The notes beneath the pieces are model-generated. The model worked only from the letters and a program-made list of their open reading frames with translations. It was not told the DNA's origin and did not search any database. Source: Pukyongia salina (GTDB lineage: Bacteria; Bacteroidota; Bacteroidia; Flavobacteriales; Flavobacteriaceae). From it: a DNA stretch of 64,000 nucleotides. The translations under genes were made by a program, and so were the position numbers. The stretch covers positions 62,001 through 126,000 of the forward strand of contig NZ_CP027062.1 in assembly GCF_002966125.1 (NCBI RefSeq), read 5' to 3'. Positions 1 through 64,000 of this stretch are shown one piece after another (position 1 is the stretch's first letter; each line of letters opens with the position of its first letter).

Positions 1-163
1 CAAAGGTCCTTCTCAATTGAGAATCTGTACTCATCCCTATCACCAGGATCTTATTGGCCTCGTACACCGGCGTGTCTGGACTCTCCCACTGATTTACCAA
101 TCTGGTGGAAGAACAAGAGCTTAAAATGAGTATAAAACCTAGTAAGAACATTAACTTTTTCAT
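1..163 (-). CDS. Lipoprotein, N-terminal part only (runs off left edge)
   Basis: The reverse strand opens with ATG at 163 and reads a hydrophobic stretch ending in the lipobox LSSC near residue 17, followed by Ser/Thr, so the product should be a lipoprotein anchored after Cys lipidation. About 54 codons are visible and the frame is still open at the window edge. The mature part (residues 19-54) is soluble and matches no family I can name. It starts 16 bp after the stop of the gene at 180-626 on the same strand, so the two are probably co-transcribed. Confidence 0.7.
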   Translation of the reverse strand, partial: MKKLMFLLGFILILSSCSSTRLVNQWESPDTPVYEANKILVIGMSTDSQLRRTF

Positions 164-179
164 AGTAGATAGCATAAGA

Positions 180-626
180 TCAGGGTTTTAGTAATTTTCG
201 CTGCTTTTTTTCTTTCAATACAATTTTAATGAGTTGGAAAACCCGGCGTTTCAGTTTCTTAAAACTTGAAATAAACCCAACGGTCTCGAACATCAACTGA
301 TAATGGGCTGTTTTGTAATCGTCTTCCTCATCAGGAATATCGATATCGTCTATAAGGGTTTCCAGCACATTCGAGTGAGTTTTTAGTTTAGTTAGAAGAA
401 CTTTTATTGTTTTCTTATATTCACTCAACTCGACTGCGAGTTCTTTACTTTCGGAGAATGCATTTTTACCCAGTAACTCCAGCGTATGGCTTTTTATTAG
501 ATCTGAAAGAAACTGTATCTCGTCCTTTATAAATTGCAATTCAGAAATACAATTTACAGTATCCTCATGAAGTCCGTCCGGACTTCGCCACTCGATATAT
601 TTTATAGATGACGGATTAAAATTCAT
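180..626 (-). CDS. Hypothetical cytoplasmic helical protein, 148 aa
   Basis: I do not recognise this protein. It has no signal peptide and no membrane segment. Residues 25-95 are rich in Leu, Glu and Lys with heptad-like spacing, suggesting a helical bundle or coiled coil. There is an acidic patch (DDIDIPDEEDD, about residues 93-103) and a very basic tail (KEKKQRKLLKP). It lies downstream of hsp20 on the same strand and upstream of a lipoprotein gene, so it may belong to the same stress transcription unit. The 63-bp gap to hsp20 holds a long inverted repeat (642-679). Confidence 0.6.
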   Translation of the reverse strand: MNFNPSSIKYIEWRSPDGLHEDTVNCISELQFIKDEIQFLSDLIKSHTLELLGKNAFSESKELAVELSEYKKTIKVLLTKLKTHSNVLETLIDDIDIPDEEDDYKTAHYQLMFETVGFISSFKKLKRRVFQLIKIVLKEKKQRKLLKP

Positions 627-641
627 GACTATTTTTTTTGA

Positions 642-679
642 AAGACAGGAAACAAGATCTCAATCGCGTTTCCTGTCTT
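642..679. repeat. Inverted repeat downstream of hsp20
   Basis: Twelve-base arms (642-653 and 668-679; arm AAGACAGGAAAC) pair perfectly around a 14-base loop just after the hsp20 stop codon. On the hsp20 strand the stem is followed by A residues, not T residues, so it is not a standard intrinsic terminator. It may protect the 3' end of the hsp20 mRNA or attenuate read-through into the next gene. Confidence 0.5.
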
Positions 680-689
680 GTTTCAGAAG

Positions 690-1130
690 TTATTCGATCT
701 CTATCTTCTTAGACCGATCTTTGGCTACTTCATCTTTGGTTAGTTGGAGGTACAGCACTCCATTGTTGTAGGTCGCCTTAACTTCCTTATCCTGATTTAC
801 CGTGTTAGGTACTTTAATTCTACGGTCGAAAGAATTATAATTGAATTCTTTTCGAGTATAACCTTCCACATCTTCTTCCACAGATTCTTTTTCTTTCGAA
901 GCAGAAGCATGTAACACATCATTCTCAAGCGAAACTTCGATCTCATCTTTTGAGAATCCGGGAATGGCTAATTCAATGTCGTAGGAAGAATCACTTTCCT
1001 TAACGTTCATTGGAGGGATACTCTTTCCATTTTCGAAGAGCTCGTCGTCGAACAGATCACCTGTTTCAAACCAAGTAGGAATACCACGATCTATGAGTGG
1101 TAATCTTCTTCTAAATTTAATAAGTGACAT
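690..1130 (-). CDS. Small heat shock protein, Hsp20 / alpha-crystallin family
   Basis: ATP-independent holdase chaperone that binds unfolding cytoplasmic proteins and forms oligomers. The 146-aa length is normal. The alpha-crystallin domain spans about residues 41-135, with the AIPGF motif near 55-59 and the G-V-L signature at about 124-126 (NGVLYLQL). The C-terminal I-x-I motif that docks subunits is present as IEI at 143-145. It has its own promoter: a TGAT-N4-GTCA palindrome at 1201-1212 and a TAATTTTA box at 1170-1177, the arrangement found at ten other promoters here, so it is predicted to be switched on by the receiver-Crp regulator encoded at 8263-9324. Confidence 0.93.
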   Translation of the reverse strand: MSLIKFRRRLPLIDRGIPTWFETGDLFDDELFENGKSIPPMNVKESDSSYDIELAIPGFSKDEIEVSLENDVLHASASKEKESVEEDVEGYTRKEFNYNSFDRRIKVPNTVNQDKEVKATYNNGVLYLQLTKDEVAKDRSKKIEIE

Positions 1131-1169
1131 AACATTTAATTTTAAGATTGATATTAATTCTCAATCACA

Positions 1170-1212
1170 TAAAATTAGATAGTTATCTGGTGCAAGACTA
1201 TGATATTGGTCA
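1170..1212 (-). promoter_or_regulatory. Promoter of hsp20 with TGAY-N4-RTCA operator
   Basis: The palindrome TGATATTGGTCA (1201-1212) is centred 29.5 bp upstream of the first T of TAATTTTA (reverse strand, 1177-1170). Transcription should begin near 1165, 35 bp before the ATG. No TTG element is placed at -33, as expected when an activator replaces it. Confidence 0.75.
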
Positions 1213-1251
1213 GGTTTAACCAGCAGTAAGATGTTAAAACAAACTTGAATA

Positions 1252-2622
1252 TTAAACCATCACTGTCACCGTATCCAACAAATGAGGCGATTGAACGCGC
1301 CAGCCGTAGGTGTCCTGGATCTTTGTTCTTAAGGCATCCCTTGCCGAAGGTTCGCCGTGGATCAGGAAAGTTTGTTCAGGTATGTTTTTTATTTCTGAAA
1401 GCCAATTGAGAAGTTCCCCCTGATCCCCGTGCGCAGACAGGCTTTCTATATGGTGAACCGCAGCTTTTACCGGGTAATATTTACCGAAGATCTTGAGTTC
1501 ATGGGCACCTTCCAGAAGTTGTCGCCCTCGCGTACCTTCTGCCTGATAACCCACAAGTAGTACGGAGGTTTCTTCCTTGTCGACCAATTGTTTAAGATAG
1601 GTTAGTACACGACCGCCGGTAACCATTCCGCTACCTGCTATCACTACTTTTGGCCGAGGATCGTCTATGGTTTCCCAGGTTTCTCTATAGGAGGTAATGA
1701 TCTCCATCCTGTCCTGCACTGCGTTAAATTCGGTTGCAGGAAGCTTATGCCATTCCGGGAATTGATCGAAAACAGATAGCACATTATTTCCCATAGGGCT
1801 ATCGATGAAGATCGGTATATTAGGGATCCGGTTTTCCTTGTAAAGCTTCCAGAGCAAATACATTAATACCTGTAAACGCTCCACCGCAAAAGAAGGTATG
1901 ATGAGAGTTCCTCGTTTATGTAAAGTTTTATGGACTAATTCGGTCAATAATTCACTCACACTTTCCTCGGGATGTAACTTATTACCGTAGGTACTTTCCA
2001 CAAATAGGTAATCTGCCCACTCGGGCTTCTCAGGTGGATGCAACAAGTGGTCATGGCTACGCCCTATATCTCCTGAGAAAACAAACAATTTATCGAAGAT
2101 CTGGATCTCTATAAAAGTGGAACCTATAATATGACCGTTATAACGATAACGACATTTAATATGTTCACTTAGCACTATCCACTCATCCTTCTCAACGCTG
2201 TTAAATAATCGCATGGTGTCTTCGGCCTCCTTTATGGTATAAAACGGTAAGGCCGGGGTATGACTCGTATAACCTTCCTCATTTGCTTTCTTAGCTTCCT
2301 CTTCATGGATCTTTCCGCTATCTTTCAGGATAATTCCGGTTATAGCCAGGGTGGGTGCTGTCCCTAGAATTTTCCCCTTGAATCCTTGCTTTACTAACCT
2401 TGGCAAATAGCCTGTATGATCCAGGTGTCCGTGCGTTAAGAGCACCAGATCTATCGAAGCTACATCGTATGGTATAGGCTCCCAGTTTAGTTCTCGTAGT
2501 TCCTTCAGGCCCTGAAACATCCCACAATCTACCATGAAATTGATCTCGGATGTTTCAATTAGATATTTTGAACCTGTCACAGTGCCGGCGGCACCTAAAA
2601 AATGAATTTTCGCAGTCTGCAT
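1252..2622 (-). CDS. MBL-fold / beta-CASP metallo-hydrolase with RNA-specificity domain
   Basis: Predicted zinc-dependent ribonuclease of the beta-CASP group (CPSF73/RNase J relatives), acting in the cytoplasm. The metal-binding signature HGHLDH is at residues 64-69; further ligands sit in the SGDIGRSHDH segment near 185 and a late HIESLSAHGDQ segment near 395. The beta-CASP region lies between, with GSGMVTGGR near 330. At 456 aa it is full length for the bacterial family. It follows the ATP-cone nuclease gene with a 5-bp gap, so the two are co-expressed; both follow the Usp cluster. Substrate is unknown. Members of this family are often found beside Usp and Hsp20 genes, which fits RNA turnover during stress, but that is inference. 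Confidence 0.88.
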   Translation of the reverse strand: MQTAKIHFLGAAGTVTGSKYLIETSEINFMVDCGMFQGLKELRELNWEPIPYDVASIDLVLLTHGHLDHTGYLPRLVKQGFKGKILGTAPTLAITGIILKDSGKIHEEEAKKANEEGYTSHTPALPFYTIKEAEDTMRLFNSVEKDEWIVLSEHIKCRYRYNGHIIGSTFIEIQIFDKLFVFSGDIGRSHDHLLHPPEKPEWADYLFVESTYGNKLHPEESVSELLTELVHKTLHKRGTLIIPSFAVERLQVLMYLLWKLYKENRIPNIPIFIDSPMGNNVLSVFDQFPEWHKLPATEFNAVQDRMEIITSYRETWETIDDPRPKVVIAGSGMVTGGRVLTYLKQLVDKEETSVLLVGYQAEGTRGRQLLEGAHELKIFGKYYPVKAAVHHIESLSAHGDQGELLNWLSEIKNIPEQTFLIHGEPSARDALRTKIQDTYGWRVQSPHLLDTVTVMV

Positions 2623-2627
2623 AGCTA

Positions 2628-3455
2628 TTAGTAGTTAGAAAGCATATTTACTTCTTTCAATATATTTTCCCTTCGTTTGTCTGTAATTCCCAGGTGATCG
2701 AGATAGAAATCATCTTTTATCAATTGCCTGCAGAGCACGATATCCCGACTGAGCAAAAACTGCTTTTCCCGTTGGGTTAGCAACGTAGAAACCGTTATAG
2801 GGTATAATCCCAGGCGGTCTATTCGCTCCTTGAGACTGTCCCCTTTCGGGTGATCCCAGCTTAGCAGGTATAAGCCTGCACACGTACCGTATTCTGTAGC
2901 ATCGCGGGTAAAACTAGTATTGGTTACCACCCAGCCTTCGGTAGGCGGATCGATTTTTTGATAGCTCAAAATATCCCGAAATCTAGAATCTATATAAAGC
3001 GGGATCTTAACATCGCATTTTCTTGCTTCGTCGCTATGGAATTTACATTCGGCTATGATATAATCTGAGTTTTTTCTTGCGATCACATCTACCTCATGGG
3101 TAACGCATGCACCTTTCATTAATTTCCCGATCTTAACTTCGTAGCCCGAATATTGCAACAAAGCCCCGATAAATCGCTCAAAAGGGAAACCTGTAGGCCC
3201 TAACTCGTAAATTGCCTTTTTAAGCTTATATTTTGAAGCGAAGATGGATTTCTTCCGTTTCAGTAGTGCAAAAGCACGGTTGTAAATCTCTTTGGTGGAA
3301 ATACCCTGGTATAACTCATCACGAACCACATCGATGATGGAATTAATAAGCTTTTCATCGGCCCCACTCCGGCGTAATGAAGATCTTAATTTATCCAGAG
3401 AGAATTGAACCCGTTCACCGGAAGCTTTTAACACATAGATCTCGTTGTCTTCCAT
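2628..3455 (-). CDS. ATP-cone domain fused to a PD-(D/E)XK-type nuclease
   Basis: Residues 5-75 resemble an ATP-cone, the nucleotide-sensing module of ribonucleotide reductases and NrdR. Residues about 90-215 look like a restriction-endonuclease-type fold (Mrr/RecB-like): the active-site residues D123 (in HEVDV), E136 and K138 (in AECKFH) give the D...ExK pattern. There is no membrane segment. The combination suggests a nuclease gated by ATP or dATP level. It is 5 bp from the metallo-hydrolase gene and 23 bp from the Usp gene at 3479, so it is probably the middle gene of that operon. Function in the cell is not known to me; defence, repair and RNA processing are all possible. Confidence 0.8.
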   Translation of the reverse strand: MEDNEIYVLKASGERVQFSLDKLRSSLRRSGADEKLINSIIDVVRDELYQGISTKEIYNRAFALLKRKKSIFASKYKLKKAIYELGPTGFPFERFIGALLQYSGYEVKIGKLMKGACVTHEVDVIARKNSDYIIAECKFHSDEARKCDVKIPLYIDSRFRDILSYQKIDPPTEGWVVTNTSFTRDATEYGTCAGLYLLSWDHPKGDSLKERIDRLGLYPITVSTLLTQREKQFLLSRDIVLCRQLIKDDFYLDHLGITDKRRENILKEVNMLSNY

Positions 3456-3478
3456 ATAATTTTGAATAAATCGTACCT

Positions 3479-4330
3479 TCAGTTTCTGAAATCATGAAGG
3501 GCTAAGACCGGAATTTTGGAGTGCGTCCCAAGTTCTTTTACCAAAGGCTGTGAAAATATACTTCCGAAGAATGTATGTTTCTTGTTGATAAAAGCAATCA
3601 TCCCGCTATTTCTGCTTTGCACAAATAATTCAATTGCTGCCCCAATGTCATTTTTATCTAAGGTATGAAAACTATGTTCAAGATCGGCAAAATATTCTTC
3701 AAGCAGTTGTTTGTAGTTTAGTTGGGTTTCATTCAGCTCTTTGGATGTTTCTACGTGTAAAATTCTAATTGGTGCATTAGTGAGTTTTGCGATATCGATG
3801 AGATACCCCAGTTCTCGTTTTTTATAATGGGTTTTATAACTGGTTGGGAAAACGATCTCGGTAGGATCTGCATACAAAGTATCGGGTGGAATTGCCATCA
3901 CAGGGCAGTTTCTAATTTTTTCCATTATTAACACTGTATTACTTCCGAAGGAAACATTTAAAGCATCTGTATCACCTTTGGTGCCCATGATCACCAGGTC
4001 TATATCTTTTAACTCTACCACTTCTTTTATAGCACTTAGCAAACTGTCTTGTTTGGAGATGGTATAATAATTATGATCACTCCCCTCATCCCTGAATGAC
4101 AACTGTTGTAAAATTCGTTCCAGACCTTTCATAGATTTCTCCTGAACAGTTTTGGAGTATTCATTGTGAGCTTGTGGAACATTTATGTTATCCAGGGCAA
4201 AGCCCGTATAGTCGTAAACATTTAATATAAAAAAATCGCAGGCTTCATTTTTAAACAGGTCTACGGCATAGGCAATAGCATCCCATGCATTCCTTGAAAA
4301 ATCGGTAGGTAATAATATTTTTCTTCGCAT
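3479..4330 (-). CDS. Universal stress protein, two tandem UspA domains (Usp 1)
   Basis: 283 aa, twice the size of a single Usp domain. The N-terminal domain begins with the ILLPTDFS strand and keeps the nucleotide-binding signature G-2x-G-9x-G-S (GTKG...FGSNT, around residues 116-132). The C-terminal domain lacks a clear signature and probably does not bind ATP. Cytoplasmic, no signal peptide. It has its own promoter in front of it (site at 4386-4397), although it also lies 64 bp after another Usp gene. It likely leads an operon with the ATP-cone nuclease and metallo-hydrolase. Usp proteins are typically induced by starvation, oxygen loss or uncoupling; the exact task is unknown. Confidence 0.9.
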   Translation of the reverse strand: MRRKILLPTDFSRNAWDAIAYAVDLFKNEACDFFILNVYDYTGFALDNINVPQAHNEYSKTVQEKSMKGLERILQQLSFRDEGSDHNYYTISKQDSLLSAIKEVVELKDIDLVIMGTKGDTDALNVSFGSNTVLIMEKIRNCPVMAIPPDTLYADPTEIVFPTSYKTHYKKRELGYLIDIAKLTNAPIRILHVETSKELNETQLNYKQLLEEYFADLEHSFHTLDKNDIGAAIELFVQSRNSGMIAFINKKHTFFGSIFSQPLVKELGTHSKIPVLALHDFRN

Positions 4331-4354
4331 GGCTTAGATTATTAAGGTTATGCT

Positions 4355-4397
4355 TAAAAATAGGTAGGATATAATTGTTTTAAAATGATATCTGTCA
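4355..4397 (-). promoter_or_regulatory. Promoter of Usp 1 with TGAY-N4-RTCA operator
   Basis: The reverse strand carries TGACAGATATCA (4397-4386) and TATTTTTA (4362-4355); centre-to-box distance is 29.5 bp. The operator overlaps the stop codon of the preceding Usp gene, so an internal promoter sits at the gene junction. Predicted start of transcription is near 4350, about 20 bp before the ATG. Confidence 0.7.
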
Positions 4398-5243
4398 TCT
4401 GGCCGCAGGAATCACCAGATAAGGTGTAGCAGGATGACGCCCAATTTTCTTCACCACAGATTCCCGGAACAAGCGTTTAATGATATTATGTTTGTAATAT
4501 ATAAGGGAAAGCATATCTACTTGTTCTCTTTCAATATAATCCACAATTGCTTTGGTTTTCTCCGTTTCATCTTCTAGCCAGACTACCTCAACATCGATAT
4601 CACTAAGGTGATTCAATAAGCTCTCCATGTTTTGTCGCTGATCCGGGCTCAAGGAGTCACCTTCCCGCACATATAGTACTTCTACATTAGATTTGTGTAA
4701 CTTTACGAGAAAGATCAGCTCATTAAGGTTTGAAGGGTTAAAACTTTGTCGAAAGGATGTTGCAAATGCCACCTTAGACAGCGGGCTAAACTCTGCCTGC
4801 AGAGGTATGGCCAAGACAGGTATCTTTTTTATCCTTTTAATCACATTTTCTGTATTACTTCCCAAAATTACTTCCTTCGCACCTGTTTGCCCTTTGGTAC
4901 CCATAATAACCAGATCCACGTTGCGTTGAGCACAGATTCGGTTCATCGCCCTTGACAGGGACATCGCGGTAGATATTACATCGAATTTATGTCCGCAACC
5001 TGACGTGTCTTTTATAAGACGCTGTCTAACCTCTTCACATTTCTTATCAGCTTCGTCGTACAGATTGTCCATTACTTTTTCAGACTTCCCGATATCCACA
5101 CGTGAGGTTAACTTAGATGCCTGTGCTTCGAATGAATGTAAAATATGGATGGTACAAGGGTTCTTTTGAAATAGCTTAGTGGCATAGATCAACGCCCTGT
5201 ATGCGTTTTCCGAGAAATCGGTGGGTACGAGTATATGTTTCAT
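4395..5243 (-). CDS. Universal stress protein, two tandem UspA domains (Usp 2)
   Basis: 282 aa. The N-terminal domain starts ILVPTDFS and has the intact ATP-binding signature (GTKG...LGSNT). The second domain is more diverged and carries no such signature. It is the third gene of a tight three-gene Usp operon (6978 to 4395, gaps of 11 and 20 bp), transcribed from the operator-controlled promoter at 7004-7046. Its stop codon is embedded in the operator of the next Usp gene. It is clearly a diverged paralogue of its neighbours, not a recent copy. Confidence 0.9.
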   Translation of the reverse strand: MKHILVPTDFSENAYRALIYATKLFQKNPCTIHILHSFEAQASKLTSRVDIGKSEKVMDNLYDEADKKCEEVRQRLIKDTSGCGHKFDVISTAMSLSRAMNRICAQRNVDLVIMGTKGQTGAKEVILGSNTENVIKRIKKIPVLAIPLQAEFSPLSKVAFATSFRQSFNPSNLNELIFLVKLHKSNVEVLYVREGDSLSPDQRQNMESLLNHLSDIDVEVVWLEDETEKTKAIVDYIEREQVDMLSLIYYKHNIIKRLFRESVVKKIGRHPATPYLVIPAAR

Positions 5244-5263
5244 GACGTTGAATTTTAAAATTA

Positions 5264-6118
5264 CTAATGCATCAATCTTTCTTCTGAAGGAATAACGAGA
5301 AATGGAATATTGGTGTGATAAACTATTTGGTTTATAACGGGTTTGAACAGCAGGTTTTCAAAGAAATTATGGCGATTATGGATCATTACCAGTAGGTTGA
5401 TCTTATTCTTTAATTGAAATTTTTCTATTGCTCCCACTACATCTGTATTTTCGGCTATGTGGAAGAGGTGGGCATTATCCTCAAAATAACCGTCCAAATA
5501 TGCCTTCATCTCTTTTTGTTCATCATCGAGGGGTTCGCCATAATATGCATTGAGGATATTGAGGCGAGCCGCTTGAAGATCGCAAATCTCGCGAATCAAT
5601 GAGAGGTACGGATTTACTTTACTTAGCCTAAAATCTGTTGGAAACAGTATCTCTTTTGGAGGTTCATAACCAAAGCCTGATGGCACGGCGATCACCGGGC
5701 ATTTCACTTTTTTTATGGTATACATGGTGTGCGATCCTAATAATACTTCTTGTGCCCCGGTGGCCCCCTGAGTTCCCATTACGATAAGATCTATTCCTTT
5801 ATCGGCCACCATATCTTCGATCTCGTGTACCAGCATATTGAAGGTCACAATCTTTTTAAAGTGGTGATTCCTGTTGTTAAATTCGGCTCTGATAGTCTCC
5901 TCCACTTCATCCATGGATCTTTCTGCATTCTGTCTGGTAATTTTTTGTAGCTCAAGGGCAGAATAACTATCGGCCATACTACCCACCACATAGGCTGCAG
6001 GGGTATAAGTGTGCAGTAAATAAAATTCGCAGGAAGTGTTTCTAAAAAGCTGTACAGCATACCGGATAGCGTTCAGTGCGTTATCTGAAAAGTCTGTGGG
6101 TAATAGAATACGTTTCAT
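5264..6118 (-). CDS. Universal stress protein, two tandem UspA domains (Usp 3)
   Basis: 284 aa with the ILLPTDFSDNA opening and the N-domain signature GTQG...LGSHT. The C-terminal domain keeps the Usp strand-helix pattern, including an EILFPTDF strand near residue 156, but no glycine signature. Middle gene of the three-gene Usp operon, 11 bp after Usp 4 and 20 bp before Usp 2. Predicted cytoplasmic; probably forms dimers like other Usp proteins, with the three products perhaps forming mixed dimers since they are made together (inference). Confidence 0.9.
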   Translation of the reverse strand: MKRILLPTDFSDNALNAIRYAVQLFRNTSCEFYLLHTYTPAAYVVGSMADSYSALELQKITRQNAERSMDEVEETIRAEFNNRNHHFKKIVTFNMLVHEIEDMVADKGIDLIVMGTQGATGAQEVLLGSHTMYTIKKVKCPVIAVPSGFGYEPPKEILFPTDFRLSKVNPYLSLIREICDLQAARLNILNAYYGEPLDDEQKEMKAYLDGYFEDNAHLFHIAENTDVVGAIEKFQLKNKINLLVMIHNRHNFFENLLFKPVINQIVYHTNIPFLVIPSEERLMH

Positions 6119-6129
6119 AATGATGAGGT

Positions 6130-6978
6130 TTAAGTGCGTGGTAAATTTTGAAGGACAAGAAAGGGTATCTTAATTTCAAGTCCGATCTTCTCAACCTTCG
6201 AACTGTGTAACACATCCTCTAAAAATGAGTGCCGCGAATTGATCATTACTAAAAGGTCTATGTTGTAACTTTTAATCGCGTCATTAATAACACTGGTCAC
6301 ATCATCTCCTGGTAATTTTACATACTTGGTTTTTATATGCTCCATGCAATACTCTAGAAATGCCTTATTGTCTTGTTGCCGAAATGAAAGCTCACTGAAT
6401 TTTGAAATGTGCAGGACTTTAAGTCTGGCGGCATAATTTTGTGCGATCGTGCTCAGTAACTTTAATTCCCTCCGTTGATAGGGTAACATATAATCTGTTG
6501 CAAAGAGAATTTGAGAAGGCTGAATATCTGTATACTCGGCCGGTACAGCAAGAACGGGGCATTTCACGTATTTAATTACCTGAAGAGTATTACTTCCGAA
6601 GGTAATATTCCTTTTGTCTGTTTTTCCTTTGGTTCCCATTACGATCACATCAACGTTTTCTTGTTCGGCGATCTCATTTGCCTCATCCACTAAAGATCCC
6701 AGTACCGAAATCGAGAAATACTTATGCCTGGGATTGGGTGCGAGTTCTTTCATAGACCTTATAACTCCATTTAATTTTTCATTAGCACTTTTTAATGCCA
6801 CCACTTTAGCATCATCAAGTTCAACTTTATCCATTCCTGAATTTCGATTATAAAGGTCATCACCATAAGCGTGCATGATATGGAAGTCTGTGCGATCGTA
6901 TTTAAATAATTCCATAGCATATTTTATGGCGTTCATGGCGTTAGTGGAGAAATCGGTTGGTATAAGTACTTTTCGCAT
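6130..6978 (-). CDS. Universal stress protein, two tandem UspA domains (Usp 4)
   Basis: 282 aa; begins VLIPTDFS and has the N-domain signature GTKG...FGSNT. First gene of the operon Usp 4 - Usp 3 - Usp 2. The promoter at 7004-7046 has a perfect TAACTTTG box and the fully symmetric operator TGATAATTATCA, the best match of the whole set. The leader would be only about 20 nt. Its neighbour on the other strand (7116-7343) is a small membrane protein read divergently. Confidence 0.9.
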   Translation of the reverse strand: MRKVLIPTDFSTNAMNAIKYAMELFKYDRTDFHIMHAYGDDLYNRNSGMDKVELDDAKVVALKSANEKLNGVIRSMKELAPNPRHKYFSISVLGSLVDEANEIAEQENVDVIVMGTKGKTDKRNITFGSNTLQVIKYVKCPVLAVPAEYTDIQPSQILFATDYMLPYQRRELKLLSTIAQNYAARLKVLHISKFSELSFRQQDNKAFLEYCMEHIKTKYVKLPGDDVTSVINDAIKSYNIDLLVMINSRHSFLEDVLHSSKVEKIGLEIKIPFLVLQNLPRT

Positions 6979-7003
6979 AGCTCCTGGATTTTTGGGATAT
7001 AAT

Positions 7004-7046
7004 CAAAGTTACCTTTCGTAAGCAACAGATAAAATGATAATTATCA
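7004..7046 (-). promoter_or_regulatory. Promoter of the Usp 4-3-2 operon with TGAY-N4-RTCA operator
   Basis: Perfect palindrome TGATAATTATCA at 7035-7046 and TAACTTTG on the reverse strand (7011-7004), centre-to-box 29.5 bp. Predicted start near 6999. No TTG at the -33 position. Confidence 0.78.
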
Positions 7047-7115
7047 CCTGCAGTACAATTAGGAATTCTTTAGGAACTTGGGCTAAAAATTGGTCGTATA
7101 TTTAAAATAAAAAGT

Positions 7116-7343
7116 ATGAAAGCTTCTGCCATGATCCTGATCGCTTTTACAACTGTAATTTTACTAACAGTAGTGATCTTCTCGGCAATTAACGTACCAT
7201 TTGGTTGGGTTTTTGTTTTCACCACATTTGGGCAGCTAATGTTACTGCTAAGTGTCTATCGTATACTTAAAGATGACTATCAAACTATAAAAACCTTCGA
7301 GGATCTTTACGAAGATCATGACATAGGAGACAATTTCCGGTAA
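7116..7343 (+). CDS. Small two-pass membrane protein, 75 aa
   Basis: Residues 5-27 and about 29-50 form two hydrophobic segments separated by a short NVPFGW turn, followed by a soluble, acidic C-terminus (TFEDLYEDHDIGDNFR). I know no family for it. The length and the position, divergent from the Usp operon and convergent with Usp 5 (8-bp gap), suggest a stress-linked membrane protein. A TTG (7078-7080) and TATATTTA (7097-7104) separated by 16 bp could be an ordinary promoter. Confidence 0.65.
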   Translation: MKASAMILIAFTTVILLTVVIFSAINVPFGWVFVFTTFGQLMLLLSVYRILKDDYQTIKTFEDLYEDHDIGDNFR

Positions 7344-7351
7344 TAGGAGAA

Positions 7352-8188
7352 TTATTCGTGTAAAACCAGGAACGGGATCTCAGAATGATAACTTATCCTG
7401 GCTACTCGTGGTTTAAAAAGTAATCGTTGAAAGAAATTGAGGTTTTTGGCGACCATGGCAACTAGCTGTATATCCATAACGTCTATAAAGGATTGCAGGC
7501 CTTGTTCTAGTTTTGGGCTTTTAACCCAGTGAAAACTATAAGAGCGACCTACAAGTGCATCGTGAAGGAAACTTCTGTTCTTCTCCTGCTCCTCATTTAA
7601 ATGAAGATCGTTATTTGCAACTCTTAATACTTTAACCGAAGCCTGGTGCAGATCGGCCACAGCAAGTAGAGTGTCCAATACCTTTTGTTTGTAAATGATA
7701 TTGAAATCGGTTGGAAATACTATATTCTTGGGGCCTTCAAATACAGCACGTTCAGGGATCACAAGGATAGGGCATTTAACCCTGGTGATCACGGCGCCGG
7801 TGTGGCTCCCAATGGTAGCTTCCTTAAGACCGGAAGCTCCTTTGGTTCCCATAACAATTAGGTCTATATTATTTTCTTCAACAGCATTCTTAATTCCTTC
7901 AATAAATAAAGACTGAATAGCTCGTATTTCAACACGTGCGGTTCGCCTTGGATAAAGAGTTTCTATCTTATGCTGAATCTCTCTTAACTTTTTCTCTTTC
8001 TTTTTTTGCGAATTGTCGATGATAGAAATTCCATTGGCATGTAGGTTTGCCTCATCGGTCACACTGCCACTATAGGATATATGCAAAAGGTGAATATCAA
8101 CCGCCACCTTTTCAAAAAAAGCCAATGCGTATTCTATCGCATTCCACGCGTTGTGTGAAAAATCTGTAGGAATGAGTATTCGCTTCAT
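7352..8188 (-). CDS. Universal stress protein, two tandem UspA domains (Usp 5)
   Basis: 278 aa from the ATG at 8188. A longer reading frame starts at 8209, but the TATTTTTG promoter box occupies 8214-8207 and transcription should begin near 8202, so the upstream start is not used; the product then begins MKRILIPTDFS like its paralogues. N-domain signature GTKG...IGSHT is intact; the second domain starts with a NIVFPTDF strand and is degenerate. It is transcribed alone, 8 bp from the end of the convergent small membrane protein gene and downstream of the regulator gene, from which it is separated by its own operator. Confidence 0.9.
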   Translation of the reverse strand: MKRILIPTDFSHNAWNAIEYALAFFEKVAVDIHLLHISYSGSVTDEANLHANGISIIDNSQKKKEKKLREIQHKIETLYPRRTARVEIRAIQSLFIEGIKNAVEENNIDLIVMGTKGASGLKEATIGSHTGAVITRVKCPILVIPERAVFEGPKNIVFPTDFNIIYKQKVLDTLLAVADLHQASVKVLRVANNDLHLNEEQEKNRSFLHDALVGRSYSFHWVKSPKLEQGLQSFIDVMDIQLVAMVAKNLNFFQRLLFKPRVARISYHSEIPFLVLHE

Positions 8189-8206
8189 CGGGATCAACTT
8201 CAGAAG

Positions 8207-8249
8207 CAAAAATAACCGCCCTACAAGGGGTAAAGAATGATATATGTCA
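8207..8249 (-). promoter_or_regulatory. Promoter of Usp 5 with TGAY-N4-RTCA operator
   Basis: Reverse strand TGACATATATCA (8249-8238) and TATTTTTG (8214-8207), centre-to-box 29.5 bp. The box lies inside the longest possible reading frame of Usp 5 and so fixes its start at 8188. Confidence 0.77.
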
Positions 8250-8262
8250 GTTTTGAAAAAAT

Positions 8263-9324
8263 TTACTCCACGTGTCGCAGACCATCCAGATCGATAATAC
8301 GGATGTTCCTGCCTTCAATTTCAATGAGGCCATCCTTTTTAAATCCGGAAAGTGTTCGGATAAGGCTCTCGGTGGCTATCCCGGCTACACTGGCAAGATC
8401 GTGGCGGGAGATCTTAATATTATCGTTTGGGTTCTTATTGAGGATCTCTGCAAACTGTAAAATAGTTGCGGCGGTTTTCTTGCGTACAGAGCTATATGCC
8501 ATCTGTAGTAACTGTTCTTTTATTTCGGTAATATTTTCGGAAAGAACATTCATAAGTTCCAGCGAAACAGCGTTACTTTTGGTAAGTATTTCCTTTAAAA
8601 TGTTCTTGGAGACTACAGCCAGTTCAACGTCTTCTACAGCCGTGGCAGATTCCTGGTAAGGTACGGCTTCCTCAAAGGAAGTAAAGCCAAGAAAATCATC
8701 CGGTTTGTGTAGTGCTGTGATAAGTTCCTTGCCGTTCTCATCCATCTTATGACTTTTCACAATTCCCTTTAAGATCAGGAAGATATTATTGGAGTGTTCG
8801 CCTTCCTTATAAATGGTATTTCCCTTATCATAGTTCGCGATCTCGCCATTGTCATCGAAGAAATTTTTAAGCTCATTCAGGTTTCTAATGGCATCGTCCT
8901 CAGTTTCATCACCGCCCAAGGCAGAAGACGCCTCTCGAACTTGCATTAAAAGTTGGGCTTTAGCAAGACGGCTTTCCACTGCACTTAATAATTCGTCCTC
9001 TTCAAAAGGTTTGGTGAGGTAATCATCGGCACCCATGTCCATTCCTTTTCTAATCTCCTTATGCTCGGTTTTGGCCGACAAAAATATAAAGGGAATGTGC
9101 CGTGTGTCACCATTTTGAGAAAGTGCACTAAGCACGCCATAACCATCTACTTCGGGCATCATTATATCGCACACAATTACGCCGGGAAGGTGATTCCTGG
9201 CCATTTCAATGCCAACTTTTCCATTGGGTGCAGTTAAAACTTTATATCCGGAAAGTTCCAGCATTTCGGCAGTATTCTCCCGTAATGCTACATCGTCTTC
9301 AACTAGAAGTATGGTTTTATTCAT
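8263..9324 (-). CDS. Hybrid response regulator: receiver domain fused to Crp/Fnr-type DNA-binding protein
   Basis: 353 aa. Receiver domain at residues 3-125 has the acidic pair E9/D10-D11, the phospho-acceptor D53, S83 and K105, so it should be phosphorylated. A cyclic-nucleotide-binding-like beta-barrel follows (about 165-265) and a Crp-type winged helix (about 275-345). In the recognition helix (ATESLIRTL) the Glu and Arg that contact the GA/TC bases in CRP and FNR are present, while the first CRP arginine is Thr; this predicts a TGA-N6-TCA target. No Cys cluster for an iron-sulfur centre is seen, so sensing should come from the kinase. The start overlaps the kinase stop by 4 bp. Likely activator of the TGAY-N4-RTCA promoters found across this window. 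Confidence 0.92.
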   Translation of the reverse strand: MNKTILLVEDDVALRENTAEMLELSGYKVLTAPNGKVGIEMARNHLPGVIVCDIMMPEVDGYGVLSALSQNGDTRHIPFIFLSAKTEHKEIRKGMDMGADDYLTKPFEEDELLSAVESRLAKAQLLMQVREASSALGGDETEDDAIRNLNELKNFFDDNGEIANYDKGNTIYKEGEHSNNIFLILKGIVKSHKMDENGKELITALHKPDDFLGFTSFEEAVPYQESATAVEDVELAVVSKNILKEILTKSNAVSLELMNVLSENITEIKEQLLQMAYSSVRKKTAATILQFAEILNKNPNDNIKISRHDLASVAGIATESLIRTLSGFKKDGLIEIEGRNIRIIDLDGLRHVE

Positions 9325-10550
9325 GAATTGGTGCCTGTAGGAATAGTCACTTTAAACGTACTGCCCTTATTTTCTTCACTCGTAAAGGTAATAGTACCTC
9401 CAAGGTTTTCCAAATGGTTTTTTACAATATTGAGTCCAATTCCCGTACCTTGATTCAGCAAGGCGTTCTCGGCGCGGAAATAGCGGTTGAAGATATATTT
9501 TTGTTCTTCTCTGGGAATTCCCATTCCTTCATCTCTTATTTCAATGTGTAGGTGATTATCTTCCTTCGCCACCATAATATCAACATTGGTATTTTCTGAA
9601 GAATATTTAATAGCGTTGTTGATGAGATTGGTGAGTGTAAGTTCGAGTATCTTTTCATCAAATTCGATAACTATACTATCGATGCCTTCAGGATAATTGA
9701 TAACCTGACCTTCCTTCAACAGCATGTTGGCGCCATAGATGACCTCGTTCACAACCTTGCTAATTGGAAATTTACTGAATTTATAATTCACTTTCCCACT
9801 CTCCAAACGCTCTATAGAAAGAAAATCGTCCAGAATGTTGTTGAGGTATTTCACCTTATTCTGAATGGTCTTTATGTGCTTCTCCCGTTTTTCCTGTTGT
9901 TCTTCCAGCGTATATTTCCCCGCAAGGGTTGCTGAGGTAAAGATACCACTAAGTGGTGTTTTGAATTCATGCGAGACAAGCGACAGGAACTTTGTTTTCA
10001 AATCACTTAACTCACGCTCTTTCCGAAGCGCCTCCTTCATTTTGTTTTCGGCTTCCTTGCGACGTTCGACCTCCTTCTCAAGTTTATCGACACTTTTACT
10101 AAGTTCCTCGGTTCTTAAGGCAATCTTGGTTTCAAGTTCGTTGTTCAACTCTCGAATTTCCAGTTCTTGTTCCTTCCTAACTGTGATATCTATCAACAAT
10201 GCCATAACATACCTTTGTCCATCAACTTCGAAAGGGTTGAGCCCTACCTCTACCGGAAAGCGGCTGCCGTCTTTTTTCAGGCCGTACAGGTCTCGCCCGT
10301 GACCCATTTGCCGGGCCGAGCTTTTCGCCATGAACGATTTAAAATGTCCTTGATGATTAGGGTGATAATCTTTCGGAATAAGCACTTCGAGTGTTTTCCC
10401 GGTAAGTTCTCCTTCCTTGTATCCAAATAATTTATCCAAAGAAGGATTGGTTGCAACAATTTGTTGTTTGTCGTTTACAACAACTATTCCTTCGGAAATC
10501 GCTTCAGTAAGAACCTTGTAAATATCACTGCTGTTGCCAAACTCCTTCAT
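9321..10550 (-). CDS. PAS-domain sensor histidine kinase
   Basis: 409 aa, soluble. A PAS domain covers residues 8-125, a coiled coil 126-185, the dimerisation/phospho-acceptor domain has H194 in VSHEFKTPL, and the ATPase domain has the N box (NLINNAIKYS), DEGMGIP and GTGIGL motifs. The PAS segment LIPKDYHPNHQGHF aligns with the FixL stretch holding the proximal haem histidine; H66 falls on that residue, and GRDLYGLKKDGSRFPV matches the following FixL-like strand. Many non-haem PAS domains also keep this His, so oxygen sensing is possible, not shown. It overlaps the receiver-Crp gene by 4 bp and is its evident partner. The promoter carries the regulon operator, so the pair is autoregulated. 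Confidence 0.92.
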   Translation of the reverse strand: MKEFGNSSDIYKVLTEAISEGIVVVNDKQQIVATNPSLDKLFGYKEGELTGKTLEVLIPKDYHPNHQGHFKSFMAKSSARQMGHGRDLYGLKKDGSRFPVEVGLNPFEVDGQRYVMALLIDITVRKEQELEIRELNNELETKIALRTEELSKSVDKLEKEVERRKEAENKMKEALRKERELSDLKTKFLSLVSHEFKTPLSGIFTSATLAGKYTLEEQQEKREKHIKTIQNKVKYLNNILDDFLSIERLESGKVNYKFSKFPISKVVNEVIYGANMLLKEGQVINYPEGIDSIVIEFDEKILELTLTNLINNAIKYSSENTNVDIMVAKEDNHLHIEIRDEGMGIPREEQKYIFNRYFRAENALLNQGTGIGLNIVKNHLENLGGTITFTSEENKGSTFKVTIPTGTNS

Positions 10551-10554
10551 AGGT

Positions 10555-10598
10555 CAAAAATAGCGATTTTAAAAATGCCATCGAACTGATAATTATCA
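10555..10598 (-). promoter_or_regulatory. Promoter of the histidine kinase / regulator operon, TGAY-N4-RTCA operator
   Basis: Symmetric operator TGATAATTATCA (10587-10598) and TATTTTTG on the reverse strand (10562-10555); the distance is 30.5 bp, 1 bp longer than at the other sites. The predicted start of transcription falls at or next to the ATG (10550), so the message may be almost leaderless. Confidence 0.68.
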
Positions 10599-10629
10599 TA
10601 AAATCTCATCGGCCGGAAATTTAATTTTA
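10587..10629 (+). promoter_or_regulatory. Divergent promoter of the TerB-like gene sharing the same operator
   Basis: The same palindrome at 10587-10598 also sits exactly 29.5 bp from TAATTTTA (10622-10629) on the forward strand. One operator thus serves both directions. Predicted start is near 10634, 18 bp before the ATG at 10652. Confidence 0.7.
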
Positions 10630-10651
10630 GGTCGTAAAAAAATCATCAATT

Positions 10652-11056
10652 ATGCCTTATACCGAAAAACCTGAGATCGCTTTCTATCAGAAAATAGGAG
10701 AGCTTTTCTACGCCATAGCGGCGGCCGATAAAGTGGTGCGAGAAGTTGAATATAAAGCCCTGAAAAAATTGGTGCGTGAAATTTGGTCGAAATTCGATAG
10801 TAGTACAGACGACTTCGATTCGCAAGCCATTTATCAAATGGAAATTGTTTTTGATTGGTTCGACTATGAACGAATGGATGCCGATAGCTGCTTCGAAAGT
10901 TTCGAAAATTATATTAAAGAAAACCCTAAGTTATTTACAACTGAACGCAAGGAACTCATTTATTACACCGCGAATGAAATTGCTGCAGCCTTTTCGGGCA
11001 AAAATAAATCGGAACTCATCATGCTAGGCAAGCTTCACTTACTCCTCGAAGCCTAA
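10652..11056 (+). CDS. TerB-like helical protein, 134 aa
   Basis: All-helical soluble protein. The segment FYAIAAADKVVREVEYKAL (about residues 18-36) resembles the acidic metal-binding helix turn of TerB/DjlA-N-type domains (AxADGxVxxxE), although the usual Asp-Gly is Asp-Lys here. Function in the family is loosely tied to stress and membrane processes. It is read divergently from the sensor kinase and from a promoter that uses the same operator, so it is predicted to be part of the kinase's own regulon. Family assignment is moderate. Confidence 0.65.
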   Translation: MPYTEKPEIAFYQKIGELFYAIAAADKVVREVEYKALKKLVREIWSKFDSSTDDFDSQAIYQMEIVFDWFDYERMDADSCFESFENYIKENPKLFTTERKELIYYTANEIAAAFSGKNKSELIMLGKLHLLLEA

Positions 11057-11093
11057 GCCGTATTAATCAAGCCGTTACCCGGATAATCGGAGC

Positions 11094-11136
11094 TGATGAA
11101 TATCATATTTAAAACGTGGTTTTACGGCTAACTTTA
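11094..11136 (+). promoter_or_regulatory. Promoter of lipoprotein-trxA-deoC unit with TGAY-N4-RTCA operator
   Basis: TGATGAATATCA at 11094-11105 and TAACTTTA at 11129-11136; distance 29.5 bp. Predicted start near 11141, 16 bp before the ATG at 11157. Confidence 0.72.
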
Positions 11137-11156
11137 TGTAATTAAGTTTCAATATT

Positions 11157-12035
11157 ATGAAAAATGTCTTTATTGCCCTATTCGTCCTAACGCTATTAAT
11201 TGGCTGTAAGAACGACCCAAAGAATGAAATTCCTACCGTGTCCGAATCTGAGATTACGGAAAATAATGTCTCTGATACGGTTATCGCATCCGAAAATGAT
11301 ATCGACCTGCAAAAACAGATCGATCTGGAAATTAGAAAAAAGAGATTGGTGGAGAAGGAAGACGAACGAGACCAATTACAGGAGCTTATCATATCCAAGC
11401 GATTCCTGAAAGATGAGGACCTCTACACCATCGATTTCAAATATCCGTATCTTAATGAAAATCTTAAGGAGTCCTACGGAAATTTCAACGAATATATTAC
11501 CAAAACCTACCTGAATATTGAAGGAGTAGAAGCACAGATCCTGGAGGACAAAGAATTGCTCTGTGATACCCTTAGGATAAATAAATACAGGGAAAAACGC
11601 TATGTGGATTACAAGATCTACAACGTAAATGAAATGCTTGTAAGTGTACTTTTCTACAAGGAGAATTTCTATTCAGGCACCTTACATCCCTCCTATACCT
11701 TCGATTGTATTAATTTCGACCTGGGACGTTCCGTCTTCATGAATTATGAAGACTTCTTCATAGAAGGTTCCGAAGAAGAACTTCGTAAGATCCTGAACGA
11801 GATCCTGGTAGCCAGAATCGAATCTGGCGAAGTCTATTACGACTGCTGGGGTATTTCGGAGGAGGACTTCTTTGAGTATAAGGACAACTTCGTTGTAGAC
11901 GATAAAAAAGTAGAATATTACTTCGACGACTGTGTGATCTGCCCAAGCTATACCGGAAACTTTTCTGTTGAGATCCCTTTGGAAGAGTTACTCCCGGTAC
12001 TGAGACGTTATAATTTGAATCCTCTGCAATTATAA
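11157..12035 (+). CDS. Lipoprotein with DUF3298/RsiV-like domain
   Basis: 292 aa. The N-terminus has a signal ending in LTLLIGC (Cys near residue 17), so it is a lipoprotein. Residues 30-75 form a charged helix (many Lys/Glu). Residues 80-290 resemble the DUF4163-DUF3298 pair found in RsiV and PdaC: a FKYPYL segment, a long helical stretch, the conserved LHPSYTFDCINFDL strand, and a C-terminal EIPLEELLPVL strand. RsiV binds lysozyme in Bacillus, but no such role can be assumed. First gene before trxA (18-bp gap) and deoC; the operator-bearing promoter puts it in the stress regulon. Confidence 0.72.
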   Translation: MKNVFIALFVLTLLIGCKNDPKNEIPTVSESEITENNVSDTVIASENDIDLQKQIDLEIRKKRLVEKEDERDQLQELIISKRFLKDEDLYTIDFKYPYLNENLKESYGNFNEYITKTYLNIEGVEAQILEDKELLCDTLRINKYREKRYVDYKIYNVNEMLVSVLFYKENFYSGTLHPSYTFDCINFDLGRSVFMNYEDFFIEGSEEELRKILNEILVARIESGEVYYDCWGISEEDFFEYKDNFVVDDKKVEYYFDDCVICPSYTGNFSVEIPLEELLPVLRRYNLNPLQL

Positions 12036-12053
12036 TTATCTTTTACATCCCTT

Positions 12054-12356
12054 ATGAAAAAGTCCTTTAACGATATTATCAACTCCAACAAAGCAGTTCT
12101 TGTAGACTTCTCTGCCCAATGGTGTGGTCCGTGCAAAGTATTGGCTCCTATTCTAAAAGAAGTGAAAAATGAAGTGGGCGATACCGTAAAGATCATAAAA
12201 ATAGATGTGGACAAGAACCAGCCATTATCGGCGATGTATAAGGTTATGGGCGTTCCAACCCTTATATTGTTTGTAGACGGAAAACAAGTATGGCGTCAAT
12301 CTGGTGTAATGCAAAAACAAGAACTGCTATCGATGCTTCAGGCTAAAATCTCATGA
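12054..12356 (+). CDS. trxA: Thioredoxin
   Basis: 100 aa, normal for a short cytoplasmic thioredoxin. The active site WCGPCK is at residues 23-28 and the cis-proline is P68 in GVPTL. No signal peptide. It reduces protein disulfides using electrons from thioredoxin reductase, which is not encoded here. It lies 18 bp after the lipoprotein gene and its stop overlaps the deoC start by 4 bp, so the three genes form one unit under the TGAY-N4-RTCA promoter. Confidence 0.96.
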   Translation: MKKSFNDIINSNKAVLVDFSAQWCGPCKVLAPILKEVKNEVGDTVKIIKIDVDKNQPLSAMYKVMGVPTLILFVDGKQVWRQSGVMQKQELLSMLQAKIS

Positions 12357-13006
12357 TCTCATTTCACCGATATATAGATCACACTAATTTACAGCCAACC
12401 TCAGGACCGGAGGATATCTTAAAACTCTGTGAAGAGGCCATCACCTATAATTTCTATGCGGTTTGCGTGAATAGTTGCTATGTTTATTTAGCGGCCGAAA
12501 AGCTATCCGGCAGTAATGTAAAGATCGCTGCCACGGTGGGATTTCCGTTAGGTGCTGCTTCAACCCAATCAAAAGTTACTGAGGCAAAGCGTGCCGTAAA
12601 GGACGGTGCCGATGAGATAGATATGGTGATCAATATAGGATTCCTGAAAGCAGACCTTCATAAAAATGTGAAAGAAGATATCGAAGCCGTAAAGAAAGCT
12701 ATCGGTAAAAAAACTCTGAAAGTGATCCTGGAAACCTGTTATCTCAATGAAGAAGAAAAGAAGATTGGTTGTATGATCGCCGAAAAGGCCGGCGCCGACT
12801 TTGTAAAGACTTCTACCGGGTTTGGAACGGGTGGTGCTACATTAGAGGATGTGAAACTCATGCGGGCCACGGTAAGCGAGAAGGTACGAGTTAAAGCGTC
12901 TGGAGGAATATCCTCCACAGAGGAAGCATTGAAGTATATTGAACTTGGAGCAGATCGAATAGGAACTTCACGGGGAGTCCTACTAATGAAAGATACAAAC
13001 CTCTGA
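12353..13006 (+). CDS. deoC: Deoxyribose-phosphate aldolase
   Basis: 217 aa TIM barrel that cleaves 2-deoxyribose-5-phosphate to glyceraldehyde-3-phosphate and acetaldehyde during nucleoside catabolism. The Schiff-base lysine is K152 in FVKTSTGF; K181 in VKASGGI and D89 in DEIDMV complete the active site. ATGA overlap with trxA indicates translational coupling. Placement in a stress operon would fit recycling of deoxynucleosides as carbon during growth arrest (inference). Confidence 0.95.
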   Translation: MISFHRYIDHTNLQPTSGPEDILKLCEEAITYNFYAVCVNSCYVYLAAEKLSGSNVKIAATVGFPLGAASTQSKVTEAKRAVKDGADEIDMVINIGFLKADLHKNVKEDIEAVKKAIGKKTLKVILETCYLNEEEKKIGCMIAEKAGADFVKTSTGFGTGGATLEDVKLMRATVSEKVRVKASGGISSTEEALKYIELGADRIGTSRGVLLMKDTNL

Positions 13007-13118
13007 TTATTTAAGCACCCTTCATATTGCCAGGCATGGAGGAATTGCACAAATGGTTTTATAACCAGATGATCCTATGCGTGTAAAATAGAGGAAATTG
13101 CCTTTCATACTTAAAGAG

Positions 13119-13145
13119 AAAAAAGGGGTTCCTTCCGGAACCCCT
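13119..13145 (-). terminator. Intrinsic terminator of Usp 6
   Basis: An 8-bp GC-rich stem (GGGGTTCC / GGAACCCC, 13125-13144) with a TTCC loop. On the reverse strand it is followed by six T residues, 27 bp after the stop codon of the Usp gene at 13172. Deo operon transcription converges on it from the other side. Confidence 0.85.
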
Positions 13146-13171
13146 GGTCAAAGCGTGCAAATAGCCGTTGA

Positions 13172-14008
13172 TTACATTTTGAATGTGATCACGGGTAAAT
13201 CTGAATGATTCACCAGATCCTCGCTGATACTTCCTGAGAAGAAGTGCGCCAACCCTTTGCGACCATGTGTAGGGATGGCAATCAGGTCTGCGTTCACTTT
13301 GTTACTGTAGGTGAATATGCCTTCCTCTATGGAGTAGGCATTGTAATAATTCACATCATTCATAGTATAGGTTCCATCGAGTTCGGCTTTCAAGAAAAAT
13401 TTGGATACCTTTTCTTCCATTTCCTGTGTACTTCTGAAACCGTCACCAGGCGTATTTACGTAAACCATTTGCATTTCAACACGCAGATCATCGAATAACT
13501 TTTTAGCCTTCAGAAAAGAATTCACATTCTCTTCATCGAAGTTATTGGCAAACACAACCTTATTCATTGGTTCGTCACCCATTCGATTCTTAACAACCAG
13601 AACCGGAATCTCTGAAGTTCGTACCACTTTCTCAGTATTCGATCCAACAAAAACCTCTCGCAGACCGCTACTTCCGTGGGATCCCATCACAATCAAGTCT
13701 GCGTTGAATTCTTGTGCGACAGAATCAATTTCATGAAAAAGTTTATAATTCTGTACGGTGGTTTGAATTTCTAAGCCTTTAAGGTAATCCCGATCCAAAA
13801 ATTCTTCGAAACGTTTATCGGCCAGTTTCATATAATACATAGCTTCGAAAACTTCCTGCGAATCATCTTTGGTCAAGACGGCCTGTGAAAGGCCCATCAT
13901 GTGTAGTGCAACCAGAGATGCGCCATGCCTTTTGGCAATTTTTGCGGCCACCTCCAGGGCGTGTTCAGAATAATCTGAAAAATCTATAGGTACTAAAATT
14001 GTTTTCAT
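13172..14008 (-). CDS. Universal stress protein, two tandem UspA domains (Usp 6)
   Basis: 278 aa. Differs from Usp 1-5: the opening is ILVPIDFSDYSEHAL and both halves keep glycine motifs (GSHG...VGSNT in the first domain, THGRKGLAHFFSGS near the C-terminus), so this may be the ancestral, doubly competent form. Follows hpf with a 20-bp gap; the two are read from the operator promoter at 14349-14391. Pairing with a ribosome hibernation factor supports a dormancy role. Confidence 0.92.
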   Translation of the reverse strand: MKTILVPIDFSDYSEHALEVAAKIAKRHGASLVALHMMGLSQAVLTKDDSQEVFEAMYYMKLADKRFEEFLDRDYLKGLEIQTTVQNYKLFHEIDSVAQEFNADLIVMGSHGSSGLREVFVGSNTEKVVRTSEIPVLVVKNRMGDEPMNKVVFANNFDEENVNSFLKAKKLFDDLRVEMQMVYVNTPGDGFRSTQEMEEKVSKFFLKAELDGTYTMNDVNYYNAYSIEEGIFTYSNKVNADLIAIPTHGRKGLAHFFSGSISEDLVNHSDLPVITFKM

Positions 14009-14028
14009 TTTATAGGGGTTTATAAGGA

Positions 14029-14325
14029 TTAGTGATGGTAGGTTGTTTCTTTTCTCTTCTTAAGTTGCTTGTTGAGGTCTGAAATAGCTTCTTTTACTGC
14101 AACCTCGTAGTTCTCTGCTTTTGAAGATGCAAAAATCTTAGGGCCCGGAAGACTTAATTCGATCTCGCAAATACTTTTTTTATTGATATCCTGTCCTAAT
14201 TTGAAGAATACCTGTGCATTAATGAGCCAATTGTACTTGGTAGCCAGTTTGTTTAATCTCTTTTCTGTGAATGCCGTGAGCGTTTCGCTAGTTGGCATTT
14301 TTACATATTGAATTGTAATTGTCAT
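14029..14325 (-). CDS. hpf: Ribosome hibernation promoting factor, short HPF/RaiA type
   Basis: 98 aa with the beta-alpha-beta-beta-beta-alpha layout of the family: MTITIQYVKMPTSETL start, a KLxxKYNWLINAQVFFK segment, and a basic C-terminal helix ending KRKETTYHH. It binds the decoding region of the small ribosomal subunit and stores ribosomes in inactive form. It lacks the long-form dimerisation domain. First gene of the hpf-usp6 operon under a TGAY-N4-RTCA promoter. Confidence 0.9.
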   Translation of the reverse strand: MTITIQYVKMPTSETLTAFTEKRLNKLATKYNWLINAQVFFKLGQDINKKSICEIELSLPGPKIFASSKAENYEVAVKEAISDLNKQLKKRKETTYHH

Positions 14326-14348
14326 ACCTGTTAATTTGATTTATATTT

Positions 14349-14391
14349 CAAATGTAACTTCCCGAGATGGGAAAAAATATGATTTGTGTCA
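14349..14391 (-). promoter_or_regulatory. Promoter of hpf-usp6 with TGAY-N4-RTCA operator
   Basis: Reverse strand TGACACAAATCA (14391-14380) and TACATTTG (14356-14349); 29.5 bp apart. Predicted start near 14344, 19 bp before the ATG. Confidence 0.77.
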
Positions 14392-14509
14392 TACCAACAA
14401 ATTATTCGAATGGCTTAATGGCTGTGAATAAAGGACCATCGGCTTCTTTTCTCTTCGAAAAGAGATTATAACAATGTAAAAATCAACGAGTGAAAAGTGA
14501 TTTCAGAAA

Positions 14510-15241
14510 TTACCAGATATTAGAAACAATGCTGGCTATTCCAATTCCAAGGATCAGAAATAAAACGATGTACCTGAATTGCTCCTGTGAGATATGTTGT
14601 AGAATTCTTTTCCCGATCCAGGTTCCCAGTATGCTTACAACGATTAAAATTGGGACAAGATAAAGTAAATCTGTTTTTATGAATCCATTGAACCAGTACA
14701 CTATGGTCCTGCTGAAATCCACTCCCAGATCTATCACCGCCGAAGTAGCAATAAACTTATCCTTACTCATTTTGAAAGCTGCCATGGTAATTCCACGAAT
14801 GGCACCGCCAGTTCCCAGGATACCGGCACTAAAACCAGACAAGGTACCACCGATAATGGCATTGGAGGTTTTAGGTGTTACCACGAGTTTCTTGAAAATA
14901 AGGAATACCAGACTCAGCGTAATAAGAAAGCCTCCCAGGATATAAGTGAGTATTACAGGATCAAAATACTTGGCCACCAGAGCACCAAGAATAACGAAAA
15001 CAACGGCTGGAACCCCAAGCGTGAGTATGAGTCGTTTATCGAGTCCTTTCCTAAAGAAGGCGATCTTCGTAATATTACTGGACACATGAAATAGGGCTGT
15101 TAATCCCAAAACCGACTGAAAATCCAGAAAAAAGTTCGCGATCGGGACAAAGAACACGGACGACCCAAATCCACCCACAGTACCAAATATTTCGGCCAGA
15201 AGGGATAAAATAATAAAAGCGGGTAGGTATTTTGTTAACAT
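14510..15241 (-). CDS. TauE/SafE-family permease
   Basis: 243 aa, almost entirely hydrophobic with seven or eight membrane segments. The two repeat motifs typical of the family are visible: FGTVGGFGSSVFFVP near residues 18-32 and a GFSAGILGTGGAIRG segment near 135-149. Family members move sulfite, sulfonates or related anions out of the cell; substrate here is unknown. No regulon operator lies upstream, so it seems to be separately expressed. The 15242-15401 gap holds only a weak AT-rich palindrome. Confidence 0.85.
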   Translation of the reverse strand: MLTKYLPAFIILSLLAEIFGTVGGFGSSVFFVPIANFFLDFQSVLGLTALFHVSSNITKIAFFRKGLDKRLILTLGVPAVVFVILGALVAKYFDPVILTYILGGFLITLSLVFLIFKKLVVTPKTSNAIIGGTLSGFSAGILGTGGAIRGITMAAFKMSKDKFIATSAVIDLGVDFSRTIVYWFNGFIKTDLLYLVPILIVVSILGTWIGKRILQHISQEQFRYIVLFLILGIGIASIVSNIW

Positions 15242-15401
15242 GTACGATCGTTAGCTCCTTGCGATTACCAAATTGGAGGTTCAATATATATTGGAATAAA
15301 ATTCTTTCAGACCCACAATAAGAGTCTTCGTAAAATTAAATCCTTTTCTGGGTAAATGTCGTAAAAATAGATTATTTTAAATACGTACTAATTTGTAACC
15401 A

Positions 15402-18320
15402 ATGAGACGTCTCCCCCTCCTACTTTTAACTCTATTTATTCAGCAAGGAATTTGTCAGCACAAATCCTCCTCCACTACCGATTTTGGTAATATCCGTAAA
15501 ATGGTGGATGAATTTAAGACCGATCCAAGAGGGCCTTACCGGGATATTCGTTGGTTTTGCACGGATGGAAGTATTAGAATGCCAAAAGACCCCTGCCCTG
15601 AAACGATAGGCCCCGGGGTTCAGCATGCACGATATAAGGAGACCGTAGAATCTTTGGGGAAAACCGAGCATATATACCTTGGGCAAATTCTCGCATATAC
15701 AGAGCCCAATATCCTTTGGGATGGATCTGCCAATCATTCCCGGCTTAAACAATATCAGATAGGCAAATATCTTGCGAGCGTAGATGATGGCTGGGTCCTT
15801 CGAAAAGGCCAGTTCTACCGGGGAGCTATCCAGGCTGAGGACGAGGAAGCTGCCGGTATTAAATTTTACAAATGGTTGTTGGGAAAGAACGAAGAACTTA
15901 CTTCCAATTACTTCCTCATTCGGCAATCTATGAAAGACGTCCCACACAGCGGTGACGACAATCTCGCACAAGCCATGCGCAGCCAGTCGAAAAACATAAG
16001 TGATGGGTATACTGCGTTTATGGATCTTCGCATCAAGATTCATGGACAACCGGCAGAGGCAGATATAAAAGCGGTGAGAAGCTTTAGGGAACAACATAGT
16101 AACAAGGCTAGTGCCGGAATCCTTAAACAGATCGATGTACTAATAAACACCATGGAAGAGTTTTATACTCCTGTGAAAATTACTTCCCTGCTCGACGGAA
16201 AGAAAATGCTTAAAGGCACTCCTCTTGGAACCAGCATCGAGCGCTACATCGCACAACAATCTCAGGAAACTTCTCCCGCGGAATTGGTTTCGGCCACCGC
16301 AAGTTTATTATATGAAATACGGACCGGTATTGTTTCTGAAAATCGCCCAACGGCGCGTATGTATTTGTTAGATATTTCATTGAAACTGGAAGAGATCATA
16401 TTTAAAAGAGCACCGCAGTGGGAGCCATCCACATTAAAGGAGTTGCTTTCGAAAATTTATCACCTGGGTATGGGCACTACAGGGGCCGGCTATATCGAAC
16501 TTTGGGAGTGGGACCAGATAAAGAATACACTAAACTACAACGAGAATAAAGAGAATATAACTCTGGGTGAGCTCATCAGAGTGCTTAACACCGCCAGGCG
16601 ACAAACAGAATGGAGCGCCTCCATGGTAAAAGCAATTTATGGCGACGAGGTAAACAGGTATACAGAGTTCGAACCGCTGGCTTATGGCTTTATTGACGAC
16701 AGAATTCGAGGTTCTATCGCCCTGCACCTCGGTAAAACTGTTAGTGAACTGGGGGATATTGTTGCGCAACAATCCAATATCACCAATTCGGTCTTGGGAA
16801 TCCCGGAGCAAAGTGCGGTACGTGGTTTAAACCCCGGCTACGCATACGGCGAACTTGTGGTCGTGGAAGGATCGGCCGATGTGGTAGAAGTAAGTTCGGA
16901 AAAGATCTATATTTTCGAACGTCCACCTTCCGACCTAAAACCCGTTGCCGGAATAGCAACAGTGGCCGAGGGTAACCTGGTTTCACATGTTCAGCTGTTA
17001 GCCCGAAATCTCGGAATACCTAACGCTGCGTTATCTGGCGACAATTTAAAAAGTCTAAAAAAATACCATGGAAAAATGGTGTTCTACGCGGTTACCGGCA
17101 ATGGAAACGTGTTGATGAAGACCGAGGATGACATGACCGAAGCAGAGAGATCTTTATTTGCGAAGAAAGTTCGAAAGGATGATAAAATAGCCGTCCCTAT
17201 CGAAAAGCTGGTGTTAAGTGAAACCAGTGTTCTAAATATGCGCGATGTGGATGCTTCAGATTCGGGTATACTTTGCGGTCCTAAGGCAGCCAATCTTGGT
17301 CAACTAAAGAAAATGTTCCCTAACAATGTAGTAGAAGGACTTGTAATCCCTTTCGGGATATTCAGAGATCATATGGACCAACCCATGCCAGGACAAAACA
17401 ATACGTACTGGGAATTTCTTAATAATATGTTCTCTGAAGCGGAAGCGCAGCGCGAACGAAATGTACCGGAGGCTGAAGTTGAAAATTTTCAATTGGAAAA
17501 ATTGGCGATACTTCGCGAAGCAATCCGAAAAATAAAACTAAAACCGGAGTTCGTGGCAGACATCGACTCTAAGTTTAAAACTGTCCTTGGTCGGCCTATG
17601 GGTGAACTACCTGTATTCTTAAGGAGTGATACCAATATGGAGGACCTGAAAGATTTCACCGGTGCCGGGTTGAATCTTACTCTCTTCAATGTATCGGACC
17701 GTGAAAAGATATTAAATGGTATCAAGGATGTGTGGGCCTCTCCGTATACCGAGCGAAGTTTCAAATGGCGGCAGAAGTATTTATCTAATCCCGAAAATGT
17801 CTTTCCTTCCATACTGGTAATTCCAAGTGTGGATGTTGATTATAGCGGCGTACTCATTACCAAAGGAATTAGTTCGGGTATAAATAATGACCTCACGGTT
17901 GCATTCAGCCGGGGAGCGGGCGGTGCCGTAGATGGCCAGTCTGCAGAATCTTATTTATTGCGGATGGATGTAACTTACGAACTGCTGGCACCGGCGCGAG
18001 AAGCTTCATTCAACAGGCTTCCGGTAACAGGAGGTACAATGAAGCAGACTGCGACCTTTGAAAGCAGGATCCTTTCAGAAAAAAATATGCAACAGATCTG
18101 CGAACTTGCGGAGGCGATTAGAGATAAGATCCCAAAGGACACTGACACCGATTACCAGGGAGCTTACGATGTAGAATTAGGTTTTAAAGATGATAAACTC
18201 TGGCTTTTCCAGATCCGGCCCTTTGTAGAGAATAAAAAGGCCTTAAGTTCAGATTATCTAGCCTCTATTAGTCCTGTTATAGACCAATCGAAAAAAGTTT
18301 CACTTTCCATCAAACCATGA
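15402..18320 (+). CDS. Secreted dikinase-like protein (PEP-utiliser His domain plus PPDK-type ATP-grasp domain)
   Basis: 972 aa with a signal peptide (hydrophobic residues 4-16, cleavage near GICQ). The N-terminal 450 residues are unassigned. A swivelling phospho-histidine domain follows, with H529 in NLVSHVQLLARNLGIP, then an ATP-grasp domain opening GPKAANLGQL (about 625) and including R741 in FLRSDTNMEDL and a final DVELGFKDDKLWLFQIRP strand. The His-before-ATP order is that of alpha-glucan water dikinases and is the reverse of PEP synthase and PPDK. Export of such an enzyme is odd because ATP is scarce in the periplasm. A single base separates it from the serine hydrolase gene, forming an operon. 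Substrate unknown. Confidence 0.8.
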   Translation: MRRLPLLLLTLFIQQGICQHKSSSTTDFGNIRKMVDEFKTDPRGPYRDIRWFCTDGSIRMPKDPCPETIGPGVQHARYKETVESLGKTEHIYLGQILAYTEPNILWDGSANHSRLKQYQIGKYLASVDDGWVLRKGQFYRGAIQAEDEEAAGIKFYKWLLGKNEELTSNYFLIRQSMKDVPHSGDDNLAQAMRSQSKNISDGYTAFMDLRIKIHGQPAEADIKAVRSFREQHSNKASAGILKQIDVLINTMEEFYTPVKITSLLDGKKMLKGTPLGTSIERYIAQQSQETSPAELVSATASLLYEIRTGIVSENRPTARMYLLDISLKLEEIIFKRAPQWEPSTLKELLSKIYHLGMGTTGAGYIELWEWDQIKNTLNYNENKENITLGELIRVLNTARRQTEWSASMVKAIYGDEVNRYTEFEPLAYGFIDDRIRGSIALHLGKTVSELGDIVAQQSNITNSVLGIPEQSAVRGLNPGYAYGELVVVEGSADVVEVSSEKIYIFERPPSDLKPVAGIATVAEGNLVSHVQLLARNLGIPNAALSGDNLKSLKKYHGKMVFYAVTGNGNVLMKTEDDMTEAERSLFAKKVRKDDKIAVPIEKLVLSETSVLNMRDVDASDSGILCGPKAANLGQLKKMFPNNVVEGLVIPFGIFRDHMDQPMPGQNNTYWEFLNNMFSEAEAQRERNVPEAEVENFQLEKLAILREAIRKIKLKPEFVADIDSKFKTVLGRPMGELPVFLRSDTNMEDLKDFTGAGLNLTLFNVSDREKILNGIKDVWASPYTERSFKWRQKYLSNPENVFPSILVIPSVDVDYSGVLITKGISSGINNDLTVAFSRGAGGAVDGQSAESYLLRMDVTYELLAPAREASFNRLPVTGGTMKQTATFESRILSEKNMQQICELAEAIRDKIPKDTDTDYQGAYDVELGFKDDKLWLFQIRPFVENKKALSSDYLASISPVIDQSKKVSLSIKP

Positions 18321-18321
18321 T

Positions 18322-19587
18322 ATGAAAAAAATAGCAACAATCCTCCTTGTTTACTTGATAAGTGCAGCATTTACCACGCCTCACCCCTATCCTATAGACG
18401 GTTATGAATACACAGGCATCAAGCGATTAAAACGCCTGGAGATGATTAAAAGCGGGGAATTAAAAGACGGTACCGTCCTGCCACCCGGGGCCATGAAATC
18501 TTATGTGGACATTCAATTAAATCTCTTTTCCCGATACCAGGATTCTGTTTCTACCTTCCTAGTAAAAGACGAGGCTTTTCAACAACAGATCAGTGACTTG
18601 TTCAGGGGGTTGGATCGAAGTTATTCTCTGGCGGTCCTGGATGTAACCGATCCGGAAAAACCACGATACGCGAGCAGAAACGAAACGGTGGGTTATCAGC
18701 CCGGCAGTGTGGGTAAACTTGCGGTGATGATAGGTTTATTCGATCAATTGGCTAAGCTGTATCCCGATTCTTTTGAAGACCGTATAAAACTATTGAAGGA
18801 GCGATCTGTAAAAGCCGGCCCCTGGGGTATGACCGATGAACACACCATCCCTATATTCAATATTGAAACCAACAAACTGGTGAAACGTCAAGTGGTACCC
18901 AGTGACGTTTTTTCCTTGTTCGAATGGGCAGATCACATGATGTCTGTTAGTAATAATGGGGCTGCTAGCATCCTTTGGCGTGAAGTATTGCTTATGGCGG
19001 CCTTTAAACAAGATTACCCATCCCTAACACAGGAGCAGGCCGATGCATACTTTAAAACCACTCCAAAAAATGAGATCACAGATCTGGGAAATGATGTGGT
19101 TAATCTTCCGTTGCGCGAAATGGGGATCACACACGAAGAATGGCGGTTAGGTTCTTTTTTCACCAGAGGTGCTAATCCTTATGTGGGCGCAAAAGGCGGC
19201 AGTACGGGAACACCAATAGGTTTGATGAAATTTTTAATTCAACTGGAGCAGGGCCAGGTGATCGATGCCAAATCCAGCCTGGAAATGAAACGCCTGATGT
19301 ATATGACCGATCGACGAATTCGCTATGCACAATCCCCATCTTTAAAGGAGGCGGCTGTGTATTTTAAATCAGGTAGCCTGTATAAATGTGATCGCTCCAA
19401 AGGTGAAGCCTGTGGAAAATATATGGGAAATGTATTTAATTATATGAATTCGGTCGCTATTGTGGAACATCCGGATAACTATTGTTATATGGTGGTACTT
19501 ATGACTAATGTACTGCGGAAAAATTCGGCTTCAGATCATATGAGTCTTGCCGCCAGTATCGATAAGGTGATCCGCAATAAGAATTAA
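18322..19587 (+). CDS. Exported penicillin-binding-type serine hydrolase
   Basis: 421 aa; signal peptide at residues 1-19. Motifs of the beta-lactamase/PBP fold: S129-V-G-K132, S210-N-N212 and K349-S-G351. It lacks clear class A features between, has a 100-residue N-terminal region, and two cysteines near the C-terminus (KCDRSKGEACG). It may be a carboxypeptidase or another peptidoglycan or ester hydrolase. Starts 1 bp after the dikinase-like gene. Its stop overlaps that of the convergent transporter gene through a shared TTAA. Confidence 0.82.
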   Translation: MKKIATILLVYLISAAFTTPHPYPIDGYEYTGIKRLKRLEMIKSGELKDGTVLPPGAMKSYVDIQLNLFSRYQDSVSTFLVKDEAFQQQISDLFRGLDRSYSLAVLDVTDPEKPRYASRNETVGYQPGSVGKLAVMIGLFDQLAKLYPDSFEDRIKLLKERSVKAGPWGMTDEHTIPIFNIETNKLVKRQVVPSDVFSLFEWADHMMSVSNNGAASILWREVLLMAAFKQDYPSLTQEQADAYFKTTPKNEITDLGNDVVNLPLREMGITHEEWRLGSFFTRGANPYVGAKGGSTGTPIGLMKFLIQLEQGQVIDAKSSLEMKRLMYMTDRRIRYAQSPSLKEAAVYFKSGSLYKCDRSKGEACGKYMGNVFNYMNSVAIVEHPDNYCYMVVLMTNVLRKNSASDHMSLAASIDKVIRNKN

Positions 19588-22430
19588 TCTGAAAGAACTT
19601 CGATCGCCTCAGTTACTTTTGAGCGGATCTTTTCTTTTGGATCGTTTATTTGCGTTTGCAACAGTGGCAGGAATCTCTTATTCTTTGATTTCTGAATAAG
19701 ATGTATAACAGCAAGTTTAAGCTTTGGGTCCTTTCGTGTAAGTAGAGCGCGATAACATTCCTCTTCACTTAATACTTTAAGATTGAGTTTTTTGATCTTT
19801 TCTTCTGAAATACTATCGATCAGCACCGATTCGGCCACAGGGATCAATTCCTTCTTCAATTGGTTGTTCAGGATATTATCCAGAAATTCTATGGCGTGAA
19901 TTCGCTGTTCTTCCTTTCCGTTTAATATTGAATTAAGAATAGGCTCCACATCGTTAGGCGGATATTTGATACCTAACAATCTAAAAATCCGTTGAAGCTG
20001 GCGATCCAGACGTGATTCGAGAATTTTAATAAGCAGGTTTCTGGCCTCGCGTTCCTCTGAAACTATCGATTCTGGTCCCACACTTTTGTACTGAATAATG
20101 ATTTGAGAATGGATCACCGAAAGGGTATTCTGATATAAATTACATTCATCCAGCACCTTTGAGACTACAAACCGGTCGTCGACAGTAAGGTATTTATACT
20201 TCCATTTCAAGCGTTGGATTGCATCAATGGCTTCGATCTTCACGGCGTGTTCGGTAGAATCTGTTATGTCCATCAAAGTCGACATTGCCTTCTGGGATGC
20301 AAATTTCTCAATTACCGCTATCATTGGAATGCAAACACTTATATCATAGAGATCGCTTTTAATTTTGCTTTTAAGAATATCGAGTATGGGTTCGCCGTAT
20401 CCGTATAATCCGTTTACTGCGGTTTCACGAGTTTCTTTCGCAACCAAGTGTGATATTACGTTGTCGATAAACGACTTATCCAAGGTTGTTGCCGCTGCCT
20501 TCACGGCGTGATTAAGATGTTTAACAGGAAGATGTTCGTTGGCAAGACGTTGTTCGATGTACGAATACATGGCACTTAGTCGTGCGTTTCCTATGGACTC
20601 TACTATGGTAGATATTCGCTCCTCCCGTGCCTCAGGATCCTGAAACTGTGGCAGGGACGATATCGATCGCTCAATGATCCCTGCAAAATTAAATCGTTGT
20701 TGAAGTTTGACATTATTTCTCAATTCCAGCGATAATCCCAGTAAGGCGGCATTAGAGACGGTATTATCTTCAGAATCCAGATATTTATCGAAGAGTTCTA
20801 CCACATCCATACGATAATTCTTGATGAGATACCTGAATGCTACCGTGGTCACCTGTTGATCCGGATCGAAAATAAGTTTTTCCATGGTATCTGATAAATT
20901 CTCTGTTTTCAGAAAATAAAGATTTTCAATTGCCAGGGCTCTTACTCTATCAGATGGATGAGTGAGCAGCGCTTTGATGGCGTAAAAAAACCTTTCGTCC
21001 TTCACTTCCAGAACCTTCTGAAGCATATATAATATTTGTCCCTCCGAGCCCGAGCTCAAGACACGTTTCACAGTTGCCACTATACTGGTTACTGGGATCA
21101 CCGGTTTTGCAACCTTTTCCCTGGATTCCGGACTGGTTTCGAGCAACATTTTAAAGGCAATGATATACTCCTTCCGAAGCAAATAAATAAAATACAGCCA
21201 AACAGCTATAAGTATTATAATGATAATACTTATGTAAGTTGAGGGTATGTCTAAAGCATTAATAAAGAAAATTAGAATGATTCCCGCCACACCGGTCGAA
21301 ATACTATCGATCACAACATCTGTGAAGGTTTTTGTTTTCTTCTTTATTTCTATTGGGATAGGAATGGACAATAATTCTGTCGCTGCCTTATTCACCGATT
21401 GTTTCAAACTGCCATCCACAACCTTTATAAATACGATCACCCATAGTTGCGGGAGGAACAAAAGCGTAAAGGAACCTATGAGAATACCGGTAGGAAGCCA
21501 TAATAACGATTTCCCTACTCCAAAAGTCCCCACAATACGTTTGGTGAGAAATAGCTGGATGATGAGTGATATTACACTTAAAGTGGAAAACCAGAATCCA
21601 AAGAATGACGCCAGTTCTTCGGGATCTTCGATTAGCCTGGAAGCATAATCACTGTACTGGTAGTCTACCAGTTTAGCCACAAGCACGCTTATACCAATAA
21701 CCAGGGCAATAAGGTAAAGCAGCTTAGAGTGCCGTATGAGTCGAAATGGAGACTCAGCTTTGGGTTGCGAACGTAAAGAAACCTGAAAATCGTTCAGTTT
21801 CACAACTTCTTTCTTCCAAATATATCGTGTAATGGGAACGCAACCCATCAATAGCAATGCCGCCACGAAGAGCATTATCTCGGCGTCGAAAAGATTGGTA
21901 AGTAAGGAAGTGAGATATCCACCAAAAATTCCTCCGGCAATCGCTCCACCTCCTATAAATCCAAAAACACGTTTTGCCGACCGAACATTATACACCAGAT
22001 TTGCAAGTATCCAGAATTGGGAGGCTGTAAGCAGCCCGAAAATTGCGATCCAGATATAAGGGATGTATAGAAATAATCCGTTGGCCACATCATATCTGAA
22101 AAGAATTCCGAACACCACCAAACTCAAAATGGATACCAGCAAGGTCCTTTCAATGATGTGATTTAGCGCATATCGCTCCAAAGCCTTCGTATAAAACCAG
22201 GAGCCGGTAACAGCCATCAATGCAGTGAGTAAGTAACCAATAGGAAGGGCATCGGCGGTTAATTCGGAAAGAAAGAGGGAATTAATAACGGGTTTAACGA
22301 TTAGCAAGGTAGAGATAAGTAAAAAGACGTTTAGTTGAAGAAGGAGGGTTTTCTTCAACTCGTCCTCCTGAAGATCGAAAATCTTCATGATATATCTCTT
22401 AAGAATCGTTGTACTGAACATCATTAACAC
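19584..22430 (-). CDS. NTT/ADP-ATP-carrier-like membrane protein with C-terminal HEAT repeats
   Basis: 948 aa. Residues about 20-430 carry around 12 membrane segments and resemble the Npt1/Npt2-type nucleotide carriers (conserved LLIVKPVINSLFLSEL segment near residue 40). Residues about 440-945 are soluble helical repeats of HEAT type (e.g. DRVRALAIENLYFL, DPKEKIRSKVTEAIEVL). Such fusions occur in free-living Bacteroidota and need not transport ATP. Possible starts are ATG 22430, 22424, 22421 or 22388; the membrane part begins after the last. It lies between two serine hydrolase genes and converges on the first. Confidence 0.8.
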   Translation of the reverse strand: MLMMFSTTILKRYIMKIFDLQEDELKKTLLLQLNVFLLISTLLIVKPVINSLFLSELTADALPIGYLLTALMAVTGSWFYTKALERYALNHIIERTLLVSILSLVVFGILFRYDVANGLFLYIPYIWIAIFGLLTASQFWILANLVYNVRSAKRVFGFIGGGAIAGGIFGGYLTSLLTNLFDAEIMLFVAALLLMGCVPITRYIWKKEVVKLNDFQVSLRSQPKAESPFRLIRHSKLLYLIALVIGISVLVAKLVDYQYSDYASRLIEDPEELASFFGFWFSTLSVISLIIQLFLTKRIVGTFGVGKSLLWLPTGILIGSFTLLFLPQLWVIVFIKVVDGSLKQSVNKAATELLSIPIPIEIKKKTKTFTDVVIDSISTGVAGIILIFFINALDIPSTYISIIIIILIAVWLYFIYLLRKEYIIAFKMLLETSPESREKVAKPVIPVTSIVATVKRVLSSGSEGQILYMLQKVLEVKDERFFYAIKALLTHPSDRVRALAIENLYFLKTENLSDTMEKLIFDPDQQVTTVAFRYLIKNYRMDVVELFDKYLDSEDNTVSNAALLGLSLELRNNVKLQQRFNFAGIIERSISSLPQFQDPEAREERISTIVESIGNARLSAMYSYIEQRLANEHLPVKHLNHAVKAAATTLDKSFIDNVISHLVAKETRETAVNGLYGYGEPILDILKSKIKSDLYDISVCIPMIAVIEKFASQKAMSTLMDITDSTEHAVKIEAIDAIQRLKWKYKYLTVDDRFVVSKVLDECNLYQNTLSVIHSQIIIQYKSVGPESIVSEEREARNLLIKILESRLDRQLQRIFRLLGIKYPPNDVEPILNSILNGKEEQRIHAIEFLDNILNNQLKKELIPVAESVLIDSISEEKIKKLNLKVLSEEECYRALLTRKDPKLKLAVIHLIQKSKNKRFLPLLQTQINDPKEKIRSKVTEAIEVLSD

Positions 22431-22520
22431 TAAAAACTAAGACCTAAATACAGATCACTATTCTAAAGTTTAAAATAAAAGAAAATAAATTGATATATAC
22501 TGTCATTATCTATTGAAACA

Positions 22521-22549
22521 AAAAAAGGAGATAAAAACTATCTCCTTTT
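22521..22549 (-). terminator. Intrinsic terminator of the serine hydrolase at 22574
   Basis: Stem AAGGAGATA / TATCTCCTT with a short A-rich loop, followed on the reverse strand by seven T residues. It lies 25 bp past the stop codon at 22574. Confidence 0.85.
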
Positions 22550-22573
22550 GCATTTCTTCTCAGAACATATTAA

Positions 22574-23491
22574 TTATCGAACCGAAACTTTTGGGTGTCG
22601 TTGAATAATATTCTCTACAGAATAAACCAGATTACGAATAATTTGTTCCCCATTTGGGTCGTCAACCAATGCAACCAGAATATATCTGCGGTTAGGATCT
22701 ACACCCCAAACCAGGACAGAATCTGAGTGATAGGTTTTCCACGATCCGGATTTTCTGTACAATTTAGCGTTTGGTGCAATTTGATCCAGACTATTCACAA
22801 ATTTGTGATGTAATTCGGGATCTTCCATGATTGCCAGCATTTGTTTTGAGCGTTTTTCATTTACCAGCTTTCCATGTGCAAGCAAATAGTAAAAACGGCA
22901 TACCTGGCTTACAGTTGCAGCGTGACTAAGGTTCTTTAATGGTTCCCTGTTTGTGTCACCACCGCCACCGTAGCGCTTTCCTACCCACAAGCCTCCACCA
23001 TAATCCTCGTCGTAGAATTCGTATTTAGGATCGGTCATTACGGCCTCGATCTTCTCATATCCAATGCGATCGATCATACGCGTAGACGCGCTGTTATCCG
23101 ACTTACTTATCATAAGTCGCATATCCTTTTTAACTTCTGCTGTTTCCTTCAGTTCGCCTTTATCGATAGCATCCATGGAGGCCAGAAGTACTGCGATCTT
23201 TGGAAGACTTGCTGCATACATCATATGGTTACCATTTATCCTTGCAAATTTGGTTTGCTTAGGGTTACTTAGGTCTACCAGTCCTACCGCCATCTTTTTT
23301 TGATCGATTAGGTTCTTCCATGTAGGATTCGATTTTAATTCTTTGTCGAGCTGCGCCTGCAAGTCGGCATTGAGTAAAGTACGCAATGGTTTAATATCGC
23401 TATCCTTGGTGCTGCGTGGTAACTGATTTTGAGCAACCAGGGTGGATATAGTCATTAAAAATGTTACTATAAAAATTGATCTTTTATTCAT
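22574..23491 (-). CDS. Exported beta-lactamase-type serine hydrolase
   Basis: 305 aa with a signal peptide at 1-20 (cleavage after LVA). The three motifs are S95-L-P-K98, S131-D-N133 and K247-S-G249, the order and spacing of class A beta-lactamases; no obvious E-x-x-x-N for the deacylating glutamate was found, so it may not hydrolyse beta-lactams. A Gly-rich YGGGGD loop lies near residue 174. It is monocistronic with its own terminator. Distant relative of the gene at 18322. Confidence 0.85.
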   Translation of the reverse strand: MNKRSIFIVTFLMTISTLVAQNQLPRSTKDSDIKPLRTLLNADLQAQLDKELKSNPTWKNLIDQKKMAVGLVDLSNPKQTKFARINGNHMMYAASLPKIAVLLASMDAIDKGELKETAEVKKDMRLMISKSDNSASTRMIDRIGYEKIEAVMTDPKYEFYDEDYGGGLWVGKRYGGGGDTNREPLKNLSHAATVSQVCRFYYLLAHGKLVNEKRSKQMLAIMEDPELHHKFVNSLDQIAPNAKLYRKSGSWKTYHSDSVLVWGVDPNRRYILVALVDDPNGEQIIRNLVYSVENIIQRHPKVSVR

Positions 23492-23799
23492 TGGTTATTT
23501 AAGGGTTAAAAACGCATCGAAGATATAGCATAGAATGTCATCCTATTGTTAAAATTTAAAATATTTTAAACAACGAAAAGCGGCTAAATCACTGGCCCCT
23601 AGAAGCTAAGAACCAAATTTTAGTTAAAATATTGCCAAACACAATCATGAATATTGCAACTTGGTACAAAAATGATTTATAACTGTTTGATCTTTATGCT
23701 AAAATTGAAGAGCAGTTAAGCTTTCATTTGGATATATGTGAGGGAAGCGTGCCCCTCTCAGGATCATTAGAATATTTTTATCTATTACTTCAATCTAAT
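23492..23799. other. Gene-free AT-rich spacer
   Basis: About 310 bp between the serine hydrolase start and the tRNA promoter. No credible reading frame, palindrome of note or regulon operator was found; it should hold the hydrolase promoter on the reverse strand, but no clear TAnnTTTG box was seen. Confidence 0.5.
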
Positions 23800-23829
23800 T
23801 TGTTTGAAGTATTAAAATGGTTATTTTTG
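23800..23829 (+). promoter_or_regulatory. Promoter of tRNA-Pro(GGG)
   Basis: TTG (23800-23802), 19 bp, then TATTTTTG (23822-23829): a textbook Bacteroidota promoter ending 10 bp before the mature tRNA. Confidence 0.8.
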
Positions 23830-23839
23830 CCAGACGATT

Positions 23840-23917
<78 letters not shown>

Positions 23918-23922
23918 AATCA

Positions 23923-23953
23923 AAAAGTGATGCAAACTGCATCACTTTTTTTA
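23923..23953 (+). terminator. Terminator of tRNA-Pro(GGG)
   Basis: Stem AAGTGATGCA / TGCATCACTT with an AAC loop followed by a T tract, 9 bp after the tRNA. Confidence 0.85.
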
Positions 23954-24008
23954 TTCCCGAGATCGTACTGAATTTATTCAGTTAAGAGAGCGGGGATAAA
24001 AAAAGGAG

Positions 24009-24235
24009 AACACGAAGTGTTCACTTTTTGATTTACAAGGAGGGTTTATTAGGATTCTGTAAATCCTATAAATCGATTAGAGTGAAAACAGCAACACGAA
24101 GTGTTCATTTTTTGATTTACAAGGAGGGTTTATTAGGATTCTGTAAATCCTATAAATCGATTAGAGTGAAAACAGCAACACGAAGTGTTCACTTTTTGAT
24201 TTACAAGGAGGGTTTATTAGGATTCTGTAAATCCT
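24009..24235. repeat. 84-bp tandem repeat, about 2.7 copies
   Basis: Units begin at 24009, 24093 and 24177, nearly identical. Each carries two hairpins: AACAC-GAA-GTGTT followed by a T-rich run (terminator-like), and AGGATT-CTGTA-AATCCT. The period is a multiple of three, so a repeated reading frame of 28 residues runs through it, but composition and absence of a start context argue against a gene. Confidence 0.85.
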
Positions 24236-24434
24236 GATCTGCCTTTACCACTATCCAAGGCCACACTTTCGATTCAAAATCTTAGAAAAAAGCAATCAAA
24301 TCAGGCAGAATACTCGCAATAGAGCCAAAGGTTACATATGTCAGGGTATTGGTTACATATCTTTTATAGGGCCTGCTTGAAAATGTCTTAAATTAGACCT
24401 AAGTAATTAACGTTTAACGTAAAAGACATTCATT

Positions 24435-25811
24435 ATGAAACGACCATTCACCTTTTTGATGCTGGGATTATTTTTAATTGGAGCCTTCCCTGCATTTGCG
24501 CAGCCCTTTACTCTTGATAAAGAGATTAAGCCCATTGAGCTAAAGTTAACAGATGACACCCGAAGTGGTCATGAAGGTGAAAAGGGTATAGTGTTCTTCA
24601 ATCGAATAACCGATTCAACCACTTATCATTACGCTACCGGACACACCATGTTTCAGATGGTAGATGTACTGGTAACCAGTATAGATGGTAGTCCTTTAAA
24701 AGTAAGTTTGAACCAGGACATCTGGAATGACGATAAGAATGAAAAACAAACAAATTCCTCGCCCGACAATACAGTCAATTTCAAACTTAGGGCGCAAGGT
24801 AGTTTTGGGATAAAAATTGAAACTGATAAACCAAGTAATTCCCTTTACAGTATCGCTGTAATTGCCAGCCCTGAGAAAAAAGGATATCTGGGCAGTGCAT
24901 TCAGAAAGATCAAGAAGAGTGAAATGAAATCTGGAGGTGATGCTTCCCCGGAAAATTCGGGTGATGGCGAAAGCAGCAATACAATGCTATATATATTATT
25001 AGGTGTGGCCGTACTTGTCATCGCCTTCCTGGCCGGAAGACTACTTGGAAATAAAAGTAAAAAGGCGACAATTATTCTATGGCTGCTCTTCACCATGCCA
25101 TTTAGCGCATATGCACAGGGTGATGGCGGTGTCTTTCTCACTATGGCACAATTCGAGGACTATAAAACAGGAGTGGAAAGCACTCATGCAAATTTATTAA
25201 GAAAACTGGAAATACTTGAAAGTGAAAGAAGTGCAGTCGACAGAACTATTGGGGATATCAACGCGAATATCACCAAGATAAGGAGTGCATGGACCTCGGT
25301 CAAGGCATTGTACAGTTCATATACCGGATTGAGCAGCTGCCTTAGTTCTACTCCCCCTGCAGGAAGCCCCACAATTCCATCGATCTGTACAGATCTAAGT
25401 TTCGATGAAGAAGGCGAAATACTGGAAGAACAAGACGAAGAATGTGCAAGTTGCTTCATGGAGGCACGTAGAAGATTTAATCAAACCCGTTACGTGTTCG
25501 AACAATTGGCGACCATTTATAAATGTACCAAAAAATTCACCGATGCGGCTATAGCTTTTGGGGATAATACTTCAGGTGTGCACGGGGTAGCCGGAATGGC
25601 CTGGCAGGCGGAACGAATTAAAATAGAAAAATCAGTTGAAGAACTGCAGGCGGCTTATGACAATAAATACAATGAACTCATCCAGTCGTTGGCCGACGAT
25701 ATGATGGAACTAAATATTTGTGAAGCAAAATTTGGTGTAGAAGACTGGTACGACCGTTTCGGTTATATGTACTTTGAGTTTATGAAGGAGAAATATCAAC
25801 GAAAGGATTAA
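24435..25811 (+). CDS. Exported two-part protein with internal signal-like segment
   Basis: I do not recognise the family. 458 aa. Residues 1-22 form a signal peptide (cleavage at AFAQ). Residues 23-180 are a soluble beta-rich domain. Residues 184-203 form a membrane helix (MLYILLGVAVLVIAFLAG), then KSKK, then a second hydrophobic segment ending MPFSAYAQG, which itself looks like a signal peptidase site. Residues 235-458 are helical with a coiled coil (240-290) and seven Cys, including a CASC pair near 338. If the second site is cut, two exported proteins arise. A stop-to-lipoprotein gap of 3 bp links it to the next gene. Confidence 0.7.
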   Translation: MKRPFTFLMLGLFLIGAFPAFAQPFTLDKEIKPIELKLTDDTRSGHEGEKGIVFFNRITDSTTYHYATGHTMFQMVDVLVTSIDGSPLKVSLNQDIWNDDKNEKQTNSSPDNTVNFKLRAQGSFGIKIETDKPSNSLYSIAVIASPEKKGYLGSAFRKIKKSEMKSGGDASPENSGDGESSNTMLYILLGVAVLVIAFLAGRLLGNKSKKATIILWLLFTMPFSAYAQGDGGVFLTMAQFEDYKTGVESTHANLLRKLEILESERSAVDRTIGDINANITKIRSAWTSVKALYSSYTGLSSCLSSTPPAGSPTIPSICTDLSFDEEGEILEEQDEECASCFMEARRRFNQTRYVFEQLATIYKCTKKFTDAAIAFGDNTSGVHGVAGMAWQAERIKIEKSVEELQAAYDNKYNELIQSLADDMMELNICEAKFGVEDWYDRFGYMYFEFMKEKYQRKD

Positions 25812-25814
25812 GCG

Positions 25815-26225
25815 ATGAAGTATGTATCGAAATTTTTAATCTTTGCTTGTGCAACCGTACTTCTGGTTAATTGTAAATCGGTGTCACCCACTGCAGAAGT
25901 TCCTTCCACCTCACAATCGATCGTTGGCTCATGGGAGGGTTGTGATGGACGTATCGTAACCTTTACGAAAGATGATGAAGGCAAGTATTTAGGTAGATAT
26001 ACGGCCCTGGGTAAACTTGGAACTTATCAATTCACCAAAGACGAGATAGGATATGAAGTGATGCAGAAAGGTACGGGTACCTATACTGGAAAGGTAAAAT
26101 GGAAGGATACCTCCGGGTACGAATCCTGGAGAAAAGTGGAAATTACTATTGAGAATAATGTCTATTCAGATTCCGGTTCGGATCGCTGTAGCAGAGAAAT
26201 GAAACGAGTTAAAACAACCTCCTGA
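25815..26225 (+). CDS. Small lipoprotein, 136 aa
   Basis: Signal with lipobox LLVNC (Cys about 20). The mature domain is beta-rich with regularly spaced Gly, Trp and Tyr (GSWEGCDGRIVTF, GTGTYTGKVKW), resembling a small beta-barrel or lipocalin-like fold, but I cannot assign a family. Three further Cys (near 44 and 128) may form a disulfide. It is 3 bp after the two-part exported protein gene and probably works with it at the envelope. Confidence 0.65.
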   Translation: MKYVSKFLIFACATVLLVNCKSVSPTAEVPSTSQSIVGSWEGCDGRIVTFTKDDEGKYLGRYTALGKLGTYQFTKDEIGYEVMQKGTGTYTGKVKWKDTSGYESWRKVEITIENNVYSDSGSDRCSREMKRVKTTS

Positions 26226-26280
26226 ACAAGGTGAAATTGAAAATTGACTGCTATAGGGATTGATCTTAATAATATTCCTG

Positions 26281-26314
26281 AAAAAAAAGTGACACTTTAA
26301 GTGTCACTTTTTTC
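26281..26314. terminator. Bidirectional terminator
   Basis: Perfect stem AAGTGACACTT / AAGTGTCACTT flanked by A and T tracts, lying between the lipoprotein gene and the convergent DsrE gene; it can stop transcription from both sides. Confidence 0.88.
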
Positions 26315-26338
26315 AATTAATCAAATATGTCAAAACAA

Positions 26339-26815
26339 CTATATAAACAATAAATGAGTCCCTTCCTGATCTGCTCTCGCATAAAAATCGCCTATGGTCA
26401 AGATTCCATCTAATTCATCTATAAGATCTTCTCTTTCCAAATGGAACATATCTATGGCAAGTTTACAGCCCCATAACTTACACCCTGAATCTGATAGAAT
26501 CTCTAAAAATTCTCCTACAGGTGGCATATCCAGTTTCTCCATTTCCTTTTTCATCATTTTTGTGGCTAATGCTTCTACTCCCGGCAATCCGCCAACCATA
26601 GTAGGCATGTGTAATGCCGGATTACCCACAGTGGCAACACGCAGGTGTTCCAGTTTTTTCTTTTGAATTGCCTCCAAACCAAAGAAAGTGAAAAAGATCT
26701 CAGATTCAATTCCTTCCATTCTCGCCCCATTTGCCATTACAAATGCAGCATAGGCGTTCTCGATCGTTCCTTTAGACAGTATAAAGAGCATTTTTTTAAC
26801 CTTGGTATCACTCAT
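26339..26815 (-). CDS. DsrE-family sulfur carrier-like protein
   Basis: 158 aa, DsrE/DsrF-like Rossmann-type fold. The opening KKMLFILSKGTIENAYAAFVMANGA is typical of DsrE2-like or membrane-linked DsrE proteins, and a Cys pair lies in SGCKLWGCKLAID (near residues 110-115), the position where DsrE-type proteins carry persulfide sulfur. Third gene of the SQR-DsrC-DsrE operon. Proposed role: receive sulfane sulfur from the SQR-like oxidoreductase and pass it to the DsrC-like protein. Gap to the dsrC-like gene is 36 bp. Confidence 0.83.
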   Translation of the reverse strand: MSDTKVKKMLFILSKGTIENAYAAFVMANGARMEGIESEIFFTFFGLEAIQKKKLEHLRVATVGNPALHMPTMVGGLPGVEALATKMMKKEMEKLDMPPVGEFLEILSDSGCKLWGCKLAIDMFHLEREDLIDELDGILTIGDFYARADQEGTHLLFI

Positions 26816-26851
26816 GATATAAAATTTAAATTATAATTCGGTCAAAAGTCG

Positions 26852-27160
26852 TTAAATACAACTTTTAGGTTTCGGTATTCCGGCGATAAGTGTAGATACT
26901 TTTAAAGGACCTCCGGGGAAAAGACTATAAAACTCCTTTATATCTATCACTCCACTTTTTTTAATGCCTCGTATAGATAAAGGTTCTTCTTTGCGGTATT
27001 TTTCGTGTAGAAAATCTATCACTTCCCAATGACGATCTGTGAGTGAAATAGAGTTTTCATCTGCAAGAGATTTCCCTATTTCCTTGTCCCATTGATTAAA
27101 ATCCAGAAGATACCCTTCTTCGTTTACATCTATCTCGCGTTGTGCAATTAACTTTTTCAT
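26852..27160 (-). CDS. TusE/DsrC-family sulfur relay protein
   Basis: 102 aa, normal length. The family C-terminus LFPGGP...AGIPKPKSC-I is present; the penultimate Cys (C101) is the sulfur-carrying residue. The second DsrC cysteine ten or eleven residues earlier is replaced (T in KVSTLIAG), which makes it TusE-like instead of a true dissimilatory DsrC. Middle gene between the SQR-like enzyme (15-bp gap) and DsrE. No dsrAB genes are in view, so trafficking of sulfane sulfur, not sulfite reduction, is the likely job. Confidence 0.88.
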   Translation of the reverse strand: MKKLIAQREIDVNEEGYLLDFNQWDKEIGKSLADENSISLTDRHWEVIDFLHEKYRKEEPLSIRGIKKSGVIDIKEFYSLFPGGPLKVSTLIAGIPKPKSCI

Positions 27161-27175
27161 GGTCGTATATATTTA

Positions 27176-28420
27176 TTAATTAACTTCTTGAAACTTCTTT
27201 CCTTTCTCACTCATGGTCGCAGAAACAAAAGGAATGTGTACCCCTTTTATCAGCATATTCCAGTAGACCCATCTAAAAGCCATTTTACCCATGTGGTTGG
27301 CTCTGCTCTCCTTAAGCAGTCGTAACGGACCTACACCGGGAAATGGAAATGTTCCTTCCACCGGTTCGTGTGTATAATTAAAATCGATCAACAAGGCCTT
27401 ACCGTTTCCTGTTTCGATAAAACAATTTGCATGGCCATCGAATTCTTCTTTTAGTTCCTCTCCCTTGATAAAGCGCAGAATATTATCCGTCAAGATTTCG
27501 GCCTCGAAATGAGCCACAGATCCGGCCTTGGAAGCAGGAATGTTAGTGGCATCACCAATTGCGAAGATATTCTCATGGTCTAAAGTTTGAAGAGATCCTT
27601 TATTTGTAGGGATAAAATTAAGATCGTCTCCCATTCCCGAACGTTCAATCAAAGCATCACCCATATTGGTAGGTACCGTGACCAGAAGGTCGTATTCTAC
27701 TTCTTTATCTGCATAGTCGATAATCTTATTATTCTCGTAATCTACACGTTCAATATTGAAGTCGGTTACCTCCTTAATATTCTTTTCTTCCAATAAATAA
27801 TGTAGTGTTTTAGTGGCTGTAGGTTTGGTAAAAGCACCTCCAAGAGGGGTCACAAAGGTAATATCTACTTTGTCTCGCATTCCTTTATGTTTGAAATACG
27901 AATCGGCCAGGAAGGCAAATTCCAGAGGAGCTACCGGACATTTAATAGGCATTTCGGTAATATGAACCACTAATTTACCACCCTCCCACTCGCGCAATTT
28001 ATCTCGCAATGCCTTAGCACCTTCGTAGGTGTAGAAATCGAAGATATTCTTATACCACATTGGGCCATTCATACCTTCAATTTCATCTGGAGCTGTTTTC
28101 GACCCGGTTGCAACAATTAGTATGTCGTACTCTAATTTGTCCTTGTCTTCCAGAATAACCGTATTAGTTTCGGGTTGAATGAGTTCTATTTTCTTCTGAA
28201 TATATTCGGCCCCTTTTGGAATAAATTTCTTGCCATTCTTCTTTACCTGTTTCGTGGTATAAATATCGAACGGCAGAAATAAAAACCCCGGTTGATAATA
28301 ATGTGTTTTATATTGATCTACAATTGTGATCTTCCATTCTTTCTTCGGAAGTTTTTTAATCATATGATTCGCCATCATGGTACCTGCTGTACCGGCTCCA
28401 AGAATTACTAAGTTTTTCAT
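27176..28420 (-). CDS. Sulfide:quinone oxidoreductase-like flavoprotein
   Basis: 414 aa. FAD-binding GAGTAG motif at residues 8-13, a second dinucleotide-type ATGSKT near 105, and IFAIGDATN near 285. Two cysteines sit where SQR has its essential pair: C161 in IKCPVAPLEF and C333 in HANCFIE; the third SQR cysteine (about 128) is absent, as in some functional relatives. Expected reaction: oxidise sulfide, pass electrons to quinone at the inner membrane and load sulfane sulfur. First gene of the operon with DsrC- and DsrE-like proteins, under a TGAY-N4-RTCA promoter, so likely induced with the stress set. Confidence 0.87.
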   Translation of the reverse strand: MKNLVILGAGTAGTMMANHMIKKLPKKEWKITIVDQYKTHYYQPGFLFLPFDIYTTKQVKKNGKKFIPKGAEYIQKKIELIQPETNTVILEDKDKLEYDILIVATGSKTAPDEIEGMNGPMWYKNIFDFYTYEGAKALRDKLREWEGGKLVVHITEMPIKCPVAPLEFAFLADSYFKHKGMRDKVDITFVTPLGGAFTKPTATKTLHYLLEEKNIKEVTDFNIERVDYENNKIIDYADKEVEYDLLVTVPTNMGDALIERSGMGDDLNFIPTNKGSLQTLDHENIFAIGDATNIPASKAGSVAHFEAEILTDNILRFIKGEELKEEFDGHANCFIETGNGKALLIDFNYTHEPVEGTFPFPGVGPLRLLKESRANHMGKMAFRWVYWNMLIKGVHIPFVSATMSEKGKKFQEVN

Positions 28421-28469
28421 GCGTTAATTTTTTGTCTGCTGAAGGTTCTTCCTCAGGCTTTCTACGGAG

Positions 28470-28512
28470 TAAAATTAAGAGCGTTCCCATAGAATATTTA
28501 TGACTTTCGTCA
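28470..28512 (-). promoter_or_regulatory. Promoter of SQR-DsrC-DsrE operon with TGAY-N4-RTCA operator
   Basis: Reverse strand TGACGAAAGTCA (28512-28501) and TAATTTTA (28477-28470); 29.5 bp. Predicted start near 28465, 45 bp before the ATG. Confidence 0.74.
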
Positions 28513-28549
28513 TGATTCTAATTCCAGAGGACAATGAAGATCGCGTCAA

Positions 28550-28592
28550 TGACAATGATCATATATCTTGAAAATTCTCGGCAATAGATTTG
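28550..28592 (+). promoter_or_regulatory. Promoter of fadL-like gene with TGAY-N4-RTCA operator
   Basis: TGACAATGATCA (28550-28561) and TAGATTTG (28585-28592); 29.5 bp. Predicted start near 28597, 86 bp before the ATG. Unlike the kinase/TerB pair, this divergent pair uses two separate operators 49 bp apart. Confidence 0.75.
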
Positions 28593-28682
28593 TTACGATC
28601 ACTGAATATTAATCACAACTACGCCGTAAAATTCTTTCCCTGAATAGGACAAAATTTTACGGGAGTTGTAAAATCATAAACT

Positions 28683-30008
28683 ATGAAAAACTTCGTAAGC
28701 ATACTGGTGTTCTTGTTCTCAATAGCAGTCTATTCACAGGCAGGTCACATCATGCAGGGCGTTGGCTCTGTAAACATGTCTATGGGTGGTGCGGCGACCG
28801 GACAACCCACAGATATCTCGGGTGCCCTGCACTGGAATCCGGCTACTATCTCAACCTTCAATGAAGACATATTAAAGTTCGATATCGGACTTTTCTTCTC
28901 TTCACCCGAACTTAGTTCGACAGTTCCTGTATTCGATGATATGGGTCAACCCACAGGACAATTCTTTAGCGGTGTAACAGAAGATGACCGTGGTGTTTCT
29001 CCTATGCCGGCCCTGGCAATGGTATGGGGTGCAAACGATAGTAAGCATACCTTTGGGGCATCTGCATTTGGTATTAGTGGTTTTGGTGTGACCTTTCCAG
29101 AAAACGCTTTAAACCCTATTAACACACCCCAAAGTATGGGTGGTTTTGGAAGAATCGAATCAGACTATATTCTATTACAGATCGGGTTCGCCTGGGCCTA
29201 TGAGATCTCGGAACAGTTTTCCATAGGTATTCAACCAACATTCGATTACGCAACTCTGGAACTAATGCCAAATCCAACAGCTAACCCTACTCTTGCAGGT
29301 TATCCTTCCACAGATAAAGCCACTGCATTAGGATTTGGTGCACAAATAGGTCTTTATTACGACACAGGTGTAGGATTTAAGTTTGGTACTTCCTATAAAA
29401 CCACGCAGTATTTCGGCGATTTCGAATTCGATAATACCTATTTAAATGGTGCTACCGCAACCAATAAATTCAATATGGATTATCCTGCCATCTGGTCGGT
29501 AGGTGCTGGTTTTTCTGAAGGCGATTTCGACATCGCCCTCGATTACCGATTAGTTGATTACGAAAACACAGATGGATTTTCGGAAACGGGATGGACACCC
29601 ACCGCTTCTGTTGCGGGATTTGGATGGAAGAATATAAGTATAATTTCGGCGGGTATTCAATATAAAGGAGTTGAAAAACTTCCATTACGTCTTGGATATA
29701 CTTACAGTTCCAACCCAATCGAGAGTGATGTGGCATTCTTCAATATCCCGGCAACAGCCATAATAGAGAATGCATTTCAGTTTGGTCTCAGTTACGAGGT
29801 CAGCGATGCTGTAAGGCTTGATGGTGTATACCATTACGGTTCGAGCGCCGGAGCTACTTCGGGGCCATTACTAAATCCACTGTTCATAGCCAATTATCCT
29901 CCCTATGGAGCCATTCCCGGTAGCGAGGTGTCTTATGATATGACCACCTCCATGGTGATGGTAGGTGTGAGTTATACTTTTAAGACGACGGAGAAAGAGA
30001 CTGAGTAA
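28683..30008 (+). CDS. OmpP1/FadL-family outer membrane protein
   Basis: 441 aa; signal peptide 1-18 (cleavage near VYSQ). The plug-like start (GHIMQGVGSVNMSMGGAATG) with the conserved NPA in HWNPATIS and the alternating beta strands to the C-terminus are typical of FadL transporters, which move fatty acids or aromatic hydrocarbons across the outer membrane. Ends in an aromatic strand (VGVSYTFKTTEKETE, slightly extended past the usual terminal Phe). Divergent from the SQR operon and predicted to share its regulator. Confidence 0.9.
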   Translation: MKNFVSILVFLFSIAVYSQAGHIMQGVGSVNMSMGGAATGQPTDISGALHWNPATISTFNEDILKFDIGLFFSSPELSSTVPVFDDMGQPTGQFFSGVTEDDRGVSPMPALAMVWGANDSKHTFGASAFGISGFGVTFPENALNPINTPQSMGGFGRIESDYILLQIGFAWAYEISEQFSIGIQPTFDYATLELMPNPTANPTLAGYPSTDKATALGFGAQIGLYYDTGVGFKFGTSYKTTQYFGDFEFDNTYLNGATATNKFNMDYPAIWSVGAGFSEGDFDIALDYRLVDYENTDGFSETGWTPTASVAGFGWKNISIISAGIQYKGVEKLPLRLGYTYSSNPIESDVAFFNIPATAIIENAFQFGLSYEVSDAVRLDGVYHYGSSAGATSGPLLNPLFIANYPPYGAIPGSEVSYDMTTSMVMVGVSYTFKTTEKETE

Positions 30009-30061
30009 TTAGAAAATATTTTAACAATTCGATAAATTGTAAAATTCAATTCACTCCAATT

Positions 30062-30091
30062 AAAAACCAGACATATAATTGTCTGGTTTTT
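30062..30091. terminator. Bidirectional terminator between fadL and the CPBP protease gene
   Basis: 12-bp stem AAAAACCAGACA / TGTCTGGTTTTT around a TATAAT loop, with A and T tracts in both directions. Confidence 0.9.
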
Positions 30092-30124
30092 AAATTTATA
30101 GCAATCAACACTTCATATTTCGAT

Positions 30125-30913
30125 TTAAGCGATTTGTTTGTCGTTTTGCATCCAAATTGTGCTTTTAGTGATATAAAACGGTTTTCCCTTAAGTTTTTTA
30201 TAAAAAACCGTAAGCGTAAAAATTAAAACAATAGTCACAATTCTAAATACATTCGCGTAGGTGTTACCTAATGCGTTATCACTCACGGCAAATAATAACC
30301 ATGAAAGGTTCATAAAGAAATGCAGGCCAATAGGTACCCAAATATTAAATTTCCATTCAACATAAACCCATGCGAAAATAATAGCCCCGATAAAAGTGGT
30401 CAAGAAGATACCAACTAAAGTCGCCACATCCTGACTTTGATATAAATGTATAGTTGCAAACAACAATGCACCGGCGATGATTGATGGGATAAATCCGAGG
30501 CGGGTAAATCTAAATGGTAAGCCAAAAAGATATGCACGGAAATAAAGCTCTTCAAAAAATGCAGCTGCAATACACGAAATTAAAAACTCATTTAAGCTGA
30601 TCGTTACATTAACAGAGAAAAAAAACGCAAAGCCAATAAACATTGGCGCCGTGCAGAGAAATGAAAAAGTAAAGCCTTCAATAATTGATCGACTTAAACC
30701 TAGGCTTATAAAAATATTCTTCCGTTTACTAACAATCGAGGCTCCAATAATTAATGGAATTCCAAAGAACAAATAACTAAGGTTGTGACTTATTCCTTTG
30801 TTATTGATAAAGGAATCGATAAATGTTCTCACCCTATTAAAATACAGATCATCCAAATAGAAATAGAGCACAAAAAATAAAAGTATAACAAGGAGATTTT
30901 TATATCTTATCAT
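30125..30913 (-). CDS. CPBP-family intramembrane metalloprotease-like protein
   Basis: 262 aa from the preferred ATG at 30913; an upstream ATG at 31039 would add 42 residues without membrane character or homology-like pattern. Seven or eight hydrophobic helices. The motif EELYFR (E-E-x-x-x-R) and later HLYQS and GLHFFMN histidine motifs are those of the Abi/CAAX-protease family, which cleaves in the membrane. Target unknown. Single gene with a terminator on its 3' side. Confidence 0.8.
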   Translation of the reverse strand: MIRYKNLLVILLFFVLYFYLDDLYFNRVRTFIDSFINNKGISHNLSYLFFGIPLIIGASIVSKRKNIFISLGLSRSIIEGFTFSFLCTAPMFIGFAFFFSVNVTISLNEFLISCIAAAFFEELYFRAYLFGLPFRFTRLGFIPSIIAGALLFATIHLYQSQDVATLVGIFLTTFIGAIIFAWVYVEWKFNIWVPIGLHFFMNLSWLLFAVSDNALGNTYANVFRIVTIVLIFTLTVFYKKLKGKPFYITKSTIWMQNDKQIA

Positions 30914-31120
30914 AGTATATATAATTTTATTATGGGATAAATCCTTTAAAAGGATCTCCCATTTTTTCTCAAATAAATTGCCCGTCGGCAACTTGAAAAG
31001 TTTCAAATTTATTTGATGAATTTCCATAAAGAACTGCAAACGGGCGATAAAGAAAAAGCAAGTTTTCCAGTATTCGATATTAGCTTAAATAAACAACCTC
31101 AATAAGTAGATTGCTAGTTT

Positions 31121-31504
31121 TTAATTTTTTGGTTTTATTAAAACCGGGTAGGAAAGTTTCGCCAAACAAAACGCTGCAATTGCCATGACTAGGTCTCTTA
31201 CAGCAACATCCAGATAGATCCCACTAAAAATTAGAAGTAAAGCGATGAGGATAAGCCAGGCCATAACAACTATTGCTCCTATTGCCGGACGAGCAAACAC
31301 TAATGCTCCGGCAACTATTTCTATAATCCCCACAACCATCAATACTGCCGAAACATCTATCGGCAGTGCATCGGCCATACCGGGAGAAAAGTACAGTGAC
31401 CAGTCGGTTAAAATGTTGGTAAACTTATCCAATCCGGCCACTATAGGCACTATACCAAATGTATAATACAACAACTTTTTAACTATTAAAGTTTTTGATT
31501 CCAT
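31121..31504 (-). CDS. DoxX-like four-helix membrane protein
   Basis: 127 aa with four hydrophobic segments (about residues 8-28, 47-70, 74-97, 100-120); the KLLYYTFGIVPIVAGLDKF opening is typical of DoxX/MauE-like proteins of Bacteroidota. Proposed to take part in membrane redox or sulfur chemistry; no catalytic residue is evident. It has its own ECF-type promoter (31532-31558), making it a member of the sigma factor's regulon. Confidence 0.82.
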   Translation of the reverse strand: MESKTLIVKKLLYYTFGIVPIVAGLDKFTNILTDWSLYFSPGMADALPIDVSAVLMVVGIIEIVAGALVFARPAIGAIVVMAWLILIALLLIFSGIYLDVAVRDLVMAIAAFCLAKLSYPVLIKPKN

Positions 31505-31531
31505 TCTTATTAATTTTAGTTACCACTTTTG

Positions 31532-31558
31532 GATGCATAAAGTGATTTTCGGTTACAT
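31532..31558 (-). promoter_or_regulatory. ECF-type promoter of the DoxX-like gene
   Basis: Reverse strand ATGTAACC (31558-31551), 14 bp, GCATC (31536-31532). Same elements and spacing as the sigma factor's own promoter. Start predicted near 31525, 21 bp before the ATG. Confidence 0.78.
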
Positions 31559-31607
31559 AAAATGCCAGATTACCAGAAAATTAAATTGAACGTAAAAGAA
31601 ATAGAAT

Positions 31608-31635
31608 TGCCTTCATTTTAAATAAAATGAAGGCA
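31608..31635. repeat. Inverted repeat between doxX promoter and sigma gene end
   Basis: Arms TGCCTTCATTTT / AAAATGAAGGCA around AAAT. It lies 63 bp past the sigma gene stop. No strong T tract follows on the reverse strand, so it is at best a weak terminator or an mRNA 3' stem. Confidence 0.5.
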
Positions 31636-31697
31636 TGTTAAATTGCGGACTAAGTATGTTTATTTAGGTAAAGGAAAAGGGGTGAAAAATTATTAAA

Positions 31698-32366
31698 CTA
31701 GACCTTAGGATACCTCTTATTGAGGTATTCCATCACATTGGCAACGATCCTGTCACATTTTGAATCCCCAAATTCAAATATGTTCTTAAATCCTGTGAGA
31801 TTTAATAAAGAATCCTTGAGCATCGTTCGAGCTCTGTGCAATCGCACTTTCACATTACTTTTTGTGAGATCCAAACAGCTTGATATTTCGGAAATACCTA
31901 ACCCTTCAACTTCTTTGAGCATATATACTATTTTATATTTCTCTGGGAGTTCGTCTATGGCTTTTTCCATAAAATTAGAATATTCTATATGCATTGTCTT
32001 AAGTTCAGGGTTCATAATGGTGCGATCTTCAATTTGAAGTACTGTATCTTCTTGATGCAAAGAGATAGCCTGATATTTTGATTTTCTTTTTTTCTGCAAC
32101 GCTTCATTTATACCAATTCTAACTAGCCATGTTGAAAATCTGGCGTCATGCTTAAATTGGTATAACTTTTCGAAGGCTTTTATATAGGTGTCCTGCATAA
32201 TGTCTTCTACATCATTCTCTATATCCACATAACTTCTGATCGTTCTATATAACAGCTGGTTATATTTACGCATAAGTAATTCAAACAAGTCGATTTCTCC
32301 ATTTAGTACATGTTGAATAATAAGGGCCTCATTTAACTCTGTATTAGTTGATTTGCTAGCATTCAT
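31698..32366 (-). CDS. ECF-type RNA polymerase sigma factor with C-terminal CDRIV extension
   Basis: 222 aa from ATG 32366. Longer frames start at GTG 32393 or ATG 32384, but the gene's own ECF-type -10 element overlaps 32387-32391 and transcription should begin near 32380, which favours ATG 32366. Region 2 (LYRTIRSYVDIENDVEDIMQDTYIKAF) and region 4 (EKYKIVYMLKEVEGLGISEISSCL, with KSNVKVRLHRARTML) are clear. The tail FGDSKCDRIVANVMEYL is an extension seen in some sigma factors and may replace a separate anti-sigma factor, since none is encoded nearby. Likely recognises TTGTAAC(C)-N14-GCATC and activates itself. Confidence 0.88.
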   Translation of the reverse strand: MNASKSTNTELNEALIIQHVLNGEIDLFELLMRKYNQLLYRTIRSYVDIENDVEDIMQDTYIKAFEKLYQFKHDARFSTWLVRIGINEALQKKRKSKYQAISLHQEDTVLQIEDRTIMNPELKTMHIEYSNFMEKAIDELPEKYKIVYMLKEVEGLGISEISSCLDLTKSNVKVRLHRARTMLKDSLLNLTGFKNIFEFGDSKCDRIVANVMEYLNKRYPKV

Positions 32367-32386
32367 ATCGATATTATTTATCATTA

Positions 32387-32413
32387 GATGCACAATTTTC
32401 CTTGAGGTTACAA
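32387..32413 (-). promoter_or_regulatory. ECF-type autoregulatory promoter of the sigma gene
   Basis: Reverse strand TTGTAACC (32413-32406), 14 bp, GCATC (32391-32387). Overlaps head-to-head with the promoter of the reductase-folE operon, their -35 elements forming an 8-bp-armed palindrome (32405-32425). Confidence 0.8.
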
Positions 32414-32416
32414 GAT

Positions 32417-32443
32417 CTGTAACCTTTCACGGTAAACTTCATC
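32417..32443 (+). promoter_or_regulatory. ECF-type promoter of the reductase-folE operon
   Basis: CTGTAACC (32417-32424), 14 bp, TCATC (32439-32443); one base of the -10 differs from the other members. Start predicted near 32450. Confidence 0.7.
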
Positions 32444-32509
32444 TAAAGGTGCGATGCCCGCTATAAAAGGTGGTCGACAATTTTTTTTAATTTTTTATAA
32501 GCTAAGGTT

Positions 32510-33175
32510 TTGAATTATTTAACAACAGTCCTTGAAAAAAAATGGCTAACGCACGATGTGTTTCAGTTATCCATAAGAAAACCAGATTCCTTCAATTATA
32601 CCCTGGGTCAAGCAGTGGAAGTTTCCCTACATAAAGATAAGGATATTTTAAAGGCTCCATTTACGATTACAAGTAGTGACAAGAAGGACAGTGATCTTCA
32701 GTTCATTATTAAAGTATACGCAGAGCATCATGGCATTACATCACATCTGGCTCAGTTGAAGATAAATGATGCTGTATCGATCTCTGAAGCCTGGAGTTCC
32801 TATAAGTATTGTGGGCCGGGAATTTTTATTGCGGCAGGATCTGGAATTACGCCATTTATACCCACTTTAAGATTGCTAAAGGAACAGAACAAAATAGACG
32901 GTCACAAATTGATTTTCGCAAATAAAAAGGCGGAAGATATAATTCTATATGAAGAGCTCAACGAGATCATTGGATCTCAGTTTTACAATGTCTTAAGCCG
33001 CGATCAATTAAGTGGGCACTCGAAAGGATATGTGAATATTGCCTACTTGAACAAAATAATTAGTGATACACAGCAACACTTTTATCTATGTGGCCCTGAA
33101 AATTTTCTCAAATCCGTATCAAACGACCTGAAAGCATTAAATGTTTCAGAGAATTTTATTCAAATAGTAAATTAA
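32510..33175 (+). CDS. Ferredoxin-reductase-like FAD/NAD(P)-binding protein
   Basis: 221 aa beginning with TTG; no ATG or GTG is available in the right place. The first half is the FAD barrel (about residues 25-95), the second the pyridine-nucleotide fold with GIFIAAGSGITPF (105-117) and LCGPENF (about 195). It has no 2Fe-2S domain. An electron partner is needed; the cupredoxin and cytochromes next door are candidates. It has a paralogue at 40907-41596 with the same promoter type. folE follows after 5 bp. Confidence 0.83.
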   Translation: MNYLTTVLEKKWLTHDVFQLSIRKPDSFNYTLGQAVEVSLHKDKDILKAPFTITSSDKKDSDLQFIIKVYAEHHGITSHLAQLKINDAVSISEAWSSYKYCGPGIFIAAGSGITPFIPTLRLLKEQNKIDGHKLIFANKKAEDIILYEELNEIIGSQFYNVLSRDQLSGHSKGYVNIAYLNKIISDTQQHFYLCGPENFLKSVSNDLKALNVSENFIQIVN

Positions 33176-33180
33176 AATTT

Positions 33181-33828
33181 ATGCCTACCAATAAAAATAA
33201 TTCTTCACATAATGGGGTCTATAATTCCAATACCTCTCAAGTAATAGACCCTTGTGTGTTAGATCATGATAAGCAAAAAGTAATAGCCTTTCATTTTGCA
33301 AAAATAATGGATTCGTTAGGGTTAGACCGAACCGATCCAAGCTTGCAAGAAACTCCAAATCGCGTAGCTAAGATGTACGTGAATGAAGTATTTAGAGGCC
33401 TAAACGAAAATAATTTTCCGAAAATAACTTTGTTCGAGAATACGAGTGGATACAACGAGATGATCCTGGTGGACCGAATCGCCCTGTATTCGTACTGTGA
33501 GCATCATTTCGTGCCATTTTTTGGTGAGGCCACTATAGCCTATATCCCAAATGATCACGTTATCGGGTTATCCAAAATAAACCGCATCGTACAATTTATC
33601 GCGAGTAAACCACAAATACAGGAGAAACTCACAACCGAAATAGGCCAAAAGTTCAACGAGATCCTTCAAACCCAAGACGTAGCTGTTTTCATAAAAGCCC
33701 ATCATTTGTGCGTGGCGTCACGCGGCGTGGAAGATAATAGAAGTGTTACAAGAACAAGCTTTTTTAGTGGAAAGTTCCAAAAAGAGAAGATGAAAACGAA
33801 GTTCTTCGATTCCATGGATAAATTCTGA
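33181..33828 (+). CDS. folE: GTP cyclohydrolase I
   Basis: 215 aa. Converts GTP to dihydroneopterin triphosphate, the first step to folate and other pterins. Zinc ligands appear in YCEHHFVPF and in AHHLCVASRG; the GLSKINRIVQF stretch is the usual family signature. The N-terminal 30 residues are variable. Co-transcribed with the reductase-like gene. Because this copy belongs to an ECF regulon, it may be an inducible second enzyme supplying a pterin cofactor instead of the housekeeping folate enzyme; a second folE elsewhere would support this. Confidence 0.94.
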   Translation: MPTNKNNSSHNGVYNSNTSQVIDPCVLDHDKQKVIAFHFAKIMDSLGLDRTDPSLQETPNRVAKMYVNEVFRGLNENNFPKITLFENTSGYNEMILVDRIALYSYCEHHFVPFFGEATIAYIPNDHVIGLSKINRIVQFIASKPQIQEKLTTEIGQKFNEILQTQDVAVFIKAHHLCVASRGVEDNRSVTRTSFFSGKFQKEKMKTKFFDSMDKF

Positions 33829-33833
33829 AAATT

Positions 33834-33860
33834 TTGTAACCCCCGAACCTGCAATGCATC
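33834..33860 (+). promoter_or_regulatory. ECF-type promoter of the DUF4142-cupredoxin-cytochrome operon
   Basis: TTGTAACC (33834-33841), 14 bp, GCATC (33856-33860), starting 6 bp after the folE stop. Start predicted near 33867, 24 bp before the ATG. Confidence 0.8.
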
Positions 33861-33890
33861 AAAAGACAAAACAATTTAAAATCATAAATC

Positions 33891-34424
33891 ATGAAATTGA
33901 AAAACAATATTAAGCTACTATTCCTTTGTTTACTCCTACTTTCTGTATCCGGCATTACTATCGCCCAAAATGGACCCAAATTGATCGATACTGAAGTAGC
34001 CTCGGTGGCAGTCGTAGCCAACCAGATCGATATAGATTACGCTAAAATTGCGATAAAGCGTTCTAAAAACAAGGATATCACCGAATTTGCTACAAGAATG
34101 ATCGAGGATCATAACGCTGTGATCTCACAAGCCGTTGCTCTGGTCGAAAAACTTGGCGTAAACCCTAAGGACAATGCGGTAAGTCAATCTTTGTTGGATC
34201 AGGCGGAGACTAAGCTAAAAATACTTAGAACCGTAAAGAAGAAAGATTTTGATAAAACGTACATAGATAACGAAGTTGAATATCATCGGGCGGTTATTGA
34301 TGCTGTAAAAGGATTGTTAATTCCCGAAACCGAAAATGAAGAATTAAAAGCTCTACTAGAAGCAGTATTACCGGCCCTGGAAGCACATTTAAATCACGCA
34401 AAAATGGTTCAAAGTAAAATTTAG
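33891..34424 (+). CDS. DUF4142-family exported protein
   Basis: 177 aa; signal peptide 1-25 (cleavage near TIAQ). The mature part is a four-helix bundle with ferritin-like pattern (VANQIDIDYAKIAIKRSKNKDITEFATRMIEDH), including conserved His residues near 81 and 125. Such proteins are widespread in Bacteroidota and Proteobacteria, exported, and of unknown function. First gene of an operon with the cupredoxin (4-bp gap) and di-heme cytochrome. Confidence 0.88.
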   Translation: MKLKNNIKLLFLCLLLLSVSGITIAQNGPKLIDTEVASVAVVANQIDIDYAKIAIKRSKNKDITEFATRMIEDHNAVISQAVALVEKLGVNPKDNAVSQSLLDQAETKLKILRTVKKKDFDKTYIDNEVEYHRAVIDAVKGLLIPETENEELKALLEAVLPALEAHLNHAKMVQSKI

Positions 34425-34428
34425 AACA

Positions 34429-34800
34429 ATGAAAACCCATAAACAATCCATTTCGAAATACATCTTTGCTCTCGCTATTCTTATTTGTGTTCTCGTACTC
34501 CTTATGAGTTTTAAATCAACGACTAATACCGGTTATTCAAACGATGAGCCTGTTACTCATACAGTCACAATTTTCAAGATGAAGTTTAGTCCGGCGAACC
34601 TTACTGTTAAAAAGGGCGATAAAGTTGTTTGGATCAACAAGGATTTTTTTCCACATGACGTAACCGAAGAATCTGCCGAAAAATGGACATCAAAACCTTT
34701 TAACCAAGGAGAAAAATGGTCGAAAGTTATCAACGAAGACATAAAATACTTTTGCAAACTCCATAAGGTAATGAAAGGTACAATCACAATAGGCAAATAA
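34429..34800 (+). CDS. Plastocyanin-like cupredoxin
   Basis: 123 aa with an N-terminal membrane anchor or signal (residues 11-29). Copper ligands of a type 1 site are visible: His in FFPHDVTE, then Cys, His and Met in FCKLHKVM near the C-terminus. It is therefore a small blue copper protein carrying single electrons in the periplasm. Being sandwiched between the DUF4142 and di-heme cytochrome genes, it may deliver electrons to that cytochrome. Confidence 0.9.
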   Translation: MKTHKQSISKYIFALAILICVLVLLMSFKSTTNTGYSNDEPVTHTVTIFKMKFSPANLTVKKGDKVVWINKDFFPHDVTEESAEKWTSKPFNQGEKWSKVINEDIKYFCKLHKVMKGTITIGK

Positions 34801-34820
34801 CTAATTTCAAATCTCTTACA

Positions 34821-36155
34821 ATGAAACAAAATAGAATATCCAGTTTACTTTCCTTAATAGTCTTAGCTATACTCACAGCGAGTTGTTACAATGATGATGT
34901 AGAAATACGAACAATAACCGAAGTTGTGACCGAAACAGACACCTTACACCTTGATCCTGTTTTAGTATCACAGGGAAAGGAAGTTTTTAGACATGATACT
35001 TTTGGCGACGAAGTTTTTTGGACCGATGTTCTGCATATTGACAAAGCAATTTTGGGTCAGGCAAATGGTGGATATGGAAGCGGTGTAAGCCCTGAAACTG
35101 CACTAGCCGTTGGGCTTAAAGTGGATGCCGAGGCAATTCCGGTAGAAGTTGCGGCTGCAATTTTGGCTGGGGAAGTAGATTTAACCGATCCGGCAACCAC
35201 GATCGAACTTTTAAGACTTAATTCGGTTGTGGGTGTTAAAGGAACATTCAACAATGCTGGCGACATGACCGCAGTAGGGATTACATGTGCCCTATGCCAT
35301 TCTACCGTCGATGATTCTTTTGCCCCTGGAATTGGAAAACGCCTTGATGGTTATCCTAACCGTGATCTAAACGTAGGAGTAATAATCTCATTAACAGACA
35401 ATGCACAATTTCTGGCAGACCTATTACACGTGGACGTGCCAACCGTAAATGCCGTTCTCAACGGATGGGGACCCGGTAAATTTAATGCAGGTTTAACCAT
35501 TGATGGGAAGGCATTAAAACCTGATGGTTCTTTTGCCGCGAATCTAATACCTGCTGCCTATGGTTTACAAGGTGTAAATTTAGCAACCTATACAGGATGG
35601 GGCGATATGGTATACTGGAATGCCTTCGTTGCAAACCTCGAAATGCATGGACTAGGTAACTTTACAGACCATCGTTTAAATAATGCTAGTAAATTTCCTA
35701 TCGCTGCAGAAAATAACTTCGGAAATGTGCAAAATAGTCCGGATTTAATCACACCAAAATTACCGGCTTTACAGGCGTATCAACTTTCACTGAATGCGCC
35801 AACACCTCCTCAAGGAAGTTTCAATCCAGAAGCAGCAAACAGAGGGCAGGTATTATTTAATGGAGTTGCGCAATGTGCTACATGCCATGTAGGACCAACT
35901 TTCACAGATTCTGGCTTCAATCTGCACGCTCCAGATGAAATTGGTATTGACGACTTTGAAGCTGAAAGATCACCAACCGGACTTTACAGAACTACACCAT
36001 TAAGAGGCCTATTTGCCAGATCTAAAGGAGGTTTTTATCACGATGGTCGTTTTGCAACCTTATTTGATGTTATCGAACATTATGACAGTCATTTTGGTTT
36101 ACAATTGTCCTCCACAGATAAAAATGACCTTGTAGAATATTTAAAATCCATTTAA
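34821..36155 (+). CDS. Di-heme cytochrome c peroxidase/MauG-like lipoprotein
   Basis: 444 aa; lipobox LTASC near residue 22. Two haem-binding motifs: CALCH at 156-160 and CATCH at 352-356, with the second-domain layout (GKFNAGLTIDG, FFARSKGGFYHDGRF) of the bacterial cytochrome c peroxidase/MauG superfamily. The first 150 residues contain a region with no clear equivalent. It may reduce peroxide or oxidise a protein or small molecule. Third gene of the ECF-controlled operon; a terminator follows at 36204. Confidence 0.88.
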   Translation: MKQNRISSLLSLIVLAILTASCYNDDVEIRTITEVVTETDTLHLDPVLVSQGKEVFRHDTFGDEVFWTDVLHIDKAILGQANGGYGSGVSPETALAVGLKVDAEAIPVEVAAAILAGEVDLTDPATTIELLRLNSVVGVKGTFNNAGDMTAVGITCALCHSTVDDSFAPGIGKRLDGYPNRDLNVGVIISLTDNAQFLADLLHVDVPTVNAVLNGWGPGKFNAGLTIDGKALKPDGSFAANLIPAAYGLQGVNLATYTGWGDMVYWNAFVANLEMHGLGNFTDHRLNNASKFPIAAENNFGNVQNSPDLITPKLPALQAYQLSLNAPTPPQGSFNPEAANRGQVLFNGVAQCATCHVGPTFTDSGFNLHAPDEIGIDDFEAERSPTGLYRTTPLRGLFARSKGGFYHDGRFATLFDVIEHYDSHFGLQLSSTDKNDLVEYLKSI

Positions 36156-36203
36156 TAGTGGTTGTATTTAGATTAGTGAATTAGTTAGTTGATTATGCGA
36201 TTG

Positions 36204-36254
36204 AAAAGTCCCGGGAACGCACAAAAAGGAATGTTGTTCTCGGGCTTTTTTATT
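36204..36254 (+). terminator. Terminator after the di-heme cytochrome gene
   Basis: Long stem (AAAG(T)CCCGGGAAC pairing with GTTCTCGGGCTTT, one bulge) and a six-T run. It separates the cytochrome operon from the downstream ResB-CcsA gene. Confidence 0.85.
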
Positions 36255-36283
36255 TATAAAAACCTTTCCTATACGCAATAAAA

Positions 36284-39200
36284 ATGAATTTCATCCTGAG
36301 AATATCAAGTAAACTCTTCATGTTTTTACAATCATTATGGTTAATGGTTACGTTGTTCATTTTAATGGCTGCGGCAATGGGTGTAGCAACCTTTATAGAG
36401 CATGATTCCGGTTCTAATACCGCAAGAATCCTGGTTTACAACAGTTGGTGGTTCGAAGGTCTTATGGTACTTTTTGTTGTAAATTTTTTCAGTAATATAA
36501 AACGTTACGCCCTTACATATAGAACAAAATTGCCGGTTCTATTGGTGCATTTATCATTGGTATTAATCATCCTCGGGGCATTTATTTCACGATACTATGG
36601 GTTTGAAGGACTTATGTCTATACGCGAAGGGCAAAGGACCCGTGAAATGCTTATCGATAAAGCACATTTAAATGTTACTATCGAAAAACCTGTGGGCGAT
36701 AAATTAATAAAACAATCCCTTTCCAAACCTCTACTCCTATCACAACAAACACCGATACATAATAGTTTCTCAATAGAAACTCACGTTGACAATCAAAGGA
36801 TCGAAATTGAATATTTAAAATTTATTGAAAACGCCAATAATGTGCTACTGAATGATGAAATGGGAGAAAACTACCTGAAGATAGTAAGTGTAATAAATGG
36901 TAAAAAACAAGATATATACATTAAAGAAGGTGAGGTTGTTGCCGTGCAAAATGGAAAATTCGCCCTGAACAGACCTACCAAGGATGCGGTGAACTTCTTG
37001 ATTAGAAATGAGTCGTTATTCCTTCTTTCTCCGTTTAACGGATCTGTATTGAACATGGCGAGTCAGGAAAGCCATGCCGTGACCAAAGATAGAATCACGC
37101 CACTTGCATTAAAAGCTCTGTACACAATCAATGAAATGCAATTTGTTGTTCCGGAGGAATTAAAAAAAGGGACTTTAACTATTGAAAGTAATAATGTGTC
37201 GGGAAATACAACAGATGATGCCTTACAACTAAAAATAAAAATTGCTACTCATGAAAAAGTGATCACCGTATTTGGAAATAAACAAAAAATTGGCGTACCG
37301 ATCACAGAACTTGTTGGAGGATATAAGTTTACAATATCATATGGTGGTATTCCACATAGTCTTCCGTTTAATATTGAACTACAAAAATTTAAAGCCGACA
37401 AATATCCCGGTACTACCAATAGCTATGCGGGTTTTAGGAGTGATGTCCAGGTTTCGGATCCGGAGAATATCTTCGAGGCAGCTATTTTTATGAATCACGT
37501 GCTGGACTATAAAGGCTATCGATTTTTTCAAGCTTCATTCCATCCGGACGAACAAGGAACCATATTAGCCGTAAATCATGACAGAGTTGGTACATGGGTA
37601 ACATATATAGGCTACTTTTCTTTATTCCTGGGATTACTAATGATCCTCTTTAGCAAACACACCAGATTCGGTATAATTACTAATCAGCTTAGAATATTGG
37701 AGCAGAAATCAAGCAAGAAATTTGTGGTATGTCTATTTCTTTTTAGCCTGGGATATGGACATGCCCAAAAAGATTCTCTACCACATAAAGAAGTACAACA
37801 GAAACTAGACTCCATTGTATTAAAGCACCGAGTACCGGAACAATTGGCCATGAAATTCGGGAGCTTGGTAATTCAGGATATAGATGGGCGTATGATGCCC
37901 ATCAACACATTTTCTTCAGAGATTCTGCGGAAGATCAGTAAACAGGACCATTATTTAGATCTAAATTCCGATCAAGTTTTAATCTCGATGATCCAGTTTC
38001 CGGAATTATGGTATAATATACCCTTAATCTATGTGAAACAGGATAATGATAGTCTTAGAAGTGTCTTAGGCGTAAAAGGAATCGATAAACATATTTCCCT
38101 GTCAAATTTTTTTAAAGAGGATGGTTCCTACAAATTAAGCAAATTTGTGAATACCGCATATATGTCGGCCGTTCCCAATCAATTCGAAAAGGATTTTATA
38201 GAAGTAGACCAGAGGGTAAATTTATTTTATAACAATTTAAGTGGAGCAGTCTTAAAACTATTTCCGGTGCCAAACGACCCAAATAACAAATGGATTGCAC
38301 CCACCGACTTACAACAGCATCTAATTCCATCAAAGGATTCTTTATTTATTTCACAAATTATCCCCTTGTATGCCTCAAGTCTGAACGAAGCACAAAACCA
38401 ACATAATTATGATGAGTCAAATTTTCTTCTAAATACTATCGAGAAGTATCAATTAAAATATGGCGCCGGGGTAAGACCAAGTGACAGCCAGATCAAAGCC
38501 GAAATCGCATATAACAAATACGATATTTTTAAAAAGCTCTTTTCCTGGTATTTATACGCGGGGGTTCTCATGCTAATAAGCGCCTTACTGTTTATGTTCC
38601 AAAAAAATAAAATACTTTCTACTTTGGTATTCATATCAAAGGCACTCATTTATGTCTGCTTTTTTTTGCATTCATTAGGACTGGTTATGCGTTGGTATGT
38701 ATCGGGTCATGCACCATGGAGTGACGCTTACGAATCCATAATCTATATTAGTTGGGCAACTATGCTCTTTGGGCTAATTTTGGGACGAAAATCCAAATTA
38801 ACCCTTGCCGTGACATCCTTTGTTGTCTCGATGATATTGATGGTTGCTCACTGGAATTGGTTAGACCCCTCCATTGCTAATTTACAGCCGGTGTTGAATT
38901 CGTATTGGTTGATGATTCATGTTGCAATTATAGTGGCTAGTTATGGGCCATTCGCCATAGGGATGATTTTGGGGTTTTTAAGCTTAGTGCTCATGACATT
39001 CCTCCACAAAAACAATCATGAAATTTTAAAGCTGAATATTAAAAAATTATTATTGATTAACGAATCTGCCCTAACAATAGGTTTGGTATTATTGACCATA
39101 GGGAACTTCCTGGGAGCGATGTGGGCAAATGAAAGTTGGGGACGATACTGGGCCTGGGATCCCAAAGAAACCTGGGCCCTAATAAGCATACTGCTGTATG

Positions 39201-39445
39201 CACTCATTATACATTTAAGGCTTCTGCCAAAATTAAAAAGCAAATGGCTATTTGCTACAGTAAGCGTAATTGCCTTTTACAGTATCCTGATGACTTATTT
39301 TGGTGTGAATTTTTACTTGTCCGGACTTCATTCTTATGCTAAAGGGGATAATATTGTCACGCCCGGGTTTGTATATTATTCATTAGCAATAATTATAGTT
39401 GTAGCAATACTAGCATATAGAAAACAACTTAAATATAAACTTTAA
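36284..39445 (+). CDS. Cytochrome c biogenesis protein, ResB-CcsA fusion (system II)
   Basis: 1053 aa. The N-terminal part (about 1-475) is ResB/CcsB-like with membrane segments and a large periplasmic region. An internal hydrophobic stretch ending GYGHAQ (about 470-490) and a second periplasmic domain lead to CcsA (about 750-1050), with the haem-handling WWD motif in WGRYWAWDPKETW (about 950-963) and a conserved HAPWSDAYES segment. It attaches haem to exported CxxCH proteins, such as the two cytochromes in this window. It follows a terminator and has no ECF promoter. The stop overlaps that of the convergent decarboxylase gene by a shared TTAA. Confidence 0.92.
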   Translation: MNFILRISSKLFMFLQSLWLMVTLFILMAAAMGVATFIEHDSGSNTARILVYNSWWFEGLMVLFVVNFFSNIKRYALTYRTKLPVLLVHLSLVLIILGAFISRYYGFEGLMSIREGQRTREMLIDKAHLNVTIEKPVGDKLIKQSLSKPLLLSQQTPIHNSFSIETHVDNQRIEIEYLKFIENANNVLLNDEMGENYLKIVSVINGKKQDIYIKEGEVVAVQNGKFALNRPTKDAVNFLIRNESLFLLSPFNGSVLNMASQESHAVTKDRITPLALKALYTINEMQFVVPEELKKGTLTIESNNVSGNTTDDALQLKIKIATHEKVITVFGNKQKIGVPITELVGGYKFTISYGGIPHSLPFNIELQKFKADKYPGTTNSYAGFRSDVQVSDPENIFEAAIFMNHVLDYKGYRFFQASFHPDEQGTILAVNHDRVGTWVTYIGYFSLFLGLLMILFSKHTRFGIITNQLRILEQKSSKKFVVCLFLFSLGYGHAQKDSLPHKEVQQKLDSIVLKHRVPEQLAMKFGSLVIQDIDGRMMPINTFSSEILRKISKQDHYLDLNSDQVLISMIQFPELWYNIPLIYVKQDNDSLRSVLGVKGIDKHISLSNFFKEDGSYKLSKFVNTAYMSAVPNQFEKDFIEVDQRVNLFYNNLSGAVLKLFPVPNDPNNKWIAPTDLQQHLIPSKDSLFISQIIPLYASSLNEAQNQHNYDESNFLLNTIEKYQLKYGAGVRPSDSQIKAEIAYNKYDIFKKLFSWYLYAGVLMLISALLFMFQKNKILSTLVFISKALIYVCFFLHSLGLVMRWYVSGHAPWSDAYESIIYISWATMLFGLILGRKSKLTLAVTSFVVSMILMVAHWNWLDPSIANLQPVLNSYWLMIHVAIIVASYGPFAIGMILGFLSLVLMTFLHKNNHEILKLNIKKLLLINESALTIGLVLLTIGNFLGAMWANESWGRYWAWDPKETWALISILLYALIIHLRLLPKLKSKWLFATVSVIAFYSILMTYFGVNFYLSGLHSYAKGDNIVTPGFVYYSLAIIIVVAILAYRKQLKYKL

Positions 39446-40878
39446 ATATCGAGATGTGCTTTGATTCTTTTCAATAAAAGTAACAATAAGTCTATTTCCT
39501 CCTTATGAGTTCTAAAGGATAAAATCGCAGCACGCAATGTTAACTTATTGTCTAAAATGGTGGAGGAAATAAATATTCTACCATCATTTTTTATGTAATC
39601 TAAAACGAACTTATTTAATACATCACTTTCATGACCTTTAATCTCCAGTCTGAAAACTACAACGCTTAAATCCGGTTCACATAGTACTTTATATCCAATG
39701 GAAATAAGTTGTTGATACAGGTAATATGCTAAATATAACTTTTCATCCAGGTAATCTCCGAATACCTGCTCCCCGTATAATTTAAGTGGTAGCCACATCC
39801 GAAGCCCTCTGAAGTGTTTACTTAATTCTGGCGAAAGATCGGCAGGTGACAATTGCGATTCTGTCATCGCATCACGCATATAATTGGCCTTATAAGTATG
39901 TGCAGCCATGAGGTGCTTGACATTTTTTACTAACACCATGCCCAAACCATAGGGCATAAACAATCCTTTATGAGGGTCTAAAATTACCGAATCTGCCAAT
40001 TCTAATCCTTTAAGCTTGTCTTTACCTAAGGCAGTTAACATAAAATATCCACCATAGGCAGCGTCCACATGATACCATAGGTCAAATTCTTTGGCAATAC
40101 TACTTAATTCCAATAAAGGATCTACAGCTCCCACGTCTGTTGATCCTCCGTTAGCTATTAAGAGAAAAGGGACAAGCCCTTCTTCAGTATCTTTCTCTAT
40201 CTGGAGTTTTAAAGCATCCAGAGAGATTTTAAATTGTGGATCCAGAGAGATTTCTCTAACAATACTTGTCTCTAACCCTATTACCTTTAAAGCCTTTTGA
40301 ATACTGTGATGGGTCTGTGAAGAACAATAAATCACACCTTTATCTACATTGGTGTTATCCACACCTTTGTGATGTTTTGCAGTATGAAGCGCTATTAGGT
40401 TGGCCATACTACCACCGGAAGTCAAATTACCACCGTAACCTTCCTTATATCCAATTAATTTGGCTGTCCAGTCTATCAAAGCATCTTCCATTCTAACAGC
40501 GCCGGGAGAAGCATAAAATATTCCGGCATATCTGTTCGTGACGGCTGCCAGATAATCACCAAGGGCGGCGCTGTAAATTCCACCTCCCGGAATATAGCCC
40601 AAATGACCACCGGATGCAGGGTTTAGTCCTGTATTAAGCACTCGATCCTGGTAAAATTCAAGAATTTGGTCAATTGTGGTTTTATTCTCATCAATTAGGA
40701 AGAACAAATCATCTTCTTTATCCTTATGTGTGTTATTCTGAAATGCCTTTTGACTATTTAGGGTAGATAAAAAATGTTCGGAAAAATTATTGATTTTTTC
40801 AAAAAGTAACTGTCTTTCACCAGTTGATTCTTCTAGTACATAAACGTTACTTTCGCTGCCTGATGTTCCATCTGTCAT
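39442..40878 (-). CDS. PLP-dependent amino acid decarboxylase (group II type)
   Basis: 478 aa. The PLP lysine is K304 in DPHKGLFMPYG; HVDAAYGG at 270-277 holds the Asp that binds the pyridine nitrogen; SGGSMANL near 154 binds phosphate. The family includes aromatic amino acid, glutamate and diaminobutyrate decarboxylases; substrate cannot be read. It starts 28 bp after the second reductase-like gene and is transcribed from that gene's ECF-type promoter, an unusual setting for such an enzyme. Confidence 0.88.
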   Translation of the reverse strand: MTDGTSGSESNVYVLEESTGERQLLFEKINNFSEHFLSTLNSQKAFQNNTHKDKEDDLFFLIDENKTTIDQILEFYQDRVLNTGLNPASGGHLGYIPGGGIYSAALGDYLAAVTNRYAGIFYASPGAVRMEDALIDWTAKLIGYKEGYGGNLTSGGSMANLIALHTAKHHKGVDNTNVDKGVIYCSSQTHHSIQKALKVIGLETSIVREISLDPQFKISLDALKLQIEKDTEEGLVPFLLIANGGSTDVGAVDPLLELSSIAKEFDLWYHVDAAYGGYFMLTALGKDKLKGLELADSVILDPHKGLFMPYGLGMVLVKNVKHLMAAHTYKANYMRDAMTESQLSPADLSPELSKHFRGLRMWLPLKLYGEQVFGDYLDEKLYLAYYLYQQLISIGYKVLCEPDLSVVVFRLEIKGHESDVLNKFVLDYIKNDGRIFISSTILDNKLTLRAAILSFRTHKEEIDLLLLLLKRIKAHLDI

Positions 40879-40906
40879 TAGTATATATGTATTATTACTA
40901 AGGTGA

Positions 40907-41596
40907 TCAAAACTGATATCCTGTTTGAATGTTGTCTTTTTTCACACCTAGGTTAATTAAAAATGATTTGATATCAATTTCGAAATGCATGGGACCACAG
41001 ATATAAAATTTCTGTTCCGAAATGGATATAAATTCCGACAAATACTCCTGATTGACTTTTCCAAAATAAAAATTTTTGTATTTGGTTCTGCTCAGGAAAA
41101 TCAATAATTTGGAATGGAATAATTGTTTCAATTTTTTATAAAACAATATATCATCCTTCGTTTTATTGGCGTAGATAAGACTATGGTGCTTTTTTATATC
41201 AATTCCTTTATCTTCCATCTCCTTAAATATCGGCAAAAAGGGCGTAATACCAGTCCCGGCGGCAATAAAAGTCCCGCACCCATTATATGTATACACATCC
41301 CATGCGTTGGATAGCTGAATTGTATCGTTAGGCACTAACTGAGCTATACCTTTGGAAAGTCCATTTTTTCTTGGATAAACTTTTATAATAAATTCCAGGT
41401 AGTCATCATCTGGTACATTTGATAACGTAAAAGAAGACACCGATAATTCATAACCGGGTTTATCAATACTCATATCAACTGCTTGCCCTATTTTGAAAAT
41501 GTATTTATATGGTTTTGTAATTCGCAATAAAATTACATCGTGATTAATATTTAGGATGCTTATAACTTTCGATTTATAAGGAAAAATAAAACCCAT
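40907..41596 (-). CDS. Ferredoxin-reductase-like FAD/NAD(P)-binding protein, second copy
   Basis: 229 aa. Same layout as the protein at 32510: FAD barrel, GTFIAAGTGITPFLP (about 105-119), and ICGPMHFE near the C-terminus; no 2Fe-2S domain. It is a diverged paralogue. First gene of a two-gene operon with the PLP decarboxylase, read from an ECF-type promoter at 41624-41650. Two paralogues under the same sigma factor suggest two electron routes or two substrates. Confidence 0.83.
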   Translation of the reverse strand: MGFIFPYKSKVISILNINHDVILLRITKPYKYIFKIGQAVDMSIDKPGYELSVSSFTLSNVPDDDYLEFIIKVYPRKNGLSKGIAQLVPNDTIQLSNAWDVYTYNGCGTFIAAGTGITPFLPIFKEMEDKGIDIKKHHSLIYANKTKDDILFYKKLKQLFHSKLLIFLSRTKYKNFYFGKVNQEYLSEFISISEQKFYICGPMHFEIDIKSFLINLGVKKDNIQTGYQF

Positions 41597-41623
41597 ACAG
41601 CTACTTCTAATTGTATTGTTTTG

Positions 41624-41650
41624 GATGCATTATTAGAACGATAGTTACAA
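41624..41650 (-). promoter_or_regulatory. ECF-type promoter of the reductase-decarboxylase operon
   Basis: Reverse strand TTGTAACT (41650-41643), 14 bp, GCATC (41628-41624). Start predicted near 41617, 21 bp before the ATG. Confidence 0.77.
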
Positions 41651-41713
41651 ATAATAGTTAAACAAAGAAGCAATCGGAGTTATCATATTTTTTATCACTT
41701 CACTAAATATATT

Positions 41714-42106
41714 GCTCAATGAAAGTCGGGGAAGCTTTGCTTCATCTCCCTGTGTCACCCTGAACTTGATTCAGGGTCTATTTTATTCCCAAGATTACGC
41801 TCGTACCTCGCGTGATGCTGATTGGAGGGGTGTTGCTCAATGAAAGTCGGGGAAGTTTTGCTTCATCTCCCTGTGTCACCCTGAACTTGATTCAGGGTCT
41901 ATTTCATTCCCAGGATTACGCTCGTACCTCGCGTGATCCTGATTGGGGGGTGAAGCTCAATGAAAGTCGGGGAAGCTTTGCTTCACCTCCCTCTGTCACC
42001 CTGAACTTGATTCAGGGTCTATTTCATTCCCAGGATTACGCTCGTACCTCGCGTGATCCTGATTGGGGGGTGAAGCTCAATGAAAGTCGGGGAAGCTTTG
42101 CTTCCC
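41714..42106. repeat. 120-121-bp tandem repeat, about 3.3 copies
   Basis: Units start at 41714, 41835, 41955 and 42075 (last one partial). Each holds the palindrome CCCTGAA-CTTGA-TTCAGGG, an AAGCTTTGCTT stretch, and CTCGTACCTCGCGTGAT. Open frames run through the units but are shared artefacts of the repeat. This looks like the dispersed REP-type intergenic element known in many Bacteroidota, here in tandem downstream of a tRNA-Pro gene. Confidence 0.88.
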
Positions 42107-42159
42107 TTACTTTTTTATTCCCACCGCGGCCGTGAAGCCAGCTTCAGCCTTGTGGAAAT

Positions 42160-42191
42160 AAAAAAGTCGGACACTTTCTGTGTCCGACTTT
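42160..42191 (-). terminator. Terminator of tRNA-Pro(TGG)
   Basis: 12-bp stem AAAGTCGGACAC / GTGTCCGACTTT, loop AGAAA, followed by T residues on the reverse strand; ends 4 bp from the tRNA CCA end. Confidence 0.88.
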
Positions 42192-42194
42192 CAT

Positions 42195-42272
42195 TGGTCG
42201 GGGTGGCAGGATTCGAACCTGCGACCTCCTGCTCCCAAAGCAGGCGCGATAACCGGGCTACGCTACACCCCG
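42195..42272 (-). tRNA. tRNA-Pro (anticodon TGG), CCA encoded
   Basis: 78 nt including CCA. Acceptor CGGGGTG / CACCCCG, anticodon stem CCTGC / GCAGG with loop TTTGGGA, T stem GCAGG / CCTGC with loop TTCGAAT, discriminator A, then CCA. Confidence 0.97.
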
Positions 42273-42284
42273 AAAATTGGATTG

Positions 42285-42313
42285 CAAATATATTCCTTTT
42301 ATTTATTTTTCAA
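42285..42313 (-). promoter_or_regulatory. Promoter of tRNA-Pro(TGG)
   Basis: Reverse strand TTG (42313-42311), 18 bp, TATATTTG (42292-42285), ending 12 bp before the tRNA. Consensus Bacteroidota promoter. Confidence 0.83.
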
Positions 42314-42348
42314 ACGTTTTTTAGTACCTTTTCAGAAATGAGATCCCT

Positions 42349-43470
42349 ATGAAAAAAATTGTGATTTTCCTGTTACCCTTGCTGCTGATATTTGCCTGTA
42401 AAGAACCGGTAAAAGAGAACGACGTTGCCATTAAATCTAACACAGCCCGAACATATTCAACAGTTCGTGTAGTCGATAATCTTAGCAATCCCTGGGGCAT
42501 GACGTGGTTGCCTGATGGCAGCATGCTAATCACCGAAAAACGCGGAGAGATCCTTCACATTAAAAATGGAGTGAAAACTAATGTTGAAAACGTGCCGGAG
42601 ATCTATGTGCGGGGTCAGGGTGGTCTAATGGATATTGAGATACATCCTAATTATAAGGAAAATCCTTGGATCTATTTTACATATGCTTCACCTGAAGGAG
42701 AAGGTAAAGGAGGTCATACCAAATTAAGCCGGGCAATGTTACTGGAAGGAAAACTAATAAATATCCAGCACTTGTATAAAGCCAGTCCAAATTCAACCAG
42801 TGGCCAGCATTTTGGCTCCAGAATAGAATTCGACAATGAGGGGTATCTGTATTTCAGCATCGGGGAGCGAGGTGATCGTGATAAAAATCCTCAGGATATT
42901 ACCAGAGATGGAGGGAAGATCTATCGCCTTTACGACGATGGAAAGATTCCTGTCACCAATCCCTTTGTTAATGAAATGGGAGCCAAACCTGCAATTTTTA
43001 CCTACGGGAACCGGAATCCCCAGGGAATGGCTAAACATCCCGAAACGGGTGAAATATGGATGCACGAACATGGCCCAAAAGGTGGCGATGAGATCAATAT
43101 CGTTAAAAAGAGGGCAAATTATGGCTGGCCGGTGATTTCGTATGGCGTAAACTACAGCGGTACAAAGTTCACCGAGGAAACAGCGCGGCCGGGAATGGAA
43201 CAACCTGTTTATTACTGGACGCCTTCTATCGCTCCCTGTGGAATGACCTTCGTTACGGGCGACACCTATCCGGAATGGAAAGGTCATCTACTGGTAGGAT
43301 CTCTAAAATTTAACTATGTAGAATTGGTTAAACTGAAAGGCAATAAAGTAATAGGAAGAGAAAAGATCGCCGAGGGTATAGGCAGGGTGAGAAATGTAAA
43401 ACAGGGTCCTGATGGTTTTATTTATGTTGCTGTTGAAGGTGACGGAATCTACAAGATCCTGCCAAAATAA
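42349..43470 (+). CDS. PQQ-dependent sugar dehydrogenase-type lipoprotein
   Basis: 373 aa; lipobox LIFAC (Cys about 17). Soluble six-bladed propeller of the GSDH/Yliid type: the opening LSNPWGMTWLPDGSMLITEKRG, SGQHFGSRIEF, YGNRNPQGM and a HEHGPKGGDEIN segment are family signatures, with His and Arg residues that would contact PQQ. It oxidises a sugar or aldose-like substrate outside the inner membrane if PQQ is available. Stands alone between tRNA-Pro and a terminator. Confidence 0.9.
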   Translation: MKKIVIFLLPLLLIFACKEPVKENDVAIKSNTARTYSTVRVVDNLSNPWGMTWLPDGSMLITEKRGEILHIKNGVKTNVENVPEIYVRGQGGLMDIEIHPNYKENPWIYFTYASPEGEGKGGHTKLSRAMLLEGKLINIQHLYKASPNSTSGQHFGSRIEFDNEGYLYFSIGERGDRDKNPQDITRDGGKIYRLYDDGKIPVTNPFVNEMGAKPAIFTYGNRNPQGMAKHPETGEIWMHEHGPKGGDEINIVKKRANYGWPVISYGVNYSGTKFTEETARPGMEQPVYYWTPSIAPCGMTFVTGDTYPEWKGHLLVGSLKFNYVELVKLKGNKVIGREKIAEGIGRVRNVKQGPDGFIYVAVEGDGIYKILPK

Positions 43471-43497
43471 AAAAGGGGCCGATACAGGCCCCTTTCA
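43470..43497. terminator. Terminator shared by the dehydrogenase and porin genes
   Basis: Stem AGGGGCC / GGCCCCT with loop GATACA between convergent genes. The six-base A run gives a strong T tract on the reverse strand; on the forward strand only TTT follows. Confidence 0.82.
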
Positions 43498-43513
43498 TTA
43501 ACAAAAAATTAAA

Positions 43514-44848
43514 CTAGAAACTTATTACAGATTCTACCACTACTCCGCTAAATTTACCTTCATTGTAAATATTACCGGGAGCAAAACCGTCGTAGGTCTG
43601 GTTTACATATTCTAATTTAGCCAGTACATTCTTGGTAAGGAATACACCTCCACCTATATTAAATCTGTCGATAGTGACATCCAGTCCGGAGCCAGCTTCT
43701 TCTCCACTTGCGCTATTGTATCGTCCACCTACGTAGAAATTCTCGTTGTTTCCAAACCGGTATAGAACTTCTATCATATATTGTGTCCAATCTCTACGCT
43801 TTTCAGTTAGAGGGGTTGTAGCTTCAAATTCAGAATCGGAGCGTCCGCTGGTTAATTCCACCAAACCGAATACCTCAAGTCCCTGGTATTTCACAAATGG
43901 GTTGATCATAATAGCTGTGATTTCATTTCTGAATCCCGGATCGTAACGGCCGGAACGGAAATTACCGGAAGCACTTGCTTCAGCATCTTCTAATACAAAA
44001 TAGTATCTGGAACCTGTACGGTCGGCAGAATATAGATAAACTCGCGCTGCATGAGCCGTGTTGTAAATAGATCCGGTTAAACGTACTCTCAGGTCATTGC
44101 TCAATTGCTTATCCCATCCTACTTTACCCAATAAGGAAGGTGAAGTGGTGTCCGGGTTGTTCACCGCCTGGTTCAATTTACCATTAGACATACCCACCAT
44201 AACTAGCCAACCGTTGTTTCGATAATAGATTTCTCCTCCAACTTCTGTGGTAAAAGCATCCAATATGGTATTCCCAACAAATGGATTATAAATTGCAGAT
44301 GAGTTGTCTGATCTTCTGAAGTGCTGGTCTCCATAGTTCTGCTCCATATGTCCTAACTTCACAGTTACATGCTTCATCAGGTCACTTAAAGTACCCTCCT
44401 TTATAAAATTAAGATTATCAATTTGCAGATAACCTCCTTTTACATAAGGTTCCGGGTGGTGTCTTGAAGACAAATACGTTCTTAAGTGCATTCTTAATCC
44501 ATCGCCCAATTCTACATCCAGGTCTAAATTGGCGGTAGCCAGGTTGAAATTGTCGCCTATCTCTATCAATGGTACCATTTCGTACCAAGGACTGGAAGGG
44601 TTGTCGGTAGCCACAAAGCCATTCTCATGATCTATAGCTTGAAATTGTAAAGCCGATGATCCACCTACTCTTACCCTCACTCCGTCGAAGGCTTTTACAA
44701 TAGCCGTGTCTTTAGGCGCTTCAAAAACATTGATGCCCTGCTTGTCAGGCTCTCTGAAGTTATTTAAACTTCGTTTATTTTGTGCATAGGAGAAGGTTAC
44801 TCCCAGCAATAAACTTAATACGATTAGTTGTTTTACAATGTGTTTCAT
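43514..44848 (-). CDS. Outer membrane porin-like beta-barrel protein
   Basis: 444 aa; signal peptide 1-22 (cleavage near SYAQ). After a short linker the sequence is a series of amphipathic strands with many aromatic residues (VRVGGSSALQFQA, DLDVELGDGLRMHLRTYL) and ends with SVISF, a typical terminal Phe for barrel insertion. It resembles phosphate-selective-type or general porins of Bacteroidota; substrate unknown. It lies 2 bp after the YceI gene, forming an operon under a TGAY-N4-RTCA promoter. Confidence 0.83.
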   Translation of the reverse strand: MKHIVKQLIVLSLLLGVTFSYAQNKRSLNNFREPDKQGINVFEAPKDTAIVKAFDGVRVRVGGSSALQFQAIDHENGFVATDNPSSPWYEMVPLIEIGDNFNLATANLDLDVELGDGLRMHLRTYLSSRHHPEPYVKGGYLQIDNLNFIKEGTLSDLMKHVTVKLGHMEQNYGDQHFRRSDNSSAIYNPFVGNTILDAFTTEVGGEIYYRNNGWLVMVGMSNGKLNQAVNNPDTTSPSLLGKVGWDKQLSNDLRVRLTGSIYNTAHAARVYLYSADRTGSRYYFVLEDAEASASGNFRSGRYDPGFRNEITAIMINPFVKYQGLEVFGLVELTSGRSDSEFEATTPLTEKRRDWTQYMIEVLYRFGNNENFYVGGRYNSASGEEAGSGLDVTIDRFNIGGGVFLTKNVLAKLEYVNQTYDGFAPGNIYNEGKFSGVVVESVISF

Positions 44849-44850
44849 GG

Positions 44851-45465
44851 TTAATTGTAATTAAGGTTAAAATCAATTATAATATCATTTCCGGTTTTTA
44901 AGGTCCCTAGCAAGGCAGTAGGTGGTTCCACATCGAAATCGGACATTTTCAATGGTTTTTCACCTTTTATGATCACCTTACCTCCTACTACTGCGATTTT
45001 AGTATCAATAGTAACTGTCCTGGTTTTACCCGCAATGGATAGCGTCCCTATTAATTTTGCTGTGTAATTATCGCTGCCTGTATGTTGTATGGATTCTACT
45101 TTATTAAGTCGGTAGGTGATGCTAGGATGGCTGTCACTCTTAAGGGCATCATAACATTTATTGTCCATGACGCGCTTACCACTCTCGAGGGTTTTTACAC
45201 CCACTTTTACCTCGATATTGTGTATTTTAAGATCTCCATCAGTTACATGATCGAAATCGAGTTTTCCGCTAAAAGATTTCGAGATCATCTCCCAGTCATG
45301 TAATGACGAGGTTCCTTTAATAGTAAAATTCGATCCCGAAGAATTAAGTTTGTAACTTAGTTTATTCGTGGGTTGTACTGCATCGTTCATGGCAATATCT
45401 CCTGCTTGAGAAAAACCGTAAAACGAAACAAAAAACACTAACATCAATAGATTAAACTTTTTCAT
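44851..45465 (-). CDS. YceI-family exported protein
   Basis: 204 aa from ATG 45465 (45468 is equally possible). A longer frame up to 45564 contains the gene's own promoter box and operator, so it is not the start. Signal peptide 1-19 (cleavage at GFSQ/AG). The mature domain has the YceI lipocalin-like pattern: FTIKGTSSLHDWEM, KMSDFDVEPP near the C-terminus. YceI proteins bind isoprenoid-type lipids in the periplasm. Operon with the porin-like gene. Confidence 0.9.
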   Translation of the reverse strand: MKKFNLLMLVFFVSFYGFSQAGDIAMNDAVQPTNKLSYKLNSSGSNFTIKGTSSLHDWEMISKSFSGKLDFDHVTDGDLKIHNIEVKVGVKTLESGKRVMDNKCYDALKSDSHPSITYRLNKVESIQHTGSDNYTAKLIGTLSIAGKTRTVTIDTKIAVVGGKVIIKGEKPLKMSDFDVEPPTALLGTLKTGNDIIIDFNLNYN

Positions 45466-45495
45466 CATGTGAAGACTTTTGTGTAACATTTGATA

Positions 45496-45538
45496 CAAAA
45501 CTAAATACCGCTTGTAGTTTAATCTATGATAATTGTCA
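45496..45538 (-). promoter_or_regulatory. Promoter of yceI-porin operon with TGAY-N4-RTCA operator
   Basis: Reverse strand TGACAATTATCA (45538-45527) and TAGTTTTG (45503-45496); 29.5 bp. Predicted start near 45491, about 25 bp before the ATG. Confidence 0.77.
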
Positions 45539-45558
45539 GCACCGAAAATCCGGAAAAT

Positions 45559-45570
45559 TGACATTTATCA
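45559..45570. promoter_or_regulatory. Second TGAY-N4-RTCA site upstream of yceI
   Basis: TGACATTTATCA, centred 32 bp (about three helical turns) upstream of the yceI operator. No matching TAnnTTTG box lies 29.5 bp away in either direction, so it may act as an auxiliary site for yceI or modulate the divergent cytochrome c gene. Confidence 0.5.
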
Positions 45571-45641
45571 TAGTTTGAAAAATTTCAATTTGTTAGAGTG
45601 AGCGATCCGATGGAATTTTGCAATATTCAACCAATGGTGAC

Positions 45642-45671
45642 TTGCCAACTTGAGGTTTTACCGTACTTTTG
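45642..45671 (+). promoter_or_regulatory. Promoter of the cytochrome c gene
   Basis: TTG (45642-45644), 19 bp, TACTTTTG (45664-45671). The box covers a possible TTG start codon at 45669, so translation must begin downstream, at ATG 45693. Confidence 0.7.
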
Positions 45672-45692
45672 AAAGAATTATTTAAAGAGATC

Positions 45693-46157
45693 ATGCACAG
45701 AACATTCAACTATATCTTCGTCCTTAACCTGGTAGTAAGTCTATTATTCGCCTGCAATTCATCTACTAAAAATGCTTCAGAAAAAAATCAACCTGAAGTG
45801 GCAGATCTCTCTATGGCTCAGGATGAGTTAAGCAGATCGAAAGAGCGAGGTGGCCTTATCTATACCGATTTCTGCATGCAGTGCCACATGGCAAACGGGA
45901 TGGGCATTACAGGTACGTTTCCTCCTTTGGCCGGGTCCAACTGGTTAATAGAAAAACGTACCGAAAGCATCCACGCTGTGAAATACGGCCAATCCGGGAA
46001 GATAGAAGTGAACGGGGAAATTTACGACAATATCATGGTGCCCATGGGACTTAGTGATGAAGAGGTGGCAGATGTAATGAACTACATCATGTCCTCCTGG
46101 GGTAACACTCTCGATAAAATGGTTACCCCATCGGAAGTTGCTGCCGTTAAAAAATAA
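45693..46157 (+). CDS. Mono-haem cytochrome c lipoprotein
   Basis: 154 aa from ATG 45693. Lipobox LLFAC places the lipidated Cys at 21. The haem motif CMQCH is at residues 61-65 and the distal ligand is probably the Met in NIMVPMG or MGLSDEEVADV, as in class I cytochromes with PPL / LSDEEVADVMNYI signatures. Electron carrier on the periplasmic side. Divergent from yceI; haem attachment would need the ResB-CcsA protein. Confidence 0.9.
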   Translation: MHRTFNYIFVLNLVVSLLFACNSSTKNASEKNQPEVADLSMAQDELSRSKERGGLIYTDFCMQCHMANGMGITGTFPPLAGSNWLIEKRTESIHAVKYGQSGKIEVNGEIYDNIMVPMGLSDEEVADVMNYIMSSWGNTLDKMVTPSEVAAVKK

Positions 46158-46235
46158 ACCAATACTTAAGGAAATATGGTAAAGATCATGTTTTCTGTCT
46201 AACATTATTCCTACTTTTGTACAAACCAAGAATCT

Positions 46236-46847
46236 ATGCTTATTATAGGTATCGCCGGAGGTACAGGGAGTGGTAAAACAACGGTCGTTCAGCAGATCAT
46301 AGAACAATTACCGGAAGGAGAAGTATGTATCATTTCACAAGATTCGTATTATAAAGATATTAGCCACCTAACTTACGAGGAAAGGGTGAAGATCAATTTC
46401 GATCATCCCAAGGCTATCGATTTCGATCTTTTGTCTACTCACCTAAAGGAACTAAAAAAAGGCAACTCCTTCGAACAACCGGTTTACTCGTTTGTAGAAC
46501 ATAACCGAACTTCAGAAACCATTACCACCCATCCTAAAAAAGTGGTGATCGTTGAAGGTATCCTTATCCTTACGCATCCCGAAATTCGCGAACTGTTCGA
46601 CATTAAAGTGTATGTTCATGCCGATAGCGACGAACGCCTGATACGTAGATTAAAAAGGGATATCGTGGAACGAGGGCGCGATCTCAACGAGGTGCTTAAT
46701 CGATACCAGACCACACTAAAACCTATGCATCAGGAGTTTATAGAACCAACCAAGGAATACGCAGATATTATCATCCCGACAAATAGATATAATACCGTGG
46801 CCGTGGATCTAATTCGAAATATTATTCATCAGAAGCTGGACAACTAA
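46236..46847 (+). CDS. udk: Uridine kinase
   Basis: 203 aa. P-loop GGTGSGKTT at about residues 8-16 and the uridine-binding DSYYKD and NFDHPKAIDFDLL segments. Phosphorylates uridine and cytidine in pyrimidine salvage. A TACTTTTG box at 46212-46219 gives a promoter close to the ATG. Followed after 2 bp by the FtsB-like gene. Confidence 0.95.
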   Translation: MLIIGIAGGTGSGKTTVVQQIIEQLPEGEVCIISQDSYYKDISHLTYEERVKINFDHPKAIDFDLLSTHLKELKKGNSFEQPVYSFVEHNRTSETITTHPKKVVIVEGILILTHPEIRELFDIKVYVHADSDERLIRRLKRDIVERGRDLNEVLNRYQTTLKPMHQEFIEPTKEYADIIIPTNRYNTVAVDLIRNIIHQKLDN

Positions 46848-46849
46848 CT

Positions 46850-47185
46850 GTGAAATTTTCAGAAATAAAAAAGAAAAAATGGTTCCTGGTATTTAGTAGT
46901 ACCTATGTACTCATACTTATCTTTTTTATCGTGTGGATGATTTTTTTCGACACCAATTCGTTCTTTATTCACCGGGAATTGGATCAGGATATTAAAGGCC
47001 TGGAAGAGAATAAAGAATTCTACAAGCAGGAAATTGAAAAGGACAAAGCTTTTATAGAGAAGATGAAAGACAGTGCCGAAATGGAAAAATTTGCCAGGGA
47101 AAAGTACTATCTGAAAAAGGAGAATGAAGACATTTATATTATAGAGCACGAAGACAGCCTGAAAAATAAAGACCACAATGACTAA
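46850..47185 (+). CDS. FtsB/DivIC-type septum formation protein
   Basis: 111 aa, GTG start 2 bp after udk. One membrane helix (about residues 13-33) then a coiled coil (40-80: DQDIKGLEENKEFYKQEIEKD) and an AREKYYLKKENEDI segment, the standard FtsB/DivIC signature. Part of the FtsQ-B-L divisome complex. Overlaps mutA by 8 bp; udk-ftsB-mutA is the usual Flavobacteriia order. Confidence 0.9.
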   Translation: MKFSEIKKKKWFLVFSSTYVLILIFFIVWMIFFDTNSFFIHRELDQDIKGLEENKEFYKQEIEKDKAFIEKMKDSAEMEKFAREKYYLKKENEDIYIIEHEDSLKNKDHND

Positions 47186-48542
47186 CTTATTCGATGAATT
47201 TGACGGGGTTTCGGCTAAAGCCTGGAAGCAAAAGATACAGGTGGACCTTAAAGGTGCCGATTATAACGACACCCTCATCTGGCAATCTCCCGAGGGCATC
47301 CACGTAAAACCGTTCTATCACCCCGATGATTTTAAGTCTGCTTTCGAGCCCATTCCGGGTCAACCTCAGCAGTGGGAGATCGTTCAACAGGTTTTTATTG
47401 ATGACGTGGCCATCGCCAACAAACTGGCCCTGGACGCCATGGACCGCGGAGCGGAAGCCCTGCTTCTTATTGCCGAAAATTCCTTCGAGATAGAACCCAT
47501 GTTCACTGGTTTCGATTTCTCGGAAGCTACCTTGTATTTCGATCTGCGTTTCCTGAATCTTGAATTTCAAAGGAAGCTGCAAACCTATCTAAGCGAAAAA
47601 CAAGCCTGTGTATTTTACAATATCGACCTCCTTGGTAACCTGGCGCGAAGTGGCAATTGGTATACTAATCTTAAACAGGACCATGAGATCCTTGATAATC
47701 TTTTTTCTGAATTTTCTTCGGAAGCGATCTTAGGTGTGGATATGGCCTTGTATCAAAACGCCGGAGCTCATAGTGTTCAGCAATTAGCCTATGGGTTGGC
47801 ACATTGTAACGAATACCTGCATCACTTCAGCAATAAAAAAGATCTGCTTGTAAATTTTAAAGTTGCTGTTGGAAATAATTACTTCTTCGAAATAGCTAAA
47901 ATAAGGGCGCTACGGAAATTGTACTCGGTACTAGCACAGGAATTCGGCATGAACCCAAAGTGTAATATCCTTGCAGTCCCGTCGCAGCGAAATAAAACCA
48001 TTTACGATTATAACGTGAATATGCTGCGTACCACCACCGAATGTATGAGTGCCGTACTGGGTGGTGCCAATGCCGTAAGTAACCTCCCCTATGATGCTAT
48101 CTATCATAAAAGCAACGAATTTGGCGAACGGATCTCCCGCAACCAATTGCTCATTCTGAAGTCGGAAAGTTATTTCGATGCAGTATCCAATCCTGCGGAT
48201 GGAACGTATTATATCGAAGCGCTCACCGATCAGCTGGCTGAAGCCGCCCTGGCACTTTTTAAAGAGATCGAAGCGAACGGCGGATTCCTGAAAATGCTGA
48301 AACAGGGCACCATTCAGAAGAAAATAAAAGAAAGCGCACAAAAGGAACAGAAAATGTTCGAGGAGGGAAAACTGGCACTCCTGGGTACAAATAAGTATCC
48401 CAACACCGCTGATAGAATGAAAGACACCATCGAATTATTTCCGTTCGTAAAGAACAAGCCAAGAAAAACGCTCATCGAACCTATCATCGAGCGTCGCCTG
48501 GCCGAACCCCTGGAAAAAGAAAGGCTTGATAATGAAAATTAA
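47178..48542 (+). CDS. mutA: Methylmalonyl-CoA mutase, small subunit
   Basis: 454 aa TIM-barrel subunit without its own B12 domain; pairs with the large subunit encoded at 49161. Recognisable: WKQKIQVDLKGADYNDTLIWQSPEGI near the start, a TTECMSAVLGGANAVSNLPYD segment and a GTYYIEALTDQLAE segment. The complex interconverts (R)-methylmalonyl-CoA and succinyl-CoA in propionate and branched-chain degradation. Overlaps the lipoprotein gene that separates it from the large subunit. Confidence 0.92.
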   Translation: MTNLFDEFDGVSAKAWKQKIQVDLKGADYNDTLIWQSPEGIHVKPFYHPDDFKSAFEPIPGQPQQWEIVQQVFIDDVAIANKLALDAMDRGAEALLLIAENSFEIEPMFTGFDFSEATLYFDLRFLNLEFQRKLQTYLSEKQACVFYNIDLLGNLARSGNWYTNLKQDHEILDNLFSEFSSEAILGVDMALYQNAGAHSVQQLAYGLAHCNEYLHHFSNKKDLLVNFKVAVGNNYFFEIAKIRALRKLYSVLAQEFGMNPKCNILAVPSQRNKTIYDYNVNMLRTTTECMSAVLGGANAVSNLPYDAIYHKSNEFGERISRNQLLILKSESYFDAVSNPADGTYYIEALTDQLAEAALALFKEIEANGGFLKMLKQGTIQKKIKESAQKEQKMFEEGKLALLGTNKYPNTADRMKDTIELFPFVKNKPRKTLIEPIIERRLAEPLEKERLDNEN

Positions 48543-49164
48543 ATATATACTGCTGGTAACTATAACTCTCGTCCTCACGGCCTGTGTGGACAAAGCTCTT
48601 GAAGCTGTTGTCTGGACAGAGATCGAAGCCGATGAGGAACCGCCGGGCACCTACCATTTGCTGGAAGAAGATGGCACCAAGATCTTCCTGCCTCACGATT
48701 TTACCCGTTATTCGGTCTCCAAATTCCAAAAGGTGCTGGATTCTGTGTTGGACGGACAGGAGTACGAATCGGAAATTAAAAGGATCAATAAATTAAAGGA
48801 TGCACGGGGTTCGTTCTATATTTATTTCGATGATCAATCCCGCTCCAGTCTTACCGTAAGTACGGTAGAATACATGCAAATTGAGCAAGAAGAGGCCCAA
48901 ACTCTCCTGGGTATGATCCGGTCTCACCTGGATTACGAAGCGCTTAAAAAGAATATAGAGATCGAAAAAGTTACCGCGAAATACAGCGGCGACAAAACAA
49001 AATACGTCTTCAAATCTGTCTATAAGTTAACCGATCTCGAAACGAACACAGAGTGGTATAATTCAAGTTATATCGTTACTTCCAATCTTAAAACAGTTTT
49101 TATTCAACTGGTAACAAGTTTTGAAACCGATTTCGATCCGTACATTTTAAAAACTATACTATGA
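48532..49164 (+). CDS. Lipoprotein of unknown function inserted between mutA and mutB
   Basis: 210 aa from ATG 48532, which lies inside the end of mutA (11-bp overlap). Signal and lipobox LVLTAC (Cys about 18). The mature domain is mixed alpha/beta ([21 protein letters not shown], then strands [24 protein letters not shown]). No family known to me. Its stop overlaps the large subunit start by 4 bp, so it is translationally coupled to both mutase genes although it must act outside the cytoplasm. Confidence 0.75.
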
Positions 49165-51299
49165 TGAGCAGAAAGAACTTGGAACATCTTAGTTTAAATG
49201 GCAATGCCGAAAATAAACCGGGCCCATCTGTAGATTCCACGATTACTGCCGAAGAAATTACGGTTAAAAAACAATACACTCCTTCCGATCTCGATCATAT
49301 CCATCACCTGGACTTTGTTGCGGGTATCGCCCCCAACCTTAGAGGTCCATACTCCACCATGTATGTTCGCAGGCCATGGACCATAAGACAATACGCGGGG
49401 TTTTCTACCGCCGAAGACAGTAACGCTTTCTACCGCCGAAACCTGGCAGCCGGACAAAAAGGGCTGTCTGTAGCCTTCGACCTGGCAACGCATAGAGGCT
49501 ACGACAGCGATCACGAGCGTGTAGTTGGTGATGTGGGAAAAGCAGGCGTAGCCATAGACAGCGTGGAGGACATGAAGATCCTTTTCGATAAGATCCCTCT
49601 GGATAAAATGAGCGTATCCATGACGATGAATGGTGCGGTGCTGCCTATCATGGCTTTTTATATTGTTGCTGCTGAAGAACAAGGCGTTTCTCCCGAAGCT
49701 CTGGCCGGCACCATCCAGAACGACATTTTAAAGGAGTTTATGGTTAGAAACACTTACATCTACCCTCCTGCTCCATCGATGAAGATCATTAGTGATATCT
49801 TCGAATTCACCTCAGAGAAAATGCCGAAGTTCAATTCCATCTCGATTTCGGGCTATCATATGCAGGAAGCGGGCGCAACCTGCGATATCGAACTGGCCTA
49901 TACGCTTGCCGACGGCCTCGAATACATCCGCACCGGAATTGCGGCGGGAATGGATATAGATTCTTTCGCTCCCAGGCTTTCTTTCTTCTGGGCCATCGGG
50001 ATGAATCATTTTATGGAAATTGCCAAAATGAGGGCTGCCAGAATGCTTTGGGCGAAGCTCGTAAAACAATTCAACCCTAAGAATCCCAAATCGCTATCGC
50101 TTCGTACCCATTGCCAAACCAGTGGTTGGAGCCTTACAGAACAAGATCCTTTTAACAACGTAGCCAGAACCTGCATTGAAGCGGCGGCAGCGGCCTTTGG
50201 CGGTACGCAGTCCCTGCATACCAATGCCCTGGATGAAGCTATCGCACTTCCCACCGATTTCTCGGCACGTATCGCCAGGAATACCCAGATCTATCTTCAG
50301 GAAGAAACCCAAATTACGCGAACGGTCGATCCCTGGGCGGGTAGTTATTATGTAGAAAACCTCACTCACGAGATCGCCAATAAGGCCTGGATGTTGATTC
50401 GGGAAGTGGAAGAATTAGGAGGAATGACCAAGGCCATTGAAGCAGGGATCCCTAAACTACGTATAGAAGAAGCGGCAGCGCGAAAGCAAGCTCGAATCGA
50501 TAGCGGCCAGGATATAATTGTTGGTGTAAACAAGTATCGCCTCGAAAAGGAAGACCCACTGCATATACTCGACGTGGATAACCAAAAGGTTAGAAACGGA
50601 CAAATTGCGCGTCTTGAAAGGATAAAAAACGAAAGAAATAGTGAAGCGGTAGAAACTGCCCTCGCAAAATTAACAAACTGCGCCAAAACAGGTGACGGAA
50701 ATTTATTAGCTTTAGCCGTAGATGCAGCCCGTAACCGTGCGACCCTTGGAGAGATCTCGTACGCATTGGAAAAGGAGTTTGGACGATATAAAGCGCAGAT
50801 CCGGTCCTTTAGCGGCGTGTATAGTAAAGAAATGCAGAAAGACCCTTCTTTTGAAAAAGCCCGTGCGATGGCAGATCGGTTCGCTGAACTGGAAGGACGA
50901 CGTCCTCGAATAATGATCGCCAAAATGGGACAGGACGGACATGACCGGGGTGCCAAAGTAGTGGCAACAGGTTATGCCGATGTAGGTTTCGATGTGGATA
51001 TTGGTCCGTTGTTCCAAACCCCGGCCGAAGCCGCAAAACAAGCCATGGAGAACGATGTGCATATCCTGGGTGTTTCCTCCCTGGCGGCCGGACATAAAAC
51101 CCTCGTTCCCCAGGTAATCGAAGAACTGAAAAAACAGGGCCGTGATGATATCATGGTGATCGTTGGTGGTGTTATTCCACCACAGGATTACGAATTTCTC
51201 TTCGATGCTGGTGCCGTGGCGGTTTATGGCCCTGGCACACGTATTAGCGATGCCGCCATTGAAATGCTTCAGATCTTGATCGATTCGGTAGCCGAATAA
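49161..51299 (+). CDS. scpA: Methylmalonyl-CoA mutase, large subunit
   Basis: 712 aa. N-terminal substrate barrel ([19 protein letters not shown] near 70; [20 protein letters not shown] near 250) and C-terminal B12-binding domain with the D-x-H-x-x-G motif DGHDRG (about 598-603), H being the cobalt ligand. Catalyses succinyl-CoA/methylmalonyl-CoA isomerisation with mutA. Its stop TAA overlaps the next ATG by 1 base. Confidence 0.96.
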
Positions 51300-51835
51300 T
51301 GGAATATATAATAAAAACAAACAGACTTGGACTTCGGAACTGGAAACACTCAGACGAATTACCTTTTATTGAAATGGGTAAGGATGCCGAAGTAATGAGG
51401 CATTTCCCTACAGTGCTAAGCGATGCAGAATCGCTGGATCTTATCAAAAGACTTTCAGATCATTACAAGGAATACGGCTATACCTACTTTGCGGTAGATG
51501 AATTGGAAACAGGTGAATTTATCGGGTTCACAGGATTGAAAAATCAGATTTGGGAAAGCGAATTCACACCCTGTGTGGATATGGGGTGGCGACTAAAACG
51601 AGCTGCCTGGGGTAAGGGTTTTGCTACCGAAGCTGCCCGGGCTTGCCTAGAAGCAGCCTGGCCGAAATTTGGCTTGAAGGAAGTACTTGCCTTTGCCACC
51701 GATACCAATCTGGCTTCCCAACGGGTGATGCAAAAAATAGGAATGGATCATATCGGCAAGGTGCAACATCCCATGATAAAAGGCGATAGCAGGTTCAGAC
51801 ATTGTGAGGTGTATAAATTTACTATGCAAGCATAA
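51299..51835 (+). CDS. GNAT-family N-acetyltransferase (RimJ/RimL type)
   Basis: 178 aa. Opening TNRLGLRNWKHSDELPF and the acetyl-CoA-binding segment RLKRAAWGKGFATEAARACLE (about 99-119) followed by NLASQRVMQKIGM are typical of RimJ/RimL-like enzymes that acetylate protein N-termini or small amines. Target unknown. Starts within the mutase stop codon (TAATG), so it is coupled to the operon. Confidence 0.88.
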   Translation: MEYIIKTNRLGLRNWKHSDELPFIEMGKDAEVMRHFPTVLSDAESLDLIKRLSDHYKEYGYTYFAVDELETGEFIGFTGLKNQIWESEFTPCVDMGWRLKRAAWGKGFATEAARACLEAAWPKFGLKEVLAFATDTNLASQRVMQKIGMDHIGKVQHPMIKGDSRFRHCEVYKFTMQA

Positions 51836-51880
51836 TATTTAAGGTTTAATCCTTACATTTACTGCTCTAAAAAACAAAGA

Positions 51881-52762
51881 ATGGATCTAAAGGCTAAAAT
51901 GCTACGAGACGATGCGCTAAAAGGAAAAACTATTGTTGTTACTGGTGGTGGCAGCGGCTTGGGTAAGTCCATGACCACCTACTTCCTCGAATTGGGCGCC
52001 AATGTGGTGATCACCTCCCGAAATCTGGAAAAACTACAAACGGTTAAGCAGGAACTGGAAGCTGAAACGGGAGGAAAAGTTCTCCCTGTACAGTGCGATG
52101 TGCGGCATTACGACCAGGTGGAAGCCATGGTGGAAGCCTCTGTAAACGAATTTGGAACGGTGGATGTGCTGCTTAACAATGCCGCCGGGAATTTCATCTC
52201 CCCTACCGAAAGACTTTCGGCTAACGCCTTCGATACCATAATCGACATCGTCCTGAAAGGTACCAAGAATTGTACTTTGGCCTTCGGAAAACACTGGATC
52301 GATAAAAAAGAAACCAATAAAACGGTACTAAATATTGTTACCACATACGCCTGGACCGGCTCGGCCTACGTAGTGCCCAGCGCTACTGCCAAGGCAGGAG
52401 TTCTTGCGATGACAAGATCCCTGGCGGTGGAATGGGCTAAATACGGAATGCGCTTCAATGCCATAGCGCCAGGGCCTTTTCCTACAAAAGGTGCCTGGGA
52501 CAGGTTGTTACCCGGTGACCTCAAGGAAAAATTCGATCTTGCCAAAAAAGTTCCCGTGAAACGCGTTGGGGAACATCAGGAATTGGCAAATCTGGCTGCT
52601 TACCTCGTTTCCGACTTCTCCGCGTATATCAATGGAGAGGTGGTTACCATAGACGGCGGTGAATGGCTAAAAGGAGCCGGCCAGATGAATATGCTTGAAG
52701 AAATCCCCCAGGAAATGTGGGATATGCTTGAGGCCATGATCCGGGCTAAGAAAAGTAAGTGA
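51881..52762 (+). CDS. SDR oxidoreductase, 2,4-dienoyl-CoA reductase-like
   Basis: 293 aa Rossmann enzyme. Cofactor motif TGGGSGLG at about 20-27, NNAAGNF near 103, and the substrate loop SATAKAG with the catalytic Lys near 170; the usual Tyr of the YxxxK motif is shifted or absent, as in 2,4-dienoyl-CoA reductases. IAPGPFPTKGAWDRL near 205 is characteristic of that subgroup. Likely removes double bonds during beta-oxidation of unsaturated fatty acids. Downstream of the mutase operon, 45-bp gap. Confidence 0.87.
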   Translation: MDLKAKMLRDDALKGKTIVVTGGGSGLGKSMTTYFLELGANVVITSRNLEKLQTVKQELEAETGGKVLPVQCDVRHYDQVEAMVEASVNEFGTVDVLLNNAAGNFISPTERLSANAFDTIIDIVLKGTKNCTLAFGKHWIDKKETNKTVLNIVTTYAWTGSAYVVPSATAKAGVLAMTRSLAVEWAKYGMRFNAIAPGPFPTKGAWDRLLPGDLKEKFDLAKKVPVKRVGEHQELANLAAYLVSDFSAYINGEVVTIDGGEWLKGAGQMNMLEEIPQEMWDMLEAMIRAKKSK

Positions 52763-52841
52763 TTCTGAAGTACTGAAAGGTAATAATACTGCAATTACTG
52801 ATTTATTAGGACGACCACATCCATATACAAATTCTCTAGGG

Positions 52842-53993
52842 CTATAGTTTCTGAAGGGCCTTTAGATGCTCATCCATTTCCCGGTCGTAAACGTAGATAA
52901 ACAATACGGCCATCATATCCCTAAATCCGTCGGAAGGATTATAAGTGTGAAGCTGTAATTCGTACTCATGATCGGCATAGAGCGGCAATCCCTCCTCGCT
53001 GGAATAAGTGGATACATCCTTCAACCCGATCTTCTCATCGTAATTCTCGCAATTGATAGTATACACTGCTCTGTTTGCAGTGAGGTCGTAGAGAGTGAAT
53101 TTCTGCGCATCGGGATGCAGATGCGCCGCCATGGCATGTATGGTGGTATTCTCGGTTAATCGTAATTGATAGGTAACATTGAATTTATAGAGATGTTCTC
53201 CCTTGGGCAACACCCAGTGAGCTGCATAGCGTACGCCATCCTCGTTGGGAAAGGAATGATTTTTCAGATCCAGGGGTAAGCAGAGGTTGGGGGCGTCACT
53301 TTGTTCGGGGTTATCCGGGTTTTCTCTGTTGTAATCCTGTAACAACACCAGGGCCTTGGGAACAAGTGGTTTTAGATTCGCTTCTGCGGGTTTTGTACTG
53401 AATTCGATCTTGTGTTTCACCTTGAAAAAGGCATCCTCTATATTGTGGTTAAGCGTCCTGGAGGCGATGATAAATGCATCTTTATCGGCTACGGGAAACC
53501 CGAACCCCTCCGGAAAGTTCAGTTGGTTGATACCGTTGGACAAAGTGCCCAACCTGGGATACTGGCTGTTAATGCGTTTAGGAAGTTTTAGGTTTTTATA
53601 ATGAACTCCGTTAAAGAAATCGATATTGGTATGGCAAAGAAAATCGTTGTTGTGTTCCTGTGTTCCCTCGCGGAAAACTTCGGCTTTAAATCCGGTGATC
53701 CACTTTATACCAGAATCGCCCGAATTAAGCTCAAGGTTAAGGATAGCCTGTGGCCCATCCATGGATTGATAAATATTATCAACAAGCAGCTCCGGGGATT
53801 CTAATTGCACACTGCTGTCATTTTCCATGATCTCCCAGTCGTGATCGATAATTCTCAAGCCGTGAAGCAATCGTGTTTTTACGATGGCCTTATGACGGTT
53901 AGATAGCTGAGAATACCATATCCCGGCGGTGATCAGGCCCAGAAGAAAGGCTAATCCTAAGTATTTCAGTTTGAAAAATCTACGTAGCCGCAC
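52842..53993 (-). CDS. Membrane-anchored protein of unknown function, 383 aa
   Basis: One N-terminal membrane helix (residues 10-27) and a large periplasmic beta-rich domain. The second half has His-rich strands (AAHWVLPKGEHLYKF, TIHAMAAHLHPDAQKF) and ends in DGFRDMMAVLFIYVYD. The paired His and Met residues recall copper type II monooxygenase-like (PHM/Nod19) folds, but this is only an impression. It converges with the SDR gene and is divergent from parA. No operon partner. Confidence 0.65.
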   Translation of the reverse strand: MRLRRFFKLKYLGLAFLLGLITAGIWYSQLSNRHKAIVKTRLLHGLRIIDHDWEIMENDSSVQLESPELLVDNIYQSMDGPQAILNLELNSGDSGIKWITGFKAEVFREGTQEHNNDFLCHTNIDFFNGVHYKNLKLPKRINSQYPRLGTLSNGINQLNFPEGFGFPVADKDAFIIASRTLNHNIEDAFFKVKHKIEFSTKPAEANLKPLVPKALVLLQDYNRENPDNPEQSDAPNLCLPLDLKNHSFPNEDGVRYAAHWVLPKGEHLYKFNVTYQLRLTENTTIHAMAAHLHPDAQKFTLYDLTANRAVYTINCENYDEKIGLKDVSTYSSEEGLPLYADHEYELQLHTYNPSDGFRDMMAVLFIYVYDREMDEHLKALQKL

Positions 53994-54131
53994 CTTACCA
54001 ATTGTTTGAAGCTAATATACGGATTATGACGCATTGCGCTATTTGTAAGAATTGTTCACTTTCTGTTAACAAAATTGATTTCCTATCCCCATAATTAATC
54101 GTATTTTTAGTGCTAAATTATAACGAACCTG

Positions 54132-54896
54132 ATGGGTAAAATAATTGCTATTGCAAACCAAAAAGGGGGGGTAGGAAAAACGACGACTTCGGTTAATCTG
54201 GCGGCATCCCTTGGTGTATTAGAAAAGAAAGTTTTATTGATTGATGCAGATCCCCAGGCAAATGCAACCTCCGGGCTTGGAATTGATGTAGAGCAGGTGG
54301 AGCACGGAACCTATCACCTGATCGAACATACAGTGTCTGCAAAGGACGCCATCGTATCGACTAGTTCTCCCAACCTGGATCTTATCCCGGCTCATATAGA
54401 TCTGGTGGCCATTGAGATAGAACTTGTAGATAAAGACAAGAGGGAATATATGCTGAAGAGCGCTATAAGCGAATTGAAGGATGAGTATGACTACATTCTC
54501 ATCGACTGCGCTCCGTCATTGGGTCTTTTAACGCTGAACGCTCTTACTGCGGCCGATTCGGTGATGATTCCTATTCAGTGCGAATATTTTGCCCTGGAAG
54601 GTCTTGGTAAACTCCTCAACACGGTAAAAAGTGTTCAGAAGATCCACAATCCCGAACTAGATATCGAGGGGCTATTGCTCACTATGTACGATTCGCGTTT
54701 ACGTCTCTCTAACCAGGTAGTTGATGAAGTAAAGAAGCATTTCGATGAAATGGTGTTTAAAACAATCATTCAACGGAACGTTCGTTTAAGTGAAGCACCC
54801 AGCTACGGAGAAAGCATAATTAGTTATGATGCCGGTAGTAAAGGTGCCAATAATTACTTAAGTTTGGCACAGGAATTAATAGAAAAATACGCATAG
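54132..54896 (+). CDS. parA: Chromosome partitioning ATPase ParA
   Basis: 254 aa Walker-type ATPase: KGGVGKTT at residues 11-18, DADPQANATSG near 41, and DCAPSLGLLTLNAL near 125. It forms ATP-dependent gradients that move ParB-parS complexes. First gene of parA-parB-DUF5683-dapB-lepB; start 6 bp upstream of parB's region is typical of the phylum. Confidence 0.96.
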   Translation: MGKIIAIANQKGGVGKTTTSVNLAASLGVLEKKVLLIDADPQANATSGLGIDVEQVEHGTYHLIEHTVSAKDAIVSTSSPNLDLIPAHIDLVAIEIELVDKDKREYMLKSAISELKDEYDYILIDCAPSLGLLTLNALTAADSVMIPIQCEYFALEGLGKLLNTVKSVQKIHNPELDIEGLLLTMYDSRLRLSNQVVDEVKKHFDEMVFKTIIQRNVRLSEAPSYGESIISYDAGSKGANNYLSLAQELIEKYA

Positions 54897-54902
54897 GACG
54901 GT

Positions 54903-55802
54903 ATGGCGAAGGCGACGAAAAAACAGGCATTAGGACGCGGACTCTCTGCATTACTCAAGGATCCGGCAAACGATATAAAATCTGCAGATGATAAGAATGC
55001 CGATAAGGTAGTTGGGAATATAGTAGAGCTGGAACTCGATACCATCGAGGTTAATCCTTTTCAGCCAAGAACCAGTTTCAACGAAGAATCCCTGCGCGAA
55101 TTAGCCTCCTCTATTCGAGAGTTGGGCGTAATACAGCCTATTACAGTTAGAAAACTTGGCTTCAATAAATATCAGCTGGTAAGTGGTGAAAGACGATACA
55201 GGGCCTCAAAGCTTATCGGTCTTGATACCATCCCGGCTTACATCCGTATCGCTAACGACCAGGAATCCCTGGAAATGGCACTGGTGGAGAATATACAGCG
55301 GCAGGATCTCGATCCCATTGAAATAGCATTATCCTACCAACGTCTCATTGAGGAGATCCAGGTTACCCAGGAGGCCTTGAGCGATCGTGTGGGTAAGAAC
55401 CGCTCTACCATAGCCAATTATCTCAGGTTACTCAAGCTAGACCCCATCATCCAGACTGGGATGCGCGACGGATTTATCTCTATGGGTCACGGGAGAGCAC
55501 TCATTAATGTGGAGGATCTGGACCAACAGCTCGATATTTACGAGCAGATACTGAGCAAGAAACTTTCGGTTAGAGAAACTGAAAGCCTGGTACGAAGTAT
55601 CAAAGGCCCTGAAACTGCTCCTAAAAGCAGTACGAAGTCACTACCCGCTTACGCTTCAGCAGCAAAAAAGGAACTTACAGACCTACTCGATAGCAAGGTT
55701 CAGCTAAAAGTAAATGGTTCGGGCAAAGGGCAACTTATAGTCCCATTTGCGAATAAAGAAGATTTTCTTCGAATTTTGAATCAGATAAAAGGTGAAAAGT
55801 AG
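54903..55802 (+). CDS. parB: Chromosome partitioning protein ParB
   Basis: 299 aa. The ParB/Srx CTPase fold is at about 40-135 (NPFQPRTSFNEESLREL, SGERRYRA near 97, ENIQRQDLDPIE near 128) followed by the helix-turn-helix (TQEALSDRVGKNRSTIANYLRLL, about 152-174) and a C-terminal dimerisation part. Binds parS and spreads. No parS palindrome was recognised inside this window. Its end overlaps the next gene by 11 bp. Confidence 0.95.
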   Translation: MAKATKKQALGRGLSALLKDPANDIKSADDKNADKVVGNIVELELDTIEVNPFQPRTSFNEESLRELASSIRELGVIQPITVRKLGFNKYQLVSGERRYRASKLIGLDTIPAYIRIANDQESLEMALVENIQRQDLDPIEIALSYQRLIEEIQVTQEALSDRVGKNRSTIANYLRLLKLDPIIQTGMRDGFISMGHGRALINVEDLDQQLDIYEQILSKKLSVRETESLVRSIKGPETAPKSSTKSLPAYASAAKKELTDLLDSKVQLKVNGSGKGQLIVPFANKEDFLRILNQIKGEK

Positions 55803-56388
55803 GCTATTATACATCCTCTTCATACTTACTGCAACTTCACTTTTTGCGCAAACCCCCGATTCCCTGAACGTATCCAGGGAAGAAGTTCTCGTGGTACAGG
55901 ACACCATCAATAACAAACAAAGTTACGACCCCCTTGCGCCTTCACGCGCTGCTTTCTATTCGGCGGTATTACCTGGTTTGGGACAGGCCTACAACAAGAA
56001 GTACTGGAAGATCCCCATCATCTACGCCGGGATGGCAACCGGGGTTTATTTCTATATCCAGAACGATAAGGATTACGACCGGTTCAGGGATGCCTATAAG
56101 CGTCGGCTTGCCGGCTTTACCGATGATGAGTTCTACGGATCCGGGACCACGCCTGTGATCTCGGACGACCGGCTGATAGACGCACAAATTTCGGCACAAA
56201 AAAATAAGGATATAAGTATCATCGTATCTCTGGCTTTTTACCTGGTGAATATTATCGATGCGAATGTGGATGCGCATTTGAGTCAGTATAACGTAAGCGA
56301 CGACCTTACTTTGAGTCCGAACCTCTACGTAGACCCCATCAGTACCCAGGCAAATTACAGTCTCTCTTTTAAATTCAATTTAAAATGA
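55792..56388 (+). CDS. DUF5683-family membrane protein
   Basis: 198 aa, GTG start inside the parB 3' end. An N-terminal signal-like segment (3-15, FILTATSLFAQ) is followed by the family core (DPLAPSRAAFYSAVLPGLGQAYNKKYWKIPIIYAGMATGVYFY, two hydrophobic segments) and a final LVNIIDANVDAHLSQY stretch. Function unknown. Always seen between parB and dapB in this group; overlaps dapB by 4 bp. Confidence 0.85.
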   Translation: MKSRLLYILFILTATSLFAQTPDSLNVSREEVLVVQDTINNKQSYDPLAPSRAAFYSAVLPGLGQAYNKKYWKIPIIYAGMATGVYFYIQNDKDYDRFRDAYKRRLAGFTDDEFYGSGTTPVISDDRLIDAQISAQKNKDISIIVSLAFYLVNIIDANVDAHLSQYNVSDDLTLSPNLYVDPISTQANYSLSFKFNLK

Positions 56389-57086
56389 AACTCGCACTAT
56401 TGGGCTACGGAAAGATGGGAAAGACCATTGAACGACTGGCTGTTGAAGCCGGGCATGAGGTAGTATTTATCAAAGACAGGGCAAATGAACGTGGTGATCT
56501 GGCAGAAGCCGATGTTGCGATCGATTTTTCAACTCCTGAAGCTGCCATTGAAAATATATCCCGCTGTATTATGGACGGGATTCCCATTGTGAGTGGAACC
56601 ACCGGCTGGCTGAAAGACTATGACAAAGTGCTAAACCTATGTGAAGAGCGTAACGGAAGTTTTATCTACGCGTCCAATTTCAGCATTGGGGTCAACTTGT
56701 TTTTCGGCTTGAATGAATATCTTGCCAAGCAAATGAGCTCCTGGCCTATGTACGATATTAACATAGAGGAAATACATCATACCGAGAAAAAAGATGCGCC
56801 AAGTGGTACTGCCATTAGCCTGGCCGAAGGGATCATAAAAAACACGGCTAAAGAGGCCTGGCAACTGGACGGGCAGGGTGATGCTGTTGTCCCAATCCAT
56901 GCGAAACGAGAAGAAGATGTAAAGGGCACCCATGAGATCACCTATAGTTCGGAAATTGATACTATCTCTATAAAGCATGAGGCTCATAGCAGGGACGGAT
57001 TTGCAAAAGGAGCCATCCTGGCTGCTCAGTGGCTTCAGAACAAGAAAGGGGTATTCGGGATGAAAGATGTCCTCGGAATTGAATAA
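56385..57086 (+). CDS. dapB: 4-hydroxy-tetrahydrodipicolinate reductase
   Basis: 233 aa. NAD(P)-binding GYGKMGKT at 7-14, SGTTGW near 71, the HHTEKKDAPSGTA active-site segment near 130-142 with catalytic His and Lys. Reduces hydroxy-tetrahydrodipicolinate in the lysine/diaminopimelate pathway. ATG overlaps the DUF5683 stop. Confidence 0.95.
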   Translation: MKLALLGYGKMGKTIERLAVEAGHEVVFIKDRANERGDLAEADVAIDFSTPEAAIENISRCIMDGIPIVSGTTGWLKDYDKVLNLCEERNGSFIYASNFSIGVNLFFGLNEYLAKQMSSWPMYDINIEEIHHTEKKDAPSGTAISLAEGIIKNTAKEAWQLDGQGDAVVPIHAKREEDVKGTHEITYSSEIDTISIKHEAHSRDGFAKGAILAAQWLQNKKGVFGMKDVLGIE

Positions 57087-57134
57087 AAACAAAACAACAA
57101 TCCTGGAGGGGTTCCTTCAGAAAAAAAATAAAAA

Positions 57135-58709
57135 ATGACGATAACAGGCTGGTTAATATTTATCCTCATACTACAGCTGGTTCACTTCTTAGGAACCTGG
57201 AAATTATATTTAAAAGCAGGTAGAAAGGCATGGGAGGCAGGCGTACCAATTTACAATGCCATTGTCCTGATGAAAATAATAAATCGGCCCTGGTGGTGGA
57301 CGATACTACTTTTTATCCCGATCGTAAATCTCATTATGTTCCCGGTGGTCTGGGTAGAGACCATACGAAGTTTTGGTAGAAATAGTACTACAGATACGGT
57401 CCTGGTGCTGCTTACCCTTGGATTGTACATTTACTATATCAACTACACCCAAGATGTTACTTATATCGAAGACAGAAGTTTAAAACCAAGAACAAGTGCC
57501 GGCGAATGGGTAAGTTCGATACTGTTTGCCGTGGTTGCTGCAACCATTGTACATACTTATTTCATGCAGCCATACACTATTCCAACTTCCTCTTTGGAAA
57601 AGACCTTACTGGTTGGGGACTTTTTGTTTGTAAGCAAATTCCATTATGGAGCACGTACACCTATTACACCGGTATCTCTGCCAATGGTGCACGACACCAT
57701 CCCCGTTTTAAAGACCCGCTCTTATGTAAAAGGCCCCGAATATCCGTATTTCAGGATCCCGGGATTCGAGGATATTGAGCGAAACGATATAGTGGTATTC
57801 AGCTGGCCGGTTGATACTTTGGTAGATATTCAGCGACCGTTCAAGGGTTCGTATATAAAGCCACTGGACAAGAAAACCAATTATGTAAAGCGTTGTGTGG
57901 GCTTACCCGGAGATTCTCTCGAGGTTAGGGACGGCTATGTGTTTATTAACGGAAAGGAGAACGATCTGCCGGACAGGGCGAAGCTGCAGTTTGGGTATTT
58001 TGTGAAGACCAGCGGACGAATTTCGGACGGGATCCTTAAAAATCGATACGATATTACAGACGACTACCAGTACTATCAGAACGACAATGTCTATTACTTT
58101 AAGGCAATATCTGACGAGGCCGCGAACAAACTACAGAATCACCCCAGTGTGATCTCCATGGAACGCGCCTTGGCACCTGCCGGGAAGTACGATCAGAATG
58201 CATTTCCTAACAACCCAAAGTATTCCTGGAACACCGATAATTTTGGTCCCATCTATATTCCTGAAGCTGGAAAAACGGTTGCCATTACGCCGGAGTCGAT
58301 TCCGTTTTACCGGCAGATCATCGAAGTATATGAAGGCAGGGAATTGGGGATAGATAACAAGATAAGTCAGTCCGGAACCCAGGTTTTACTCAATGGGGAA
58401 CCCATTACAGAGTACACCTTTAAAATGGACTATTACTGGATGATGGGAGACAACCGGAGTAATTCTCAGGACGCACGTATGTGGGGGTATGTACCTTTTA
58501 ATCACGTGGTGGGGAAACCCGTGTTTGTATGGTTTAGCTGGAACAGTCACGGGCAGGGAATCTCGAACAAGATCCGCTGGAACAGGCTATTTACTACCGT
58601 AGGTGGTGAGGGAGAGCCGGTGTCCTACTTTAAATATTTCCTCATCCTCCTTGCAGGATGGTTTGTGTTCGATTTCTTCAGAAAAAGAAAGAAGAAAGCG
58701 AAGCGCTAA
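57135..58709 (+). CDS. lepB: Signal peptidase I with N-terminal membrane extension
   Basis: 524 aa, about twice the length of E. coli-type minimal enzymes. Residues 1-120 form a DUF5684-like membrane domain with three hydrophobic segments; the peptidase starts near 125 with a membrane helix, the catalytic Ser in PTSSLEKTLLVGD (about 154) and Lys in NYVKRCVGLPGDSLEVRDG (about 253). A 100-residue insertion separates this from the MMGDNRSNSQDARMWG box (about 435). Cleaves signal peptides at the inner membrane. Last gene of the parAB operon; a stem-loop precedes it. Confidence 0.93.
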   Translation: MTITGWLIFILILQLVHFLGTWKLYLKAGRKAWEAGVPIYNAIVLMKIINRPWWWTILLFIPIVNLIMFPVVWVETIRSFGRNSTTDTVLVLLTLGLYIYYINYTQDVTYIEDRSLKPRTSAGEWVSSILFAVVAATIVHTYFMQPYTIPTSSLEKTLLVGDFLFVSKFHYGARTPITPVSLPMVHDTIPVLKTRSYVKGPEYPYFRIPGFEDIERNDIVVFSWPVDTLVDIQRPFKGSYIKPLDKKTNYVKRCVGLPGDSLEVRDGYVFINGKENDLPDRAKLQFGYFVKTSGRISDGILKNRYDITDDYQYYQNDNVYYFKAISDEAANKLQNHPSVISMERALAPAGKYDQNAFPNNPKYSWNTDNFGPIYIPEAGKTVAITPESIPFYRQIIEVYEGRELGIDNKISQSGTQVLLNGEPITEYTFKMDYYWMMGDNRSNSQDARMWGYVPFNHVVGKPVFVWFSWNSHGQGISNKIRWNRLFTTVGGEGEPVSYFKYFLILLAGWFVFDFFRKRKKKAKR

Positions 58710-58950
58710 CAAAGGTGGTGGAATTGTTGAGTTGAAGTAATTCAGGATATTCGGTTAAACAATGAACCTATCAATATTCTTTCGAGAAATTACTTGGTTG
58801 GCATCAATTTCCACCCGATTAAAAATTTGGATTGACATCCCGGCAACGAAGAGACCAGGTTGAAAAACCCACAAATTAGCTAAACGCATCAAGAAAATCA
58901 CAACACAGTGAATAAGTCTGAATTCTACGTCCAACACATCAACGAATAAA

Positions 58951-59580
58951 CGTATCGCACGTATACTTCTCCATCCCACCTATTTCCCTTCCATCTCGCA
59001 TATGGTTGCGATAGTGGCGGCAGATGGCGTTGTGTTCGAGGTTCAGGATAATTACCAAAAACAAACCTACCGAAACCGCGCCTATATCGCTCATACTAAC
59101 GGGCGTCTATTACTTTACGTCCCTGTAAAACACAGCCGTGGTGGTGACAGGCAAAAAACCCGGGATGTTGTTCCCGAAGATAGCTTTCCATGGCAGTCGC
59201 AGCACTGGAAGTCGTTACAAACCGCTTACCGCACCTCCCCTTTCTTCGAATATTATGAAGACGACCTCAGGCCTCTGTTCACCCGTCCGGTAGAAAAACT
59301 CTTGGATCACAACCTCAACATCTTCACCTTACTTTGTGATTTGCTGGGTATAAGTAAACCTGTGGAATTAACCACAAGTTTCGAGCTTAGTCCGTCCATT
59401 CCCGATTATCGATATCTGGTTGCAGCTAAAAAGGAGAAGGACTTTGATTTTCCTCCCTACACGCAGGTTTTAGAAGCGCATCACGGTTACCTGCCTAATT
59501 TGTCTGTGCTGGATCTCTTATTTAATGAAGGCCCAAATGCGCTACACTACCTGGAGGCACAAAAACTGGACACAATTTAA
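58951..59580 (+). CDS. WbqC-family protein with no standard start codon
   Basis: The family begins with HPTYFPSISH, and that sequence is encoded at 58972-59001, upstream of the first ATG (59002). Between the in-frame stop at 58909 and this motif there is no ATG, GTG or TTG; only CTG (58918), ATC (58954) and ATA (58963) exist, so a rare start or an error in the sequence is likely. The left boundary given is approximate. The rest (NYQKQTYRNRA, PVKHSRGGDRQKTRD, LWSQHWKSLQTAYRTSPFF) is normal; about 205-210 aa. Likely cytoplasmic; family linked to surface polysaccharide or lipid modification, role uncertain. Confidence 0.72.
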   Translation, partial: RIARILLHPTYFPSISHMVAIVAADGVVFEVQDNYQKQTYRNRAYIAHTNGRLLLYVPVKHSRGGDRQKTRDVVPEDSFPWQSQHWKSLQTAYRTSPFFEYYEDDLRPLFTRPVEKLLDHNLNIFTLLCDLLGISKPVELTTSFELSPSIPDYRYLVAAKKEKDFDFPPYTQVLEAHHGYLPNLSVLDLLFNEGPNALHYLEAQKLDTI

Positions 59581-59588
59581 GACTTAGG

Positions 59589-60611
59589 TTAATCGGCTTT
59601 CACGGGCCAGCCAACGGTAGCCGAAACCGGGCTATGGTCTGAAAAGGTGTTCTCTACTGTTTCGAAGGTGATTACGTCGAACGATGGGGAGGTAAGGATA
59701 TAATCGATCCGTACCGGGTAAAAATCGAACTTGAAAGTGGTGCCAATTCCGTTTCCTTTTTCCAAAAAACTATCTTTCATCCCGGCTTTAGCCTGCCTGT
59801 AGATATAGGAGAAAGGAGTATTATTAAAATCGCCGCACATTAGAACCGGGTAGGGTGAAGTTTTCTTATGCGCCAGTATCTCCTTTAACTGAATCTCCTG
59901 TTTAACAAAGGCTTGCGACATACGGGAACGTATCACTTCGGAATCGCCATCCTGTAAATAACCCATCTTAGGTAGTATCCCCAGGGATTGCAAATGGAGG
60001 TTATACACTCTTATCGTATCGCGTCCTTTTACAATATCGGCGTAGATACTGTTGTTGTAGGTTTTGTTGAAATCGAAGGCGCCCTTGTTCACGATCGGGT
60101 ATTTAGAGAAGATGGCGTGACCCAGTTTATTCTTAGCGTGAAAATGAACAAATTTGTAAGGGTACTCGCTAAATTCGGAGCTATTGGGGTTATAATATTC
60201 CTGTATCGCGATCACATCCGGTTTTTGTTCCCGGATCATATTCGAGATAACCTCGGCAACACCAATACTGTCTACATCTTTCTCATAGGCATTGAAGAGG
60301 CGTACGTTATAAGAGAGGATCTTCAGGGATTGACGGTAGTCTTCTCTATCCCCTTCAGAAGAGATCTCTATAAACGGCCCGAAATGAAGATAGGCGATCA
60401 CAAGGACCAGACCCGTTAGGATCATTTTCCTTTTCTTTCTGAATAACCAATAGATGAGGAAAATAAAATTGAGCAGGATTAGGGGGGAAACAGCTAAACT
60501 GGCAAGCGATAGTTGCGGGAAGTCTGATGGCGCCAGAAAAGGTACCACAAAACTCAATGCGAGAAGAAAAACGGACAATCTGCTGCCCCAAAGCATCAAT
60601 TTATTTAGCAT
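59589..60611 (-). CDS. Endonuclease/exonuclease/phosphatase-fold membrane protein
   Basis: 340 aa. Three hydrophobic segments occupy residues 8-90, then an EEP domain: DVIAIQEYYN (Glu for metal), MCGDFNNTPFSYIY, and the final SDHSPVSATV with catalytic Asp and His. Fold shared by DNase I, sphingomyelinases and inositol phosphatases; the domain faces outside or inside the membrane depending on topology, so the substrate is open. Last gene of the mutL-rhomboid-rhomboid operon. Confidence 0.85.
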   Translation of the reverse strand: MLNKLMLWGSRLSVFLLALSFVVPFLAPSDFPQLSLASLAVSPLILLNFIFLIYWLFRKKRKMILTGLVLVIAYLHFGPFIEISSEGDREDYRQSLKILSYNVRLFNAYEKDVDSIGVAEVISNMIREQKPDVIAIQEYYNPNSSEFSEYPYKFVHFHAKNKLGHAIFSKYPIVNKGAFDFNKTYNNSIYADIVKGRDTIRVYNLHLQSLGILPKMGYLQDGDSEVIRSRMSQAFVKQEIQLKEILAHKKTSPYPVLMCGDFNNTPFSYIYRQAKAGMKDSFLEKGNGIGTTFKFDFYPVRIDYILTSPSFDVITFETVENTFSDHSPVSATVGWPVKAD

Positions 60612-60634
60612 CCCCGGTTTATATTGGTTTCGTT

Positions 60635-61510
60635 TTATTCTTTCCTACCGGCCTTGAACAAAAAATCCTTTTCGGCTTTTGTAAGGCTGTCGTAACCACT
60701 CTTTCCTATTTTATCCAGAATGGCATCCACCTTCTTCTGGTGGTTGGATTTATCAAATTCTTTTGCGCCACCGCTCTTTTTTGGTGTTCGGTGTACTTTT
60801 TTAAATGGTTTCTGTTTTCTGGTTTTAAAGAGGTTTTCAAACCAATCCAGTATATTTTCAAACCACTTACCTATGTCGTTACCTTTTGCCAGTTGTACAG
60901 CATATACATAACCAAACACAGCGCCACCCAAATGGGCCAGAAGGCCGCCTGCGTTATCCGATGTAGATAACCGTATTAGATCTGCCAGTATAAGGAAAAC
61001 GGCAATATGCCATAGTTTAATATTGAACATGAAAATTCGCAGCTGCGTATTGGGCGAATAAGTGGCGATAAACGCCATGAGGGCAGTTACCGCTCCCGAG
61101 GCGCCAAGCAGAAAACCGCGCTTGTTCTCGAAGACCGGAAATACATTATAAGACAATACAAAGAACAGCCCCCCGAAAATAGCGCCCAGCAAATAGATGG
61201 TTAAAAGCCTTTTACCCGAAAAGAGATTGAGGATGATCCGGCCAAACATATACAGCCATATCATATTAAACAGTATATGCAAGAAGCTAAAATGCACAAA
61301 ACTGTAGGTAATAAAAGCCCAGGGTTGCAGGATGAATTCTGAAACTCCTTCCGGCAGCGTAAACCATTTGGTGAGATCGGCAGGGTTTAACTGCATAAAA
61401 AAGGCCGTAAGCCTGAATGCCAGGAACAGTACAGAGTTTATGATTATGAGTTTCATAACCATATCGGCCGTTTTGTATTTATATGTCAAACTCGAAGCTG
61501 CCATCGTCAA
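60635..61510 (-). CDS. Rhomboid-family intramembrane serine protease (copy 2)
   Basis: 291 aa with six membrane segments. Catalytic Ser in LGASGAVTALMAF (about 150) and His in AHLGGAVFGY (about 208), and HILFNMIWLYMFG loop. A 70-residue basic cytoplasmic tail (KTRKQKPFKKVHRTPKK) is present. Start overlaps the first rhomboid's stop by 4 bp. Cleaves membrane protein substrates; target unknown. Confidence 0.88.
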   Translation of the reverse strand: MTMAASSLTYKYKTADMVMKLIIINSVLFLAFRLTAFFMQLNPADLTKWFTLPEGVSEFILQPWAFITYSFVHFSFLHILFNMIWLYMFGRIILNLFSGKRLLTIYLLGAIFGGLFFVLSYNVFPVFENKRGFLLGASGAVTALMAFIATYSPNTQLRIFMFNIKLWHIAVFLILADLIRLSTSDNAGGLLAHLGGAVFGYVYAVQLAKGNDIGKWFENILDWFENLFKTRKQKPFKKVHRTPKKSGGAKEFDKSNHQKKVDAILDKIGKSGYDSLTKAEKDFLFKAGRKE

Positions 61511-62244
61511 TACAATCTGCTGTTGTCGAAACTATTCTTTTTCCAGTACCAGGCCATGATAAAACCAAAGAGTGCGCCACCTATATGTGCCCAATGGGCG
61601 ATTCCCATAGCAGATCCAGTAAAGCCAAACACAAGGTCCATCACTATGAGTCCGGGTACGAAATACTTGGCCTTTATAGGGATAGGAAGGAAGATCAGCA
61701 TCAATTCGATATTAGGGAACATAATGGCAAAGGCTACCAAAATACCATAAATTGCACCCGATGCCCCCACCGCAGGTATATTAAAACTTTCGGCCATGCG
61801 CTCTATAGAATCCATGGAAACCGATTCTAACACGGCCCTGGACCCTCCGTTATCGCCTGCCAGGTAATTGGCCAGTTCGGTAGGAGACCAACCTGCCTGT
61901 ATCAAAGCCTCCGAAACAGTACTCACATTGTAATAGTTCACTAAGGAGTGTATAAGGGCTGCACCCAGGCCTGCCGAGAAATAAAAGAACAGGAATTTCT
62001 TTCGGCCCCAGCGCATTTCAAGCGGGGTTCCAAACGCCCAAAGGGCATACATATTAAAAAGGATATGCCATAAGCCGCCATGCATGAACATATGCGTGAT
62101 AGGCTGCCAGATCTGGAAATTGGGATTATCGAAATAATAAAGTGAGAAGAGGCGGTACGCCACTTCCTGGTTCATCAAAGTACCCGCGAAAAAGATCACG
62201 TTTACAACGATCAAGACTTTTATGGTTTCAGATATTCTTCCCAT
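61507..62244 (-). CDS. Rhomboid-family intramembrane serine protease (copy 1)
   Basis: 245 aa, six membrane segments. HILFNMYALWAFG loop with the His near 57-58; Ser in VGASGAIYGILVAF (about 161); His in AHWAHIGGALFGF (about 216). No long tail. Start codon abuts the mutL stop. The two adjacent rhomboids differ, so they are old paralogues with different substrates. Confidence 0.9.
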   Translation of the reverse strand: MGRISETIKVLIVVNVIFFAGTLMNQEVAYRLFSLYYFDNPNFQIWQPITHMFMHGGLWHILFNMYALWAFGTPLEMRWGRKKFLFFYFSAGLGAALIHSLVNYYNVSTVSEALIQAGWSPTELANYLAGDNGGSRAVLESVSMDSIERMAESFNIPAVGASGAIYGILVAFAIMFPNIELMLIFLPIPIKAKYFVPGLIVMDLVFGFTGSAMGIAHWAHIGGALFGFIMAWYWKKNSFDNSRLY

Positions 62245-64000
62245 CTACATAAAGCGTTTTTCAAGTTCTGTTACATCCAACGTAATTAATACAGGGGTAT
62301 TGTCGGGAGACACGGTAGGTTCTTTACAAGCAAAGAGCCTGTTTACCAAATGTTCTCTCTCTTCCTTGTTTAAGGATGTTCCGCTTTTTATTGCCATGGC
62401 CCTGGCCATACTCTTAGCCAGCAGGTCGTTAAGGCTGAAACCGGCATCCGGGACATCATCTCGTATATCGGTGATCAATTGCTCGAGCACCGCGCCTGCG
62501 TTGGAATTGTTCAGGCCGACAGGGATTCCGCTTATGCTTATTTTTTCTTCTGAAAAGTCTTCAAACAAAAATCCTGTGTGTTCTAATTGCTCTTTCACCT
62601 TCCGAAGTATTTCAAGATCGGGCTTGGTAAGCGCTATTTCAAGGGGAAATAATAATTGCTGACTCACAGCTTCCTTCACTGTTATATTCCGAAGGAATTC
62701 CTCGTAAAGCACCCGTTGATGCGCCAAATGCTGATGTATCACCATCATCCCGCTTTTAATGGGGCTAATGATATATTTATTCTGAAGCTGAAAGCTAATT
62801 TGTGCCGTCTCGGTTTCCCCGGCTTCGAACATACGGCCGGTTACCTCCTCGCTTTCAAATTCTATCTGAGAGGCTGCTTCGGTTGAAGGCACCGCCTCAA
62901 AGTCGTCTTTTAACCCTACATATAGCGATTCCCATCCTGCCGATTTCTCTTTATAACCGGTGTAAGCTCCTCCTTTAGAGCCTCCCCCCGATTTGAACGG
63001 ATTAAAATTCCTATCCACTTCGATGGTGGGTGCCACAGGGCTTTTCTTGCTGTATTCGTATGGAGTTTCGAAGCCAGCATCTTTATTGAAATCCAGTACC
63101 GGGGCAATACTAAACTGTCCCAGGCTGTGCTTTACCGTAGCTCTAAGCATGGCGTAAATAGCATGCTCATCGTCAAATTTGATCTCTGTCTTGGTAGGGT
63201 GAATATTGATATCTATAGAGGTAGGCTCTACTTCCAGGAAGAGAAAATAACCCGGATGCGTACCCTCCTTCACCAGGCCTTCAAAGGCCGACGAAACGGC
63301 ATGATGCAGGTACGGACTCTTGATAAAACGGTCGTTCACAAAGAAGAACTGCTCTCCCCTGCTCTTTCGAGCATATTCGGGCTTGAGCACAAAGCCACTC
63401 ACTTTTACTATTTCGGTTTCTTCCGAAACAGGAACCAGTTTCTCGTTGGTCTTATTTCCGAAGATATTTACAATACGCTGCCTGATATTACTCTCCGGCA
63501 GATTGAAGACATCACTTCCGTTATGGGTCATGGTAAATGCTACCTGCGGATGTGCCAGTGCCACACGATGAAACTCATCGATGATATGGCGGGTTTCTAC
63601 AGGGTTGCTTTTCAGAAAATTTCTACGGGCAGGAATATTGTAAAACAGGTTCTTCACAGAAATAGTGGTTCCCTTTGCCACCACCTCTGCCTCCTGCGAA
63701 ACCACCTTGCTACCTTCAATGCAAATGCGGGTTCCCACCTCGGTGGCCGCTGTACGGGATTTTAGTTCTACATGGGCAATGGCAGCAATGGAAGCCAACG
63801 CCTCCCCGCGAAATCCTTTGGTATGCAGGTTAAACAGGTCCTCTGCCGTTTTTATCTTGGAAGTGGCATGACGCTCGAAACTAAGACGGGCGTCTGTAGG
63901 ACTCATTCCTATTCCGTTATCGGTTACCTGAACCAGGGTCTTTCCGGCATCTTTTACTACCAGGTTTATTTTAGTAGCCTGAGCATCTATGGCATTCTCC
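62245..64000 (-). CDS. mutL: DNA mismatch repair protein MutL, C-terminal part (runs off right edge)
   Basis: The frame is open to the window edge, and the last codons encode ENAIDA and DNGIGM, the ATP-binding motifs of GHKL ATPases, so the N-terminus lies just beyond. Also visible: HATSKI (about 35 residues on), FRGEAL, and GTxxxVxxLFxNxPAR, then a C-terminal dimerisation domain. The QxxxE/CPHGRP zinc region of the endonuclease type is not obvious, so nicking activity is uncertain. Mediates strand repair with MutS. An internal ATG at 63906 is not the true start. The first rhomboid gene follows directly. Confidence 0.94.
   Translation of the reverse strand, partial: ENAIDAQATKINLVVKDAGKTLVQVTDNGIGMSPTDARLSFERHATSKIKTAEDLFNLHTKGFRGEALASIAAIAHVELKSRTAATEVGTRICIEGSKVVSQEAEVVAKGTTISVKNLFYNIPARRNFLKSNPVETRHIIDEFHRVALAHPQVAFTMTHNGSDVFNLPESNIRQRIVNIFGNKTNEKLVPVSEETEIVKVSGFVLKPEYARKSRGEQFFFVNDRFIKSPYLHHAVSSAFEGLVKEGTHPGYFLFLEVEPTSIDINIHPTKTEIKFDDEHAIYAMLRATVKHSLGQFSIAPVLDFNKDAGFETPYEYSKKSPVAPTIEVDRNFNPFKSGGGSKGGAYTGYKEKSAGWESLYVGLKDDFEAVPSTEAASQIEFESEEVTGRMFEAGETETAQISFQLQNKYIISPIKSGMMVIHQHLAHQRVLYEEFLRNITVKEAVSQQLLFPLEIALTKPDLEILRKVKEQLEHTGFLFEDFSEEKISISGIPVGLNNSNAGAVLEQLITDIRDDVPDAGFSLNDLLAKSMARAMAIKSGTSLNKEEREHLVNRLFACKEPTVSPDNTPVLITLDVTELEKRFM

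What the first reader, a model, noticed from the sequence alone, without database searches (positions are those of the whole stretch)
1170..45570. Window-wide TGAY-N4-RTCA regulon with a fixed -41.5 geometry
Reading gene gaps, I found the palindrome TGAY-N4-RTCA in front of eleven transcription units: hsp20, Usp 1, Usp 4-3-2, Usp 5, kinase/regulator, TerB-like gene, lipoprotein-trxA-deoC, hpf-usp6, SQR operon, fadL, and yceI-porin. In ten the centre lies exactly 29.5 bp from the first T of a TAnnTTT(G/A) box, in one 30.5. This equals about -41.5, the class II activator position in Crp/Fnr systems, and no TTG lies at -33. Such constant spacing across unrelated genes on both strands is very unlikely by chance. 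The gene set (Usp, Hsp20, HPF, sulfide oxidation, lipid carriers) resembles the dormancy/low-oxygen response known elsewhere, yet the mechanism here is different.
Basis: partly seen in the sequence, partly recalled or inferred. Interest (0 to 1): 0.93.

Follow-up and report, generated by a model that had tools for sequence, protein, structure and literature searches.

The report
Low-oxygen regulon run by kinase–Crp pair
In this flavobacterium, and in many relatives, a fixed DNA switch lies at the same distance in front of stress, dormancy and low-oxygen respiration genes, and the likely controllers are two neighbouring proteins, a haem-type oxygen-sensor kinase and a response regulator fused to a Crp/Fnr DNA-binding module.

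Summary
The window has 10 exact TGAY-N4-RTCA–N23–TAnnTTTR promoters, plus the kinase promoter one base longer; dinucleotide shuffles average 0.01. The genome has 19, ten of them in this 2%. In 80 related loci 419 sites lie at exactly N23; no other spacing exceeds 22. Mapped flavobacterial promoters place TAnnTTTG at -12 to -5 (PMC9723704, passages), so the operator centre is -41.5: class II Crp/Fnr geometry.

The likely activator lies in the window: a REC–cNMP-binding–HTH_Crp response regulator after a PAS kinase. The PAS domain is closest to DosP and FixL; its proximal His is in 80 of 80 sequences, its distal Arg in 75. Outside the window the operator precedes ccoI, ccoS-NO-Q-P-G, hemN, nosZ and another usp.

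Six family genomes with REC-Crp but no detected Fe–S FNR-type protein keep 8–19 sites each; FNR-type-only genomes use the same operator.

I read this as a FixLJ–FixK-like oxygen response condensed to two proteins, controlling a DosR-like gene set. Operator and architecture are shown; oxygen sensing and binding are inferred. New variant of a known kind.

The parts
1170..1212 (-). operator + -7 box (N23) in front of hsp20 (690-1130 -)
   Evidence: HSP20 PF00011 4.3e-20
4355..4397 (-). operator + -7 box (N23) in front of usp1 (3479-4330 -)
   Evidence: Usp 5.4e-17
8207..8249 (-). operator + -7 box (N23) in front of usp5 (listed ORF 7352-8209 -; the listed TTG start lies upstream of the inferred +1, so the true start is probably inside)
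   Evidence: Usp 3.1e-27
8263..9324 (-). response regulator REC-cNMP_binding-HTH_Crp_2, proposed activator
   Evidence: phospho-site and helix residues E-S-L-I-R in 81 of 81 sequences; model with REC and CRP-like parts
9321..10550 (-). PAS-HisKA-HATPase kinase with haem-PAS signature (H66, R86), proposed O2 sensor
10555..10598 (-). kinase/regulator promoter, spacer 24 (one base out of register)
10587..10629 (+). operator + -7 box (N23) in front of the 134-aa 'TerB-like' gene (10652-11056 +); shares the palindrome with the kinase promoter
   Evidence: no Pfam match for the protein
11094..11136 (+). operator + -7 box (N23) in front of DUF3298 protein-trxA-deoC
   Evidence: deoC over NCBIfam cut-off
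14349..14391 (-). operator + -7 box (N23) in front of hpf (14029-14325) and usp6 (13172-14008)
   Evidence: HPF/YfiA over cut-off
28470..28512 (-). operator + -7 box (N23) in front of SQR (27176-28420), DsrC-like and DsrE-like genes
   Evidence: type III SQR over cut-off
28550..28592 (+). operator + -7 box (N23) in front of fadL/TodX family gene (28683-30008)
45496..45538 (-). operator + -7 box (N23) in front of yceI (44851-45564) and a 444-aa protein without Pfam match; a second palindrome lies 32 bp upstream (45559-45570). The listed yceI ATG (45564) lies upstream of the inferred +1, so its start is probably inside

Best explanation
The sites are class II operators of a microaerobic/dormancy regulon. 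A soluble PAS histidine kinase, probably haem-bound and O2-responsive, loses O2 and phosphorylates the receiver domain of its neighbour, a response regulator whose output is a Crp/Fnr module. The activated dimer binds [C/A]TGAY-A-W-W-T-RTCAT centred at -41.5 and recruits RNA polymerase to promoters that have a TAnnTTTR box but no -33 TTG. Targets are cbb3 oxidase genes, hemN, nosZ, sulfide oxidation, Usp, Hsp20 and HPF. Shown by sequence: operator, geometry, conservation, target genes, domain architecture, conserved catalytic and haem-type residues, and no stand-alone FNR-type protein found in this genome. Inferred: haem and O2 binding, phosphotransfer between the pair, DNA binding, and direction of regulation.
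For: Geometry. Regulator: REC + cNMP_binding + HTH_Crp_2 beside a PAS-HK; a kinase match lies just upstream in 79 of 80 loci (gap under 60 bases in 70, about 60-100 in nine; none found in L071). The genome has three cNMP-binding proteins, two with HTH_Crp_2 over cut-off; only the window one has E..R in the recognition helix (T-E-S-L-I-R; E, S, L, I, R each 81 of 81); the other two read, by eye, R-V-V-I-S-R and P-E-F-M-S-K. Haem PAS: the 13 best of 29 PDB matches of the PAS part are DosP (one listed as yddU, which I recall as the same protein) or FixL, then a step from 1e-10 to 9e-9; H66 in 80 of 80, R86 in 75 of 80; in 20 loci from other orders a PAS kinase match was found in 18, H66 in 18 of 18, R86 in 14 of 18. 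Targets: NosZ, HemN, CcoG, HPF and SQR over NCBIfam cut-offs; FixS and COX1-FixO. In 80 loci CcoS follows the operator in 21. Co-occurrence in the family's 50 sampled genomes: REC-Crp only, 8 genomes, median 14.5 sites (control mean 0.25); FNR-type only, 23, median 9 (0.74); both, 19, median 20 (0.58); 26 genomes of five other families with neither, median 0 (0.31). In seven REC-Crp-only genomes, 30 sites examined of 93 precede 3 ccoS, 3 hemN and 8 usp-like genes among others.
Against: No binding, expression or haem experiment exists. The regulator's own promoter is out of the class II register. FNR-type-only genomes show the same operator, so in genomes with both the assignment is ambiguous. 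Two of the eight 'REC-Crp only' genomes (G072, G206) hold another Crp-type protein with helix T-E-E-Q-V-I-R, leaving six strict cases, and in five of these six the other Crp-type proteins were not read. Outside the order the picture is weaker: in 20 loci around REC-Crp, spacing 23 gave 9 of 40 palindrome-box pairs but spacing 45 gave 11; in 12 such genomes the pattern had 41 sites against 1 control, but 3 of the 12 had none, and recognition-helix type (I versus S) did not covary clearly with the operator's outer base. R86 is replaced in 5 of 80 kinases. The 'neither' genomes are of other families, smaller and partly incomplete, so kinship is a confounder.
Confidence: 0.75

Rival explanations
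1. The operator is bound by a different protein: a stand-alone Fe-S FNR-type or other Crp-family regulator, and the kinase/REC-Crp pair is only a neighbour.
For: FNR-type-only genomes have the same operator, geometry and kinds of target; FNR-type proteins share the T-E-S-x-I-R helix.
Against: No FNR-type protein was found in this genome: one match to the FNR-type query, at 1.0e-28, against 2.2e-59 or better for the proteins counted as FNR-type in the family. Its other two cNMP-binding proteins lack E..R by eye. Twenty-six genomes with neither regulator have median 0 sites.
Confidence: 0.1
2. The pair does control the operator, but the kinase senses something else than O2 (NO, CO, redox state or the respiratory chain).
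For: nosZ, SQR and thioredoxin targets fit NO, sulfide or redox signals; R86 is not universal.
Against: The PAS part is closest to the O2 sensors DosP and FixL; the ungapped alignment puts H66 and R86 on DosP 77 and 97 (the roles of DosP H77/R97 and FixL H200/R220 are recalled); cbb3 oxidase and hemN are classic low-O2 targets (recalled).
Confidence: 0.15
3. The palindrome is a generic promoter element read by RNA polymerase or a sigma factor, not an activator site.
For: Strict spacing to the -7 box.
Against: Two-fold TGA-N6-TCA symmetry, a largely coherent set of downstream genes, and near absence in 26 genomes that have neither regulator.
Confidence: 0.02

Closest known systems
FixL-FixJ-FixK and hFixL-FxkR-FixK of rhizobia (PMC7888657, passages seen)
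   Same: FixL-type sensor kinase; Crp/Fnr-type end regulator; cbb3 oxidase as target; coexistence with an FnrN at the same operators, comparable to the 19 of 50 family genomes here that have both regulators.
   Different: There the response regulator switches on a separate fixK gene; here the receiver is fused to the Crp/Fnr module, so one transcription step is missing. Different phylum and promoter (-7 TAnnTTTR).
FNR / ANR of E. coli and Pseudomonas (recalled)
   Same: Class II -41.5 site, TGA core, cbb3, hemN, usp and denitrification targets.
   Different: No Fe-S cysteines: one Cys in the window protein, mean 1.45 in orthologues.
DosS/DosT-DosR dormancy response of Mycobacterium (recalled)
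   Same: Haem-based sensor kinase; regulon of Usp, Hsp20 and ribosome-hibernation genes.
   Different: There haem GAF kinases and a NarL-type regulator; here PAS and Crp/Fnr output.
DosP/EcDOS (PDB 1v9y, 9cdr)
   Same: Closest solved PAS domain; ungapped alignment puts H66 on 77 and R86 on 97.
   Different: DosP is a c-di-GMP enzyme (recalled), not a kinase.

Membership tests
Class II Crp/Fnr-type activation | two-fold operator centred at -41.5 | tested here: met
   -12 position of the box from mapped start sites of another species in PMC9723704
Class II Crp/Fnr-type activation | cNMP-binding fold plus HTH_Crp with E..R recognition helix | tested here: met
   (E319, R323 in 81 of 81)
Class II Crp/Fnr-type activation | activator-dependent transcription | not testable with these tools
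   needs expression or footprint data
FNR (Fe-S O2 sensor) | cluster-binding cysteines | tested here: not met
   1 Cys in the window protein; mean 1.45 in 80 orthologues
CRP (cAMP) | arginine of the phosphate-binding cassette | tested here: inconclusive
   the position read by eye as equivalent is E225 in 81 of 81; no alignment to E. coli CRP was printed
Two-component response regulator | acidic pair, phospho-Asp and Lys of REC | tested here: met
   D10, D11, D53, K105 in 81 of 81
FixL/DosP haem-PAS sensors | proximal His and distal Arg | tested here: met
   H66 80 of 80, R86 75 of 80; alignment to DosP
FixL/DosP haem-PAS sensors | bound haem, O2 affinity | not testable with these tools
   needs protein
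FixLJ-FixK cascade | separate response regulator that induces a separate Crp/Fnr gene | tested here: not met
   REC and Crp domains lie in one 353-aa protein
DosRST | haem GAF kinase and NarL-type regulator | tested here: not met
   PAS kinase and HTH_Crp output

The most novel reading that the evidence does not exclude
In Bacteroidota two unrelated oxygen inputs, an Fe-S FNR-type protein and a haem-PAS kinase with a receiver-Crp regulator, converge on one operator at one fixed position. Lineages have kept both (possibly giving two oxygen thresholds) or dropped the FNR-type protein entirely while the regulon stayed in place, and a gene set like that of the mycobacterial dormancy response has been put under a haem sensor a second time.
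Probability: 0.55. Interest if true: 0.8.

Novelty: new variant of a known kind. Interest (0 to 1): 0.68.

Why it matters
Oxygen control in Bacteroidota is, to my knowledge, poorly described. Here the operator, its exact position, the likely activator and its likely sensor can be named together, with a genome-wide target list (cbb3 oxidase, nosZ, sulfide oxidation, Usp, Hsp20, HPF) and natural genomes that have one, the other or both regulators. It makes testable how a regulon keeps its operators while its sensor is exchanged, and whether Usp/Hsp20/HPF dormancy sets have come under haem kinases independently. The ten text searches that ran listed no paper that by title or abstract start describes this REC-Crp pair or operator; they cover open-licence PubMed Central papers only, and the listed papers were not read through. 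Among the 25 best NCBIfam matches shown for each of the two proteins none reaches its cut-off.

Tried and rejected
Rejected: that the geometry is chance; that the palindrome belongs to the Crp-type gene at C1:1814148 (helix R-V-V-I-S-R by eye); that the regulator is a classic FNR (no cysteine set).

Led nowhere: tandem second palindromes at a fixed distance (34 upstream matches at scattered offsets for 419 sites); telling FNR-type from REC-Crp operators by their flanks (30 versus 30 sites; T at -35 in 22 and 19; C or A at -48 in 24 and 24); helix-operator covariation in other orders; a published motif (ten searches). The Foldseek list for the kinase model was dominated by the kinase core. The regulator model has a low pTM (0.41) and its CRP/FNR matches have low query TM-scores (0.27-0.31) and rmsd of 12-17, so the placement of its domains was not interpreted.
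Full report
OBSERVATION. A regular-expression scan finds 14 TGAY-N4-RTCA palindromes in the window. In the whole genome (3,182,272 bases, window = C1:62001-126000), TGAYN4RTCA with 20-30 bases to TAnnTTTR gives 22 places, 19 of them with exactly 23; the reversed pattern gives 5. At exactly N23 the genome has 19 and the reversed control 0. Ten of these are in the window; the binomial chance of ten or more is 8e-13 if sites were spread evenly. In 300 dinucleotide shuffles of the window the exact arrangement occurs 0.01 times on average, at most once, against 10 observed.

RELATIVES. The response-regulator protein was used to fetch 80 loci, the best of 554 confirmed; by their titles nearly all are Flavobacteriaceae (Aquimarina, Dokdonia, Mesonia, Arenibacter, Aequorivita, Maribacter and others), 67-97% identical. 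In these 80 loci the spacing histogram for k = 0-60 shows 419 hits at 23, then 22 at 24, 16 at 25 and at most 10 elsewhere; all 80 loci have at least one exact site; a control palindrome of the same kind gives 2 at 23. The 415 distinct sites give the operator [C 64%/A 27%]TGAY-N3-T(84%)-RTCA-T(97%), with little information around -33; it is asymmetric. Published start-site mapping in Flavobacterium psychrophilum puts TAnnTTTG at -12 to -5 (PMC9723704, passages); with the first T at -12 the operator centre is at -41.5, the class II position. The same paper reports strong up-regulation of cbb3 oxidase under oxygen limitation. The median distance from the inferred +1 to the first start codon of an ORF of 60 aa or more is 18 bases.

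TARGETS. The first ORF behind the 419 sites was compared with window proteins: usp5-like 85, TerB-like 63, usp4 38, hpf 30, usp6 30, lipoprotein 22, usp1 20, usp3 10, hsp20 9, trxA 5, p0-like 4, usp2 3, yceI 3, tauE 1, 93 others and 3 without ORF. Compared with own-genome proteins, 21 in 21 loci are CcoS, two ccoI, one ccoNO, one hemN. In the own genome nine N23 sites lie outside the window: before a usp gene; a cytochrome, a fasciclin-like (by eye) and NosZ (1.5e-282, over cut-off); a heavy-metal P-type ATPase in ccoI position (just under its subfamily cut-off); ccoS-ccoNO-ccoQ (by eye)-ccoP (under cut-off)-ccoG (over cut-off); hemN (over cut-off); a patatin-like gene; a 128-aa protein without match; a TonB-like pair (by eye) with a 182-base leader; and one at C1:2735831 without a suitable ORF. 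The last two are doubtful. This is the gene set expected of a low-oxygen Crp/Fnr regulon, joined to Usp, Hsp20 and HPF.

REGULATOR. Among the sites lie window:9321-10550 (PAS-HisKA-HATPase) and window:8263-9324 (Response_reg 1.5e-28, cNMP_binding 3.9e-17, HTH_Crp_2 5.4e-13), overlapping by four bases. In 80 loci a kinase match was found in 79, with a gap under 60 bases in 70 and of about 60-100 in nine. The receiver residues D10, D11, D53 and K105 and the recognition-helix stretch E-S-L-I-R are the same in 81 of 81 sequences; the protein has one cysteine (mean 1.45 in orthologues). AlphaFold gives REC and CRP-like secondary structure (mean pLDDT 79, pTM 0.41); the 50 Foldseek matches shown are CRP/FNR-family structures, with low query TM-scores (0.27-0.31). 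The genome has three cNMP-binding proteins, two with HTH_Crp_2 over the cut-off; the helices of the other two read by eye R-V-V-I-S-R and P-E-F-M-S-K. By recalled knowledge of CRP and FNR, E and R at these places read the TGA core.

SENSOR. A PDB search with the 140-aa PAS part gives 29 matches; the best 13 are DosP (one listed as yddU) or FixL (2.5e-18 to 1.1e-10), followed by 9e-9 for another kinase and 8e-6 for blue-light receptors. The ungapped alignment puts H66 on DosP residue 77 and R86 on 97, which I recall as the haem and O2 contacts. H66, R80 and M82 are in 80 of 80 sequences; R86 is in 75, replaced by L in L051, L066 and L080, Q in L054 and S in L070. In 20 loci from other orders, taken from 26, a PAS kinase match lies near the regulator in 18, with H66 in all 18 and R86 in 14. 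REC-Crp occurs in 43 of 296 genomes of a phylum-wide draw at E <= 1e-50, 26 of them outside the order.

WHO BINDS. In 296 genomes of the order, a match to REC-Crp at 1e-30 was found in 38, a few of them single-domain matches. Many genomes without it still have the operator. Of 14 genomes examined, those without REC-Crp carry a stand-alone FNR-type protein with an N-terminal CxxC and further cysteines and, as a rule, a helix T-E-S-x-I-R or T-E-T-x-I-R like that of REC-Crp (the G143 one scores below the Fnr cut-off in NCBIfam). Taking full-length REC-Crp and FNR-type at 1e-55 or better, the 50 family genomes split into both (19; median 20 sites, range 7-48), REC-Crp only (8; median 14.5, range 8-19) and FNR-type only (23; median 9, range 2-23); control means 0.58, 0.25 and 0.74. 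Twenty-six genomes of five other families with neither have median 0, range 0-2, control mean 0.31. G072 and G206 hold a further Crp-type protein with helix T-E-E-Q-V-I-R, so six strict REC-Crp-only genomes remain, this one included; in the five others the remaining Crp-type proteins were not read. In the seven REC-Crp-only genomes other than this one, 30 of 93 sites were examined: three ccoS, three hemN and eight usp-like genes are among the first ORFs. In seven FNR-type-only genomes, 30 of 96: three ccoS, one ccoNO, one SQR, one usp and what look like denitrification genes. Flanks do not differ clearly. So both regulators very probably read one operator, and in this genome REC-Crp is the only one found that could.

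BEYOND THE ORDER. In the 20 loci of other orders, spacing 23 gave 9 of 40 palindrome-box pairs, but spacing 45 gave 11, so the local cluster of sites is not plainly kept there. In 12 such genomes the N23 pattern with TAnnTTTG gives 41 sites against 1 control; 3 of 12 have none.

AUTOREGULATION. A palindrome lies near the kinase start in 64 of 78 loci. On the kinase side the recorded spacing is 24 in 19, 25 in 14, 19-22 or 26 in 13, no box in 18, and 23 in none (the script kept one spacing per locus); in 48 the same palindrome serves the divergent side at 23. Whether it is activated, repressed or ignored is open.

COMPARISON. In a Rhizobium, hFixL-FxkR-FixK is active at 1% O2 and FnrN at near-anaerobic levels, both on the anaerobox (PMC7888657, passages). 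Here the receiver and the Crp/Fnr module are one protein. The gene set recalls the DosR response (recalled), with other protein families. No listed paper was seen to describe the pair in ten searches of open PubMed Central texts. PMC8510549 (passages) assigns a Flavobacteriales Crp/Fnr protein of one microbiome to a carbon-sensing MalR group instead; term look-ups in PMC9239204 and PMC6365647 showed nothing on it.

VERDICT. Real, strong and conserved in the family; known kind of mechanism (class II Crp/Fnr, haem-PAS kinase), new combination and new regulon assignment.

Noticed in passing
10555-10629: The kinase/regulator operon and the divergent 'TerB-like' gene share one palindrome; only the divergent side is in the -41.5 register, in the window and in 48 of 78 related loci.
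   Followed up: yes
45527-45570: Two palindromes 32 bp apart in front of yceI; only the proximal one has the N23 box. No general rule of tandem sites was found in relatives.
   Followed up: partly
L187 (C1:1812500-1818500), also L002: The genome's second Crp-type regulator lies beside what by eye are a TauE/SafE-like permease and a metallo-beta-lactamase-fold protein like persulfide dioxygenases; perhaps a separate sulfur regulator.
   Followed up: no
L028 12871 - and 20 further sites in related loci: A 21-member cluster of small membrane proteins (representative about 95 aa) behind the operator, function unknown.
   Followed up: no
   Followed up: partly
L200-L219: In loci of other orders the palindrome-to-box spacing 45 was as frequent as 23 (11 and 9); cause not examined.
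   Followed up: no
19584-22430: 948-aa protein joining a TLC ATP/ADP-transporter-like part to HEAT repeats.
   Followed up: no
18322-19587 and 22574-23491: Two proteins of the Beta-lactamase2 family near the regulon, one on each strand; function not examined.
   Followed up: no
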